From NCBI RefSeq assembly GCF_000003815.2, contig NC_049996.1:7790012-7854011 (forward strand): a DNA stretch of 64,000 nt, read 5' to 3'. Source of the stretch: Branchiostoma floridae. Lineage: Eukaryota; Chordata; Leptocardii; Amphioxiformes; Branchiostomatidae. Shown one piece after another: positions 1 through 64,000 of this stretch. A program made the position numbers and the translations under genes. Positions within the stretch are counted from its first letter, which is position 1. Every line of letters starts with the position of its first letter. Below the pieces are notes generated by a model. That model saw only the letters and a program-made list of their open reading frames with translations, did not search any database and was not told where the DNA came from.

Positions 1-3000
1 CGTCCTTGTCCTCACTGTGGACATATAACGTTACATCGTAAATATGTTGTAAAACTCAATTTTTTGCATGCTGTAGGTACAGAAGTATAGGCTAGCTTGA
101 TTGTTGCAGTGCACGTTCAAATTTTCAACTCCCAAATAAACCGTACGTACCACAGTTCTGCTCGTCACTGTTGTCCCCACAGTCGTCCCTGCCGTCACAC
201 CGAGAAAGCTGATGGAACAGGGCTCCATTGTTACAGGCAGAGGCCGCTGGAGAACGAAAGGGCTATGTTGATCCACCACTTATGCATAACTTAACATTCA
301 ACTATCTCTGTGCTTCAATGTCTCTCTGTCTGTCTCTGTCTTTTCGTCTCTCTGTCTCTCTCTGCCTCTCTGTCTGCCTCTATCGTTGTCCCTCTTTCTC
401 TCTCTCTCTTTCTGTGTTGTCTCTCTCTCTTTCTCCCTCTTTCTCAGAGTGATACAGAATACAAATCTTTATGTGTTATATGTATTAATTGGAGTGAGCG
501 GGGTGTAAATGGCTCAATCCTTGCCCAGCATATATACACATCAATACAGAACTAGCGTCTACAAACATTACAGCCAGTTTACTCACAGCAGGACTCGTCA
601 CTGCCATCCAAACAATCCTCCACATCGTCACATCTAGCATCTTGTCCACTCGGTTCACCATAGCAGGGTATGTGGGTATTGGCACACATTTTTTGTGAAT
701 CTATACACTGTCCATTGCTGCAGGCCAGCCTTCCTTGACGCTCGCCTGTATGAAGTATAAAATGAAGCAATTCGTTTTTTAACAAATCTTCATTTTCGAA
801 AAAAAAAGGGTTGTAGTTATTAAAAAACATAAAACATTTTTATTGTGATTCCTGAAACTGCAGCAAATACACAAAAAGGATAGCCATCGCTTTTGCACAA
901 CAGAAAGGCAACTGACTAAGCCACCCAGGCGTTTGAAAATAGACAAATAAACAAACAAACAATCAAACAAACAGGCATAATTGCATAATGTTTTCCCGTA
1001 CACCTTTTTCAGGCTACTCGTACACAATGGTATATCATATCACGAAGAATACGATATAAAAGGAAGCAAAAACAATATATTTTCCTATCGGGGAAAGAAA
1101 AATACACATTCAGTTATTGATGTACATGAAATAAATACACAATCCAGTAAAATTTTGGGAAGAGAATTACTAACAAAAATCTCTATGAAATCATTAGAAA
1201 ACGAAAGTGGGAAATATGTAATGAAAATGAGTACTTAAAACTGACCTTTGGAAATTTGAAGGTCAAGCACTGACTCAACTTAAAAAATCTACAAGAACAA
1301 GAGAAATGCAAAGAAATTGAAAGAAACATTGTGTCCATAATTACAGCAGTTCTGCTCGTCTGTACTGTCTCCACAGTCGTCTGTACCGTCACACACTTCT
1401 GCCTTGTTGATGGCGGCTCCACTCGGACAGATCTCTTTATCTACATTCAAGGAGAGAAGTCAGAGGATCGGTGACAATGTCTCTACACTACTAATTTACG
1501 AAGATTGTAATTTTTAGACATAACATAAAGCCTTATACAATGGTCAGGGGTACATAAGCATTTGCACAAATTTCATGGAATTTGCATTAATGTTTATGTA
1601 AAACGTATTCGTAGTTAAAACGTACGAGGGTAAGGCAACTATCTCACAGAGCTCTGTTTGTTAATTAACTGGTCCAAATTTGTAGCCTGTCGACATTGCG
1701 TTTATTTTATAAATTTCAAAAAGGTTCAATTCGCAAAATGTTTTGAATGGACCAGAACAAGTAGCATCGATATATCGCCAGTTGCAACAAGAGCGGTCAC
1801 TTCATACTGCACTGGTATCACTACTATTTCCAATAAAGATATTTTGTATTTACGTTGGGAACAAAACCTGGGATCCCAGGCGTAAACCTTTGTGTAAGGC
1901 TGACCGGTCGCCTGCATATTAAAGAAAATTGGCGAAAGACTCGCAAAGTTGCGTAATAATGTGTCGGCGACAGGCGCAGCGCGAAATGCCTGACTTACCG
2001 CAGTCGTTTTCATCGCTCCCATCGTCACAGTCCACTATCCCGTCACAGACAACCTCATGGACGTCACAGTCGCCGTCTGTACACACCGTCCTCTCAACTC
2101 CGGAGCAAGCTGGACGGGCATAAGAAGATACACAGAACTAGGTATTATTAGAAGATACTATTGGTTTGTGTGTGGATGGACTTTGCCAGATGCATTCTAA
2201 AGGAGCAATTTGTCTGTTTCTGAATTGAACGTGGATGCGTGTTAAGGCTTAGGTCACATTTCCAAAGCGGAGCCCATTTGTTTTAAGAAACGAAAAGTTT
2301 AAATGCATACCTAGAAATATGTACAAATCATGTCCATGAATCGTATTTGGAAATTTCGTGTATCTTGGTGTATTTTATATTATTCTTTTCGCTCCCGAGA
2401 GCTGCCCGGCCAGGCCCCGCTTTGGAAATGTGAGCTAAGCCTAAGTCATATGCTTTTGCCACCACCATTTGCATTTTTTCGCACACTTTTATATGGCAAT
2501 AGTTCTAATCCGTTCATTAGACTAAAAGATCATGGTAGTATTATGTTGCTCTTATTATTCGAGGTCAGCACATACATTTCACATGCTTCACTCACTCCAC
2601 TATAAACTGTGCGTGTATCGTTTGTTGCGTGGTATTAATGAATAATGTTGAATTCTCTGTTTTGTTTGTTTTTGCTTTGCTGCTGTATAAAGCTGGTATC
2701 TCAGTGGGCCGTGCCAAATGGTGACAACTAACTGCAGCAACTCTAGCCAATTTTCAATTGCGGCCACACTCAGGTGCAACACACGGGTCACCTCAACAAC
2801 AACAAAAAAAAAACAACTGCGAAATGCCGTGAACTCAATTTTTTTCTCCAGATTAGAGACAAAATCAAATTCTCAATCGACCGCAGAATTACAAACCGAT
2901 GCATACTGGTCAAGATTAATCAAATAAAGATTTGTAGTCATTGCGTCCGTTGGCGACTGTTTTTCGTCTTGTTCACGCCCATTCGCGACATTATGTAATA

Positions 3001-4537
3001 TCTTTTCTATTAAAACATGCTAAAATCATGAAGATTCGTCAGCCCATCCTTGTGTTATTCCCTGTCAAAGCCTGACACTAAACCAGCCCCTACAGTTCCA
3101 AAACAAGCCATGAGTGGGCCCAAGGCTACACTGCTTACCCTTAGCCAGAAGAGCTATCTACCACTTTAGAATCATGACCACGGCGTGTTCAGAACAGGAG
3201 ATATCAAACAAGGAAGTTCCGTTGTAGTACCGCAACAAGCCGCTAGGGGGCCAAAAAATCTAATCGTTTCTGGGTCTCATCACTGGTTAAGTCAAACAAA
3301 ATATCAGTACAATCCATCCAGGTGATCTCGAGTTACATGTAAGATGGTATTCTACACACAAACAAATAAACACGAGCGCTACCAAAAATACAACCTTCTT
3401 GGCAAAGGTAATAAAGACAAATCTCTAACATGACCAGTCAGGTGAGATACCATCTTAAGAAGTACTGAGCACTTANNNNNNNNNNNNNNNNNNNNNNNNN
3501 NNNNNNNNNNNNNNNNNNNNNNNNNNNNNNNNNNNNNNNNNNNNNNNNNNNNNNNNNNNNNNNNNNNNNNNNNNNNNNNNNNNNNNNNNNNNNNNNNNNN
3601 NNNNNNNNNNNNNNNNNNNNNNNNNNNNNNNNNNNNNNNNNNNNNNNNNNNNNNNNNNNNNNNNNNNNNNNNNNNNNNNNNNNNNNNNNNNNNNNNNNNN
3701 NNNNNNNNNNNNNNNNNNNNNNNNNNNNNNNNNNNNNNNNNNNNNNNNNNNNNNNNNNNNNNGTGCAGAGTTTCAAACCAAAACGCCCCATTCCATTCTT
3801 CTGTGTTTCTGAAATTCTGCGCCACTTTTCCAAATCAACAAATTAGACCGAAAATGATTGATATTGCCTGGTAAATTCGCCAACAAAGACTTGCGTTCTA
3901 ACGTTCAAGGCACGCGTAACTTCTCCTACGGCCAAAATGACCCTGTCGGGAACTCCAAATCCTCGAAAAGTACGATTTCAAACTCGGCGCATGGTGATGT
4001 GGTGTTTTTTCCTGTTTTACTGCACTTACTTAACACGTCGAGACAGTTTCTTGTATCAAGAAATTCAAGAACAAACAAAATTGTTCCTGTTAAATCTTAC
4101 AACGTTATATATATTTCCTAAATTTAGTTAAGGTAAGGAAATATCAGTCAAACGAATTTACACTCTCGAGAATTAAAAAAAAATCTAAATCTAAATTACT
4201 TGCTTTGTTTGTCTAAAGATTATCTTCCTGTCACGTTAAAGAAAATATTAGAGCATTTAGAAGAACAATCTTGTTTCATGACAAATACTACATGGAAAAA
4301 AAATTACGAAAATATTCTTCAGGGGTCAGAATGTTTTCACGAAGACAGTAAGGTTTTCTTCTTTTAAGTAAAAAATATGTATAAGAAGGAACAGGAAAAT
4401 AAGAAAAATGCATTTTGGTACTGATACGGATATGGAAAACCATCCTTCTTACCTGTTAGTGAAAATGCACCTGGCAGACAGTGACACAGACCCAACAGTA
4501 ACACCAGTGATGTTCGGATGAGTTTCAGGTTGTCCAT
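1..4537 (-). CDS. Gene 1: tandem LDLa-type mosaic receptor gene, partial (runs off the left edge)
   Basis: This span covers the 5' part of the leftmost of three tandem paralogues: a signal-peptide exon (4453-4537) and LDLa exons at 1999-2109, 1345-1440, 587-745 and 151-246. Every exon has AG/GT borders and phase-1 ends, so they splice in one frame. By comparison with gene 2 the next exon would be a kringle exon at about position 28 or below. The sequence at 1-20 resembles that exon start but seems to lack about 17 bases, including the first cysteine; too little is visible to judge. A 287-base assembly gap at 3476-3762 could hide a discoidin-like exon like the one in gene 2. The product is inferred to be a cell-surface or secreted-ectodomain receptor. 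No disabling change is seen in the visible exons. Confidence 0.7.
151..246 (-). CDS. Gene 1 LDLa half-module exon next to the kringle
   Basis: A 96-base exon, acceptor GTTCTCCAG, donor TGTG|GTACGTACGG, phase 1-1. It encodes [15 protein letters not shown] and then the GDNSDEQNC signature. It is the last LDLa before the kringle in all three paralogues, and again only four cysteines are present. Confidence 0.8.
247..586. repeat. Intron with a CT-rich simple repeat
   Basis: This gene 1 intron contains a run of TCTC/TGTC units at about 318-444. On the minus strand this is a GAGA-type purine tract. Equivalent runs sit in the same intron of gene 2 (about 18352-18460) and gene 3 (about 56093-56234), so the tract is older than the duplications. 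No other element is seen. Confidence 0.8.
587..745 (-). CDS. Gene 1 LDLa exon, long variant
   Basis: A 159-base exon, acceptor TTCATACAG, donor TGCT|GTGAGTAAAC, phase 1-1. It encodes an LDLa-like module with an insert between the second and third cysteines and ends with [15 protein letters not shown]. The homopolymer coding for Gln-Lys-Met has six A residues here and in gene 3, which keeps the frame open. The gene 2 copy has seven and is shifted. Confidence 0.85.
746..1344. other. Gene 1 intron, no recognised element
   Basis: AT-rich intron sequence between LDLa exons. It contains a short (AAAC)n-like tract near 940-975 and otherwise aligns to 56538-57143 of gene 3. The gene 2 intron at 18826-19607 is diverged. 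No coding signal was found. Confidence 0.6.
1345..1440 (-). CDS. Gene 1 LDLa half-module exon (four cysteines)
   Basis: A 96-base exon, acceptor GAATGTAG, donor TGCT|GTAATTAT, phase 1 on both sides. It encodes the C-terminal part of an LDLa module, with [16 protein letters not shown] as the calcium-site signature. Only four of the usual six cysteines are present. Gene 1 differs from genes 2 and 3 in the loop before the first of these cysteines. The short form is shared by all three paralogues, so it is a stable variant and not decay in one copy. Confidence 0.8.
1441..1998. other. Gene 1 intron, conserved with genes 2 and 3
   Basis: Intron sequence that is nearly identical to 19704-20262 of gene 2 and, up to the equivalent of about 1860, to 57240-57614 of gene 3. 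The 75-codon open frame here is an intron accident repeated by duplication, with no protein signature. Confidence 0.6.
1999..2109 (-). CDS. Gene 1 LDLa exon (six cysteines)
   Basis: The exon is bounded by CCCGTCCAG at the 5' side and G|GTAAGTCAGG at the 3' side, phase 1 at both ends. It encodes a complete small LDL-receptor class A module with six cysteines, ending in the calcium-binding signature [16 protein letters not shown]. LDLa modules fold around calcium and bind ligands outside the cell. The paralogous exon in gene 2 (20263-20373) is the same length (111 bases). Gene 3 has no counterpart, because its homology to the array ends at about 57614. Confidence 0.85.
2110..2772. other. Gene 1 intron, duplicated in gene 2
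   Basis: Non-coding intron sequence matching 20374-21030 with few changes. The match stops abruptly after GCGGCCACAC at 2772, where gene 2 instead enters the inverted-repeat element that starts near 21031. Confidence 0.65.
2773..3475. other. Unmatched intron segment before the assembly gap
   Basis: No coding potential is seen. The stretch from about 3015 to 3475 (with AACAAGCCGCTAGGGGGCCA) has the look of an interspersed-repeat tail, but no second copy exists in the window to prove it. It is absent from the paralogous position in gene 2. Confidence 0.35.
3476..3762. other. Assembly gap (287 N)
   Basis: Unknown bases. By comparison with gene 2, a discoidin-like exon could be expected between the signal-peptide exon and the first LDLa exon, so this gap may hide coding sequence. 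A second gap of 108 N is at 38655-38762 in the intergenic part of the other segment copy; the first copy (about 7286-7420) reads through it. Confidence 0.95.
4453..4537 (-). CDS. Gene 1 exon 1: signal peptide
   Basis: The exon encodes [20 protein letters not shown] followed by LPGAFSLTG, a typical secretory signal with a short basic start and a leucine-rich core. It ends ACAG|GTAAGAAG, a strong donor that leaves one base (phase 1), matching the phase of every downstream LDLa exon. The ATG at 4537 is chosen because the codons before it (CTG AGA AGA) give no nearer ATG in frame. A nearly identical exon occurs in gene 2 at 35818-35902. The promoter should lie just above 4540, but no clear TATA box was identified. 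Confidence 0.75.
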
Positions 4538-4549
4538 TCTTCTCAGCAC

Positions 4550-6012
4550 TCCCGCAGCTTTGTGTTCTACAATGTACAGCTACTCTGTACCGTCTTTTCT
4601 GTAAACTGCTGGGTGCAAATATTCACAATCGCGTGCACTGTGCTCGTATCAACTGATACAAAAGAATGGTAGCCTCTTTAGCAGGCTTCACGGCAGCAGC
4701 ATATCACGGCTGATTTAACGCCCTGTAATGCGTTACTTTTTCATTTGCCGTCAGCCTGAACCGAGGCTAGATGAGCGGCATGCTTCATGTATCACGTGGT
4801 TGTGTTTGTGCTGTGTTGTGTTTCTCGCTCACATAGCAAAAATTGTTCGAAGCACGACATGTATTTGGCTATTGCTAACAACAACAACACAAAAAACTTC
4901 ACCGTCCAGAACGTGATCACTCCGAAACTACCCGAAAAGAAGCAAGTCTGAAACCATCCGGTAATAGAATAGACCTTTTCAAAATTCGCTTCCTGCAAGA
5001 ATAGACTATTACTAACAATAATAAAAATCTGAGAATAATCTTGAATTAACAAAAAGAATTGTGCGTTTTGTTCCGCTACCAACATCCGCTGTATGATCTT
5101 ACTGATTAACCTGTTGCGAACTGACCAACTCTAACAAAACTGGACTCTAGGCTAGTAACGTTAGTTTACCTTTATCCGTTGTTAACCTATATTCGGTTTT
5201 TGTTTTCAATAATAGTGCATTTAGGAATCAAGTCCACGGACTGTGGTTCCAAATCAAAATGAAATCTTCTTTGGAAACAACGTAATTTGAAAACACCGTC
5301 AACTTGATATCCCTAAATACCCTGTTTTTGAAAACATCGGATATAGGCCACCCCCCGAATAAAGTTGAACTTATGATACAAACAAACGCATGCAATTCGC
5401 CCTCTCATGAGGAAATGCCGTCTGCAACACCGAAGTAATCAACAGTGTTGGTTTAACGTGCACAGATCTGGACATGCCTAAAGTTACGAGAAGGTGAAGA
5501 GACTGGTACCAGCTCGGTAGCTACCGAGCTGGTACCTTCTCTTCTCACGCATACTATAGTATGCGTGAGAAGAGAAGGTATCATTCATTACCAATATTCT
5601 CCTTCCGTTGTACTCACTTAGAATTCAACTGATAAGCTAAACATTTTCTTTATGTTAATAATGCTTTATTTCTACGCTTTGTCCAGTACAAGACAACAAC
5701 TCAGTAAACCCAGTCTGTTAGTAGATACAACTTATTTAAGTTGGACTCCTTTTCATGGTGGTCACCGAAATGACTCAGCAATTTGACCTCGCACGGATGA
5801 AAATTACAACAAAAATATATGCATTTTTTATGTCAATGTTTTTTTTCCTCGGACTACAATCTATGGAACTCTCTATCCTCATCCCTTAGCTCAAAAATCT
5901 TTTCCATTCTTTCTAATTAGCTTATTATCTGATCGTGGTCGTTATACCCCTGTCACATTTGAATAAAATCAATCGGACGAAGATTCTGCGGCAATCGTCT
6001 GAGCTTTGCTTA
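4550..6012. other. Intergenic region upstream of gene 1
   Basis: This is expected to hold the gene 1 promoter and 3' flank of gene 2. It is non-coding and near-identical to 35903-37376. It contains a compound palindrome at 5505-5580 that is absent from the other copy. A partial Harbinger-like end (TACCCCTGTCACAT) lies near 5945. No confident TATA box or regulatory site was identified. Confidence 0.5.
5505..5580. repeat. Two overlapping perfect palindromes
   Basis: A 32-base perfect palindrome (5505-5536, arms GGTACCAGCTCGGTAG) overlaps a 48-base perfect palindrome (5533-5580, arms starting TACCTTCTCTTCTCACGC). The paralogous site 36878-36914 reads straight through without the inverted block. 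The extra 39 bases at 5521-5559 are an inverted copy of the two flanks. This fits a local template-switch mutation after the duplication. Confidence 0.95.
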
Positions 6013-6805
6013 TACCCCCCTCACATTAGGCGACAATCGATTGGAAGACTAGTCTACGAGCTCTAAATGGCATTTTTTGTGAGTAAGACGTCCGGTTTTC
6101 TCACGATAATCTTTTTAGAGATCGCCGGCAAATTTTCAGGGGTCGTACGATGGTCACGGTGCGGCAAAACATGTTTTTAACATAAGCGACAAGTCGCAGG
6201 AGATCTCTGAGATCGCAGAGCTCGTTACCGAGTCGCAGCTGCAGATCGTGCGTGCAAATCGTGCGTACCTCGCAAGGGTATCGGTCAATAGTCTTGCGTC
6301 AATCCAACGATTGAAGACCGATAGGTGAGCACAGACATAGTCATTAATCATCGAGCGCAAATCGGACGGCGAACGCCCGTCAGTCGGGAGACGTTCGGGT
6401 GACGTTCGCCCGACTTCCGTTTGTTTAACAATTTTGGAAATGTGAGGGTAATTCTAACATTGTAGTATGTAGGCTGGCTTTGTGACACGCTTTCCTTTCT
6501 TGTGTCATTTCAATCATGCCCGCGCATTACATTCATTGGTAATAAGGATTCCGACAACAAAATAAGCAACATTTATCTCTTGCCTTTTTGAGGAACGTTC
6601 TGTGTTACCTTGTCCGCGTGTAAGAGGTCATGGGATGTTCATTATCATAGATTTATTCACGGTCGATCTCACGAGCCTCGCTTATATGTGAGGGGGAGAG
6701 TTCTTGGGCGAAAAATACGCAATACCCTCTTAAGATCTTAAAATCAGCCGACCTGCCTGTGATCGCGAAGTACGTCCGAAGATCGTGTATAATGTGAGGG
6801 GGGTA
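6013..6805. mobile_element. Non-autonomous Harbinger element (MITE), copy 1
   Basis: Ends are TACCCCCCTCACATTA on the left and its inverse on the right, flanked by TTA at 6010-6012 and 6806-6808, the 3-bp target duplication typical of Harbinger elements. Terminal and subterminal sequence (for example 6327-6410) matches the termini of the complete Harbinger at 23027-28093, but no transposase is present. It is an internally deleted or foldback derivative. The same insertion is at 37377-38175 in the duplicated segment, so it predates the duplication. Confidence 0.85.
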
Positions 6806-6808
6806 TTA

Positions 6809-7846
6809 GGGCTCCGTCGTACGATTCTGATGCCATAGGACTAACCATGGATATCATTTGGTGTACCAAGGCAGTTAAACTTTGCAAGAGACGGTCATTT
6901 ATGTCCTCCATTACTACGGATTCTTATTACTTTGTGACTGGAGGGTAACCTCCAGCAACAGAGTCTTGTAATCACTTGGTACGTTGAGTGTTCGCACCTA
7001 GATCACTATGTTCCGTATGCCGCAATCGCATGTGGATTTGCATGTCGTCTGTACTCCGTTGGGAAATGATGCACGATATTTTTATTTCGCCGTAGCTGTT
7101 TTTATTATGGATGTAATAATTTCAGTTTTCACCCCTACGCCGTCCGGTATAGTGGGTTCAGGTCTTCCTTATGATTGAACCTTAAGCCTTGTGGTAATTT
7201 GATACAGTCAAGCAGATGTTGTCCTCGTCGGACTATGCCATCTCGTTCGGGCTTTGCGTCTGCAGTATTGAGGTCGGTTTGACATAGCATACTGTTAACA
7301 TTTTGCGCGGTTGATAGTCATATGCATTTTATGGTTAGAACGTGTTTGATCCTTGGGATCATTTTTTGGGGGGTAGGCGTTTTCATTATCGATGTAATAA
7401 TTTGATAAATCACCCCTATTTCCCTGGTATTGTGGAACAGCTGGCCTATATACGATGGGGTTTGACAATTACTTATCTCTAAGCAGATATTGGGTTATGT
7501 TATGTCCACAGCTGTCATTGACCCACTTTTTAAAGTGGTGTCGTCTCAAGTATCCATTGTGAAGCTGTGTTGTTGTTTCCATTTGGTGTCGTTCGATTGA
7601 GACGCTGATTTCGCTATGTTTTGAATTTGGCAGTGATAGGTATGTTAGTTTTTAAGTAAGATTTTGGTATAAGCTGATGTGATGTGTTCTTTATGCGATA
7701 TAAACACCGAGTCATACCCCACAGAAAACATCACAACCGACATAAACCATAATCAAGTCACAGAGTATGTTACCAGCGGTCACTTATTGCATTTGAAATA
7801 ATTTCTCCGCGAGTTGAACTTCACCTGTCTAGAATAGATCTTTGAG
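6809..7846. other. Intergenic, no gene seen
   Basis: Non-coding, matching 38179-39202. A short stretch at about 6810-6900 resembles the small MITE at 58454-58659 (shared wording such as GTACCAAGGCAGTT versus GTACCAAGACAGTT), so it is probably a fragment of that family. Confidence 0.4.
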
Positions 7847-8183
7847 TAAAGCTAAGGGCACAACCCACCGTACGTGCAAATACGTGCTGTCTGCGTGCCA
7901 AAACGTGGGCAATCTTTGGGATCCGTAAGTCGTTAGTACCGCCTGCGTACGAACTCGTCGGGAATCCGACGGATTTTGGAGCACGCAGGCACGCCGTAGA
8001 ACTTTACGTACAGGCAAAACTTGGTGTGCCATCGGGCTGCAGATTCGACCCCCGTACTTGGCAATACGTACGACTTGCCTACCCTGTACAGCCTGAAAGT
8101 TATCAGAAACATGTGGCGGACATGGCCTCCTAAAAACACGTACGAACAAACTGCACGTACGGCGGGTGGTGCCCTTAGCTTTA
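7847..8183. mobile_element. Palindromic MITE, copy 1
   Basis: Inverted ends TAAAGCTAAGGGCAC at the left and the inverse at the right extend imperfectly for about 40 bases through CCGTACGTGCA. The body is 337 bases with no coding capacity; the open frames reported on both strands are a result of its inverted symmetry. No clear target duplication was found. The same element is at 39203-39539. Confidence 0.7.
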
Positions 8184-8199
8184 GTTGTATGGCGTTAAC

Positions 8200-8350
8200 G
8201 TTGCGTGGCGTAAAGGTAGCGTGTGTGGTTCAGAATCCCGAGGTACTGGTATCGAATCCCGATTTGATCCGACGTTGTGTCCTTGAGAAAGACACTTCAT
8301 GCAAAGTTTCTCGCTTCACACACTCGTGATAACGGGTATCTATCTTCGGT
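8200..8350 (+). repeat. tRNA-derived SINE-like repeat
   Basis: It contains a box-B-like GTATCGAATCCCG followed by TCCTTGAGAAAGACACTT, a core shared by many tRNA-derived SINEs of marine animals. A second copy is at about 39558-39700 through the segmental duplication. No poly(A) or target duplication was delimited. Confidence 0.4.
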
Positions 8351-10264
8351 TATTGCCGTCAAATGGATAGGACGCTAATACAAACGGAGATCCATGTTTA
8401 AGGATAACCACACCTCAGTGACTTGAATGAACCCACCGCACTCATTTAAAACACTAGATGTCCTACACGGTGTGAGTGGATCAAGTAAATCTGTTAGTAA
8501 GATGCGGCTTGTACTCTTCAGTACATATTTGGTGTGTAACGCCACGAGGTGGTTTACCGGGTGTGCAATACAAACGAACTCAATACAATATGCAATACAA
8601 ATTTTACATGCAACTGACACTTTAATGGCTTTTGATACAGATCTTTTCCCCTTTACCCTATCCTAATTCCATCTACTGTCTTTATTATATGTGTCACTAC
8701 TAGCAATAGGTATCTCAATCATGCAAGTAATATTACACACAGATCAAGGATGATATGCCAAGAAATATGCGATTTCGAAAGCTAGATTAAAATGCCATCA
8801 GTTTGTAGGAGATTGATACTGAATCAAATTTAAGTATTGAAAAATGTTGATACAATTGATATGAGAGAGAATCAAGAGAAAAGCCTTTCAATGTTAGATT
8901 TGTTGAAATGCAAAAGTAATAAACTCGGTTGATGGTAATGATTAGATTATGTTGATATCATAGGTCGATAAAGAAAGCTCACATCACAGCATTAAGTAAA
9001 TCCTGTAGTCAGGAATATGGTGTTTAGGCTTTCTAAATAGTGAAATCTCAGGCACATGTTGGTAACTGTTTCAAATGGCCTGGCAAATTTGCAAATAAAA
9101 ATATATTAATTTCAACTGCATCTTGTTTACCATATTTACACAATCTTTCTTTAACCAATATCCTTATCGTGAAAACATAAGACATCTTGCACATTGTGGT
9201 AACTGTTTCACATGGCCTGTTTCCGTCATCTTCGTAATGAAAACATTTAGAAATAAAATTATGTTAATTTCCACTGCATCTTGTTTACTATAGTTACACA
9301 ATCTCTGTTTAACTATTATTCTTATCTTGCAAATATTGGACCTCTTGTCAAAGTCATTATGGTACAAAAACAGTTGAAACGTTTTCCTAAAATATTCATG
9401 CACTAATTATTACACCGTGAACAATGAAGAATTCGAAATAAAAGTCTATTTCTTATTCTTACAACTTAAGCCATCTGATTATTTCAATGATGCCCTATTT
9501 ATCTATTTACATATCTTATCCTTTGACTCTGTGGCATTTTTAATAACATTTTTTTTTCTTTTGCAAGAGCCGACAACTTTTTATCGAGTTATTTATCAAA
9601 CTGGTAAAGCTTTGCAAGGGTGTCATAATCATATTCAAAACAAATTTCATTCTCATAATAGATTGCCCAATGTATGATAAGACAGACAATTGTTACAATA
9701 TTGCACAAACTAAAACTATCATGAGATTTTCATATCTCTAGTAGTATGTAATATAATACATATAAGACTCTGTACAACAGAGATTACAGCTGGCATAGCA
9801 TGTATATACTTTCCTTTAAAACATAATTTTCTGGACTTTCAGTATGCATGATTGCTGTTAGTCATGACGTACATAATTTTTTGAGATTGCAAAAATTTAA
9901 CTGTCATGTATGTACACGATGCCGTACTTTAAACCTGCTAAAATATCGCGCATTAAAGCTCTCCCTCTTTCTCCTTATAATTAAAGTATGCAATGCATGT
10001 GGCTAGATTAGAGCTTGATTTCGATTACGTTATAAGTCATTGAGACTGATTAGATTTTGAGTGATTCCCTTTGAAATAGGAAGGTGTACAAGGAATCTTA
10101 AAGCTGTTGTTGCTGTCAATGCTGTCTCTAACGGCTCAGAACTAGAGGCAGACAGCAGGGGAAAGGCGATGCTGGACAGGGTCTTCTGGGCTGCTGCAGT
10201 GGTTCGGGTGACAGGGGAGGAGCGATACCTGACATAAGTCAAGTCAGTAAGTCAACGGCTCAAA
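8351..10264. other. 3' flank and intergenic region below gene 2
   Basis: No coding gene is seen. A diverged tandem duplication of about 140 bases (GGTAACTGTTTCANATGGCCTG) lies at 9059-9340. Just below the gene 2 stop, a 70-codon minus-strand frame at 10030-10242, rich in Ser/Thr/Ala, is also open in gene 3 (41389-41601). It probably reflects 3' UTR kept by recent duplication. No clear poly(A) signal was assigned. Confidence 0.45.
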
Positions 10265-12826
10265 CTAGAAACTAGTCTCTTTTTCATCTATATCCGGAGC
10301 GGTTATGGAACCCACTTCGTCAGTTCCGCCTGCCACTACGTCAGTTCCGCCTGCCACTACGTCAGTTCCGCCTGCCACTACGTCAATTCCGCCTGCCACT
10401 ACGTCATTTTCGCCTGCCAATGCGTCACTTTCGCCAACCTCTACGTCAGTTCCGCCTGCCACTACGTCGCTTCCGCCTGCCACTACGTCGCTTCCGCCTG
10501 CCACTACTTCACTTCCGCCCGCCACTACGTCACTTCCCCCTGCCACTACGTCATTTCCGCCTGCCACTTCGTCACTTCCACCTGCCACTACGTCACTTCC
10601 ACCTGCCACTACATCACTTCCACCTGCCACTTCGTCACTTCCGCCTGCCACTACGTCACTTCCGCTTGCAACTGCGTCAGTTCCCCCTGTGGAGGCAAGC
10701 TTGGTGCTTGCAGCGGCGGTTGCTCCGTTGTCCTGTTGAGGCTTGTTCAGATGAGAGCGTGCAGTTTTCTCGACATCAGCTAAAGTTGTCTTGGGCATTT
10801 CTGTACATGTAGCACACACTGTGGTCTTCCGATTGCTTACAGTGGCAGTACATCCACTGGCCCTATTTGGACTATCTAGCTGAATGCGTGCTCTGTTCTC
10901 CTCCACATCAGTGAAAGTTGTCAGAGGTATGTCTGCAGAAGAGCTGGTCTCAGACGCCGTTGCGGTGGTCCTCTGCTTTATGGCAGCGGTGGTTGCTCTA
11001 TTGTCTTTGTTAGGTTCAGCCAGACCAAAGCGTTCCCTGATCGCCACCTTCCATTTCTGCACCACCTTCGATGTTATTGTCAGCATCAGGGCCAGTAGAA
11101 GGCCCTGAGAAGCATTCAGCACAATGAAGATGTACTCGACAGCTCGGCTGTTGACGTAAGGATAGATGAAGCCGAGAATCCAGGTGAACCCCGTCAGGAA
11201 GCAGATACGCAGGTAAACCCAAGCCTTGCTGCTGTTCGAACGTGACTTTGCCTTGTCGGCTATCACAAATGACTTCCGTATGGCCAGCAAGACAAAAGTG
11301 GCCAAGACAGCATTGATCAGAATGGCGCTGAAGACAGGGACTCCAAAAGCCACCAGGTTGGCTACCGGATTGCCGATCCAACAGTTCTCTCCATACCCCA
11401 CACTGACCGAACTGCCGAACTCTACAATCACGGTCACTATAACTATAGGGACCGGCATCAACCATGTGTACAACAGGTACTGGTACAGCTTCGCTCTTTC
11501 TAAAGCATCACGAAACGTTAGAAAGAGGTCCATGGCAAGTGCGTTCATGGATGTAAAGGCCGTCAACAGAAAGTAGTGAAGAATTATCGCGAACGCTGCA
11601 CAAGCCGATCCGAGGGGGACCCTCACACGTACCATAAACAAGACTTCAGCAAACGCCATGCATACCAACACCTGAACCTTCAGCTTTTCTGGGACTTTCT
11701 CCCACTGGCCAGACCTGATATTGTGGACTACGTAACCAACCACTGCTACAGCGGACACTATCACAAGACCCAGCGTTAACCAGCCCTGGGTAGCGTCCCA
11801 AGGGTTAGCTGTCTGTGTGTAGTTTGAGAAGTACTGAAGAATGCACTCCCCGCAGATCGATGCTGTTGTGTTCAGAATGGCCACCTGCTCAGCTGAGCAG
11901 GACACGTTAGAACCCAACAGGAGGACGCTACCATTGGGAAGGACTCGGAACTCTTCCGCTGTGAACGTTAGAGCGGGTTCGCTGCAGTTTTGTAAGGGGG
12001 TGGTATTGTTTAATGAGCCGTGAGTTCTACGGGAGGACGAGAATAACCGGCATGTGTCTGCAAAAGGATCGTATAAAGTGTCGGAAGGACACTGATTGGG
12101 ACTGTTTCCACCACTCCCATACGAATTAAAGTTGAAGAGATTAGTGAGTGAGAATCTTGAGTGACATTCGTAATATTGAACGCAAGGTTCTCGGTTTCCA
12201 AGTTCCGAAAAAGAAGCACACTTAAGGTTTGCGGCTGCCGTTAGAGAAAGTCCTTCACAAAGAGCACAGTGAACATTTCTGTAAATCTTATACCCAATGC
12301 CTATGGGTAACTGTAGGACTTACAGTAGGAGATATTACAACTCTCTTCTGAAATATCAGCCTGGAAACATCGTCTAGCATGCCGTATGTCTAAAGGGACA
12401 AACGCTATCGTTTTCGTTCCAAAGCAATATTCGTCACTACTTTCAATGATGCTGTTATATTCTTGGGAACCCCTAGGGATTTGTGGAGACAACTCAAGCA
12501 TCCCTGTACATTCAACTTGCGACTCCTAAAGAACTGTTTCTGTTTAAGAAACATTGTTACAAATTGCACAAAATATGTTTCTGTAGGGGATTTTTGAAGC
12601 GTCCTCCACAGGCATTCTATGGACGAGCTCACTTGGATTAAAGGGGTCCACTTGTTTTAAACACTTATCCCTTGTGACGTCATCTGTCCATTCATCAGGA
12701 CAGTCGGCAACCATCCAATAGGACTCTTTGTTTATTTTGTTACTCTCGATGACAGGAGAAAGGCCAGACACACAGTCCCACTTCAGATGGTGATGGTCAG
12801 ACGGCATCTGGGATTCACTGCCTCCT
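10265..12826 (-). pseudogene. Gene 2 7TM exon with stops and a frameshift
   Basis: A single large exon, acceptor CCGCTACAG, encodes a cysteine-rich juxtamembrane ectodomain with the repeated motif YRNxxCAxC, a family-B-like seven-helix domain and a repetitive cytoplasmic tail. Helix landmarks include AIILHYFLLTAFTSMNAL (TM3), FLTGFTWILGFIYPYV (TM6) and IFIVLNASQGLLLAL (TM7). No GPS cleavage motif was recognised. Relative to gene 3, TTA became TAA (12544-12546), TGG became TAG (12527-12529), and one base is lost in the PIGIG codons near 12304. Downstream of that the frame is open for over 600 codons to the stop at 10265, so the 7TM part itself could still be translated from an internal start. 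The tail ends DIDEKETSF. Confidence 0.85.
10305..10690. repeat. 21-bp minisatellite coding the receptor tail (gene 2)
   Basis: About 17 units of a 21-base repeat (plus-strand unit near CGCCTGCCACTACGTCAGTTC) encode a heptapeptide tail, consensus VAGGSDV, with Glu, Asn, Thr or Ile substitutions. Unit length is a multiple of three, so copy-number change keeps frame. The plus strand is open too (PPATTSV), a by-product of the repeat. Gene 3 has the homologous array at 41665-42015 with fewer units in frame. Confidence 0.9.
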
Positions 12827-13822
12827 CTGTAGCGGATGCAATAAAGCTTTAATAAATCACAATGCCTCTAATTAAGATGTTATGTTGAAAATATAAACAC
12901 GTCCTTTTCATTTTCGTAGATGCTGAGCAAAAGGAACAATTAGAATCAGGGATTCTTTGTCGAAAATGAAAATTAGTCCAATTATAACGATGGAGGTTAG
13001 ACACCCTGATAACAGGAGATGTAGGACAACAGTAACTCATTAGACAAACAAATGGATAGATTGTACATATCTAGTTGTCTATCAGACACTAAGCTGTTAT
13101 CTTGCAGGTCAATAACAGCTAAGGAAATCCCTTCACCATGGATACTAGTAAACAACATGGTAAACAGCATAGTCCAGTTTTAGCACTAATCTTACATAAT
13201 GTGCAGCATGTAACAAGATTGTTGCACTTTTATTTCAATTCCATTTGAACAAACTACACGTTATGCTGTGGACAGAAAGGGGCACAATGAGAAGATTTGT
13301 TAGAAAAAATTCACATTTTTGTACGTGTAAAACTTTTCTTGTCACCGTTGAAATCGGCACTAGCAGATGGATAAATAGTGATAAAGACGTGAAGTTAAAA
13401 TCGCTGTCAGTTGTTAGCATCAAGGTACATCAAGTCTATGATGTGGTTGGATGTGAAAAACTCATAGGACTGTTTTTAAGCTGTGATAAGCAATCAAGTG
13501 TACGAAAGGGTTAATTCGTTTCAAAATACCATGTAATGTATTTTCTGTCTTACTTTCTCTAAGACTTTTCACCACGCACACGGTTTCAAATATATGTTAA
13601 TCTAATCATCCGATGTTGTTTAATTAGTAGAGTTGTAAGATGTATTCTGTATTCTTTCTCTTTTTTTGTTGCAGTTTATAGTTCACCATAAAAATTATTG
13701 TATTTTTTGTCGTGTCAATAAAGCTTATATCAATATGGTGAACAGTTGTTGGCCAGCATGAGGTCGGAGTCGATGAGGCTGCTATCGGCCTGATTTTACC
13801 AGGCTAGTAGAGGTTTACTTAC
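12827..13822. other. Gene 2 intron between SMB and 7TM exons
   Basis: AT-rich intron, matching 44158-45279. A plus-strand CAATAAAGCTT near 13717 and an open plus frame at 13245-13514, both kept in the other copy, suggest an old retroelement tail, but no family is recognised. Confidence 0.45.
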
Positions 13823-13952
13823 TCAAAGTCTTCGCAGCAGTCACCGAAAAAGCTGCAGTCTTCGTCACAGTAGCAAAGTCGTAATAGGAAATACTTTGCA
13901 CAGGTGTAGTCTCTATGGCAGTCCTGGCCAACGGAGTCTGGTGATAAAGGGT
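13823..13952 (-). CDS. Gene 2 somatomedin-B exon
   Basis: A 130-base exon, acceptor TATCTTCTCAG, donor GA|GTAAGTAAAC. It encodes DCHRDYTCAKYFLLRLCYCD followed by EDCSFFGDCCEDFE, the tightly spaced cysteine pattern of somatomedin-B with its CYCDEDC and DCC cores. Seven cysteines are in this exon; the usual eighth may be the Cys in KWDC, some 20 residues later in the 7TM exon. SMB is a small disulphide knot used for protein binding, as in vitronectin. It joins the 7TM exon in frame. Confidence 0.88.
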
Positions 13953-14512
13953 CTGAGAAGATATATGAGAAATTACAGATAAATGAGTTTCGATGCAATT
14001 TGTCCATTTTGTATGACTGTTGGCCATTGCTTTGTAATAAGAAATGTTTTATTGCAAATTCATGCCCATGGGGCTAATTGCATGTGATCAAAGACTAGAT
14101 ATAATAAATGGATGAATGTGGTCTAGATAATAGATCATCTAAATTCTATTATACAAATATTAAGTGGATGAATGTACATACGGCACGGAATAGGGTACTA
14201 AATCTACGTAACTATTACGGGGTTTGACTTCTTCTTTGCAGACAGTTGAAAATGAAATATTATAATGCCCCACGTATTCTACAATAGATTGATTCGATGA
14301 TCTTAGTGGGAGGAGAATCTTTGTGGCGTTTGTAACATGTTAGTTTGATTACGGGCACTCTTCCAAAAAGTCTGTCTCTTTCGACATAATAAGAAATCTA
14401 TGCTTTTAAGTCCACATGCGTGTGTTGTTCGTATTGCGGATAATATGTCAGAGATGAAACATCCTTGTCGTAGAGACCCTACAACCACTGTGGTCATGGG
14501 CCGTGATTGATT
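13953..14512. other. Gene 2 intron, no recognised element
   Basis: Non-coding intron sequence upstream of the SMB exon. It is not closely matched in gene 3 beyond the first few dozen bases, in contrast to the strong similarity on the other side of the exon. Confidence 0.45.
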
Positions 14513-14948
14513 GAGTGAGTAAGTGAGTGACTGAGTGAGTAAGTGAGTGAGAGAGTGAGTGGTTGGTTAAGTGATTGAGTGAGTAAGTGATTGAGTGAGT
14601 GAGTGAGTGAGTGATCATGAGTGAGTGAATGAGTAAGTGAGTGAATGAGTGAGTGATCATTAATGAATGATTGAGTGAGTGGGTGGTTAAGTGATTGAGT
14701 TAGTGAGTAAGTGATTGATTGATTGATTGAGTGAGTGAGTGAGTGATCATGAGTGAGTGAATGATTAAGTGAGTGAGTGATCATGAGTAAGTGATTGAGT
14801 GAGTGATCATGAGTGAGTAAGTGATTGAGTGAGTGAACATGAGTGAATGATTGAGTGAATGGGTGGTTAAGTGATTGAGTGAGTAACTGAGTATATAAGT
14901 GATTTAGTGAGTGATCATGAGTGAGTGAGTGAGTGAGTAAGTGAGTGA
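14513..14948. repeat. Degenerate (GAGT)n tetranucleotide array with TGATCATGAG spacers
   Basis: More than 400 bases of GAGT/GATT units on the plus strand, broken every 40-100 bases by TGATCATGAGTGAGTGA. The recurring spacers imply a higher-order repeat. The gene 3 site (45553-45636) has only about 85 bases of the same array, so it expanded or contracted after duplication. Confidence 0.9.
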
Positions 14949-15068
14949 ATTTGTAAATTCCTTATTTTCGTGAAGTTTGGACATTAACGATACATTTTTA
15001 GTTATCTTTCGTCATCATTTGAGTAACGAGAAAAGATCAGACCTACAGGTATGCTCAAGCTCTCTTAC

Positions 15069-15259
15069 CAGCACATTCCATGACGTCACAGTAGTCCCAC
15101 CTCTGCGACTCATCCGTGGTGTAGCACCAGGGCCGCTCCTTGTTGTCAGGGTTACGGCAGAAGTTCTCATCCAGGCCTGCATCAGGATGAGCCTGTGGTG
15201 TGTGGGGATGGCTGTGGGGAGACTGGGAGTCCCATCTCTGACACATCCGGTCTCCTGCC
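15069..15259 (-). CDS. Gene 2 half-kringle exon
   Basis: This exon encodes the C-terminal part of a kringle: MCQRWDSQSPHSHPHTPQAH, then GLDENFCRNPD, RPWCYTTDESQRWDYC and MECAG, with the canonical kringle Cys and Trp residues. The donor GCTG|GTAAGAGA is phase 1. The nearest acceptor, TCTGTACAG, makes the start phase 2, as expected for the second exon of a two-exon kringle, but no first half-exon was found upstream. The acceptor one 103-base unit upstream (exon start 15362) would instead accept a phase-1 exon and keep this reading frame open. Confidence 0.75.
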
Positions 15260-15780
15260 CTGTACAGATATACGGTATATAAACGTGTAAAGAGCCTGTG
15301 GTGTATGGAGATGGCTGTGAGGGGACTGGGAGTCCAATCTCTGACACACCCGGTCACCTGCCCTGTACAGATATACGGTATATAAACGTGTAAAGAGCCT
15401 GTTGTGTGTGGGGATGTCTGTGGGGAGACTGGGAGTCCCATCTCTGACACATCCGGTCTCCTGACCTGTACAGATATACGGTATATAAACGTGTAAAGAG
15501 CCTGTGGTGTATGGAGATGGCTGTGAGGGGACTGGGAGTCCCATCTCTGACACACCCGGTCTCCTGTCCTGTACAGATATATGGTATATAAACGTGTAAA
15601 GAGCCTGTGGTGTATGGAGATGGCTGTGAGGGGACTGGGAGTCCCATCTCAGACACACCCGGTCCCCTGACCTGTACAGATAAACTGTATATTGCAGGGT
15701 GTAAAGAGCCTGTGGTGTGTGGGGATCGCAGACACATCCGGTCTCCTGCCCTGTACAGATATCGGTATATAAATGTGCGA
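15185..15780. repeat. 103-bp tandem repeat derived from the kringle exon 5' end
   Basis: About six units, with spacing of 103, 103, 103, 105 and a shortened last unit. On the minus strand each unit contains a TATATCTGTACAG acceptor followed by the first part of the kringle exon (about 65 bases) and then an intron-like TTTACACGTTTATATACC block. Because 103 is not a multiple of three, each further unit shifts frame, which is why overlapping frames are open in all three phases. Related arrays lie at 45858-46150 and 52955-53110. Confidence 0.9.
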
Positions 15781-17157
15781 TGCTACGTAATATTTTGACC
15801 ATAGAAAAAAAAAGGTTTTCCTGCCATTTTTTTATATAGTAAGCTAAATCCGTCCTTTAGCATTGAATACAAAGGCTCAGTAAAAAAGGCACAACATTAG
15901 TGCATCATACAAACATGTCTACAATCTGTGATCTTTTAATCCTACATGGACCTCCATGTTTCCTAAAGAAGCACGCCCTCATCTGGCTTATCACATTCTT
16001 GTGTGCCTGACTGCACAGTAGGGTGTCTGATGACAGTTTCACCATAATTTTGTAAAATGTAATCTTTGCAAGATTTCTTGCAGTTTTGAAGGTAATATAA
16101 CCTCAGCTTATTGACACCATACAAAATAGACTCAGTGCATGATTATCTCCTATTCTGAAGTGAACAAATTGAGTGTTTTCAACGAAGAAGATCTTGATTG
16201 TTCTCCCCTGTAGTCACCCTGGAGTGTGATGAACTCATTACCCTACCGCCTAGGGTGCCTACTGGAGGCCTGGAAGTTGTTGTTTACAGACAGGAGTGTC
16301 TAACTCTGGGGGACACTGAGATAAAACTACGTAGCATACCTTTAAACGGGTGTCGCATGCATATTAATGATCCCCACGAGTTGAATTTTGGTAGGCATTC
16401 ATGAAAGCCTCGTTACCTATACCACGCTGCACTCGTTAACTATGGACCGGAATTTGAGTTGTGTATCTTTTTCATTGATGTGGCTGCGAAATAATTGATC
16501 ACCCTTCGTAGTTTTAGTTACTTTCATGTTCCCGACGGGGAAACATCGTTTTTGCTGTTGTGTTCTTTTTTCTTCTTCTTTTCTTCTGTCTTAACCAAAA
16601 AGAGCTTACAGTTGGTGACTCCAACACAGGAACTAAATATTAGCTGTTCAGGCAATTATGAACAGGTTTGTGATGATAAAATCTGCATTCTGTTCCATAC
16701 AAAAAGCATTTTACTGAAAGGGAAACATACTGCAGTTTCTCGAAAGTGTTGCCTAGCTAGTGTCGGATGTTTTGTGCATTTGTGGTGTCAAAGTCTTTAT
16801 GTCGAAGGTTTGGAGGTTCCTAAAATGCCCAGCTAGTATCACCTGTTAGTCTGCCCTGCATAACTCCTTCCCTTATCCACTGCGTAGAAGCATCGCGTCG
16901 GTGGAGCTGAAGTCAAAACAAATTGGAGGACGTATGGAAGATATAACTTTGAACACATACACTTCTACAGATATAACGAGCTATGTGAATGTGCGATTTG
17001 AAACATGTTATCTTGATGCCCCTATCATTCTATGTTAAAATCCGTCTATAGAAGCTGATAAATTTCTTCCTCTCTGTGGAAGAGAACAAAATTAATATAA
17101 GGTAGATATGACAAGAGAGCTTTATATGGCATCGTAGCGGGTTTGGAAAGGTGTAAA
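15781..17157. other. Gene 2 intron, duplicated in gene 3
   Basis: No exon was found. The part from about 16330 to 17150 matches 53160-53260 plus 54140-55345 of gene 3. The junction near 16434 (ACTCGTTAACTATGG) is the empty site for the MITE at 53263-54139. Confidence 0.55.
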
Positions 17158-17601
17158 ACACCCTCCAGATTACTTTTGGACTTCCAGGTTAATTCCGGAC
17201 AAACCTTGATCATTTGAAAAACGAATAGGCAAATGAATTAACATTCACAAATATGGTATATTAAAAGGTAATTGATATGTAATTTGTAATAGGATTTTTC
17301 AGGGAACAAAGCCAATTCTGGAGAATTCTCCAGAATTGTGGCTCAGGTTCCGCAACAAAATTTTGTAGAGTTTTGGGAATCTGAGCCAGATTCGAGCCAG
17401 AATTATGGGCAATTCTTCAAAAATTTGGGAGCCTGAGCCAAAATTCTGTACCTGGGGAAATCTAATTGCAATCTGCATATTAATTTCATTTTAATCAATA
17501 TACTATATTTGTAAATGTTAATTCATATTGGTAATTGGTTTTCAAATGATTAATGTTTGTCCGGAATTAGCCTGGAAGTCCAAAACTAATCTGAAGGGTG
17601 T
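17158..17601. mobile_element. MITE with long inverted ends, absent from gene 3
   Basis: The ends ACACCCTCCAGATTA and the inverse of ACACCCTTCAGATTA begin imperfect inverted arms of about 120 bases that include GGACTTCCAGG and AATTCCGGACAAACC. The centre has smaller palindromes (GGAGAATTCTCC). The paralogous position near 55350 in gene 3 has no insert. No coding capacity and no sure superfamily; the target duplication is not clear. Confidence 0.8.
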
Positions 17602-17813
17602 TGTTAGTGTCTATTATGTGACCCCTTCGACCACTGCGGTCATGGGTCGTAAGGTTCATTTTATCGATCCTGTGCTGTTGGGAAAGGTAATAAGTAATTA
17701 ACACAACCAGGTTAAATATGTGTTATCGTCCTTGTTTCGGGAGGTGAAAGGTGGTGAAAGGAGTTGGCGATCTTTTATTCGTCAACGATGAAGAATACAA
17801 ACGTTAAATTTAC

Positions 17814-18053
17814 CATCACAGGCGAAGACCTCCTCGCAGTACATCCACCTGATGAGCGGGTTGTTTAAGTAGCACCACGGCCTGTCCTTCCCGTCCGGGT
17901 TCCGGCAGTAGTTCCGCTCCAGCCCTGCCCGTGGGTAGGCCTGGGGAGTGTGTTTATGGGGGTGGGGGTACTGAGATGTCCACAACTGACAGGAGTTGTC
18001 CCGGTTTGCAAGGCCCCGGTAGCTCGTCCCTCTGTCCTGTATATAGTAACAGA
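17814..18053 (-). CDS. Gene 2 kringle exon (complete)
   Basis: A 240-base exon, acceptor ATGTCCACAG, donor GATG|GTAAATTT, phase 1-1. It encodes a full kringle of about 80 residues: CYYIQDRGTSYRGLANRDNS, CQLWTSQYPHPH, GLERNYCRNPDGKDRPWCY and IRWMYCEEVFAC. All six cysteines and the conserved RPWCY core are present. Kringles are extracellular protein- or lysine-binding modules. It is intact although the gene is otherwise damaged. The gene 3 orthologous exon (55562-55801) has the same length. Confidence 0.92.
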
Positions 18054-18199
18054 CTGTGGACATATAATGTTACATTGTAAATGTTGTGCACAAAAGAAGG
18101 TGCTCGTAAAATTCCATTTTTGCATGCTGTATAGTAGGCACAGAAAGTATGGGCTAGCTTGATTTTCAATTTTTTTACTCCCAACTAAACCGTACGTAC

Positions 18200-18295
18200 T
18201 ACAGTTCTGCTCGTCACTGTTGTCCCCACAGTCGTCTCTGCCGTCACACCGAGAAAGCTGATGGAACAGGGCTCCATTGTCACAGGCAGAGGGTG
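18200..18295 (-). CDS. Gene 2 LDLa half-module exon next to the kringle
   Basis: A 96-base exon, acceptor TTTCTCCAG, donor TGTA|GTACGTACGG, phase 1-1, encoding [15 protein letters not shown] and GDNSDEQNC. It is open and equivalent to 151-246 and 55938-56033. Confidence 0.82.
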
Positions 18296-18665
18296 CTGGA
18301 GAAAAATGGGCACTGTTGAGCCACAAATTATGCATATATGAACATTCAACTATCTCTCTGTCTCTCTCTTTCTGTCTGTCTCTTTGTCTCTCTCTGTCTC
18401 TTTTTTTTCTGTCTGTCTCTCTCTCTGTCTGCCTGTCTGTCTTTCTCTTTCTCTGGAAATTTCTAAATCTGTGCATTTTAGATTGAAAATTGAATGTATT
18501 TTGTTAGGTATAACATTAATGAAGTAGACACGGAGTATTCCAAATCACCCCTCAGTCCTATTTTTGTGTTGGTAATTACAGTTTAACTAGTTCAATAATG
18601 ACTTCTACCAACACAGATGAACTTTCAAGCTAAGCGTCTACAAACATTACAGCCAGTTTACTCAC
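18296..18665. other. Gene 2 intron with CT-rich run
   Basis: Contains the TCTC/TGTC tract at about 18352-18460 and otherwise diverged intron sequence. Confidence 0.7.
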
Positions 18666-18825
18666 AGCAGGACTCGTCGCTGCCATCCAAACAATCCTCC
18701 ACGTCGTCACATCTAGCATATTGTCCTTTCGGTTCACCAAAGCAGGGAATGTGGGTTTTGGCACACATTTTTTTGTGAATCTATACACTGTCCATTGCTG
18801 CAGGCCAGTCTACCTTGCCGCTCGC
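18666..18825 (-). pseudogene. Gene 2 LDLa exon with a +1 frameshift
   Basis: This exon is 160 bases, against 159 in gene 1. The extra base is in a homopolymer: seven T on the plus strand (near 18768-18774), where genes 1 and 3 have six. It shifts the frame inside the LDLa module, before the [15 protein letters not shown] calcium signature. Splice borders are intact. A homopolymer sequencing error is possible, but the separate lesions in the 7TM exon support real decay. Confidence 0.85.
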
Positions 18826-19607
18826 CTGTATGAAATATAAGCGCAAAATTAAGCAAAAGCAATTCGTTTTTTTTCCAAAAAAAGTTTGTAGTTAAATGCA
18901 TAAAACATTAACAAAAGTGGGAGAGGTTGAACATTATATTTGTCTTTTTTTATTGTACTTCTTGAAATTGCAGCAATTACACAAAAACGACAGCCATGGT
19001 TTTCGCGCAACTGAAAGGCTATAGGAATAATTGCAGAATATTTCCCCTTCTTTCAAGCAACTCGCACACAATAACATATCCAATCAGTGATAGTATTGTG
19101 AGTGAGCAAAGAAAGAACTAAAAGAACTACATTTACTTGGTTTCGGGACAAGGGCATTAAGATGATTATACTATGGAACTAGTCTAGCCTTGTAATATTA
19201 TATAGAGCGTACATATGCTAACGCAGTTCTAAGTTATGATGTGCTCTTGATAGAAGAAGATGAAAGAAAAAGAAGTGCTGCAAAACAATGTTTTCTTATC
19301 TCCTATCAAAATTACACTTTCATTTATTGCTTTATTTGAAACGACTACAGTAGGTATATAGGCGTGATAAATTATACGAACAAAATCTATTTCATTTTTT
19401 CTTTAGATTCTGTATCTAAAATATTTACAAAGTCAATATTAAAAAAAAGTTAGAACATATGTATAAAAAGTACCTACAACTGACCTTGGGAAATTTGAAG
19501 ATCAAACACATGAAAGTGATAAAATCTGCACCTAACTTGCCTTACCAAATCTACAAGTACAAAAGAAAGGCAAAGAAATAGGAAGAAACACATGTATCCA
19601 TACTTAC
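18826..19607. other. Gene 2 intron, diverged from genes 1 and 3
   Basis: AT-rich non-coding sequence. Its middle part (about 19000-19450) does not match the corresponding introns of genes 1 and 3, which match each other, suggesting replacement or older divergence in this copy. Confidence 0.45.
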
Positions 19608-19703
19608 AGCAGCTCTGCTCGTCTGTATTGTCTCCACAGTCGTCTGTACCGTCACACACCTCTGCCTTGTTGATGGTGACTCCACTCGGACAGATCTCTT
19701 TAT
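19608..19703 (-). CDS. Gene 2 LDLa half-module exon (four cysteines)
   Basis: A 96-base exon, acceptor GAATGTAG, donor TGCT|GTAAGTAT, phase 1-1. Encodes CPSGVTINKAEVC and [15 protein letters not shown]. It is open. Confidence 0.82.
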
Positions 19704-20262
19704 CTACATTCAAGGAGAGAAGTCAGAGGATCGGTGACAATGTCTCTACACTACTAATTTACGAAGATTGTAATTTTTAGACATAACATAAAGCCTTATA
19801 CAATGGTCAGGGATACATAAGCATTTGCACAAATTTCATGGAATTTGCATTAATGTTTATGTAAAACGTATTCGTAGTTAAAACGTACGAGGGTAAGGCA
19901 ACTATCTCACAGAGCTCTGTTTGTTAATTAACTGGTCCAAATTTGTAGCCTGTCGACATTGCGTTTATTTTATAAATTTCAAAAAGGTTCAATTCGCAAA
20001 ATGTTTTGAATGGACCAGAACAAGTAGCATAGATATATCGCCAGTTGCAACAAGAGCGGTCACTTCATACTGCACTGGTATCACTACTATTTCCAATAAA
20101 GATATTTTGTATTTACGTTGGGAACAAAACCTAGGATCCCAGGCGTAAACCTATGTGTAAGGCTGACCGGTCGCCTGCATATTAAAGAAAATTGGCGAAA
20201 GACTCGCAAAGTTGCCGCAATAATGTGTCGGCGACAGGCGCAGCGCGAAATGCCTGACTTAC

Positions 20263-20373
20263 CGCAGTCGTTTTCATCGCTCCCATCGTCACAGTCCACT
20301 ATCCCGTCACAGACAACCTCAAGGACGTCACAGTCGCCGTCTTTACACACCGTCCTCTCAACTCCGGAGCAAG
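20263..20373 (-). CDS. Gene 2 LDLa exon (six cysteines)
   Basis: A 111-base exon, acceptor TTCGCCCAG, donor TGCG|GTAAGTCAGG, phase 1-1. Encodes [14 protein letters not shown] and [16 protein letters not shown], a complete LDLa. It differs from gene 1 by a few residues (Lys for Thr, Leu for His). Confidence 0.85.
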
Positions 20374-21030
20374 CTGGGCGAACACAATAAGATACACAGA
20401 ACTAGGTATCATTAGAAGCTACTATTGGTTTGTGTGTGGATTTTGCCAGATGCATTCCAAAGGAGCAATTTGTCTGTTTCTGAATTGAACGTGGATGCGT
20501 GTTAAGGCTTAGGTCACATTTCCAAAGCGGAGCCCATTTGTTTTAAGAAACGAAAAGTTTAAATGCATACCTAGAAATATGCAAAAATCATGCCCATGAA
20601 TCGTATTTGGAAATTTCGTGTATCTTGATGTATTTTATGTTATTCTTTTCGCTCCCGAGAGCTGCCCGGCCGGGCCCCGCTTTGGAAATGTGAGCTAAGC
20701 CGAAGTCATATGCTTTTGCCACCACCATTTGCATTTTTTTCGCACACTTTTATATGGCAATAGTTCTGGTCCGTTCATTAGACTAAAAGATCATGGTAGT
20801 ATTATATTGCTCTTATTATTCGAGGTCAGCTCATACATTTCACATGCTTCACTCACTCCACTATAAACTGTGCGTGTATCGTTTGTTGCGTGGTATTAAT
20901 GAATAATGTTGAATTCTCTGTTTTGTTTGTTTTTGCCTTGCTGCTATATAAAGCTGGTATCTCAGTGGGCCGTGCCAAATGGTGACAACTAACTGCAGCA
21001 ACTCTAGCCAATTTTCAATTGCGGCCACAC
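20374..21030. other. Gene 2 intron, duplicated in gene 1
   Basis: Matches 2110-2772 closely and ends at the same GCGGCCACAC, where the ATGTGA-rich inverted-repeat element begins. No gene was seen. Confidence 0.6.
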
Positions 21031-22530
21031 GTCACTACAAGGTGCATAAATGTGAAAATTATGTGAATTTTCTGGAAAATTCTATGAAAATGTGATATGA
21101 TGTGATATTATGTGAAACATTTTGAGTTTCAATAGCATCACATTTTATCATATAAGTTGACATATAATCACATAAAATAACATTCACGTCACATTTCTGA
21201 GGGGTGGCACAGAAATTGAGCTTTATGTGAAAAAAATGTTATAAGTTTACATCACATTTTTTCACATTTCCCCAAAACGGTCTTGAAGAATCACATTCTG
21301 AAATGTAAAAATATGTTACCTAATGTGACATTGGTTGTGCAGCCATTATGTGAAATAATGTGACTGTCGATACACGTCTCGACCGGCTATACTTATGTGA
21401 TTTTTATGTGAAAAGGGCTCTTGATGAAAATGTGAAATAATGTTAAATTGAATCACATTCTATGAAATGTGACTTCATGTTAAACTTATGTGAAATGCGG
21501 CCAGCTACCAAATGTGAAAACATGTGAAGACAACTGGCATGCTGAGAAATGTGAATTTTATGTGATGTTCACAAACTTGCAAGATGTGAAAAAATGTGAC
21601 AGGATATCACATTTTTTATATGTGAAACTAATGTGATTTCCACTTATATAAGATATGAAGTAATGTGATTTGGCAGGCTATGTAAAGGTAAGTGTATAAA
21701 GCCCCTATTTTATAACATTTGCCTCCAGGCAACAAGACGACCGACGAATACTTATGTACAACTTTAAAGGGCAGTCCACTCCAGAAGCGAGTGTTATTTT
21801 CTGACTTCACACGTTCAATAAAAAAGCTGCCTTTTTCATTCCACACCGCTCTTCTCCCTTTTATGGGCTAAATATTTGTGGAAATTCTTACAATATTCGT
21901 TTTATTGAAGCTATACAAAGCCTTGGGCAAAGTCATTATCTATCGTTCAGTCAAAACAAAAGGTGTGGACCCCTCCCCTCGCGCGCGACTGCTATGTTAC
22001 TGATTATCTAACTTACAAGTGAAAGCACCGAATTTCATGACCATGCACTTATGGTCGTCCGTTGTGTATCACTTCCAGCTCTTCCTTTGTGTACCACCAA
22101 ACAGTTGAGATTTAAGAAGCTACTGATCTACTAATTAAAACTTACCGACCCAGTTTGTAAAACCGTCCTGTTCAAAATATTTTGTGTAAGCATTACGGCC
22201 AACTAAAATTAGAAATTCTCGTCAGTACTATTCTAAAAAGCCAAATTGATATGTCAACAAGTGACCCTACTGGATAGACAACAAAGGAAATAGTGAACCA
22301 GTTATCATGGGAATAGTTGTGTTTGTGCCGAGGTCAGATTTAACTCAATGGAGGACTCTCGTCCTTATTGATTTGCTTGATAGCAATTACAAGCGAACGG
22401 CACACAAGCCAGCAATGAAATCAACAAGAACGTGCTTTATATTTAAGCAGGAGCGGACATACACTGGAGTTTGGAATAAATTTTTTTCTAACATGGACAT
22501 GCTAAACGCCTCTAAGAAAGCTAATGGATC
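21031..22530 (+). mobile_element. Left arm of a large inverted repeat
   Basis: The arm begins with an ATGTGA/TCACAT-rich block (about 21046-21660) and continues with sequence that matches the reverse complement of 34340-33370. Shared landmarks are GTGAAAGCACCGAATT, CCCAGTTTGTAAAA, TAAATATTTGTGGA and ACATGGACATGCTAA. Identity is moderate by eye. The layout suggests terminal inverted repeats of a large, old DNA transposon; no transposase was recognised between the arms apart from the nested Harbinger. Confidence 0.7.
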
Positions 22531-23023
22531 AAGTACATGTATATGGACAGGCGTCACTAATATGGTAATTGAGGTCAACTAGTTCATGTACGTACTCGGG
22601 ATCGACCGTCCGAGCGGGTGTCGAACGTCGGCGAGTTCCGATCTCGAGCGAAGGCACCCGAAGGTCGCAGGCGATCAACACCAGAAGGTCGCCCTAGGCG
22701 ACCAGCGAGCGGAGCGTGATTTTTCTAGGAAGGAGAGCTAGTCAAGCGCTGATGGGGGCGTTTTATGAGCGCAGCGGGTGGACATTGTCTGGTGGCTCGG
22801 CTTGAGTGCCAGTTTGCTTGTGTGGCACCACTGTGTACTTAAGTGTGACACTTTTATATGTATACATCCTGACTTATTGTGACCTGTACTTAGCTCGGTT
22901 GGGCAAAATTGTACAGTAAAGGTCTTCATTCAATTATCAGTAAAGTATCTCCTCTCTGTTGCAGCCAACAACAAAAATTCCGAGGCCTATTGTCCATGGT
23001 CAACCTGGGTGTTCGGGGCGTCA
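22531..23023. repeat. Fragments between the inverted arm and the Harbinger element
   Basis: No gene is seen. The 22858-22940 piece (TGACCTGTACTTAGCTCGGT, then TGTACAGTAAAGGTCTTCATTC) recurs at about 60222-60297 and ends in ATTC-like units, as expected for the 3' tail of a CR1/L2-type LINE. Confidence 0.5.
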
Positions 23024-23563
23024 TAATACCCCCTTCACAATAGGCGCGATTCGATCGGAAGACTAGTTGACGAGCTCTACATGACATTTTCGTGAGTAAG
23101 ACGTCCGGTGTTCTTACGATCATCTTGCGATTTTTATGGATCGCCGGCAATATCCAGGGGTCTTACGACGGTCGCGGTGCAGCCAAACATGTTCTTAACA
23201 TAAGCGACTAGTCGAAAGAAATCTCTGATATCGCAGAGCTTGGACCAAGTCCCCTGCAGGTCGTGCGTACCTCGCGTAGGTATCGTACGACATTCCATTG
23301 ATAGTCTTGCGTAAATCCAACGATTGAACACCGATTTCACCTCAAAAAATCAGACGATGATCGCTAAAATTGAGACGGCCCCGCAGGAGTATCGCACAAA
23401 ACTCTGGCGACATTCCTTCACATCTCGCTCGACTTCTGCTAAGTCAGGGAAGTCGGACATGATTCCTACGAGCATTCTACTTGTGTCGGGGGAATGTTCT
23501 ACGAGCCTGGGTCGAGCTCGTGTCAATTAGTAATTTGATTTATTTTGCACCTGACAGACAGTT

Positions 23564-24630
23564 GTGACATGCTTTTTGAATTTATATGTGCAGTACATAG
23601 TAGTAGTAGTAGTATGCGGCATGCAGCAGCAAGGGGAACTCATCCCTCCGGACCGGCTCCGCCGTGCACGTATTGCCAGTCTACGGCTACGAATTCATCT
23701 GCTTCATCGTCGCAAGCAGGCTGTGGTTGCTGCGCTGTTGGCGGAAGACGAGGCTCGGGCAAGAAGACGCAACCGTACTTGCTGGGTCAAGCCATGGCTG
23801 CAACGGAGGGTGTTGCAAGGGCAATATGACAACCTCATGCAAGAATTGATGCGTGAATCCCATGGGGATTTTAGGAATTACCTGCGACTAGATGCTGAAA
23901 TGTTCAGAGAAATCTTAGATAGGATCTCGCCAAGAATCACCAAGAAGTTCTATTGCCGCCCCCCACTAAGTCCCGGGCTGAAACTGGCAGTGACGCTGCG
24001 CTTCCTAGCAACTGGGAATTCATATAAGAGTCTATCTTATAGTTTCCGCATTGCAGTCAACACCATAAGCTTGTTTGTGCCGGAAGTATGTGCTGCCATT
24101 GTTGAAGAGTACAGGGAAGAACAATTTGCAACTCCATCAACGCCCGACCAGTGGAAAGTCGTCGCTGAGAACTTTGCATCTAGATGGAACTTCCCTCACT
24201 GTTGTGGGGCATTGGATGGCAAACATGTGGCAATGCGCAAACCCCCACAAGGTGGAAGCCATTACTACAACTACAAGGGCTTCCACTCCATCGTGATAAT
24301 GGCACTTGTAGACGCCAACTATAAGTTTCTTTGGGCCAATGTAGGCGCTGAGGGCTCGACCTCGGATGCAGCAATATTCCAGCTGAGTACATTACGACAG
24401 GGCTTACAAGAGGGAACCATTGGGCTGCCGCCTCCAGATGACCTACCTGATGATGACAGGGAGACCCCATACTATATCATCGGGGATGATGCCTTCCCGC
24501 TACGTGAATGGCTGATGAAACCATTCTCTATGAGAAACCTAGCACACAATCAAAGGATCTTCAACTACAGACTGTCTAGGGCAAGGCGTGTCGTCGAGAA
24601 TGCATTTGGCATTCTTGCATCCAGGTTCAG
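23564..24630 (+). CDS. Harbinger transposase, exon 1
   Basis: Encodes the nuclease of the Harbinger element, related to vertebrate HARBI1. It cuts and joins transposon ends in the nucleus. The DDE residues visible are Asp in CCGALDGKHVAM (about residue 218), Asp in YIIGDDAFPL (about 308) and Glu in RRVVENAFGIL (about 345). The N-terminal third is basic and helical. The start may be the ATG at 23564 or, more likely given the odd VVVVV stretch, the in-frame ATG at 23621. The exon ends TTCAG|GTACGTAAAG and joins exon 2 at 24747 in frame, giving 459 residues from 23564. Confidence 0.93.
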
Positions 24631-24746
24631 GTACGTAAAGCCATACCAGCAGGCATACTTCATACAATAATTTGCATTCGACGTGCTTGTGGGACACAAT
24701 AACAGCATACAAATTATAAATATCTGTTCCATTTCACTCATTGCAG

Positions 24747-25059
24747 GGTTCTGTTGACGACCATGAATGTTCTGCAAAGGAACGCAGAGTGCATCACAAA
24801 GGCATGCTTGGTGATGCATAACATCATGCGTGACAGATTCCCAGCCCTGCAGAACGAAGAGCTGGACCAGGATGTGGAGGGCATGGTCGTGCCCGGGTCA
24901 TGGCGGGACGCAGGTGTTTTGAGAGACTGTCACCAGGAGGGTGCAACCGGCGAAAGAGCCTCTCGGAAGGGTCGGATGCTCAGACAGTACCTTATGCACT
25001 ATGTAAACAACGAAGCAGGAAGTGTACCTTGGCAGGAGGAAGCCATCCGACTTGTTTAA
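24747..25059 (+). CDS. Harbinger transposase, exon 2
   Basis: Follows acceptor CTCATTGCAG. The joined codons give RFRVLLTTMNV, restoring the usual HARBI1-family C-terminus (ITKACLVMHNIMRD). The exon ends in a basic, Gln-rich tail and a TAA stop at 25057-25059. Total coding length with exon 1 is 1380 bases, a multiple of three, which supports the splice model. Confidence 0.9.
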
Positions 25060-25914
25060 CATGCCCTTTTGAGACCCTTTTGACTATTCCGTCAATGATA
25101 TTGAGCTGTCACGAGAAAGGGCTTGCTTACTTTCCTAAGTTTTCATTGTTGTTTAAGTTACAATGTATAGATAAAAGTGTGCCTTTCTTGGTCATTCATT
25201 TGTAATACTTAAAAATTAGAAGTTAAAAATGATGATTCACAACCGAAATACGGGCAAAAAAATCTTCCCTTTAACAGATGTGTCGCTTTATGATTACTTT
25301 TTATTTCATGGTTTGTATGTGTTTAGTGATAGAAAAGTGACACTGAGATAAAGCAAGATTTCATTATATGAAGAAGTTTTAATTTCTTCACAAATATTGG
25401 CAAGTGTACAGGAGAGATGTACCATAGAGATGGCAAAAAGTAACAAAAGTAACAGAAAGACTTCTTCTCACATCATGCTTTATTGAATAACACTTGAAAG
25501 GGAAAGAAAAGGAAAATAAAACAAATATTGACAATGCTGATGACTGCCGCCATTAATCCTTACTGTTTGTAATCAGCTTGTTTACAGCTTGTTAACAGAA
25601 CGACTTCTTCTCACATCATGCTTGATGGAATAAAACTTGAAAGAGAAATAAAAGGGAAATACAACAAATATTGTCAATGCTAATACATGCCGCTATTTAT
25701 CATACTGTTGGTAAGAAACCGCTTGTTATTTTTGTCGGTACTTCCAGGGTGGTGTTTCACATGTCACACTCCCTGCAGCCTACTGTTTCCGCATTACAGA
25801 TGGAGTCGAAGTCATCGTAGCCAAGGCGGGAGTAAATACTCTAGGTCCCTGCAGGGTGGTCCTCTGAAATTAGACAAAAAGGAACACTTGAATATCGTTG
25901 GAACTGTTTTCAAG
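25060..25914. other. Harbinger interior between the two convergent genes
   Basis: Holds the 3' ends of both genes. An imperfect direct repeat (ACTTCTTCTCACATCATGCTT) occurs at about 25459 and 25603. No further gene was seen. Confidence 0.6.
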
Positions 25915-26334
25915 CTACATGTCATTATCAATAAACCCTAAGTGATAAGCAAGCCACAAAGAATCAATATGTAGAACACCTGTCTGTCTGGCCTGCGGGG
26001 CAGCAGGCATCCAGCCCATTACAGAATGCTGTTGCTCTTCTCCATGCAGTTGAGCAAAGTCGGGTGTGTTGTGCTGTGTCGGCGGCTGCAGTGGAGTATA
26101 TCCTTGGTGAGGAGTGTAGTGCCGTGGTGGCGCCAAGACTGGGGGGCCTGGCATTGGTCTCCCCGGCAGTGCCGCTGGTTCGTTAGGTAGCCAGCGCATG
26201 GTCGTTTCGAAGGTCTCCCTCTGGTACTGGTAGAAGTGGGCCGGTGGGACACGAAAGCAAGTCGAGGTGAGCCACTGACTCCATGCAAACCTTTCATCTA
26301 CCGGTTGTTGACTCTCCTTGGCGAGGTTTTCCAC
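25915..26334 (-). CDS. Harbinger MADF/Myb-like protein, exon 4
   Basis: Last exon of the element's second gene, after acceptor CCGTGTCAG. It encodes a short helical stretch (VENLAKESQQPVDERFAWSQ) and then a Pro/Gln-rich tail ending at the stop 25915-25917. Low-complexity tails are common in these partner proteins. Function is inferred only from position and the upstream domain. Confidence 0.8.
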   Translation of the reverse strand: MENLAKESQQPVDERFAWSQWLTSTCFRVPPAHFYQYQRETFETTMRWLPNEPAALPGRPMPGPPVLAPPRHYTPHQGYTPLQPPTQHNTPDFAQLHGEEQQHSVMGWMPAAPQARQTGVLHIDSLWLAYHLGFIDNDM

Positions 26335-26446
26335 CTGACACGGAAGACGAAAACATGACAGCAATGTTAATTGTATACAATATAAAGTGTTCTGAGTTGT
26401 CACTGTGAGCAAACGTCTAACTTAACAAAGCCAAGTAAATGTTTAC

Positions 26447-26737
26447 TTCTTTTTGTGCCCTGCTCTTCTCCTTCTCAGTGTCATGCAGGAACTTTGCCAA
26501 GACGTCAGACAGACTAGAAGTGGTGACCGCTTTCTTCTTGCTGTTTGGGTTGTCACTAGAATTAGGCCTCTTCACACCCTTGGACCCAATAGCGTGGGAG
26601 CCACAGGGAGTTGTCCCCCCTGTCGATGTTCCGGCCACAACGTTCCCATCCTCCTCCGCCTCCTCTTCGATTCCTTCCTCCGAGTTTTCAGTGTTGAAAA
26701 TCTGAAGCATAAGTGCATGATGCTGCTCAATACATTG
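26447..26737 (-). CDS. Harbinger MADF/Myb-like protein, exon 3
   Basis: Acceptor GTTTGCAG, donor GAA|GTAAACATT, phase 0-0, 97 codons. It encodes a Glu-rich acidic run, a Ser/Thr/Gly linker, a basic patch (SDNPNSKKKAV, a possible nuclear localisation signal) and a helix ending ERAQKE-like. It joins exon 4 in frame. Confidence 0.82.
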
Positions 26738-26806
26738 CTGCAAACATGGATAGGAGTCAGGCATTCAAGCATCAATTCATCAATGCACTAACATGCCAAT
26801 ACTTAC

Positions 26807-26988
26807 AGATCCCAGGTCCTCTGGTAGTTTTGAAACACAGAAGGGATCCAAAAACTGGTAGCGTTCCAGTTTCCAGCGCTGAAGGCTCGTCAGCAACACT
26901 TTACCAGACCCGGACTTCCCCTTTTTCAACCTTTTCAGTCTCACGTATTCCGTCCGATGAGACTTGAACTTGCGGGCGATGTCCTCAA
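26807..26988 (-). CDS. Harbinger MADF/Myb-like protein, exon 2
   Basis: Acceptor CTATGTGAAG, donor TCT|GTAAGTATT. It encodes the second half of the MADF/Myb-SANT-like fold: EDIARKFKSHRTEYVRLKRL, a basic loop KKGKSGSG, and LQRWKLERYQFLDPF. The pattern of a trihelical DNA-binding domain fits the known role of the Harbinger partner protein in binding transposon ends and importing the transposase into the nucleus. Confidence 0.85.
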
Positions 26989-27218
26989 CTTCACATAGGA
27001 AAAAGTCAAGAACATTCAACATTAGATGTGAAGGGAAACCACTATGAATAATGACTCTCCCCGGAATGCTCCATTTCAGCAGAATACATTTGAATTTGAA
27101 TGACAGCAGCAAGGGACAAAGAACAATGATGCAAATGATAGCAAATTTCTTCCAAAGTTAGGGAACTTTTCATATGTCCACTTCAGAGATGATACCAGGA
27201 GAAATAGGACAGACTTAC

Positions 27219-27492
27219 GTTTGATCCCCAGGCCCGACGTCTTGGAAAACTTTTCCATCAGAGCATTCTTCTTCTGTTTGTTTTTGAAATCCGGATGACC
27301 CTTATCATAGAATAGGGGGTTGGCTTCAAAGAAATCAGCTATTGCGTCTTCAACTTTGTAGGTTGGTTCGGCAGGTTCGTCCTCCTCTTTCTCGAGATCA
27401 TCATCCTCTTCTACCACTTCTTCATGTACGGATGCACACTCTTCTGGCACCTTTGTCTGGCCACCTTTTCTTCCTTTCTTCCTGGGCGCCAT
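27219..27492 (-). CDS. Harbinger MADF/Myb-like protein, exon 1
   Basis: Starts with ATG at 27492 (MAPRKKGRKGGQTKV, a basic N-terminus), then an acidic run and the first MADF helices VEDAIADFFEANPLFYDKGH. Donor AAAC|GTAAGTCTG is phase 1 and matches exon 2. The four exons add to 1167 bases (388 residues plus stop), a multiple of three. Confidence 0.87.
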
Positions 27493-28093
27493 CTTTGACT
27501 TTGTGAACACGTATCCGTAGGGGCGTGGTATTTATAGGGGTGTGGTATTGTGGACATCTGTCCAAGTGCAACTATAATCAATCATTGTCCAGCTGATTGG
27601 CGAGCACAGACCTAGTTATCTATCATCGACCGCAAGTCGGATGGCGAACGCCCGTCAGTCGTTCGACGTACGCCCGATTGACGTCAGATTGCATAGATGG
27701 CATGTCTTTAAATGTGAGGGTAATTGTGACATTGTGGCCCCTGTGGCAGTATAAAGGCTGCCTTTGTGACACAATTTCTTTTATTTCGTCATTTCCATTA
27801 TCCCGCGCATTCCATCAATTGGTTAAAAAGATTATGACAAGAAAAGAAACAACATTGATTCATCTCTTGCCTTTTTTGAGGAACGTTTTGTGTTACCTTG
27901 TCCGCGTGCAAGAGGTCATAGGAGGTTCATTATCATAGATTTATTCACCGTCGATCGCACGAGCCTCGCTTATATGTGAAGGGGACAGTTTTGGGGCGAA
28001 AAATACGCAAGACCATCTTAAGATCTTCAAATCAGCCGACCTTCCTGCGATCGCGAAGTACGTGCGAAGATCGTATGTAATGTGAAGGGGGTA
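27493..28093. other. Harbinger right terminal region
   Basis: 5' flank of the MADF-like gene and right transposon end. The stretch from about 27600 resembles the interior and right end of the MITEs (for example GGCGAACGCCCGTCAGTCG, found at 6367 and 27643), which shows that the MITEs are derivatives of this family. Confidence 0.7.
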
Positions 28094-28096
28094 TAA

Positions 28097-28439
28097 AGAC
28101 AATAGCAAAAATTAACACACAAAAATGTATGCAACAGCAGGTGCCGGAACAAACAATGGCGGTAATTTGTCTAAACAAATCGTAATCCAAAACCGGCAAG
28201 ATTTGTTTCCGACTCATTCCGTGTAAGAAACACAAAGAAATCCGTAATAATAATTTCAGTTCATCAATACAAAAACAGTGAAGTTTCTAAATGCCTTTAA
28301 ATCAATGTGACGACAACACATAGAGGAACATAGTATCTTAGATCGAGGGCGTTATGTAAGACATAAGTGAGTTGGTGAGGTGGCCTGTTCCACTTCCACG
28401 GATCAGAAAAGGAAAACTCTCGAGCTCCTGCCGATTTTG
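28097..28439. other. Spacer between Harbinger and satellite
   Basis: No gene or repeat was recognised in this stretch. Confidence 0.5.
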
Positions 28440-31400
28440 AGCTTTAAAAGCACACCCAAACATGAATGTTGACCACGCATTTTGGAGTGTTTCAATGCAG
28501 AACCAACGAACTTTACCCTAAATTGTAGCCGACGGGAAAATGGATGGATTCTTGTTGTTCTCTAAAGTAAGGAATGTTGTAAAACACTGAAAATACCTGT
28601 TTTAAGATTATTAGACATATAGCATTCTGGTCTATCATTATTACTTACGGGTAACTTGTACAGCTTTGAAGGGGCGCCTAAACAGAAATGTTGATCTCGC
28701 ATTTTTAGGTGTTTCAATGCAGGCCTGATAGACTTTACCCTAAACCGTGGCCCACGGGAAAATGGATGGATTCGTGTCGTTTTCTAAAGTTAGGAATGCT
28801 GTAGAGCCTTGAAAAGTCCTGTTTTGTTGTTACAAGATATATAGGATTCTGGTCTATCATTATTGACTACGGTTACCTTATACAGCTTTGAAGGGACGCC
28901 CAAACAGAAATGTTGATCTCGCATTTTTAGGTGTTTCAATGCAGGCCTGATAGACTTTACCCAAACCGTGGCCAACGGGAAAATGAATAGATTCTTGTCG
29001 TTTTCTAAAGTTAGGAATGCTGTAGAGCCTTGAAAAGTCCTGTTTTGATGTTATAAGATATATAGGATTCTGGTCTAGCATTATTGACTACGGTTAACTT
29101 ATACAGCTTTGAAGGGACGCCCAAACAGGAATGTTAACCACAAACTTTGAAGTGTTTCAATGCAGGACTAATAGACTTTACCCTAAATTGTGGCCAACGG
29201 GAAAATGGATGGATTCTTGTTGTTTTCTTAAGTAAGGAATGTTGCAAAACACTGAAAAGACCTGTTTTAAGATTATAAGATATATAGGATTCTGGTCTAT
29301 TATTATTAACTACGGATAACTTGTACAGCTTTGAAGGGACGCCCAAACAGGAAGGTTGACCAAGCATTTTGGACTGTTCCAATGCAAGCCTGATAGATAG
29401 ACTTTACCCTAAACTATCGCCGACGGGGGTAATGGATGGATTCTTGTTGTTTTCTAACGTTAGGAATGCTGTAGAGCATTGAAAACTCCTGTTTTAAGAT
29501 TATAAGATATATAAGATTCTTGTCTAGCAATATTGACTACGGCTAACTTGTACAGCTTAAAAGGGACGCCCAAACATGAATGTTTGAAGTGTTTCAATGC
29601 AGGCCTCATAGACTAAACTGTGGCCGACGGCAAAATGGATGGATTCTTGTTGTTTTCTAAAGTAAGAAATGCTCTAGAACATTGACAAGTCCTGTTATAA
29701 GATTATAAGACATGTGGGATTCTGGTCTAGCATTATTACCTACGGGTAACTTGTACAGCTTTAAGCTAAAATGACACCTAAACAGGAATGTTGACGACGC
29801 GTTTTGAAGTGTTTCAATTCAGGACTAATTGACGTTACCCTAAATTGTGGCCGACGGGAAAATGGATGGATTCTTGTCGTTTTCTAAAGTTAGGAATGTT
29901 GTAAAACACTGAAAAGACCTGTTTTAAGATTACAAGATATATAGGATTCTGGTCTATCATTATCACCTACGGGTAATTTGTACAGCTTTGAAGGGACGCC
30001 CAAACAGAAATGTTGACTACGCAATTTGGAGTATTTCAATGCAAGCCTGATAGACTTTACCCTAAACCGTGGCCCACGGGAAAATGGATGGATTCTTGTC
30101 GTTTTCTAACGTTAGGAATGGTGTAGAGCATTGAAAAGACCTGTTTTGTTGTTATAAGGTATTTAGGATTCTGGTCTATCATTATTTACTACGGGTAACT
30201 TGTACAGCTTTGAAGGGACACCCAAACAGAAATGTTGACTACGCATTTCGCAGTTTTCTAATGCAGGCCTGACAGACTTTACCCAAAATGATGGCTGACG
30301 GGAAAATGGATGGATTCTTGTTGTTTTCTTAAGTTAGGAATGCGGTAGAACATTGACAAGTCCTGTTTTAAGATTAAAGACGTGTAGGATTCTGGTCTAG
30401 CATTATAAATACCTACGGGTAACTTGAACAGATTTAAAAGGACGCCCAAACATGAATATTTGACCACAAAATTTGAAGTTTTTCAATGCAGGACTAATTG
30501 ACGTTACCTTAAGTTGTGGCCAACGGAAAAAATGGACGGATTCTTGTTGTTTTCTAAAGTAAGGAATGTTGTAAAACACTGAAAAGACCTGTTTTTAGAT
30601 TACAAGATATATAGGATTCTGGTCTATCATTATTACCTTCGGGTAACTTGTACAGCTTTGATGGGACGCCCAAACAGAAATGTTGACCACGCAATTTGGA
30701 GTATTTGAATGCAGGCCTGATAGACTATACCCTAAACAGTGGCCCACGGGAAATGGATAAATTCTTGTTCTTTTTCTAACGTTAAGAATGGTGTAGAGCA
30801 TTGAAAAGTCCTGTTTTGTTGTTATAAGATATATAGGATTCTGGTCTATCATTATTACCTACGGTAATATGTACAGCTTTGAAGGGACGCCCAAACAGAA
30901 ATGTTTACCATGCATTTTGGAGTTTTTCAATGCAGGCCTGATAGACTTTACACTAAACTGTGCATGTGGCAAACGGGAAAATGGATGGATTCTTGTTGTT
31001 TTCTAAAGTTAGGAATACGGTAGAACATTGAGAAGTTCTGTTTTAAGATTGTAAGACATATAGGATTCTGGTCCAGCATTATTAATACCTACGGGTAACT
31101 TGTACAGCTTTAAAAGCACGCCCGAACATGAATGTTGACCACGCAATTTGGAGTGTTTCAATGCAGAACTAATAGACTTTACCCTAAATTGTGGCCGACG
31201 GGAAAATGGATGGATTCTTGTTGTTTTCTAAAGTAAGGAATGTTGTAAAACACTGAAAAGACCTGTTTTAAGATTACAAGATATATAGGATTTTGGTCTA
31301 TTATCATTACCTTCGGGTAACTTGTACAGCTTTGAAGGGACGCCCAAACAGAAATGTTGTCTACGCCTTTTGAAGTGTTTCAATGCAGGCCTGATAGACT

Positions 31401-32290
31401 TTACCCTAAACTGTGACCGACAGGAAAATGAATGGATTCTTGTTGTTTTCTAAAGTAAGGAATGTTGCAAAACACTGAAAATACCGGTTTTAAGATTACA
31501 AGATATATAGGATTCTGGTCTAGCATTATTGCCTACGGGTAACTTGTACAGCTTTGAAGGGACGCCCAAACAGGAATGTTGACCAAGCATTTTGGACTGT
31601 TCCAATGCAAGCCTGATAGACTTTACCCTAAACTGTGGCCGACGGGAAAATGGATAGATTCTTGTTGTTTTCTTAAGTTAGGAATGCGGTAGAACATTGA
31701 CAAATCCTGCTTTAAGATTGTAAGACACATAGGATTCTGGTCTAGCATTATTAATACCTACGTGTAACTTGTACAGCTTTATAATCACGCCCGAACAAGA
31801 ATGCTTACCACGCATACTGGTGTGTTTCAATGCAGAACTTATAGACTTTACCCTAAATTGTGTCCGACGGGAAAATGGATGGATTCTTGTTGTTTTCTAA
31901 AGCAAGGAATGTTGCAAAACACTAAAAATACCTGTTTTAAGATTACAAGTTAGATATATAGGATTCTGGTCTAGCATTATTACCTACGGGTAACTTGTAC
32001 AGCTTTGAAGGGGCGCCCAAACGGAAATGTTGACTACGCAATTTGGAGTATTTCAATGCAAGCCTAATAGACTTTATCCTGAACCGTGGCCGACGGGAAA
32101 ATGGATGGAATCTTGTTGTTTTCTAAAGTTAAGAATGCTGTAGATAATTGACAAGTCCTGTTTTAAGATTATAAGATATATAGGATTCTGGTCTAGCACT
32201 ATTACCTACGGGTAACTTGTACAGCTCTAAAAGAACGTTCAAACAGGAAGGTTGCCCACAAAGTTTTTAAGTGTTTCCATGTAGACCTGA
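28440..32290. repeat. Satellite array, about 222-bp unit, about 17 copies
   Basis: The landmark CAGCTTTGAAGGGACGCCCAAACAG recurs at 28661, 28883, 29104, 29326, 29553, 29756, 29983, 30205, about 30429, 30653, 30874, 31105, 31327, 31549, 31774, 32000 and 32222, giving intervals of 203-231 with 222 most common. Units are diverged from one another by several percent and show shared subfamilies (ATAAGATATATAGG versus GTAAGACATATAGG), consistent with an array that has been expanding by unequal exchange. No unit has a conserved open frame. Confidence 0.95.
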
Positions 32291-33369
32291 TATTTTCTCC
32301 AAGCAGAAGTTAGGCTCCGGCTTTTTTTTACGTTTTTTTAGTCGTTTTAAAGCGAGCTTTCTATTTTGTATTGTATCTTGTATTGGCTGGCAGAGTTCAA
32401 GAAAAATGACAAAATAGAAAGCCCGATAAAAGCAAGGAGCTTTTATAAAAGCGACTAACAAATCGTCAATAAACAGCTGGGGCATAGATTCGTCTCCCTA
32501 ATGAGAAAACAATGGGGATTATGGGCGAGAGGGAAAGAATGTAGGTGTGAAACGCACTTTGACCGCGCGCATTAGACCGCCCGGAGGGACCATAAACCGG
32601 ATTTTTCGCCGTTATCCCAGAAATCTTCGCCTTTCCACGTTTATAAATCTTGGCCAGGGTCCATAAACGAAAAATGTCGCCAAAAGGGTCAATCTAAACT
32701 AAATAAATTGCCCCAGAATTGTAACCAAAAATGTCCGTTTGTAACCATTCCGTGTTCGTAGTGCCCAATACACATCCCAGTCTGCAGTCAAGTGAAGCCA
32801 GACTATGTACAAGTCAGATGAGATGTGTTTGGGCAAGGAGGTTGAAAAATTTCGGTAAACCCTGTCCTGTCTTTTGTACGTAAGTTCTATAATCATTTGC
32901 TATAGACTCCCTTTTACATTTTTTCATATTGGCCTGTTCCTGTTGGCAGCTTGCGTTGTTTAGATTATGATTTGACAATGATTGTATACATGCCGGAAAT
33001 AGTCGTCGCTTCAGTTTACGGGCTTATAAATGTTTCGTGTTGTATAAGCACTGTAAATTGAAATACTATACATAGAGTGAAGATTTGTAAATATGATTTC
33101 ATATAATTTGGATTGTGACCTCTGAGTGGTAAAACGAGTCTCCTCGAATCAGTAAGCCTTCAAGCATTTTGCACTTCAATGTTGACATCGTCAAATTATC
33201 TATATTTACATATACAAGTAAGTCTTATGGGTGGCAGTACAAAAGCCCAGCCGATGTGCAAAGTAAACACCTGTATATTTTGTACGAACAACAATGAATC
33301 TTATCCCTTTTATGTTGTCCAAATAGCCCCTTGTTTTGTCTTTTATACTTTATAGGAGTATGCTAAGCA
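32291..33369. other. Unassigned sequence inside the inverted-repeat element
   Basis: No coding gene was recognised. A phrase near 32590-32670 (ACCATAAACCGGA and CCATAAACGAAAA) recurs imperfectly. Short open frames here have no protein signature. Confidence 0.45.
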
Positions 33370-34344
33370 TATTTCTCTAAGCCTCTACAGGAGGCAATTA
33401 GCATGTCCATGTCAGATAAGTAAGAGAATCTTTTCTAAACTCCAGTCAGTCCACTGTTTGTTCGCTTCTTTGGATCCGGAGTTGACGTAAAAAAATAAAG
33501 CGCGTCCTTGTTGATCTTATAGCAGGCTTGTGTGTTGTGAATATGGATGAGAGTCATCTATTTAAGTTAAATCCGTCCTCGGCACAGACACAACTATGGT
33601 CACATAATGACGGGTCCACCATTTCCTTTGCTGTCTGTCCATTAGGGTCACTTCATGACACATCGATTTGGTTCTTCAAAGTACCGACTAAGATTTCTAA
33701 TTCTAATTGACCATAATGTTTATACAAGATCTTTTGAACAGACTGTTTTTACAAACTGGGCCGATATGTTTCAACTAACAGATCACAAACTCCTTGAATC
33801 TTCTTAACTCTTAGGTGGTACATAAAGGAGGAGTTGGGCGTAGCCGTCAAACCATATATGTGAATGAATTCGGTGCTTTCACTTGTAAATTAGTTAATCG
33901 GCAGAATAGTAGCGGCACTCGAGGGGAGGGGGAGTTTTTCACACTTTTTATTTTGACTACACAGTAGAATAACTTTGCGCAAGCTTTGTATCGCTTACAA
34001 CGCATATTTTGGAGAACAGTCCACAAATATTTAACCCATACATGAGCGACGTGGAATTAAAAAAAAGACAGCCTTTGTCTTGACCGCGTACGAAGTCTGT
34101 GGTTTATGACAAGACAAGCATGTATGGAATACATACTTAAAATCTTTGAAAAGTGTTTGCATGCTGAATGCATATTTTGGAAACACGTGGAAACTTATCT
34201 GTTACATGTTGTAACTTTTTCACATAAAATCACATTCTTAGCTAGGACACCGGCAAATGTGACATTATGTGAAACACTTTCACATAAAATAACATTTTGA
34301 TCTGTCATGTGAAAAAATGTGATTTCAACTTCACATAATTTCAC
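33370..34344 (-). mobile_element. Right arm of the large inverted repeat
   Basis: Reverse-complement counterpart of 21046-22530; the outer part (about 34200-34344) is again rich in TCACAT/ATGTGA. It abuts the discoidin-like exon directly. The short plus-strand frame at 33528-33710 lies in the arm and is probably not a gene. Confidence 0.7.
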
Positions 34345-34634
34345 ATTCGCCTCCGTCCAGTTTGTGATCCATTGCTCTCCTGTCATAACCATGACTGTAG
34401 CGTTCATGTGCAATCCATGCAGTGTGGCATCAAGCATGTACCAAATGCGAATTCTGGAAAGCGTCAGGGACGTCTGCAGATCAAACGTCAGCTGCCAGCT
34501 GGCGTCCTCGTCTCCACGTCTCCAAGTCGTCTGGATGTTGGAGTCCAAGACGTACCCGGAAAACCGCCGGAGTCCGTCACCCCCCTCCCATAGGTCCGGT
34601 GTCACCCATGTCGGGTCGGTCTCCACCCAGCCAC
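34345..34634 (-). CDS. Gene 2 discoidin-like (F5/8 type C-like) exon, truncated
   Basis: Acceptor TTACTTGCAG, phase 1, so it joins the signal-peptide exon in frame as G-G-W-V-E-T-D. The encoded region (GYVLDSNIQTTWRRGDEDAS, WQLTFDLQTSLTLSRIRIWY, HMNATVMVM) resembles the beta-sandwich core of discoidin-type domains, which bind glycans or lipids outside the cell. After about 95 residues (NWTEAN) the sequence passes into the ATGTGA-rich arm with no good donor. The C-terminal third of the domain therefore appears to be missing, probably through the insertion or a linked rearrangement. Confidence 0.6.
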
Positions 34635-34649
34635 CTGCAAGTAACAGTG

Positions 34650-34885
34650 TTTCATAAATATTTTATGGAGGTATGTGTAAAACTAGAAAGGCCGATATTT
34701 GCTTGAGAGCAAATACAGCATATTTCAGTCATGCCCCATCCCGGGCCTTGAATTATGTTTCATGGAGGTATGTATAAAACTAGCATCACGCATAAGGAAA
34801 AGAGCTTGACGGGTGATTTTTGACCGAACGATGGCCGGGTTTTCTCTATATTGGTCGATATTAAGTCATTGAAACCCGACCAACA
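34650..34885. other. Gene 2 first intron, part
   Basis: Short intron sequence, not duplicated at the gene 1 locus. Similarity to gene 1 starts at 34886 (equivalent to 3763, directly after the assembly gap). Confidence 0.5.
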
Positions 34886-35126
34886 GTGCAGAGTTTCAAA
34901 TCAAAACGTCCCATTCCATTCTTCTGTGTTTCTGAAATCTGCGCCCTTTTCCTAACTCAATTACAAATTAGACCGAAAATGATTGATATTGCCTGGTAAA
35001 TTCGCCAACAAAGACTTGCGTTCTAACGTTCAAGGCACGCGTAACTTCTCCTACGGCCAAAATGACCCTGTCGGGAACTCCAAATCCTCGAAAAGTACGA
35101 TTTCAAACTCGGCGCACGGTGATGTG

Positions 35127-35363
35127 CGACCGCTTTATGATCGCAAAAGGCAGTGTTCGTGTATCTACGGGACCGTAAAACCATGTGGCCGTGGCCGCGT
35201 TGGACAAGTGGTCGCTAAACGTGGCCGCGTTGGACAGGTTGTCGCTATAGATTTTTCTTAATGCTTAGGTCGATGGAAATACCCAAGGGACCGATAAAAA
35301 GGGACCGGAATGGCCAGGTGGTTGCTATACAAAGGCGGCCGCTGATACAGGTTCACACTACCA
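35127..35363. repeat. Insert of about 237 bp with GTGGCCGCGTTGGACA units
   Basis: Present here but absent from 4000-4001 of the paralogous segment. Contains two adjacent copies of GTGGCCGCGTTGGACAnGT, about 30 bases apart, with GTCGCTA following, and a third weaker one (GGAATGGCCAGGTGGTTGCTA). It looks like a small transposed tandem repeat; no inverted ends were found. Confidence 0.7.
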
Positions 35364-35817
35364 TGTTTTTTCCTGTTTTACTGCACTTACTTAACACGTC
35401 GAGACATTTTCTTGTATCAAGAAATTCAAGAACAAACAAAATTGTTCCTGTTAAATCTTACAACGTTATATATATTTCCTAAATTTAGTTAAGGTAAGGA
35501 AATATCAGTCAAACGAATTTACACTCTCGAGAATTAAAAAAAAAAATCTAAATCTAAATTACTTGCTTTGTTTGTCTAAAGATTATCTTCCTGTCACGTT
35601 AAAGAAAATATTAGAGCATTTAGAAGAACAATCTTGTTTCATGACAAATACTACATGGAAAAAAAAATTACGAAAATATTCTTCAGGGGTCAGAATGTTT
35701 TCGGAAAGACAGTAAGGTTTTCTTTTTTTTAAGTAAAAAATATGTATAAGAAGGAACAGGAAAATAAAAAAAATGCATTTTGGTACTGATACGGATATGG
35801 AAAACCATACTTCTTAC

Positions 35818-35902
35818 CTGTTAGTGAAAATGCACCTGGCAGACAGTGACACAGACCCAACAGTAACACCAGTGATGTTCGGATGAGTTTTAGGTTGTCC
35901 AT
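35818..35902 (-). CDS. Gene 2 exon 1: signal peptide
   Basis: Same as the gene 1 exon (4453-4537), encoding the [20 protein letters not shown] start and an LPGAFSLTG end, donor ACAG|GTAAGAAG, phase 1. It is open. The region just above it (35903-36500) is the likely promoter and is nearly identical to the gene 1 region. Confidence 0.75.
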
Positions 35903-37373
35903 TCTTCTCAGAACTCCCGCAGCTTTGTGTTCAACAATGTACAGCTACTCTGTACCGTCTTTTCTGTAAACTACTGGGTGCAAATATTCACAATCGCGTG
36001 CACTGTGCTCGTATCAACTGATACAAAAGAATGGTAGCCTCTTTAGCAGGCTTCACGGCAGCAGCATATTACAGCTGATTGAACGCCCTGTAATGCGTTA
36101 GTTTTTCATTTGCCGTCAGCCTGAACCGAGGCTAGATGAGCGGCATGCTTCATGTATCACGTGGTTGTGTTTGTGCTGTGTTGTGTTTCTCGCTCACATA
36201 GCAAAAATTGTTCGAAGCACGACATGTATTTGGCTATTGCTAACAACAACAACACAAAAAACTTCACCGTCCAGAACGTGATCACTCCGAAACTACCCGA
36301 AAAGAAGCAAGTCTGAAACCATCCGGTAATAGAATAGACCTTTTCAAAATTCGCTTCCTGCAAGAATAGACTATTACTAACAATAATAAAAATCTGAGAA
36401 TAATCTTGAATTAACAAAAAGAATTGTGCGTTTTGTTCCGCTACCAACATCTGCTGCATGATCTTACTGATTAACCTGTTGCGAACTGACCAACTCTAAC
36501 AAAACTGGACTCTAGGCTAGTAACGTTAGTTTACCTTTATCCGTTGTTAACCTATATTCGGTTTTTGTTTTCAATAATAGTGCATTTAGGAATCAAGTCC
36601 ACGGACTGTGGTTCCAAATCAAAATGAAATCTTCTTTGGAAACAACGTAATTTGAAAACACCGTCAACTTGATATCCCTAAATACCCTGTTTTTGAAAAC
36701 GTCGGATATAGGCCACCCCCCGAATAAAGTTGAACTTATGATACAAACAAACGCATGCAATTCGCCTTTTCTTGCTTCTCATGAGGAAATGCCGTCTGCA
36801 ACGCCGAAGTAATCAACAGTGTTGGTTTAACGTGCACAGATCTGGACATGCCAAAAGTTACGAGAGGTGAACAGACTGGTACCAGCTCGGTAGTATGCGT
36901 GAGAAGAGAAGGTATCATTCATATCAATATTCTCTTTCCGTTGTACTCACTTAGAATTCAACTGATAAGCTAAATATTTTCTTTATGTTAATAATGCTTT
37001 ATTTCTACACTTTGTCCAGTACAAGACAACAACTCAGTAAACCCAGTCTGTTAGTAGATACAACTTATTTAAGTTGGACTCCTTTTCATGGTGGTCACCG
37101 AAATGACTCAGCAATTTGACCTGGCACGGATGAAAATTACAACAAAAACATATGCATTTTTTATGGCAATGTTATTTCCTTCGGACTACAATCTATGGAA
37201 CTCTCTCAATGACTACTGTATATAGTCTTCAAAACAAATCCTCATCCCTTAGCTCAAAAATCTTTTTCCATTCTTTCTAATTAGCTTATTACCTGATCGT
37301 GGTCGTTATACCCCTGTCACATTTGAATAAAATCAATCGGACGAAGATTCTGCGGCAATCGTCTGAGCCTCGC
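35903..37373. other. Intergenic region between genes 2 and 3
   Basis: Non-coding, matching 4538-6009. It lacks the compound palindrome found at 5505-5580. No definite regulatory site is identified. Confidence 0.5.
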
Positions 37374-37376
37374 TTA

Positions 37377-38175
37377 TACCCCCCTCACATTAGGCGACAA
37401 TCGATTGGAAGACTAGTCTACGAGCTCTAAATGACATTTTCGTGAGTAAGACGTCCGGTTTTCTCACGATAATCTTTTTAGAGACCGCCGGCAAATTTTC
37501 AGGGGTCGTACGATGGTCACGGTGCGGCAAAACATGTTTTTAACATAAGCGACAAGTCGCAGGAGATCTCTGAGATCGCAGAGCTCGTTACCGAGTCGCA
37601 GATCGTGCGTGCAAATCGTGCGTACCTCGCAAGGGTATCGGTCAATAGTCTTGCGTCAATCCAACGATTGAAGACCGATAGGTGAGCACAGACATAGTTA
37701 TTAATCATCGAGCGCAAATCGGATGGCGAACGTCCGTCAGTCGGGAGACGTTCGGGTGACGTTCGCCCGACTTCCGTTTGTTTAACAATTTTGGGAATGT
37801 GAGGGTAATTCTAACATTGTGGCCCCTGTGGTAGTATGTAGGCTGGCTTTGTGACACGCTTTCCTTTCTTGTGTCATTTCTATCATGCCCGCGCATCACA
37901 TTCATTGGTAATAAGGATTCCGACAACAAAATAAGCAACATTTATCTCTTGCCTTTTTAGAGGAACGTTCTGTGTTACCTTGTCCGCGTGTAAGAGGTCA
38001 TGGGATGTTCATTATCATAGATTTATTCACGGTCGATCTCATGAGCCTCGCTTATATGTGAGGGGGAGAGTTCTTGGGCGAAAAATACGCGATACCCTCT
38101 TAAGATCTTAAAATCAGCCGACCTGCCTGCGATCGCGAAGTACGTCCGAAGATCGTGTATAATGTGAGGGGGATA
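37377..38175. mobile_element. Non-autonomous Harbinger element (MITE), copy 2
   Basis: Same insertion as 6013-6805, flanked by TTA at 37374-37376 and 38176-38178. The right end has one change (GGATA for GGGTA). Sharing of the exact insertion point shows that it was in place before the segment duplicated. Confidence 0.85.
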
Positions 38176-39202
38176 TTAGGGCTCCGTCGTACGATTCTGA
38201 TGCCATAGGACTAACCATGGATATCATTTGGTGTACCAAGGCAGTTAAACTTTGCAAGAGACGGTCATTTATGTCCTCCATTACTACGGATTCTTATTAC
38301 TTTGTGACTGGAGGGTAACCTCCAGCAACAGAGTCTTGTAATCACTTGGTGCGTTGAGTGTTCGCACCTAGATCACTATGTTCCGTATGCCGCAATCGCA
38401 TGTGGATTTGCATGTCGTCTGTACTCCGTTGGGAAACGATGCACGTTATTTTTATTTCGCCGTAGCTGTTTTTATTATGGATGTAATAATTTCAGTTTTC
38501 ACCACTACGCCGTCCGGTATAGCGGTTCAGGTCTTCCTTATGATTGAGCCTTAAGCCTTGTAGTAATTTGATACAGTCAAGCAGATGTTGTCCTCGTCGG
38601 AATATGCCATCTCGTTCGGGCTTTGCGTTTGCAGTATTGAGGTTGGTTTGACATNNNNNNNNNNNNNNNNNNNNNNNNNNNNNNNNNNNNNNNNNNNNNN
38701 NNNNNNNNNNNNNNNNNNNNNNNNNNNNNNNNNNNNNNNNNNNNNNNNNNNNNNNNNNNNNNTTCCCTGGTATTGTGGAACAGCTGGCCTATATACGATG
38801 GGGTTTGACATTTACATATCTCTAAGCTTTAAGCAGATATTGGGTTATGTTATGTTATGTCCACAGCTGTCATTGACCCACTTTTTAAAGCGGTGTGCGT
38901 CTCAAGTATCCATTGTGAAGCTGTGTTGTTGTTTCCATTTGGTGTCGTTCGATTGAGACGCTGATTTCGCTATGTTTTGAATTTGGCAGTGATAGGTATG
39001 ATAGTTTTTAAGTAAGATTTTGGTATAAGCTGATGTGATGTGTTCTTTATGCGATATAAACACCGAGTCATACCCCACAGAAAACATCACAACCGACATA
39101 AACCATAATCAAGTCACAGAGTATGTTACCAGCGGTCACTTATTGCATTTGAAATAATTTCTCCGCGAGTTGAACTTCGCCTGTCTAGAATAGAGCTTTG
39201 AG
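38176..39202. other. Intergenic, with assembly gap 38655-38762
   Basis: Matches 6806-7846; no gene was seen. The gap of 108 N corresponds to readable sequence near 7286-7420 in the other copy. Confidence 0.5.
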
Positions 39203-39539
39203 TAAAGCTAAGGGCACAACCCACCGTACGTGCAAATAAGTGCTGTCTGCGTGCCAAAACGTGGGCAATCTTTGGGATCCGTAAGTCGTAAGTGCCGCCT
39301 GCGTACGAACTCGTCGGGAATCCGACGGATTTTGGAGCACGCAGGCACGCCGTAGAACTTTACGTACAGGCAAAACTTGGTGTGCCATCGGGCTGCAGAT
39401 TCGACCCCCGTACTTGCCAGTACGTACGACTTGCCTGCCCTGTACAGCCTGAAAGTTTTCAGAAATATGTGGCGGACGTGGCCTCCTAAAAACACGTACG
39501 AACAAACTGCACGTACGGCGGGTTGTGCCCTTAGCTTTA
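39203..39539. mobile_element. Palindromic MITE, copy 2
   Basis: Counterpart of 7847-8183 with the same TAAAGCTAAGGGCAC inverted ends. Confidence 0.7.
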
Positions 39540-41756
39540 GTTGTATGGCGTTAACGTTGCGTGGCGTAAAGGTAGCGTGTGTGGTTCAGAATCCCGAGGT
39601 ACTGGTATCGAATCCCGATTTAATCCGACGTTGTGTCCTTGAGAAAGACACTTCATACAAAGTTTCTCGCTTCACACACTCGTGATAACGGGTATCTATC
39701 TTCGGTTATTGCCGTCAAATGGATAGGACGCTATACAAACGGAGGTCCCATGTTTAAGGATAACCACACCTCAGTGACTTAAATGAACCCACCGCACTCA
39801 TTGAAAACACTAGATGTCCTACACGGTGTGAGTGGATCAAGTAAATCTGTTAGTATGATGCGGCTTGTACTCTTCAGTACCTATTTGGTGTGTAACGCCA
39901 CGAGGTGGTTTACCGGGTGTGCAATACAAATGAACTCAATACAATATGCAATACAAATTTTACATGCAACTGACACTTTAATGGCCTTTGATACAGATCT
40001 TTTCCCCTTTAAATACCCTATCCTAATTCCATCTACTGTCTTTATTATATGTGTCACTACTAGCAATCGGTATCTCAATCATGCAAGTAATATTACACAC
40101 AGATCAAGGATGATATGCCAAGAAATATGCGATTTCGGAAGCTAGATTAAAATGCCATCAGTTTGTAGGAGATTGATACTGAAACAAATTTAAGTATTGA
40201 AAAATGTTGATACAATTAATATGAGAGAGAATCAAGAGAAAAGCCTTTCAATGTTAAATTTGTTGAAATGAAAAAGTAATAAACTCGGTTGATGGTAATG
40301 ATTAGATTATGTTGATATCATGGGTCAATAAACTATGCCCACATCACAGCATTAAATCAATCCTGTAGTCAGGAATATGGTGTTTAGGCTTTCTAAATAT
40401 AGTGAAATCTCAGGCATATTTAGGTAACTGTGTCAAATGGCCTGGCAAATTTGCAAATAAAATTATATTGATTTCCACTGCATCCTTTTTACCATATTTA
40501 CACAATCTTTCTTTAACCAATATCCTTATCGTGAAAACATAAGACATCTTGCACATTGTGGTTACTGTTTCACATGGCCTGTTTCCGTCATCTTCGTAAT
40601 GAAAACATTTACAAATAAAATCATATTAATTTCCACTGCATCTTGTTTACTATAGTTACACAATCTCTGTTTAACTATTATTCTCATCTTGCAAATATTG
40701 GACCTCTTGTCAAAGTCATTATGGTACAAAAACAGTTGAAACGTTTTCCTAAAATATTCATGCACTAATTATTACACCATGAACAATGAAGAATTCGAAA
40801 TAAAAGTCTATTTCTTATTTTTACAACTTAAGCCATCTGATTATTTCAATGATGCCCTATTTATCTATTTACATATCTTATCCTTTGACTCTGTGGCATT
40901 TTTAATAACATTTTTTTTTCTTTTGCAAGAGCCGACAACTTTTTATCGAGTTATTTATCAAACTGGTAAAGCTTTGCAAGGGTGTCATAGTCATATTCAA
41001 AACAAATTCCATTCTCATAATAGATTGCCCAATGTATGATAAGACAGACAATTGTTACAATATTGCACAAACAAAAACTATCATGAGCTTTTCATATCTC
41101 TAGTAGTATGTAACATAACCCATATAAAACTCTGTAGAACAGAGATTACAGCTGACATAGCATGTATATACTTTCCTTTAAAACATAATTTTCTGGACTT
41201 TCAGTATGCATGATTGCTGTTATTCATGACGTACATAATTTTTTTGAGATTGCAAAAATTTAACTGTCATGTACACGATGCCGTACTTTGAACCTGCTAA
41301 AATATCGCGCATTAAAGCTCTCCCTCTTTCTTCTTATAATTAAAGTATGCAATGCATGTGGCTAGATTAGAGCTTGATTTTGATTACGTTATAAATCATT
41401 GAAACTGATTAGATTTTGAGTGATTCCCTTTGAAATAGGAAGGTGTACAAGGAATCTTAAAGCTGTTGTTGCTGTCAATGCTGTCTCTAACGGCTCAGCA
41501 CTAGAGGCAGGCAGCATGGGCAAGGCGATGCTGGACAGGGTCTTCTGGGCTGCTGCAGTGGTTCGGGTGGCAGTTGAGGATTGATACCTGACATAAGTCA
41601 AGTCAGTAAGTCAACGGCTCAAACTAGAAACTAGTCTCTTTTTCATCTATATCCGGAGCGGTTATGGAACCCACTTCGTCAGTTCCGCCTGCCACTACTT
41701 CAGTTCCGCCTGCCACTACGTCAGTTCCGCCTGCCATACGTCAATTCCGCCTGCCA
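39540..41756. other. 3' flank of gene 3
   Basis: Includes the SINE-like repeat (about 39558-39700), a diverged tandem duplication near 40420-40680 and, at 41627-41756, tail-coding sequence that is now beyond the premature stop of gene 3 (the ancestral stop codon is equivalent to about 41626-41628). Confidence 0.5.
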
Positions 41757-42015
41757 CTACGTCAGTTTCGCCTGCCAAGCGTCACTTCCGCCTGCCTCTA
41801 CGTCAGTTCCGCCTGCCACTACGTCGATTCCGCCTGCCACTACGTCACTTCCGCCTGCCACTACGTCACTTCCCCCTGCCACTACGTCATTTCCGACTGG
41901 CACTTCGTCACTTCCACCTGCCACTACGTCAATTCCACCTGCCACTACGTCACTTCCACCTGTCACTACGTCACTTCCGCCTGCCACTACGTCACTTCCG
42001 CTTGCAACTGCGTCA
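41665..42015. repeat. 21-bp minisatellite coding the receptor tail (gene 3)
   Basis: Same repeat as 10305-10690. About eleven heptads (VAGGSDV type) are read in frame. Two single-base deletions (near 41739 and 41779) break the periodicity; the first met in the coding direction, near 41779, causes the changed C-terminus. Confidence 0.88.
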
Positions 42016-44157
42016 GTTCCCCCTGTGGAGGCAAGCTCGGTGCTTGCAGCGGCGGTTGCTCCGCTGTCCTGTTGAGGCTTGTCCAGATGAGAGCGTGCAG
42101 TTTTCTCGACATCAGCTAAAGTTGTCTTGGGCATTTCTGTAGCACACACTGTGGTCTTCCGATTGCTAACAGTGGCAGTACATCCACTGGCCTTATTTGG
42201 ACTATCTAGCTGAATGCGTGCTCTGTTCTCCTCCACATCAGTGAAAGTTGTAAGGGGTATGTCTGCAGAAGAGCTGGTCTCAGACGCCGTTGCGGTGGTC
42301 CTGTGCTTCATGGCAGCGGTGCTTGCTCTATTGTCTTTGTTAGGTTCAGCCAGACCAAAGCGTTCCCTGATCGCCACCTTCCATTTCTGCACCATCTTCG
42401 ATGTTATTGTCAGTATCAGGGCCAGTAGAAGGCCCTGAGAAGCATTCAGCACAATGAAGATGTACTCGACAGCTCGGCTGTTGACGTAAGGATAGATGAA
42501 GCCGAGAATCCAGGTGAACCCCGTCAGGAAGCAGATACGCAGGTAAACCCAAGCCTTGCTGCTGTTCGAACGTGACTTCGCCTTGTCGGCTATCACAAAT
42601 GACTTCCGTATGGCCCGCAAGACAAAAGTGGCCAAGACAGCATTGACCAGAATGGCGCTGAAGACAGGGACTCCAAAAGCCAGCAGGTTGGCTACCGGAT
42701 TGCCGATCCAACAGTTCTCTCCGTACCCCACACTGACCGAACTGCCGAACTCTACAATCACAGTCACTATGACTATAGGGACCGGCATCAGCCATGTGTA
42801 CAACAGGTACTGGTACAGCTTCGCTCTTTCTAAAGCATCACGAAACGTTAGAAAGAGGTCCATGGCAAGTGCGTTAATGGATGTGAAGGCCGTCAACAGA
42901 AAGTAGTGAAGAATTATCGCGAACGCTGCACAAGCCGATCCGAGGGGGACCCTCACACGTACCATAAACAAGACTTCAGCAAACGCCATGCATACCAACA
43001 TCTGAACCTTCAGCTTTTCTGGGACTTTCTCCCACTGGCCAGACCTGATATTGTGGACCACGTAACCAAACACTGCTACAGCGGACACTATCACAAGACC
43101 TAGGGTTAACCAGCCCTGGTCAGCGTCCCAAGGGTTAGCTGTCTGTGTGTAGTTTGAGAAGTACTGAAGAATGCACTCCCCGCAGATCGATGCTGTTGTG
43201 TTCAGAATGGCCACCTGCTCAGCTAGGCAGGACACGTTAGAACCCAACAGGAGGACGCTACCATTGGGAAGGACTCGGAACTCTTCCGCTGTGAACGTTA
43301 GAGCGGGTTCTCTGCAGTTTTCTAAGGGGGTGGTATTGTTTAATGAGCCGTGAGTTCTACGGGAGGACGAGAATAACCGGCATGTGTCTGCAAAAGGATC
43401 GTATAAAGTGTCGGAAGGACACTGATTGGGACTGTTTCCACCACTCCCATACGAATTAAAGTTGAAGAGATTAGTTAGTGAGAATCTTGAGGGACATTCG
43501 TAATATTGAACGCAAGGTTCTCGGGTTTCAATTTCCGAAAAAGAAGCACACTTAAGGTTTGCGGCTGCCGTTAGAGAAAGTCCTTCACAAAGAGCACAGT
43601 GAACATTTCTGTAAATCTTATACCCAATGCCTATTGGGTAACTGTAGGACTTACAGTAGGAGATATTACAACTCTCTTCTAAAATATCAGCCTGGAAACA
43701 TCGTCTAGCATGCCGTATGTCTAAAGGGACAAACGCTATCGTTTTCGTTCCAAAGCAATATTCGTCACTACTTTCAATGATGCTGTTATATTCTTGGGAA
43801 CCCCTAGGGATTTGTGGAGACAACTCAAGCATCCCTGCACATTCAACTTGCGATTCCCAAAGAACTGTTTCTGTTAAAGAAACATTGTTACAAATTGCAC
43901 AAAATATGTTTCTGTAGGGGATTTTTGAAGCGTCTTCCACAGGCATTCTATGGACGAGCTCACTTGGGTTAAAGGGGTCCACTTGTTTTATACACTTTTC
44001 CCTCGTAACGTCTTCCTTCCATCCATCAGGACAGTCAGCAACCATCCAATAGGACTCTTTCTTTATTTTGTTTCTAACGAGGTCAGGAGAAAAGCCAGAC
44101 ACACAGTCCCACTTCAGATGGTGATGGTCTGACGGTGTTTGGGATTCACTGCCTTCT
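41757..44157 (-). CDS. Gene 3 7TM exon (open)
   Basis: Acceptor TTCGCTACAG joins the SMB exon in phase (CA|A). The exon is open for about 800 codons. It encodes a cysteine-rich ectodomain with two YRNxxCAxC motifs (YRNIFCAICN, YRNVHCALCEG), several N-glycosylation sequons, and a family-B-like 7TM domain: WLTLGLVIVSAVAVFGYVV (TM1), LLHYF-type TM3, LYTWLMPVPIVIVTVIVEF (TM4), CWIGNPVANLLAFGVPVFSA (TM5), LTGFTWILGF (TM6), LNASQGLLLALILT (TM7). No GPS site is evident, so it may be closer to Methuselah-like or SMB-type receptors than to classical Adhesion GPCRs. The tail is heptad-repetitive and ends early (AWQAKLT) because of a one-base deletion near 41777. Confidence 0.9.
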
Positions 44158-47100
44158 CTGTAGCGAATGCAATAAAGCTTTAATAAATCACAATGCCTCT
44201 AATTAAGATGTTATGTTGAAAATTTAAACACGTCCTTTTCATTTTCGTAATTGCTGAGCAAAAGGAACAGTTAGAATCAGGGATTCTTTGTCGAAAATGA
44301 AAATTAGTCCAATTATAACGATGGAGGTTAGACACCCTGATAACTGGAGAATAGGACAACAGTTACTCATTAGACAAACAAATGGATAGATTGTACATAT
44401 CTAGTTGTCTATCAGACACTAAGTAGCTGTTATCTTGCAGGCCAATAACAGCTAAGGAAATCCCTTCACCATGGATACTAGTCAACAACATGGTAAACAC
44501 AATAGTCCAGTTTTAGCACTTACATAATGTGCAGCAAGTAACAAGATTGTTGCACTTTTATTTCAATTCCATTTGAACAAACTACGCGTTATGCTGTGGA
44601 CAGAAAGGGGCACAATGAGAAGATTTGTTAGAAAAAAAATCACATTTTTTGTACGTGTAAAACTTTTCTTGTCACCGTTGAAATCGGCACTAGCAGATGG
44701 ATAAATAGTGATAAAGACGTGAAGTTAAAATCGCTGTCAGTTGTTAGCATCAAGGTACATCAAGTCTATGATGTGGTTGGATGTGAAAAACTCATAGGAC
44801 TGCTTTTAAGCTGTGATAAGCAATCAAGTATACGAACGGGTTAAGTCGTTTCAAAATACCATGTAATGTATTTTCTGTCTTACTTTCTCTAAGACTTTTC
44901 ACCACGCACACGGTTTCAAATATATGTTAATCTAATCATCCGATGTTGTTTAATTAGTAGAGTTGTAAGATGTATTCTGTATTCTTTCTCTTTTTTTTTT
45001 TGTTGCAGTTTATAGTTCACCATAAGAAATTACTGTATTTTTCGTCGTGTCAATAAAGCTTGTCTGATAATAATAGTATCTTGAAGGTTTTTCTTGTTAC
45101 CTAAAGCCCCTGGACTGTCTTTGATATCTTTTATCAGTAATCATATCCCTGTATGTTAGTCTCAATCAATATGATTGAAATATATATCAATATGGTGAAC
45201 AGTTGTTGGCCAGCATGAGGTCCGAGTCGATGAGGCTGCTATCGGCCTGATTTTACCAGGCTAGTAGAGGTTTACTTACTGAAAGTCTTGGCAGCAGTCA
45301 CCGAAAAAGCTGCAGTCTTCGTCACAGTAGCAAAGTCGTGATGGGAAAGACTCTGCACAGGTGTAGTCTCCACCGCAGTCCTGGCCGACAGATCTAGAGC
45401 CCGGTGATAAAGGGTCTAAGAAGACAAATGGGGAAATTAAGGATGACTTTTTTCAAACCTTTAGTTTTAAAACAAATAGTACATTTGTCAAAAACTATCT
45501 AATATGTTCATAATCTAGTATGTTCATAATCTATAGCTATAGTACATGTAGTTACTGAGTGAGTGAGTGAGTGATCACGAGTGAATGGTTGAGTGAGTCA
45601 GTGAGTGATTGATTGAGTGAGTGCGTGAGTGATTGAATTGTAATTTACTTACCTTTGATGTATTCGTGGTTATCTTTACATCGATATTTGATAAATGAGA
45701 CTAGATCAAATCTACAGGTTGTTCAAACTCTCATACCAGCACATTCCATGACGTCACAGAAGTCCCACCTCTTCGACTCATCCGTGGTGTAGCACCAGGG
45801 CCGCTCCTTGTTGTCAGGGTTACGGCAGAAGTTCTCATCCAGGCCTGCATCAGGATGAGCCTGTGGTGTGTGGGGATGGCTGTGGGGGGACTGGGAGTCC
45901 CATCTCTGACACACCCGGTCTCCTGCCCTGTACATATATACGGTATATAAACGTGTAAAGAGCATGTGGTGTGTGGGGATGGCTGTGGGGGGACTGGGAG
46001 TCCCATCTCTGACACACCCGGTCTCCTGCCCTGTACAGATATACGGTATATAAGCGTGTAAAGAGCCTGTGGTGTGTGGGGATTACTGTTTGGGGACTGG
46101 GAGTCCCATCTCTGACACACCTGGTCTCCTGCCCTGTACAGATATAGTGTATATCAACATCCTTTATTAATTTCAACATAGCACACATAGTATCAGCCTG
46201 AATAGCGTTGTAATTTACAACATAAAACCAGATATATACAGTAAGAAACAGTATATGAAAAATAGTGAACAACATCTCCGACATTTAGTAGCCATCGTTA
46301 CTAACTACGTATCTACAGTCTTGTTGTACAGGTTGATGGCTGTGTACAAGAGAGAGTTCTGAAGTCTTTTAGTTCTAGCTGGGGGGGGGGGGGGTCGGAG
46401 AAAGTATTTTTGTTCCTCAGTGAGCGTCCCGTGGCAGTTGATCTGGAGGGTGGGACCAGGTCATGTAGTGGATGGTCAACATCCAACATTTGTCTGAAAA
46501 GTTTGACAGCTGCATCCTCCCGTCGCGACTGGAGGGTACCAGGCAGGTCGGGTACATCGCACCTGTTCGCTCGGCTGAAAATCTTTAGAGCTCGCTGTTG
46601 GACCCTCTGCATTGCACGTTCCTGTTCCTTGCTACAGCCTACAAAGAGGACATTCATGACCATATTCAAGGAATGAAGGAATGGGCGCACGAGGGACACG
46701 TAGTCACTAGGTCGGCGACATCGGTCCCTTGTTTGGTGAGTAGTCTCAAGAAGTGCAGTCTACGGGAGGCTTTAGTAACCATTGAGGTTACTTCCTCTTG
46801 CAGGATGAGATTTTTGTCCAAGATGAAGCCAAGACCTTTTGCGGACCCGACCCACGGAACGCACACACCCTAGGGGTTAACCTTGGTGGGCTGGGAACAA
46901 ATCTGCAGACACATATTTGTAGCAGTTGGCTTTTCTTCCCGTTTTGCAACATGTTGTTGGTGTCAGCCGACGAGTCGAGATGAGATTTTTCTTCCTCAAG
47001 TGTTTTATCTACGATGGTTTGAGGTAGTAAAAGAGTTCTGGACATTTCAACATTGTCCACATAGCCCACATTCATAGTGCTAGGGTGTACTGTTGTCCTC

Positions 47101-50100
47101 GAGCTCATAAAGAGCAGAAACAAGAAATGCTTTTAAAAAAGCAGACCATGCGGCTATTGGATGATAGCGAGCATGAAATGGTGTAATGCTAGGTCATCTA
47201 TGTATAAGTTTTATTCTTTTTATTTTTCAACCTTTATTAACATTCACATGACAGTGTACAGACGGTACAATAAATACATGATAATACCATAAAAGGATAA
47301 TATGATGTGTTCATGAGATTACGTAGATTGTTTTCTATTTCTATAGTGTTATTTAACCTGTTTCTAAAATACGAAACTAATTACAGTGCATCGTTACTCA
47401 TGCTGCATACTCAATTGTAGATACAGGCCCGTATAATTACCCAAATCATTTGTAGTATTTTGTCTTAGCTTTCAACTTCCACATTACTCACAATGAATAT
47501 TAATGTGTATGCACAATTTTAACCGTGAACTGGGTTAAAACTTTGTAAACAACTACAGGCGACCATACGTATTACAAAATGTCATGTCATGCAAGTACTC
47601 AATCCCCCACTAAATATTTCTGAAGATTTTATTACGTGCCGGGCATAATCTTCTAAGCAGTAGGAACCTTTAATATACATGTATTGTACAATGTTTACTT
47701 CATAAACTCCGGTGTGAGACTTTCATGTTGGTCAAGTGCTACATCACCATGAGTATAACATGGAGGTAGAGAGAGAGAGAAGAAAAGAACAAAGCACCAG
47801 AACCGACACCGACGCGACGAGCGGTATGTACATAGTAGCCTGCACTAACTGTATTAAACGGATACAAACTTGACACTTGACATTGAACTTAGACAAGGGA
47901 GCAGTTGCATTATAAAGCATTAACCCCATGAGTATCCTCCAATATTAAATTATAGCCAGGTTATGGGGAAACTTATGGGGAGACTTCGAGCGAGCTTGCC
48001 GGAGTGAGAGTGAGTGAGTAACACATTATAATGCGAACTGCAATTGGACAAACTTCAACTTGGCAGCTCTAAAGAAATACTTGGTTGAGCTTAAAATTAC
48101 TTTTGCAATGTGTTTCTGGATAAATTACATGTTTGACAACTTGAAGCCTTAGTAACTTTATTTCCCACTTGCTTTTGGTCAAAAATGTACTTTGATCTTC
48201 GTTAATCATCCCATTAAAACCCATACTTAAGACTTAAAAGGGCCTTCATAAAAATTGGCAGCTATAAAAGAAATCGAGGTCCGATCTTAAAAACAATGTT
48301 TGTAGTATGTGTGTGAATAGTTGTTCATCATTTAAATTTTCGTCCTTAGCAACCTCATTTTTCTATTTATTTGACCCCAAAGTTGAACTGGAACTTTAGC
48401 AATTATCCCATAGGAACCAATAGATAAGGTATTATTCCCATCATGCATCACGCCCGATGAATCTGCATGAAGGGACAATATTCAGTTACTGGATTATAAA
48501 TGGTCCATTCATTTGTTCATCTGTGATTAATAACATTAATTGTTACACATTTAGCTGATTTTGTGCACATAAAGATGTGGTCTTTTTGAAAATAACACTC
48601 TCCTCTGGAGTAGAGTATGGCTTTAACTAGAGGGTCACATTTTCGTGATTATGCAGAATGTTTCCCAGCGGTTTTAACGGTCACTAGTCTACTGCTAAAT
48701 TTCCATCGTAGCAACTTTTTGATTACACGACTCCACACACACCCTGAGCCAGGGCTCCAGACTAACTTTTTAACTAAGAGCATGGTGCTCCTAACTTGTA
48801 AAACTTAGTAGCACCAGCAAAAATTTAGGAGCACCACTATGAAAGGTAAAAGCACAAGCAAATGTCTTAAGCCATACAAAGTATTGCTCCTATTAATCAA
48901 TGTTTTTAACCTGGAATTAAACATTTGGATAGGCATTGATCCTGTTAAAAATGTTTGTTTGTTTGAACCTTTATTCATGAATGCTCATATCGGCCTTTGA
49001 GAGGAATAAACAAAAATAGTAGCAGTTACAGTCATATAGAACTATTGTACTAGTTAAGCATATAACATAGGCTGTACATAGAGCATGCGGTAGATTGATT
49101 ATTCTGTCCTGTTCTATCTAAGAACACCTGTCACAACTGACAGCTCTGTTAAGAGAAATAAACAAAAGTAATAGTAGCACTGCAGTAAGTCATGAACCGT
49201 CTGTGCTATATAACATAGGCTGTACATTGTATGAGAAATAAACCGAAATAAATAATAGTTCATTGTTCTCGCCATGCCTTTTCAGCATTACGGCCCGCTA
49301 CACTGTGGGCTGGAAAAACGACGCTGTAAAGAGCCCGCTACGCTGTATTTTCACCCAGCGTAGCAGCAAAAAAAATGGGGAGGAAATTAAAAATACCGTA
49401 GTAAAAATACAAAAGCACGCGCCAAGAACGCGCCTTCGCTGTTTCAGGAAGTTATCAGCTCTATTAAAGGGAGATGTACAGCTGTTTCGCAGCCCCTCCT
49501 ACCCAGGACCGCCCTTGCGTTCGCGCGAAATAGGCCTCGCCGCCGCACGTGATCAGGGGATGGGATCCCTCCCCAGAACAGCCAATATGTTTAAGATTTC
49601 CCGCGACTTCATCAAAGGACGCCGGCAATCAAACGCGGCTAGCTGTTGTTAGAGTTTCAAACAGTCATATGTCGTTTCCACAAAATTATTTATTAAACTG
49701 TAACATTTAGTCCCACATGTTTTATAGAGTAGAATCTGACGGGGAACAGCGGTTTCGCCGGGTATTTTTCTTGAAACATGTCCGTGGGGAAATCGTCTGA
49801 TAGCGAGGCGGCGACGTAGGGATATAAGGCCGTCAACATTAACAACAGTCGCACGGCACGGCGGTGTTTCCGCGATTCATTCCGCCAGCGGGGCGCGCTA
49901 TCACTCAGCCAGCCGGCGTGTTGCTTGATTTTTCTAACCGCGGCTTCGTTCAGCAGCCATTACTTTAGGCGTAAGCTTTATTTCTTGCTCATTTTTTTAT
50001 TGGCGCGCCGTGCGACCGTCATTTCAAAAATAGTTAAAATTACGGTCGCAATGCGAGCAAATCTAGTCGCAGACCCTCTCCTTCTTGCCGCGGTGCTGAT

Positions 50101-53100
50101 ACTGGTGTAGTAATATACATTCAACATTAAGCTCTATTTCTTTACCAAAACATGCACATAAATGCAGAACATAAAATCCCAAAGGTAGGTTTTGGTCGCA
50201 AGACGAAAGTATTCTTATATTAAATGGATGTTTAAAAAGTAAAAAGGACAAATGAAAAAAAGTTCTCCCGCCTGGGACTCGAACCAGGAAATTACGATCA
50301 GATGCCGATGCACTCAGACCACTCGGCCACTTACCGCACAACCAAAACCTGGAACTTTATCAGGTATACAAATGTATTGCATAGCTTGAACAGCGCCCTC
50401 AAGCGATCCATTGCTTCTCTCCAGGCTTCTCGCAGCATGACCGGACGGCTCCCATGCTTGCGGACACCGGCCTCACAGCCTATCTGAGACCGGTATCAAA
50501 ACCATGCGGCGCAGTGCAGGTAAAAAGTACGGGGACATCACACCACCTTGTGGGACACCAGATGTCGGCTCCTTCCATGAACTGGCCACGCCGTTGAATA
50601 CTACCCTCTGACGCCGACCGCTGAGGTAGCTGTGGACCCAAGACACCACGGACTGGCCTGGATATCGATCACACGCTGTTGTAGTATGGCATGATTGACT
50701 CGATCGAAGGCTTTAGAGCAAACAAAGCTCTGACCAGGGTTGCCTTCTTAGAATCCAACGCAGTTAGCCAAATTTGTACCATACGCACAAGAGCGATCGT
50801 AGTTGAAGAGCACCTCATGTACGCGTACTGGTCTTTAATGACGGCGCCTAAGGAAGGAAGAAGTCTCTTCAGGATGCATCGTTCCATCAGCTTAGCCAGC
50901 ACAGACAGCAGAGAGATGGGCCTCATGTCACAAACATCAGTCGCCCCGCGGATTTTGGGACTGCTGCGATGTTGGCTGATTTCTATATGAGGGGCACTGT
51001 ACCGTCTTCGTACGAGGCATTGAAGAGGTGAGTTATGATGGGTGCAAGATCTTCAGCGTGTTCTTTAAGGATCCAGCTGGGGAGATCGTCCGGACCACTT
51101 GCCTTTCTGGGGTTTATGGACTTCAGCAAGGATTTTACTTCTCAAATCGAGCAGAGTTCATGACCACTGGCTCCACGTGGGAGAGGGAACAAGGAGAGTG
51201 GCCGGCCCTGGCACCAAGATTCGGAGAAGTGCTTGTTGGTGCTTTCTGCCACTTCCACAGCAGATAGTCCACCCGTTGTGACAGACCCAGACCTCTCGCA
51301 CGTTCTTCCAAGCTCCTTATTGATGCATGACCACCACTTGCTTGGATGTTTGCGCTTCAGGTGTTGAGTGTGGTTGCGATAATGCCAGTTCTTCGCTTGT
51401 CGTAAAACAGTCTTCACCTTGTTTATGAGGCGTCTCCAAATGGGCGATTTACCATGTCGCCGGAATTCTGTTTGTCGTTTGACGATCGCCCTTTTGACTG
51501 TCAGTCATCCAGGTCTTGTTTTTCTTAGGGACGGTTTTAACACGCATAGGAAAGTGTATTTCGACAATGGCATTGATGGTGGTTGAAAAGGTTGAAAACT
51601 TTTTCTCCACGGACACAGCTTCACTCACTGCCGTCCACTCCGTCCCGGCTAGGGCTAGTGCAAAGCCAACTTTCCTTGCATTGGTCACCACCCTGCGACA
51701 TGTCGACCGCATTTGACTCTTTTCTTCCATTGCAGCTTTGTGCTGTTTTCAGACTGAAGCACGACGCAGCAGTGATCACTACTCTCCACCGGCGGGATAA
51801 CCCGTGGTTTGCAGTAGTACTGGGCAATGTTTGTGATAACAACGTCCAGGGTCGCTGTGCCTCTTGTAGGTTGTTTTACTACTTGTCTTAAGGTGGGATG
51901 AGCTGCCTGTAGTCGTCGGAGTGGTAGTCCGTTCAGGTCTCCACTGATCAGGATCCCAGCTTGGGGCTGGTGTCTGTGAATACTGTCCACTGTGGTTACT
52001 GGTGAGTTGACATTTCATCTATACCTTGTTTGTTGTTTCTGCACGGGGAATGGTAAATCAAACCGATCACGATCACTGGTCCTGGGAAGCCATTGCGGCC
52101 GAAGTTGAATCCAGATCACTTCTAAGTTACTGTCTTCCAGGTCGTACAGTCTACGAGTATGTATGTCCACGTGTGAGTACACGGCGGTCCCCCCGCCTTT
52201 CTGGTGTGGCCGAACCCGCCTGAATGGATTGTATCCTGGTATTGACATAACATTGTCAGGGATGTCTGGGGTTGCCCAGGTACGGTTTCAGTGATACATG
52301 CAATTTGTGCCGCAAAGTTCTCAATTGTGGCTTCTAGTTCGTGTTTCTTGTTCCCAAGTTACCTAACATTAGTCAACAGGAGTGATGGAATTGCTCTGCC
52401 CTTTTCACAGCTGTTGCTTTCAGAGGCACAGTCCACAGATACCTCACGTAATACACTGTCCCTCTTGATCACCGGTGCCGCACTGATTGATTTGCATGTG
52501 AATCGGTCAAGCAAAGAAGGGAGAGGGCGATGTCCCCCGATGGTAGGAATGTTACGTGAGACACTTCTACCTTCCTTCCCTCCCCGGGATCTGCAACGCC
52601 GAAGCAGTCCGTTGGCGAGCAGGGACTTCTTGGCATGAGAGTCGAGCGGGGCGATCACAGGACGCAGGCTCTGAAGTAGTTTACTTGAGTATCGACGCAC
52701 TCCTTGGGACGCCTTTGTCCTTGAAGGCCAGCTGACAGTCCAGACACTGCTAATCGTCGGTAACTCCAGTTTCAAACAGTAAATGGACGCTTTGCAGACA
52801 GCAGACAGTAACAGATACACTTATATTGTACCATAGTGATAAAAAAGCGGTTGAAAACAACGCAGACGCTGACTATAGGGCGGAAGCGTAACAGGCACGG
52901 CCGCTCGCTATAGCTAGAGAGCACCACCCAATTTACACTTTCATTTAAATGTGTTAAGAGCCTGTGGTGTGTGAGGATGGCTGTGGGGCACCCGGTCTCC
53001 TGCCCTGTTCAGATATACGATATATAAACGTGTAATAAAGAGCATGTGGTGTGTGGGGATGGCTGTAGGGGGACTGGGAGTCCCATCTCTGACACACCCG

Positions 53101-56100
53101 GTCTCCCTTCCTGTGGGTTGGAACATACAATAGTTATAGACCGCTCCCCAAGTCACATACTGGGTTTCAAACGGGTGTCGCATGCATAGTAATGATCCCC
53201 GATTTGTATTTTGGTAGGCATTCATGAAAGCCTCGTTACCAATTCCCCGTCGCACTCGTTTACCCTATCCAGACTGGGCTTTTTGGGCCTTCCCTGGCCG
53301 GGGGGGGGGGGGTTTGGGGCGATCACCAAATTTGCAGGAGAGATTGTACTCATCGAGTTTTATAATCCCAAAAAAAATTTATATCATTATGACGTAATAT
53401 GACGTAATTATGACGTCATTAATTGATATTTTTGGCTAATACGGGGAATTCCCATAATACCTAGATATCTCACTCAAAAAGTTACCAATAATGGTTTCTT
53501 ATTAATATTTGAGTGTTATTAGACTTCTGTTGTCAAAAGACGACCCAACGACGTCAAAATGACGTCATAGAATGACGTCATCTATAGTTTAGCTATCCGC
53601 CATCTTGGATTATCAACCTTAAATTTTTCAAGATACATTTTTTTCAACATATAACGCTAAAACCCCATGGAAATGGATTACAAACGTTCACATGAATGTT
53701 TTCTGTAAGAATATACCACGTAGTGATGAAATCTGAGTGAAAATAAGCTTGTTATACTTTAAATCATGATATTGTCGGCCATCTTGGATTTTGACCAATT
53801 ACGTCATCTCATTAGCATAGTTTATGAATATTTAATTATACATGTTTAACTAAGATGTGTTAGATATTAAAGATATATGAAAAGAAGTTTAGAAAGAAAA
53901 TCTTAAAATCCCATTGTTTCAACCAAAATTAGTGATTTTTGTAAAATTTGCCTTTCAGAAACCAATTGCCATGGCAACACGAAAAATCATAAACTTACCC
54001 AATTTGTTTTAAATTGTTGCCAACAATATTTTAGGAAAACTCACCAAGTTTGGTTATTCTAGCACAAGCCGTTTGAGAGATATAGGAGGTCAAAGTTGGC
54101 GCAGGCACTTTTAGCCCCCCCCCCCCAGTCTGGATAGGGTTAACTATGGCCCGGAATTAGAGTTGTGTATCTTTTTCATGGATGTGACTGCGAAATAATT
54201 GATCACCCCTTGTAATTTCAGTTAATATCTTGTTTCCGACGAGGAAATATAGTTGTTGTGTTCTTCTTCTTGTTTTTTTATTCTGCCTTAAACCAATAAG
54301 GTCTCGTTCCGGTATTGCTCCGCCGGTGGGCACTCAAACGTATTCCCTCCGAAATATGAATGGTCCCCAAAATGGTGTGTTTATGTAGATGATAAATTGC
54401 CTTTTATCGCCCCCATGTCATATCGAAGGATTTGAGATGAAAGGTTGTGTACTTCTGACAGGATCGGGTGGAAAAGTTTCGGCATTCGGGCGATTCTCGG
54501 ACGTGTACGTTTGTTTGTCCTGAGTAATGCGACAAGCGGTTCACTAGAGGAAAGTCCCTCTTGCGGTTAGTATATTAGTGCAGTTATAGATGTTATAAAA
54601 ATCGATCCACCGGTCAGATTTTGGAAACAATTTTTTATTGATTACTGGATATGATATATCTTGAAATAGAAATTAAAACGTCTCCGGCCGAACTGTTTCT
54701 TTATTGGATTTTCGCCCATTAAAGTTGCATAGTTAAGCACAGTTGTAAATGAGGGAACAAAAGTCCGGTATGAGACCATAAGAGCTCTACAGCTGGTCAC
54801 TCCAACATATGAACTAAATATTAGCTATTCCAGCAATTATAAACAGGTTTGCGATAGTAAAATCTGCCCTGGTTCCATAAAAAAATGCATCTTACTGAAA
54901 GGGAAACATCCTGCAGTTTCTCGAAAGTGTTACCTGGCAAGCGTCGGAATTTTTTGTTTGTGCTTTCTTGATGTCAAAGTTTTGATTTCGAAGGTTTGGA
55001 GGTTCCTAAACTGCCCAGCTAGTCTCACCTGTTAGTCTGCCCTGCGTAACTCCTTCCCTTATCCACTGCGTAGAAGCATCGCGTCGGTGGGGCTGAAATC
55101 AAAACAAAATGGAGGACGTATGAAAAATAAATTTTTGAACACATACATTTCTACAGTTGCCACGTATATACCAAGCTTACCTGAATGTGCGATCTAAAAA
55201 ATATTATCTTAATGTCTGTATCATTCTATGTTAAATTCAGTCTATGAAATCTGATAAATTTATTTCGCTTAACGTGGAAGAGCACAAAATTGATCTAAAG
55301 TAGATATGACAACAGAGTTTTGTATGGTATCGCAGTAAGGTTGGAAAAGTTACTGAGTGTGTCTATTATGTAGCCCCTACGCTGCAGTCATGGGTCGTAA
55401 GCTTCATTTTATGCGATCGTGTTCTGTTGGAAAAGGTACTAACTAATTAACACGACCAGGTTAAAGATGTGTATCCGTCCTTGGTTCAGGAGGTGAAAGG
55501 TGGTGGAAAGCGTTGGCGAACTTTATTCGTCAACGTTGAAGAATATAAACGTTGAATTTACCTTCACAGGCGAAGACCTCCTCGCAGTACATCCACCTGA
55601 TGAGCGGGTTGTTTGTGTAGCACCACGGCCTGTCCTTCCCGTCCGGGTTCCGGCAGTAGTTCTGCTCCAGCCCTGCCCGTGGGTAGGCCTGGGGAGTGTG
55701 GTTATGGGGGTGGGGGTACTGAGATGTCCAGAACTGACAGGAGTTGCCACGGTTTTCACGGCCTCTGTAGCTTGTCCCTCTGTCCCGTAGATAGTAACAG
55801 GCTGTGGATATATAACGTTACATCGTAAATATGTTGTAAAATTCCATTTTTGCATGCTTTAGGTACAGAAAGTATAGGCTAGCTTGATTGTTGCAGTGCA
55901 CGTTCAAATTTTTAACTCCCAAATAAACCATACGTACCACAGTTCTGCTCGTCACTGTTGTCCCCACAGTCGTTTCTGCCGTCACACCGAGAAAGCTGGT
56001 GGAACAGGGCTCCATTGTCACAGGCAGAGGCCGCTGGAGAACGATAGGGCACTGTTGATCCACCACTCATCCATAACTTATCATTCAACTATCTCTCACT

Positions 56101-59100
56101 GTCTCTCTGTCTGTCTCTGTCTTTTTGTCTCTCTGTCTCTCTCTGCCTCTCTGCAGCTGTCTCCCTCTGTCTTTGTCTCTCTTTGTCTCTCGCTCTCTCT
56201 GTTTCTGTCTCTCTGTCTCTCTCTCTTTCTCAGAGTGATACAGAATACAAATCTTCATGTGTTGTATGTATTAATTGGAGTGAGCTGGGTGTTAGTGGTT
56301 CAATCCTTGTCCACCATATATACACATCAATACAGAACTAGCGTCTACAAACATTACAGCCAGTTTACTCACAGCAGGCCTCGTCACTGCCATCCAAACA
56401 ATCCTCCACATCGTCACATCTAGCATCTTGTACTTGTCCACTCGGTTCACCATAGCAGGGAATGTGGGTATTGGCACACATTTTTTGTGAATCTATACAC
56501 TCTCCATTGCTGCAGGCCAGCCTTCCTTGACGCTCGCCTGTATGAAGTATAAAATGACGTAATTCTTTTTATAACATATCTTCATTTTTGAAAAAAAAAG
56601 GGTTGCAGTTAAAAAACATAAAACATTTTTGTTGTGATTCTTGAAATTGCAGCAAATACACAGAAAGGATAGCCATGGCTTTTGCACAACAGAAAGTCAG
56701 CTGAATAGGCCACCCAGGCGTTTGAAAATAGACAAATAAACAAACAAACAAACAATCAAACAAACAGGCATAATTGCATCATGTTTTCCCGTAGCCCCTT
56801 TTCAGGCTACTCGTACACAATGATATATCATATAACAAAGAATAAGATATAAAAGGAAGCAAAAACAATATATTTCCTATCGGGGAAAGAAAGAATACAC
56901 ATTCAGTTATTGATGTACATGAAACAAATACACAATCCAGGAAGAGAATAACTAACAAAAATTTCTATAAAATCATTAGAAAACGAAAGTGGGAAATATG
57001 TGATGAAAATGAGTACTTAAAACTGACCTTGGGAAATTTGAAGGTCAAGCACATGAAAGTGAGATAATATGCACCTGACTTAACAAATCTGCAAGACCAA
57101 GAGAAAGGCAAAGAAATGGGAAGAAACATGTGTCCATAATTACAGCAGTTCTGCTCGTCCGTATTGTCTCCACAGTCGTCTGTACCGTCGCACACCTCTG
57201 CCTTGTTGATGGTGACTCCACTCGGACAGATCTCTTTATCTACATTCAAGAAGAGAAGTCAGAGGATCGGTGACAATGTCTCTACACTACTAATTTACGT
57301 AGATTGTAATTTTTAGACATAAGCATTTGCACGAGTTTCATGAAATTTACATTAAGTTTATGAAAAACGTATTCGTAGTTAAAACGTACGAGGGTAAGGC
57401 AACTATCTCACAGAGCTCTGTTTGTTAATTAACTGGTCCAAATTTGTAGCCTGACATTGCGTTTACTTTATAATTTCCAAAAAGGTTCAATTCGCAAAAT
57501 TTTTTGAATGGACCAGAACTAGTAGTATCGCCAACAAGAGCGGTCACTTCATACTGCACTGGTATCACTACTATTTCAAATAAAGATATTTCGTATTTAC
57601 GTTGGGAACAAAACATAGAAAATCGAGCAGATTAAAATGGGACTGAGCAGAGCACTTGGGACTAATGCTTGTAGCCTTTCACAGACTACACCTATATATC
57701 AGATATTTTGTAAAAATGTTCCTTGTTACCCAACGGATCATTATACCCCCCCCCCCCCCAGTGGGAGTCTTCATGCTTCATTGAAAATTTAAAAAAAATC
57801 TTAAAATCCCGGGTTTTTCTTTGAAAAAAAAACGGGATTTTTTTGGGGGGTCCAAATAAAATCCCGGGTTTTCTTTGAAAAAAAAACGGGATTTTTTGGG
57901 GGTGCCCAAATAAAATCCCGGGTTTTCTTTTAAAGAAACGGGATTTTTTCGAATACCCTGATAAAATCCCGGGTTTTTTAATTAAAGAAACAGGATTTTT
58001 TGCTACTAACTTCTAAGGACACTGTCAGATAAACTGTGCCAGACTATATGTTAATAAGAATGGGAAGTTAAGTCATTATCAATGGCACTGAAAGTAGCAG
58101 GCACGTTTTACCTGGGGTACAGACTCGGGTCTATATCAGAACCACTGTACGTTGCGGTTTACATCATGTTGTTGTGACTTCAGTGATTAATGAGCAGAAT
58201 GCTGCTGATGATAATAGTCATAAATTGATGTAAGGAGGGGTGCAGATGTGTGATTATCATTGTGAAAAGGTAGACGAAGTAATGTTTGAACTTAAAGAAA
58301 GTACAGAAAACGTGTCTTGATTCATATTCTTATGTGCAAAATATGTGACACACTCCTGGTCTGTATCAACAAGTTCTTGTGCTGAAACTGTGTTCCACAC
58401 ACACACGCACGCACGTCGTAGAATAGGTAACTGCAACTAGGTAACTACCCGTAAAGGCGCAGTCACATAGGTCCTGCGATTGTTGTATGATTTTGATGCC
58501 ATGAGATTTTCAAGCAGGTTGTGCAAGAACAAACCACCGACATGGATCAAAAACAGCATTTTGTGTACCAAGACAGTTGATACGTACATTTTTGTGCGGC
58601 CAAATACCTTTAGTTAGCGATCGTACAGCGATCGCACGCGCTATATGTGACCGCGCCTTATACCCGCCTCACATTAGGCGCGATTCGATCGGAAGACTAG
58701 TTTACGAGCTCTAAATGACATTTTCGTGAGTAAGACGTCCGGTGTTCTCACGATCATCTTGCGATTTTTAGGTATCGCCGGCAATTTTCAGGAGTCTTAC
58801 GACGGTCGCGGTGCAGCGAAACATGTTATTAACATAAGCGATAAGTCGCAGGAGATCTCCGAGATCGCAGAGCTCGTTACCGAGTCGCAGATCGTGCGTG
58901 CAAATCGTGCGTACCTCGCAAGGGTATCGGCCAATAGTCTTGCGTCAATCCAACGATTGAAGACCGATAGGCGAGCACAGACATAGTTATTAATCATCGA
59001 ACGCAAATCGGATGGCGAACGCCCGTTAGTCGGGCGACGTTCGGGTGACGTTCATCCGACTTCCGATTGTTTACAAATATTGAATTTCTGGGAATGTGAG

Positions 59101-62100
59101 GGTGATTCTAACATTGTGGCCCCTGTGGCAGTATGTAGGCTGGCTTTGTGACACACTTTCCTTTCTTGTGTCATTTCCATTATGCCCGCACATTCCATTC
59201 ATTGGTTACAAAGTTAAGATTTACAAAGATTCCGACAACAAAATGAGCAACATTTATTGATCTCTTGCCTTTTTTGAGGAAAGTTTTGTATTCCCTTGTC
59301 CGCGTGCAAGAGGTCATGGGAGTTTCATTATCATAGATTTATTCACCGTCGATCGCACGAGGTTCGCCTATATGTGAGGGGAACAGGTTTTGGGCGAAAG
59401 ATACGCAAGACCATCTTAAGATCTTAAAATCAGCCGACCTTCCTGCGATCGCGAAGTACGTCCGAAGATCATATATAATGTGAGGCGGGTATTAATACGA
59501 GACCTGACGTATGTTTGTTCTACGACGTCTCTGCAAATAAGTAAATGAACTATAAACTTGTCATCATTCAGCCTAGTTGGTCATAATCTCCTGCCCGCGA
59601 AACAGTGTACAAAGACTATGAAATTGCAAGACACAGCTGATACAATTAATTGTTATATTTCTTTATTCGTTTTCAATCTTGCAATCTCTGTGTGGACAAA
59701 TATGTCACATTGGCCGTAGAAGAACTTTATTGCACGACAGTTGTACACGGTACAATGCATGGCAACAATTATTACACCAAGTACAAAATAGAGGTCATCA
59801 TCATCGGTCGACGTGCTTACACACGACGGGGTTATACCGCCCCTTACGGAGTCACATACCATTTCGTATGGCTAGTTACAAGATGTGCCAGGTGAATCAT
59901 GTAAATCACTGTGTTGCTGATACGAGACAGAGGTTCGCCAGGCCTCCATCCTTGTGATTTGCAGTGAATCACCAACTCCAGACAGCAAGATTTGCACCAT
60001 CGCACACCGCACGTTCGGTGGGTTCAAGTGCGCGGGGTGTTGCTCTCCCTAAACACAGGACCTTCATTTCACGCTCTATCTGAGGGACAGCTGTAGCCGA
60101 AGCTAGACCATAGCTAAACCCATACAGTCCTACATTTTCACGATTACCAAGAAGCGAGAAGAAGCCGAACTTCTTTGTTTGACTAGATCTGTGATACTTT
60201 TATGCATATACATATGTTTTTTTGTCTTGTTGTGACCTGTACTTAGCTCTGTTGGGCAAAAATGTACAATAAAGGTCTTTATTCATTCATTCAATAACTG
60301 AATGTGGGGCGAAGGCACACTTTTTAATCACGTAACGTGTGACATACCATCAAGCAGCGACGCGTTTTGCTGAGTATAATGGAGTGTATCGATATTTTTG
60401 TTTCGAGACGATATCGTTAGCCTGGAAACCATACCCCAACCTCAAAAATATCTTTTTTGTTGGGGTCTGGCAGGATGGCTGTAGAAATGTTCTCGAAGGT
60501 CCTTGCTCAGAGGGAGGAGAACCTAGGATTTATGACCACTCACACCACAGGTAGCCAGCTACAACGCACCACAGTTGGTCAGCAGGCTATCACAGTAGCG
60601 AATCAGGTATTTGGTGGCCACTGTTATGGATTCAAAAAATACAGTTGGAGGTCATTAACCAATCATGGCAGGGGTGTAATTACCTCCTGCTGATCCTGTG
60701 CTGTTCTATTGGTGGAGTTTTTTGCCCACTATAAGGTGTAAAATTGAGAACCCGGCCTATGCCATCCGGCCAGACCCCTGCACGATAGATACTTGAGACC
60801 GGGCTGGGGGTTGGTAACCAGGCTACGATATCGTATACGTATAACGATATCGTTTTAATCGAAAATTACGTATACCGTAGACGTATTAAGGTACGTTTTT
60901 GATATGATATTTTGACACGGAAATGATGCCATAAAAGGCATGATAAAATGATACGTCTATCGTAGCGCGCGAGCTGGCCCATTTGGTTGCAGCGCGTTAA
61001 AGTATGGTCATACCCCCGTCCGGACAATGGGAACGACCATTTAAATGAAGCTTTTCGTGCAAAGTATCATCACACCATCGTCCGGCAATGGGAACGACCA
61101 AATACGTCAGCACAACGTTTTATCATTAGCACAGTGACACGCGGTAAGACATGCCAGGCGGATTTCATAACAGAATTAAGTCAAATCCAAACCAACATTA
61201 AAGGAAAATTATTCACCAGTAGCTGATAATGTTACAATGACTGCAATAATGTCTTGACAAAAGATTTAAGGAATGTCTGTTCATGATAAATTCTTTTTGA
61301 TCGCGCTGACAGCATGATCCTGTCAACAATGCAAGTTTTCCCACAGTTTACATGATCATCATGTCAACAATGCAAATAGCCACTCCCAAAGATGGCTACA
61401 AAGATCATGCTATTGAAGTATCGTAAATAGACAAACTGTCGTGATGCTGCTACGAATACTCTACAGAAATATCGTAAGTTGGGCAAACTGTCATGATTCT
61501 GCTTAGGTACACGCTACTAAGACAGTAAGTCGGGCAAACTGTCGTGAAACTGTAAAGAAACAAGCTGTAACTGAGAAAGAGAAGAATGTTGAAAGATATA
61601 TGTTATGCTAAATAAAGACCGAATTTGCATAATAAATGAGAAAATGCTATGATGCCATTGTGATAAATGATGGGAACTTCTTACTTGTATCATTTGGAAG
61701 TTATGTACAGGTGAACATAATTGAACATTAATTATGAAAATAAGGTCCTCATTTGCATAAATTATCAGAAATTGCGATGAACGCCTTCTTTCATATAGAT
61801 GGGGACATGACCAAGTAATATAATTTATGCAAATAAGAACCTTATTTGCACAATTAATGACAATACAGCAGTTGTAAAAGATGGAATTATTTGGTGAAGA
61901 TATGGGGTATGATTTGCAAGGATAACGCTATATACTACCCCAGTAACCCTCAAACAGTCTTCTACACTCTCACTCGCTCACTCACTCACTCACTCACTCA
62001 CTCACTCACTCACTCACTCACTCACTCACTCACTCACTCACTCACTCACTCTCTCTCTCTCTTTCCCTCTCTCTAGATCTCACACACACACAGACACACA

Positions 62101-63159
62101 CACACATGTACACACACACACATGTACACACACACACACACACAGTCACACACATGTATACATGTATACATACATACACACAAACGCTACATATTCTCGC
62201 TTGGCGAGGGTTATTTTCTACAAGGAGGCTTCGAGAGCGTAGCAAATGTACCTATTTGACAGACGAAGGGCTTTTGATGATCGCAGTTAGTGTCGTCCCA
62301 TTTGAAGCCTTCACCCTGCCAGAGTTGCCCACATTGCTCATCAACATTGTTGGGCTCTCCCGGTGCCCAGTTGGTGAAGCCACTGTTAACCGCTGTACCA
62401 TCAGACCATGTCCACCCTCCCTATACAATGAAAAGTCATGCAGTTGTCAGAAAGCATATCAAAGCGTATCTTTTGCTTAAAACTATTATTAAAAGAAACT
62501 CATTTACGTCAAGCGGCTTTCATCAGATGAAAACTGATGACTGCTCCTTGTTCCTGTCGATACAAAAGTCCCGTTGACAAAGAAAAATTCCGCAAATGCC
62601 AGTGAGGATTAGGCATATTTTTCCACTTTTCTATTTTTTTTTTCTGACATAGATAAGCCCTTTTTTGCATGCACCGAATTGAAATTGTGGCCGCTATTTG
62701 TCTGCATGCTGTCACCCTGCCTGTATGCCGCACGTCCTGTCTATCTATGTTGGAAGAAAGTTTGTATTGTTCTATAGAATTTATATTCAGTCTTTGTGTA
62801 GAATGACATCAATGAAATACATGAAGAAAAAAAATTTAGCCAGATGCAAGGTCATATAAAAACAACGAACAAAAATGACGGAAGAAAATTTAAAAAAATG
62901 ATAGATTGGGGAGCAAACAGACAAAATACATTCTTATCAGGCGTGACACTCACTGTCATTTGTAGAAGTCCAATCCAATAATCTGTACCAGCATTAACCT
63001 CCGCAATCATAGCGACAAGGAAGTCCTGCAGATCCTGTGACTTCACAACGGCAAGACGGCCTCCATCTGCGGCACAGGTCTGGGCAGCAGCGTCGTACGT
63101 CATGCTCACCGCAACAACCTTGTACCAGGTTCCACTTCGCTCTGTGTACCCTTGAAACC
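41757..63159 (-). CDS. Gene 3: C-type lectin-LDLa-kringle-SMB 7TM receptor, 5' end not seen
   Basis: The rightmost paralogue and the only one whose visible exons are all open. In order: C-type lectin exons (62954-63159, 62252-62420), three LDLa exons (57144-57239, 56373-56537, 55938-56033), kringle (55562-55801), half-kringle (45737-45927 or longer), SMB (45280-45415) and 7TM exon (41757-44157). The lectin domain ends in phase 1 and joins the LDLa exons in frame. That the lectin exons belong to this gene is inferred from strand, order and phase; about 4.9 kb separates them from the LDLa exons. No signal-peptide exon was found; it may lie beyond 64000 or in 63160-64000. Predicted role: cell-surface receptor with carbohydrate- and protein-binding ectodomain. 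Confidence 0.72.
44158..45279. other. Gene 3 intron between SMB and 7TM exons
   Basis: Matches 12827-13822, with an extra stretch of about 130 bases (about 45062-45185) near an AATAAAGCTTG. No gene was seen. Confidence 0.5.
45280..45415 (-). CDS. Gene 3 somatomedin-B exon
   Basis: A 136-base exon, acceptor GTCTTCTTAG, donor CA|GTAAGTAAAC. Encodes CGGDYTCAESFPSRLCYCDE and DCSFFGDCCQDFQ. Compared with gene 2 it has two extra residues in the leader (GSRSVGQDC) and a more canonical SMB sequence. Several amino-acid changes are packed into this exon although the flanking introns are almost identical, so the exon may have evolved fast. Confidence 0.9.
45416..45736. repeat. Gene 3 intron with a short (GAGT)n run
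   Basis: Contains GAGT/GATT units at about 45553-45636, a reduced version of the 14.5-kb array in gene 2. Confidence 0.75.
45737..45927 (-). CDS. Gene 3 half-kringle exon
   Basis: Encodes VCQRWDSQSPHSHPHTPQAH, GLDENFCRNPD, RPWCYTTDESKRWDFC and MECAG. Donor GCTG|GTATGAGAG is phase 1. As in gene 2, the nearest acceptor gives a phase-2 start, while the acceptor one unit upstream (exon start 46030) gives a phase-1 start compatible with the kringle exon at 55562 and an open frame. Which one is used cannot be told from sequence alone. Confidence 0.75.
45858..46150. repeat. 103-bp kringle-exon repeat, gene 3 (three units)
   Basis: Units spaced 103 bases apart with the same acceptor-plus-exon composition as 15185-15780. 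The array appears to continue at 52955-53110 on the far side of the LINE, so the LINE probably inserted into it. Confidence 0.88.
46158..47145 (-). mobile_element. CR1/L2-like LINE, 3' part
   Basis: Encodes the late reverse-transcriptase region in broken frames: STMNVGYVDNVEMSRTLL (a changed YADD box), then KASRRLHFLRLLTKQ, YVSLVRPFLHS and QRVQQRALKIF, typical of the thumb and connection region of non-LTR retrotransposons. It ends with a minus-strand AATAAAGGATG tail near 46158. Frameshifts and a changed catalytic box show that it is dead. Confidence 0.82.
47154..50500. mobile_element. Nested insertion splitting the LINE
   Basis: Sequence between the two LINE parts, flanked by the 9-base direct repeat ACCATGCGG at 47145-47153 and 50501-50509, a candidate target duplication. 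It contains LINE-like tails (AACCTTTATT near 47229 and 48968) and a tRNA-like sequence at about 50263-50336, but no intact gene. The 129-codon plus frame at 49263-49652 has no recognised signature. Confidence 0.5.
50263..50336 (-). tRNA. tRNA-like sequence, probably pseudo-tRNA or SINE head
   Basis: On the minus strand it has a perfect box A (TGGCCGAGTGG), a box B (GGTTCGAGTCC) and a T7 run just downstream, as in a Pol III unit. The acceptor strands do not pair well and the anticodon arm is irregular, so a functional tRNA is doubtful. Confidence 0.45.
50510..52940 (-). mobile_element. CR1/L2-like LINE, 5' part
   Basis: Minus-strand frames, broken by shifts, give an N-terminal region (LLTNVRSLGNK-like, start of the AP endonuclease), the endonuclease middle (GGGTAVYSHVDIHTRRL), and early reverse transcriptase: MRPISLLSVLAKLMERCILK, DQYAYMRCSSTTIALV and TSGVPQGGVMSP. 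The order endonuclease then RT defines a non-LTR element. The remaining RT is at 46158-47145. The element sits within the 103-bp repeat array of gene 3. Confidence 0.85.
52955..53110. repeat. 103-bp kringle-exon repeat, remnant beyond the LINE
   Basis: Two partial units (GAGCCTGTGGTGTGTGAGGA and GAGCATGTGGTGTGTGGGGA) lie just 5' of the LINE, matching the array at 45858-46150. Confidence 0.85.
53263..54139. mobile_element. 877-bp MITE with TTA target duplication, absent from gene 2
   Basis: Inverted ends CCCTATCCAGACTGGG, flanked by TTA at 53260-53262 and 54140-54142. The gene 2 equivalent near 16434 reads ACTCGTTAACTATGG with a single TTA, an exact empty site. The interior is rich in TGACGTCA/TGACGTAA and has two copies of GCCATCTTGGATT; no coding frame. 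The insertion is younger than the duplication. Confidence 0.9.
54143..55561. other. Gene 3 intron, duplicated in gene 2
   Basis: Much of it matches 16435-17160 and 17602-17813. The stretch 54300-54780 has no counterpart in gene 2 and shows no gene; it may be another insertion. Confidence 0.5.
55562..55801 (-). CDS. Gene 3 kringle exon (complete)
   Basis: A 240-base exon, acceptor TATCCACAG, donor GAAG|GTAAATTC, phase 1-1. Encodes CYYLRDRGTSYRGRENRGNS, CQFWTSQYPHPH, GLEQNYCRNPDGKDRPWCY and IRWMYCEEVFAC. All kringle cysteines are present. It differs from gene 2 at about ten residues, mostly in the first half. Confidence 0.93.
55938..56033 (-). CDS. Gene 3 LDLa half-module exon next to the kringle
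   Basis: A 96-base exon, acceptor GTTCTCCAG, donor TGTG|GTACGTATGG, phase 1-1. Encodes [15 protein letters not shown] and GDNSDEQNC with four cysteines. Confidence 0.83.
56034..56372. repeat. Gene 3 intron with CT-rich run
   Basis: TCTC/TGTC tract at about 56093-56234, the counterpart of 318-444; otherwise non-coding. Confidence 0.75.
56373..56537 (-). CDS. Gene 3 LDLa exon, long variant
   Basis: A 165-base exon, acceptor TTCATACAG, donor TGCT|GTGAGTAAAC, phase 1-1. Two codons longer than gene 1 (extra Val-Gln in SGQVQDARC). The frame is open because the homopolymer has six bases. Ends [15 protein letters not shown]. Confidence 0.86.
56538..57143. other. Gene 3 intron
   Basis: Matches the gene 1 intron 746-1344 better than the gene 2 intron. 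No coding signal. Confidence 0.55.
57144..57239 (-). CDS. Gene 3 LDLa half-module exon (four cysteines)
   Basis: A 96-base exon, acceptor GAATGTAG, donor TGCT|GTAATTAT, phase 1-1. Encodes CPSGVTINKAEVC and [15 protein letters not shown]. This is the first exon of gene 3 with homology to genes 1 and 2; upstream the architectures differ. Confidence 0.84.
57240..57802. other. Gene 3 intron and end of array homology
   Basis: Similarity to genes 1 and 2 ends at about 57614. A C14-type run lies at about 57745-57758. No gene seen. Confidence 0.55.
57803..58010. repeat. Four hairpin-forming tandem units of about 54 bp
   Basis: AAAATCCCGGGTTTT starts at 57803, 57858, 57912 and 57963. In each unit AAAATCCCG and CGGGATTTTTT face each other across a poly-purine spacer, so every unit can fold into a stem of about 9-14 bases. 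No coding role is visible. Confidence 0.9.
58011..58453. other. Gene 3 intron, no recognised element
   Basis: Non-coding sequence with a short CACACA run near 58398; nothing else recognised. Confidence 0.5.
58454..58659. mobile_element. Small MITE next to Harbinger MITE copy 3
   Basis: Inverted ends AAGGCGCAGTCACATA and the inverse of AAGGCGCGGTCACATA bound about 200 bases, with AGCGATCGTACAGCGATCGC near the right end. Flanks suggest a TA-type target, but this is not certain. A related fragment is at about 6810-6900. Confidence 0.6.
58661..59491. mobile_element. Non-autonomous Harbinger element (MITE), copy 3
   Basis: Ends TACCCGCCTCACATTA and inverse, flanked by TTA at 58658-58660 and 59492-59494. 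Interior is close to copies 1 and 2 and to the termini of the full Harbinger. It is an independent insertion, as it lies outside the duplicated segment. Confidence 0.85.
59495..60408. other. Gene 3 intron with a LINE-tail fragment
   Basis: No gene is seen. The 60222-60297 part repeats the LINE-like tail at 22858-22940 and ends in ATTC units. Confidence 0.5.
60418..60825. mobile_element. 408-bp MITE with 9-bp target duplication
   Basis: Inverted ends TAGCCTGG/CCAGGCTA, extending imperfectly to about 24 bases. Flanked by CGATATCGT at 60409-60417 and 60826-60834. A 9-base duplication fits Mutator-like or related elements. No coding capacity. Confidence 0.8.
60835..62251. other. Gene 3 intron with direct repeat and simple repeats
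   Basis: A direct repeat (CCGTCCGGnCAATGGGAACGACCA) is at about 61015 and 61078. Simple repeats are (CACT)n at 61968-62050 and (CA)n-rich sequence at 62081-62185. No gene recognised. Confidence 0.6.
62252..62420 (-). CDS. Gene 3 C-type lectin domain, second exon
   Basis: Acceptor TTGTATAG, donor ATAG|GTACATTTG (phase 1). Encodes GGWTWSDGTAVNSGFTNWAP, GEPNNVDEQCGQLW, FKWDDTNCDH and KPFVCQI. The EPN motif is that of mannose/glucose-binding lectins; WND is replaced by WDD, which could still coordinate calcium. The cysteine pattern is that of the second half of a C-type lectin domain. The exon joins the LDLa exon at 57239 in frame. Confidence 0.88.
62421..62953. other. Intron inside the lectin domain
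   Basis: AT-rich; no other element recognised. Confidence 0.6.
62954..63159 (-). CDS. Gene 3 C-type lectin domain, first exon
   Basis: Acceptor GCCCCAACAG (phase 1), donor ACA|GTGAGTGTC (phase 0). Encodes GTWYKVVAVSMTYDAAAQTC, ADGGRLAVVKSQD and AGTDYWIGL, the WIGL landmark of the fold. Together with the second exon it gives a domain of about 120 residues, a normal length. Expected to bind sugar on the extracellular side. Confidence 0.88.
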
Positions 63160-64000
63160 CTGTTGGGGCACAAACGTATTAAGAGCCTCCCATGTAAAAA
63201 AAGGTGCTAAACAAAATCGCTAACCGTACATGTACATCGAAACAAGAAAGTCGTACGTATATAGAAGATAGTCATATGTTATACCATGAAACGTGACGTG
63301 TTAATAAAAAAATGACGACTACTTTATGTCATTTGTGACGTGAATGAAGTGGAAATGGTACTATTTTGCGCGGACATTTTTAACCCTATCTCTCCGCCCG
63401 GGTTAAAATCTAGTTTGCGAGGATTTGGAGTTTGCAACAGGGTCATTTAGGCGATAGCTTATGTCACGCATTAAGGAACATGTGACGTGTTTTGGTATGT
63501 CGGACGTGACGTGTAAAAGACGTCACGTACTTTGTGTAACACGTGGCGTAAATTAAACACAGATCTGTTGAAACACGTCATGCACATGCTACAAAGAGAC
63601 CAGTCATCAGGCACTAAATCGTTAACTAAGTTATTGATAAAGAGACGTCACGGATCTTGCACGTAGCCTGTGACGTGTTTGGAATAGGTCGGACGTCACG
63701 TATTTTACGTCCCATGTGACATGAATTTAGGAAAAAATCACCTATATAGCTCCCGTATTTTTTAAATAAATATATTGCCATACCACTCCTATATATCTTA
63801 TAGCGTATTTAGTGAAATCTTTATTGTGTAACATGTAATATGGGTAGTTTGTTATTTATTTTATTTCGACAAAAACATTTGCACTTGTCTCCGATGTCGA
63901 AGCATTTTTTTCCCTGTCTACCAGCCGTTTCCTACCTAGCCGAAGAAACTCTACTCTACTCTACTCTGTTCAATGTGAGGTAAAAATCCCTTCTGCGGAA
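63160..64000. other. Upstream of the lectin exon, with a GACGT-rich block
   Basis: No exon was identified. From about 63290 to 63720 the motif ACGTC/GACGT occurs about fifteen times, often as GTGACGTG or GACGTCACG. A signal-peptide exon for gene 3 is not visible here. Confidence 0.6.

Follow-up and report, generated by a model that had tools for sequence, protein, structure and literature searches.

DNA transposons as probable carriers of lectin modules into a lancelet kringle/SMB 7TM receptor array

Adhesion GPCRs combining SMB, kringle, LDLa, and C-type lectin modules are known from amphioxus through the work of Nordstrom et al. (2008; PMC2246102), in which a ten-gene expansion with kringle and SMB modules is reported, and discoidin is named in a figure legend. 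The receptors analyzed here, presumably from the same species, have the same modules, whereas the passages of that paper on the expansion describe no array, pseudogene, or transposon. The phase 1-1 domain exons and fast domain shuffling of the lancelets were reported by Huang et al. (2014; PMC4284660), together with a suggested role for transposons, and were disputed by Banyai and Patthy (2016; PMC4967905), with the gene models at issue, which leaves two questions in contention, that is, whether the domains of lancelets are shuffled faster than those of other animals, and whether transposons are responsible. In animals in general, Pack-TIRs carry non-transposon sequences and are sometimes multicopy, and chimeras between them and host genes may arise (Tan et al. 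2021; PMC8277862), although the terms Branchiostoma, lancelet, and amphioxus are absent from the main text of that study.

The lectin element described below resembles the Pack-TIRs in being a TIR element with non-transposon cargo, but it contains a complete two-exon, phase-1 extracellular domain, whereas the median duplicated length given for the Pack-TIRs is 224 bp. Pack-type transposons are thus already known, while the delivery of complete lectin modules into receptor introns appears to be new. The link to transposons, as presented by Huang et al., consists of an enrichment at translocations, whereas the DNA itself displays the vehicle here, in single elements that have TIRs and, in one case, a target duplication with the matching empty site, while the module they carry recurs at loci that are otherwise unrelated. 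Existing RNA data and population data could thus be used to test the question. This transposon evidence is independent of the disputed gene models, although the use of the lectins by the gene does depend on them.

The window, that is, the whole stretch of 64,000 nucleotides of Branchiostoma floridae DNA that was analyzed, covers part of an array of kringle/SMB 7TM receptor genes, whose exons lie on the minus strand (Table 1; coordinates are window positions, with negative values to the left of the window, and values above 64000 in its right flank). A preliminary description had identified the LDLa, kringle, half-kringle, SMB, and 7TM exons of genes 2 and 3, the signal exon and discoidin piece of gene 2, and the two lectin exons and following LDLa exon of gene 3, all of which were recovered in place and on this strand. 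Its view of three paralogues with a common body inside the window did not hold, given that the window takes in no more of gene 1 than its head (signal and four LDLa exons). A motif scan of the plus strand produced nothing useful.

Table 1. Positions of the exons, elements, and junctions discussed in the text.
Feature	Position	Strand	Remarks
Gene 3 first DISC exon	78614-78183	-	right flank
Gene 3 first LDL6 exon	77260-77150	-	right flank
Gene 3 second DISC exon	74659-74225	-	right flank
Gene 3 second LDL6 exon	72861-72751	-	right flank
Stretch missing from gene 1 at -11884	60397..64000, on to 64632 in right flank		blunt junction
TIR-type transposon copy enclosing lectin	60318..63783	-	5' terminus 63783; match to C6 copy ends at 60318
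Gene 3 C-type lectin, two exons	62252..63159	-	Lectin_C; EPN and WDD motifs; binding predicted only
Gene 3 Lectin_C exon 1	63159-62954	-	phase 1 in, 0 out
Gene 3 Lectin_C exon 2	62420-62252	-	phase 0 in, 1 out
Nested high-copy repeat, MITE-like, ~408 bp	60418..60825		inside lectin element; not in C6, C10 copies
Gene 3 intact empty site for gene 1 CACTA element	58238..58241		element at -21202..-14041 in gene 1
Gene 3 LDLa exon (second LDLk)	57144..57239	-	phase 1-1; weak donor GTAATT
Gene 3 LDLa-like exon (second LDLs)	56373..56537	-	phase 1-1
Gene 3 LDLa exon (second LDLf)	55938..56033	-	phase 1-1
Gene 3 kringle exon	55562..55801	-	phase 1-1
Gene 3 half-kringle exon	45737..45922	-	phase 1-1; acceptor choice uncertain
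Gene 3 somatomedin-B-like exon	45280..45415	-	phase 1-2
Gene 3 ectodomain and 7TM exon (7tm_2)	41760..44157	-	open to 41760
Gene 2 signal-peptide exon	35818..35902	-	phase 1 donor
Gene 2 discoidin exon, truncated	34361..34634	-	~86 to 90 aa vs. 144-145 aa in gene 3 exons
Gene 2 insertion	21033..34361		CACTA terminus CACTACAAGG at 21033; replaces 3' part of discoidin exon
Gene 2 LDL6, LDLk, LDLs, LDLf, kringle exons	17814..20373	-	LDLs frameshifted by one extra A
Gene 2 half-kringle and SMB exons	13823..15254	-	
Gene 2 ectodomain and 7TM exon	10268..12867	-	nonsense codons, 1-nt deletion
Gene 1 head	152..4537	-	signal 4537-4453, LDL6 2113, LDLk 1441, LDLs 746, LDLf 244

The model of gene 3 extends past the window, to 79.9 kb, and has 18 exons, with GT and AG at all 17 junctions, although several of the donors are weak. 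The phase-1 junctions of the preliminary description were borne out at 15 of these 17, the exceptions being the junction inside the lectin (phase 0) and that from the SMB to the 7TM exon (phase 2). The Pfam run, on 1733 of the 1819 residues, with the tail repeats omitted, recovered Kringle (E = 1e-60), LDLa (5e-27, six stretches), Lectin_C (4e-22), and a secretin-like 7TM domain (7tm_2, PF00002, 9.5e-18), the genome matches of which fall on the two 7TM exons of the window. The C-type lectin domain also matched its profile, PF00059, at 1.3e-23. The F5_F8_type_C_2 domain (8e-7) was barely above its cut-off, while F5_F8_type_C (1e-5) and SMB (0.0011) were both under theirs. No GPS/GAIN family was recovered from the gene 3 model by profile search at E up to 0.01, which a diverged GAIN fold might escape, nor at E up to 1 from the ectodomain at 44198-43365, a stretch that ends before the part adjoining TM1.

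Upstream of its lectin, gene 3 has two discoidin exons and two six-cysteine LDLa exons, so that the lectin is an addition and not a substitute, and the replacement of the gene 2 discoidin and LDL6 modules by a lectin, as originally proposed, is ruled out. The idea of module change on a constant receptor body fares better, in that the phase-1 lectin modules differ, the SMB-7TM body is nearly constant, and the change is recent. What had been taken for exchange within the array is read here, in the case of the lectins, as the gain and loss of transposon-borne modules, and no transfer of a module from one array member to another emerged from the analyses run.

The C-type lectin lies in sense within a TIR-type element, in the intron of gene 3 between the second LDL6 and second LDLk exons. 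Further copies of the element are found at unrelated sites, with different neighbors, on C4, C6, C10, and C17, and the lectin unit, introns included, is 92% identical on C6 and C4, 88% on C10, and 86-93%, in two pieces, on C17, where the element is interrupted; fragments also occur on C5. The divergence of the C17 intron may be inflated by extra length. The C6 copy is 3241 bp long, with 177-bp TIRs that are 82% identical, and the C10 copy also has TIRs (76-82%), while 58 places, grouped in 36 clusters, match the TIR, with close inverted pairs among them. The flanks of the C6 element present at best TA or TATA as a target duplication, with no empty site for comparison, and the window copy retains only its 5' end and thus, given that its 3' TIR is missing, has no target duplication to show for its own insertion. 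Two places on C7 share only the portion corresponding to about 63381-62081 with the element, with the lectin set between pentraxin and LamG-like exons, and the C7 lectin is a candidate for a host sequence captured by the element.

In gene 1, the lectin is gone, but bases 2955-3033 of the element (79 bp, 93.7% identity) are retained at -11884..-11962, which favors the loss of the lectin in gene 1 over its insertion in gene 3 after the split of the two genes. No target duplication was seen at the gene 1 junction (-11884; missing stretch 60397-64632), and, as this junction is blunt, the idea that a duplication at 60396/64633 delimits the lectin block was rejected.

CACTA (EnSpm) transposons are marked by their CACTA termini and a 3-bp target duplication. 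Gene 1 contains an element of this type, of 7.16 kb (-21202..-14041), with CACTA termini and TIRs of 74 bp (88%), flanked on both sides by GGT, which is single in the empty site of gene 3. It shares the family marks, but differs in its cargo, a complete two-exon F-type lectin (exons at -18040..-18270 and -19101..-19316), in sense and in phase 1. Both this insertion and the deletion of the C-type lectin lie within a single gap-free contig (-25708..-3155). The F-type lectin is recognized by PF22633 (1.3e-20) and by the PDB entries 3cqo (3.7e-47) and 1k12 (7.7e-24), its exon phases are 1/1/1, and HX26RXDX4R, the fucose motif of the F-type lectins, is present. The F-lectin DNA (1.6 kb) has a 98% identical counterpart on C3, and further copies on C10, C7, and C5. 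The CACTA terminus has 40 relatives among the matches listed, including that of gene 1 itself, and the best four of the 39 others (C3, C10, and C7 twice), together with C7:23511073, precede an F-lectin copy by 0.7-10.4 kb on the same strand. On C10, the CACTA F-lectin element comes 239 bp after the C-type lectin element.

Taken together, the lectin modules were probably brought into the receptor array by DNA transposons, and mobile DNA, rather than swapping between neighbors, seems to add the lectin parts, with their use by the receptor being putative. A two-exon C-type lectin with phase-1 flanking splice sites is contained in the ~3.2-kb TIR element, which has multiplied in the genome, and one copy of which is present in the gene 3 intron in sense, while the near-identical gene 1 has lost the lectin, and received the CACTA element with its F-type lectin in the same intron-equivalent stretch. 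As the module borders are in phase 1, splicing could take in either lectin without a shift of frame, and thus provide a single receptor body with different sugar-binding heads. In this way, receptors that meet microbes might acquire a new sugar specificity in a single event, with the reading frame left intact.

The relationship of gene 1 to gene 3 admits a further explanation, that gene 1 represents the other haplotype of gene 3, which the assembly set in tandem with it, and that the lectin difference is an allelic polymorphism. This is a serious possibility, if short of an even chance, given that the aligned pieces of the two, 26.6 kb in total, are 98.5% identical, with an offset that stays close to 75 kb, and that six of the seven N gaps of the 204-kb region fall in the gene 1 copy. 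In what is presumably the same assembly, the two haplotypes were first assembled separately, and HaploMerger2 was then used to merge them (Simakov 2020; PMC7269912). The position expected for the gene 1 discoidin is inside or close to the N gap at 3476-3762. Against this, the contig 3763-38654 carries both gene 2 and, beyond it, the further signal exon at 4537, so that the start of a third gene is physically linked, and the downstream flank of gene 1 has no match in the array, except for one inverted piece of 0.56 kb, whereas that of gene 3 continues into gene 2. Gene 1 lies mostly to the left of the window, where the SMB and 7TM exons are located (about -29.4 to -33.1 kb), and a one-base insertion in the 7TM exon (about -32492), directly after TM7, puts the tail out of frame. 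Given this insertion and the N gaps, the host of the F-type lectin may not be a working receptor.

The frameshift also bears on the reading of the lectins as passengers, that is, as decaying exons of intronic transposon copies, seldom or never joined to the receptor by splicing, which has a substantial though less than even likelihood. The introns are crowded with other repeats, the outer donors of the C-type and F-type lectins (GTACAT and GTCAGA, respectively) are weak, and dN is near or above dS among the element copies. On the branches inside the element tree, 47 nonsynonymous and seven synonymous changes were counted (p = 0.01, 0.04, or 0.10, depending on the transition weight assumed), or 55:13 when the stem branch is included (p = 0.27), with only three nonsynonymous and two synonymous changes on the gene 3 lectin branch; a count against the majority sequence gave 50:7, in which shared changes are counted repeatedly. 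Positive selection is not claimed. Compared with C7, the dN of the element lectins is 0.06-0.09 and dS is 0.11-0.16, a comparison that mixes branches. No purifying selection on the lectin exons was seen among the element copies, and selection lends no support to lectin function. On the other hand, both exons retain an open frame and GT/AG sites in all five element copies, and the two exon indels are both in frame, the probability of finding no stop by chance being about 0.05.

The orientation of the lectin likewise argues against mere passengers, given that it lies on the same strand as the neighboring module exons in all four hosts judged (p = 0.06 by orientation alone), an agreement that is weaker than this value implies because TIR pieces occur 0.4 kb away from the PAN exon on C17, and the neighbor on C10, an F5/8C exon, is CACTA-borne; two of the neighboring exons may thus be transposon-borne themselves. 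The lectin-strand exons are WSC-like near the C6 copy and PAN near that of C17, both in phase 1-1 as read, and PAN near the C10 copy, while no module was seen by eye in 1800 letters of each flank of the C4 copy. Comparing the first 40 matches listed per family with the 58 TIR matches, 5/40 C-type lectins (the lectin elements themselves included), 6/40 PAN and 3/40 WSC (including the query's own place on C17 and C6, respectively, each chosen for lying there), and 1/40 F-lectins were within 5 kb of a TIR, with 0.03 expected in each case, as against 0/40 for both kringle and 7tm_2, for which 0.03 was also expected, although the kringle value is no clean negative, since the lower-ranked places C9:4726548 and C3:10124567 do adjoin TIRs. 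This repeated presence of the elements beside other phase-1 extracellular exons suggests that ferrying by transposons could be a general means by which lancelet exons are shuffled. It is tentatively proposed, at rather less than even confidence, that lancelets have transposon families, from two or more superfamilies, that carry recognition modules whole and in phase 1 (C-type lectin, F-type lectin, and perhaps PAN and WSC), and that transposition adds and removes the glycan-binding heads of receptors at a pace sufficient to produce differences between near-identical copies or alleles.

A separate small gene within the intron is an improbable source of the C-type lectin exons. A separate secreted lectin would be compatible with the weakness of its outer donor, and with the stop met 13 codons on when exon 2 is read beyond this donor. 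However, exon 1 is shut upstream by a stop, and requires an acceptor, no signal-peptide-like start was seen by eye on the lectin strand at 63.1-66.7 kb, and identical splice sites are found on C7 between the pentraxin and LamG-like exons.

The swapping of modules between array members by unequal crossing-over or gene conversion, the model of the preliminary description, is very unlikely, given that the discoidin was not replaced, and that no other lectin copy was found in the array, the close ones being on other chromosomes within the element, despite the mosaic identities (95-96% between the bodies of genes 2 and 3, and 97-99% between genes 1 and 3), the signal region of gene 1, which is closer to gene 2 (95.0%) than to gene 3 (89.8%), and the internal DISC-to-KR duplication of gene 3. 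Gene conversion may nevertheless have contributed to the differences within the array.

Gene 2, which had been treated as a comparable receptor, looks like a pseudogene, given the CACTA-type insertion that cuts its discoidin exon, together with two nonsense codons in the 7TM exon (12546-12544 and 12528-12526) and two frameshifts, including the 1-nt deletion at about 12305. The insertion contains MADF-like ORFs, which are below the cut-off, and a 222-bp satellite.

The C-type lectin of gene 3, in the tandem array of Kringle/SMB 7TM receptor genes, sits in a mobile element (60318-63783). With the lectin protein as the query, copies 82-92% identical per exon were found on C4, C6, C7, C10, and C17, with the intron in the same position in all five, and a first exon of 72% identity was found on C13. 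The similarity of the DNA extends across the introns and flanks, its start in the C4, C6, and C17 copies lying at 63780-63783; a 3.6-kb DNA query matched C6 (92%, over 2.9 kb), C4 (92%), and C10 (88%), with further matches on C17, in two pieces, and C5, in fragments. The C6 element totals 3241 bp, with 177-bp inverted repeats at both sides and the termini TATGGCAATATA and TATATTGCCATA, and no transposase-like ORF was seen in a by-eye reading of its ORFs. The terminus alone scored at 58 places, forming 36 clusters, with some close inverted pairs in the form of MITEs. A 408-bp repeat is nested within the gene 3 copy, which lacks the 3' end.

The exons listed in the preliminary description are present where they had been placed, and 70 kb on each side of the window (C18:7790012-7854011, from an assembly of 513.4 Mb in 431 contigs) were added to the analysis. 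Genes 1 to 3 are all encoded by the minus strand. Gene 3 runs through a signal exon, discoidin (DISC), six-cysteine LDLa (LDL6), the other LDLa-type exons LDLk, LDLs, and LDLf, kringle (KR), DISC2, and LDL6b, continuing with the two C-type lectin exons, LDLk2, LDLs2, LDLf2, KR2, half-kringle, SMB, and 7TM. The lectin had been described as replacing the discoidin domain through module exchange between paralogues, but gene 3 has DISC, DISC2, LDL6, and LDL6b besides the lectin. The spliced model has 1819 codons without a stop, with GT and AG at all 17 junctions; the phase 1 attributed to the junctions was found at 15 of these, and not at the other two. Pfam named the domains in the 1733 residues submitted, with SMB scoring below its own threshold and the discoidins close to theirs. 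The single signal exon and single 7TM exon point to one gene. In gene 4, which is inverted (86.2-97.1 kb), the exons follow the plain order signal-DISC-LDL6-LDLk-LDLs-LDLf-KR-half-kringle-SMB-7TM, with no lectin among them; gene 3 is thus this order with the DISC-to-KR block doubled and the lectin added.

Positions of gene 3 exons and of the F-type lectin exons of gene 1 (window coordinates, negative in the left flank)
Feature	Position	Strand	Remark
Gene 3 signal exon	79874-79790	minus	right flank
Gene 3 DISC	78614-78183	minus	right flank
Gene 3 KR	75192-74953	minus	right flank
Gene 3 DISC2	74659-74225	minus	right flank
Gene 3 LDL6b	72861-72751	minus	right flank
Gene 3 C-type lectin, two exons	63159-62954 + 62420-62252	minus	
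Gene 3 KR2	55801-55562	minus	
Gene 3 ectodomain-7TM, one exon	44157-41760	minus	
Gene 1 F-lectin exons	-18040..-18270 and -19101..-19316	gene 1 sense	phase 1 at all three borders

The stretch 60397-64632 of gene 3 is absent from gene 1, with a blunt junction, and element bases 2955-3033 are retained at -11884..-11962 (93.7%), which shows that the lectin element preceded the deletion. At the site equivalent to 58238 of gene 3, gene 1 has a 7.16-kb CACTA insert, flanked by GGT at both ends, with 74-bp inverted repeats starting CACTACAAGG, and the empty site in gene 3, GGAGGGGTGCAG, is undisturbed. Two exons within the insert encode a full F-type lectin, containing what we take to be the fucose motif; their acceptors are good, and the outer donor, GTCAGA, is weak. 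The insertion and the loss of the C-type lectin lie within one gap-free contig (-25708..-3155). Elsewhere, the 1.6-kb F-lectin region matches C3 (98%), C10 (91-95%), four C7 places (87-92%, in pieces), and C5 (82-86%). On C3 (at 10.4 kb), C10 (1.7 kb), and, in three instances, C7 (0.7-1.6 kb), the F-lectin is preceded on the same strand by a CACTA terminus; these are five of the 39 other terminus places listed, with the remaining 34 left unpaired. On the plus strand of C10, a C-type lectin element (ending at 1161416) is followed by a CACTA terminus (1161655, 239 bp on) and then by the F-lectin.

The gene 1 stretch (-36.6 to +4.0 kb) matches 38.2-79.1 kb colinearly, shifted by ~75 kb; the identity is 98.5% over 26.6 kb (14 listed aligned pieces, summed), and six of the region's seven N gaps fall here. 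Given that haplotypes were separately assembled and then merged, according to the available text of the paper taken as the assembly's source (PMC7269912), gene 1 may be an allele of gene 3. The contig 3763-38654, which carries gene 2 as well as an additional signal exon (4537), shows that some third gene start is real. The transposon argument holds whether genes 1 and 3 are alleles or duplicates. Genes 1 and 3 share 97.3% identity in the 7TM exon, but that of gene 1 has a one-base insertion at ~-32492, directly behind TM7. The insertion shifts the tail out of frame and represents either a sequence error or gene damage. A deletion of ~675 bp in gene 1, at about -22190 to -22393, fuses the start of LDLk2 in frame to LDLs2.

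Gene 2 appears to be a broken gene. Its discoidin exon agrees with genes 3 and 4 to about 34361, with other DNA beyond, the insertion (21033-34361) opening with CACTACAAGG. In the 7TM exon, the L and W codons of gene 3 are replaced by nonsense codons (12546-12544 and 12528-12526), and one base is deleted at ~12305; the LDLs exon has one A too many within a run. Base-calling error could account for the change in the A run, and hardly for all five lesions. The insertion also contains ~17 copies of a 222-bp satellite (28440-32292) and MADF-like ORFs below the Pfam cut-off (25918-27531), which may be part of a Harbinger-type element.

In the neighbourhood of lectin-element copies at other places are exons of WSC-like type on C6 and of PAN type on C17, both of phase 1-1 by border reading; the neighbours on C10 are the F5/8C exon carried by the CACTA element and a PAN exon 3.9 kb past the lectin element. 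Neighbouring exons lie on the lectin strand at all four places counted (gene 3, C6, C17, and C10, with C4 outside the count), a count of limited value, the F5/8C exon on C10 being transposon-borne and the PAN exons perhaps too. Within 5 kb of the 166-bp terminus lie 5/40 of the C-type lectin places listed (the lectin elements themselves), 6/40 for PAN and 3/40 for WSC (each including one place picked for adjoining an element; 5/39 and 2/39 without it), 1/40 for the F-lectin, and 0/40 for both kringle and 7tm_2, against a chance expectation of 0.03 for each count; two kringle places ranked below the 40 have adjacent TIRs. The proximity of the PAN places to termini suggests that PAN may be carried by relatives of the lectin element.

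The phase, sense, and open frames are what suggest that the receptors may use these lectins, and the weakness of the outer donors and the frameshift in gene 1 count against such use. The lectin frames are open, with the GT/AG bases kept, in all five element copies, and the exons bear no sign of constraint, given 47 nonsynonymous vs. seven synonymous changes on branches within the element tree. In the C7 places, the lectin lies between pentraxin and LamG-like exons, and these may be its source or an older landing.

In the portions of the literature available, the Kringle/SMB Adhesion expansion was reported by Nordstrom 2008 (PMC2246102), a role of transposons in lancelet exon shuffling was proposed by Huang 2014 (PMC4284660), and the high lancelet shuffling rate was attributed to gene-model errors by Banyai and Patthy 2016 (PMC4967905). 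Animal Pack-TIRs were described by Tan 2021 (PMC8277862), whose main text does not name lancelets, and the domains over-represented in dispensable genes include Lectin_C, according to the lancelet pangenome paper. Among titles and abstract openings, no earlier account of lancelet transposons with lectin modules was recognized, in a coverage excluding most subscription journals.

The 7TM exon has, at the end of its coding sequence, a 21-bp tandem repeat (10312-10689 and 41671-42025) that encodes repeated SDVVAGG-like units of the cytoplasmic tail. The tail ends in DEKETSF in genes 2 and 4 and in AWQAKLT in gene 3, as well as in gene 1, when read in the matching frame beyond the frameshift. The unit of a 103-bp tandem array (15189-15726 and 45857-46158) is the half-kringle intron-exon border, generating several possible decoy acceptors and partial exons. 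A weak RVT_1 match (0.0018, below the cut-off) lies at 50672-51052, in the kringle/half-kringle intron of gene 3. A duplicated unit (3763-13975 and 34886-45439), 95-96% identical over most of its length, comprises the SMB-7TM body of one gene together with the next gene's promoter and signal exon, and both of its ends therefore fall inside genes.
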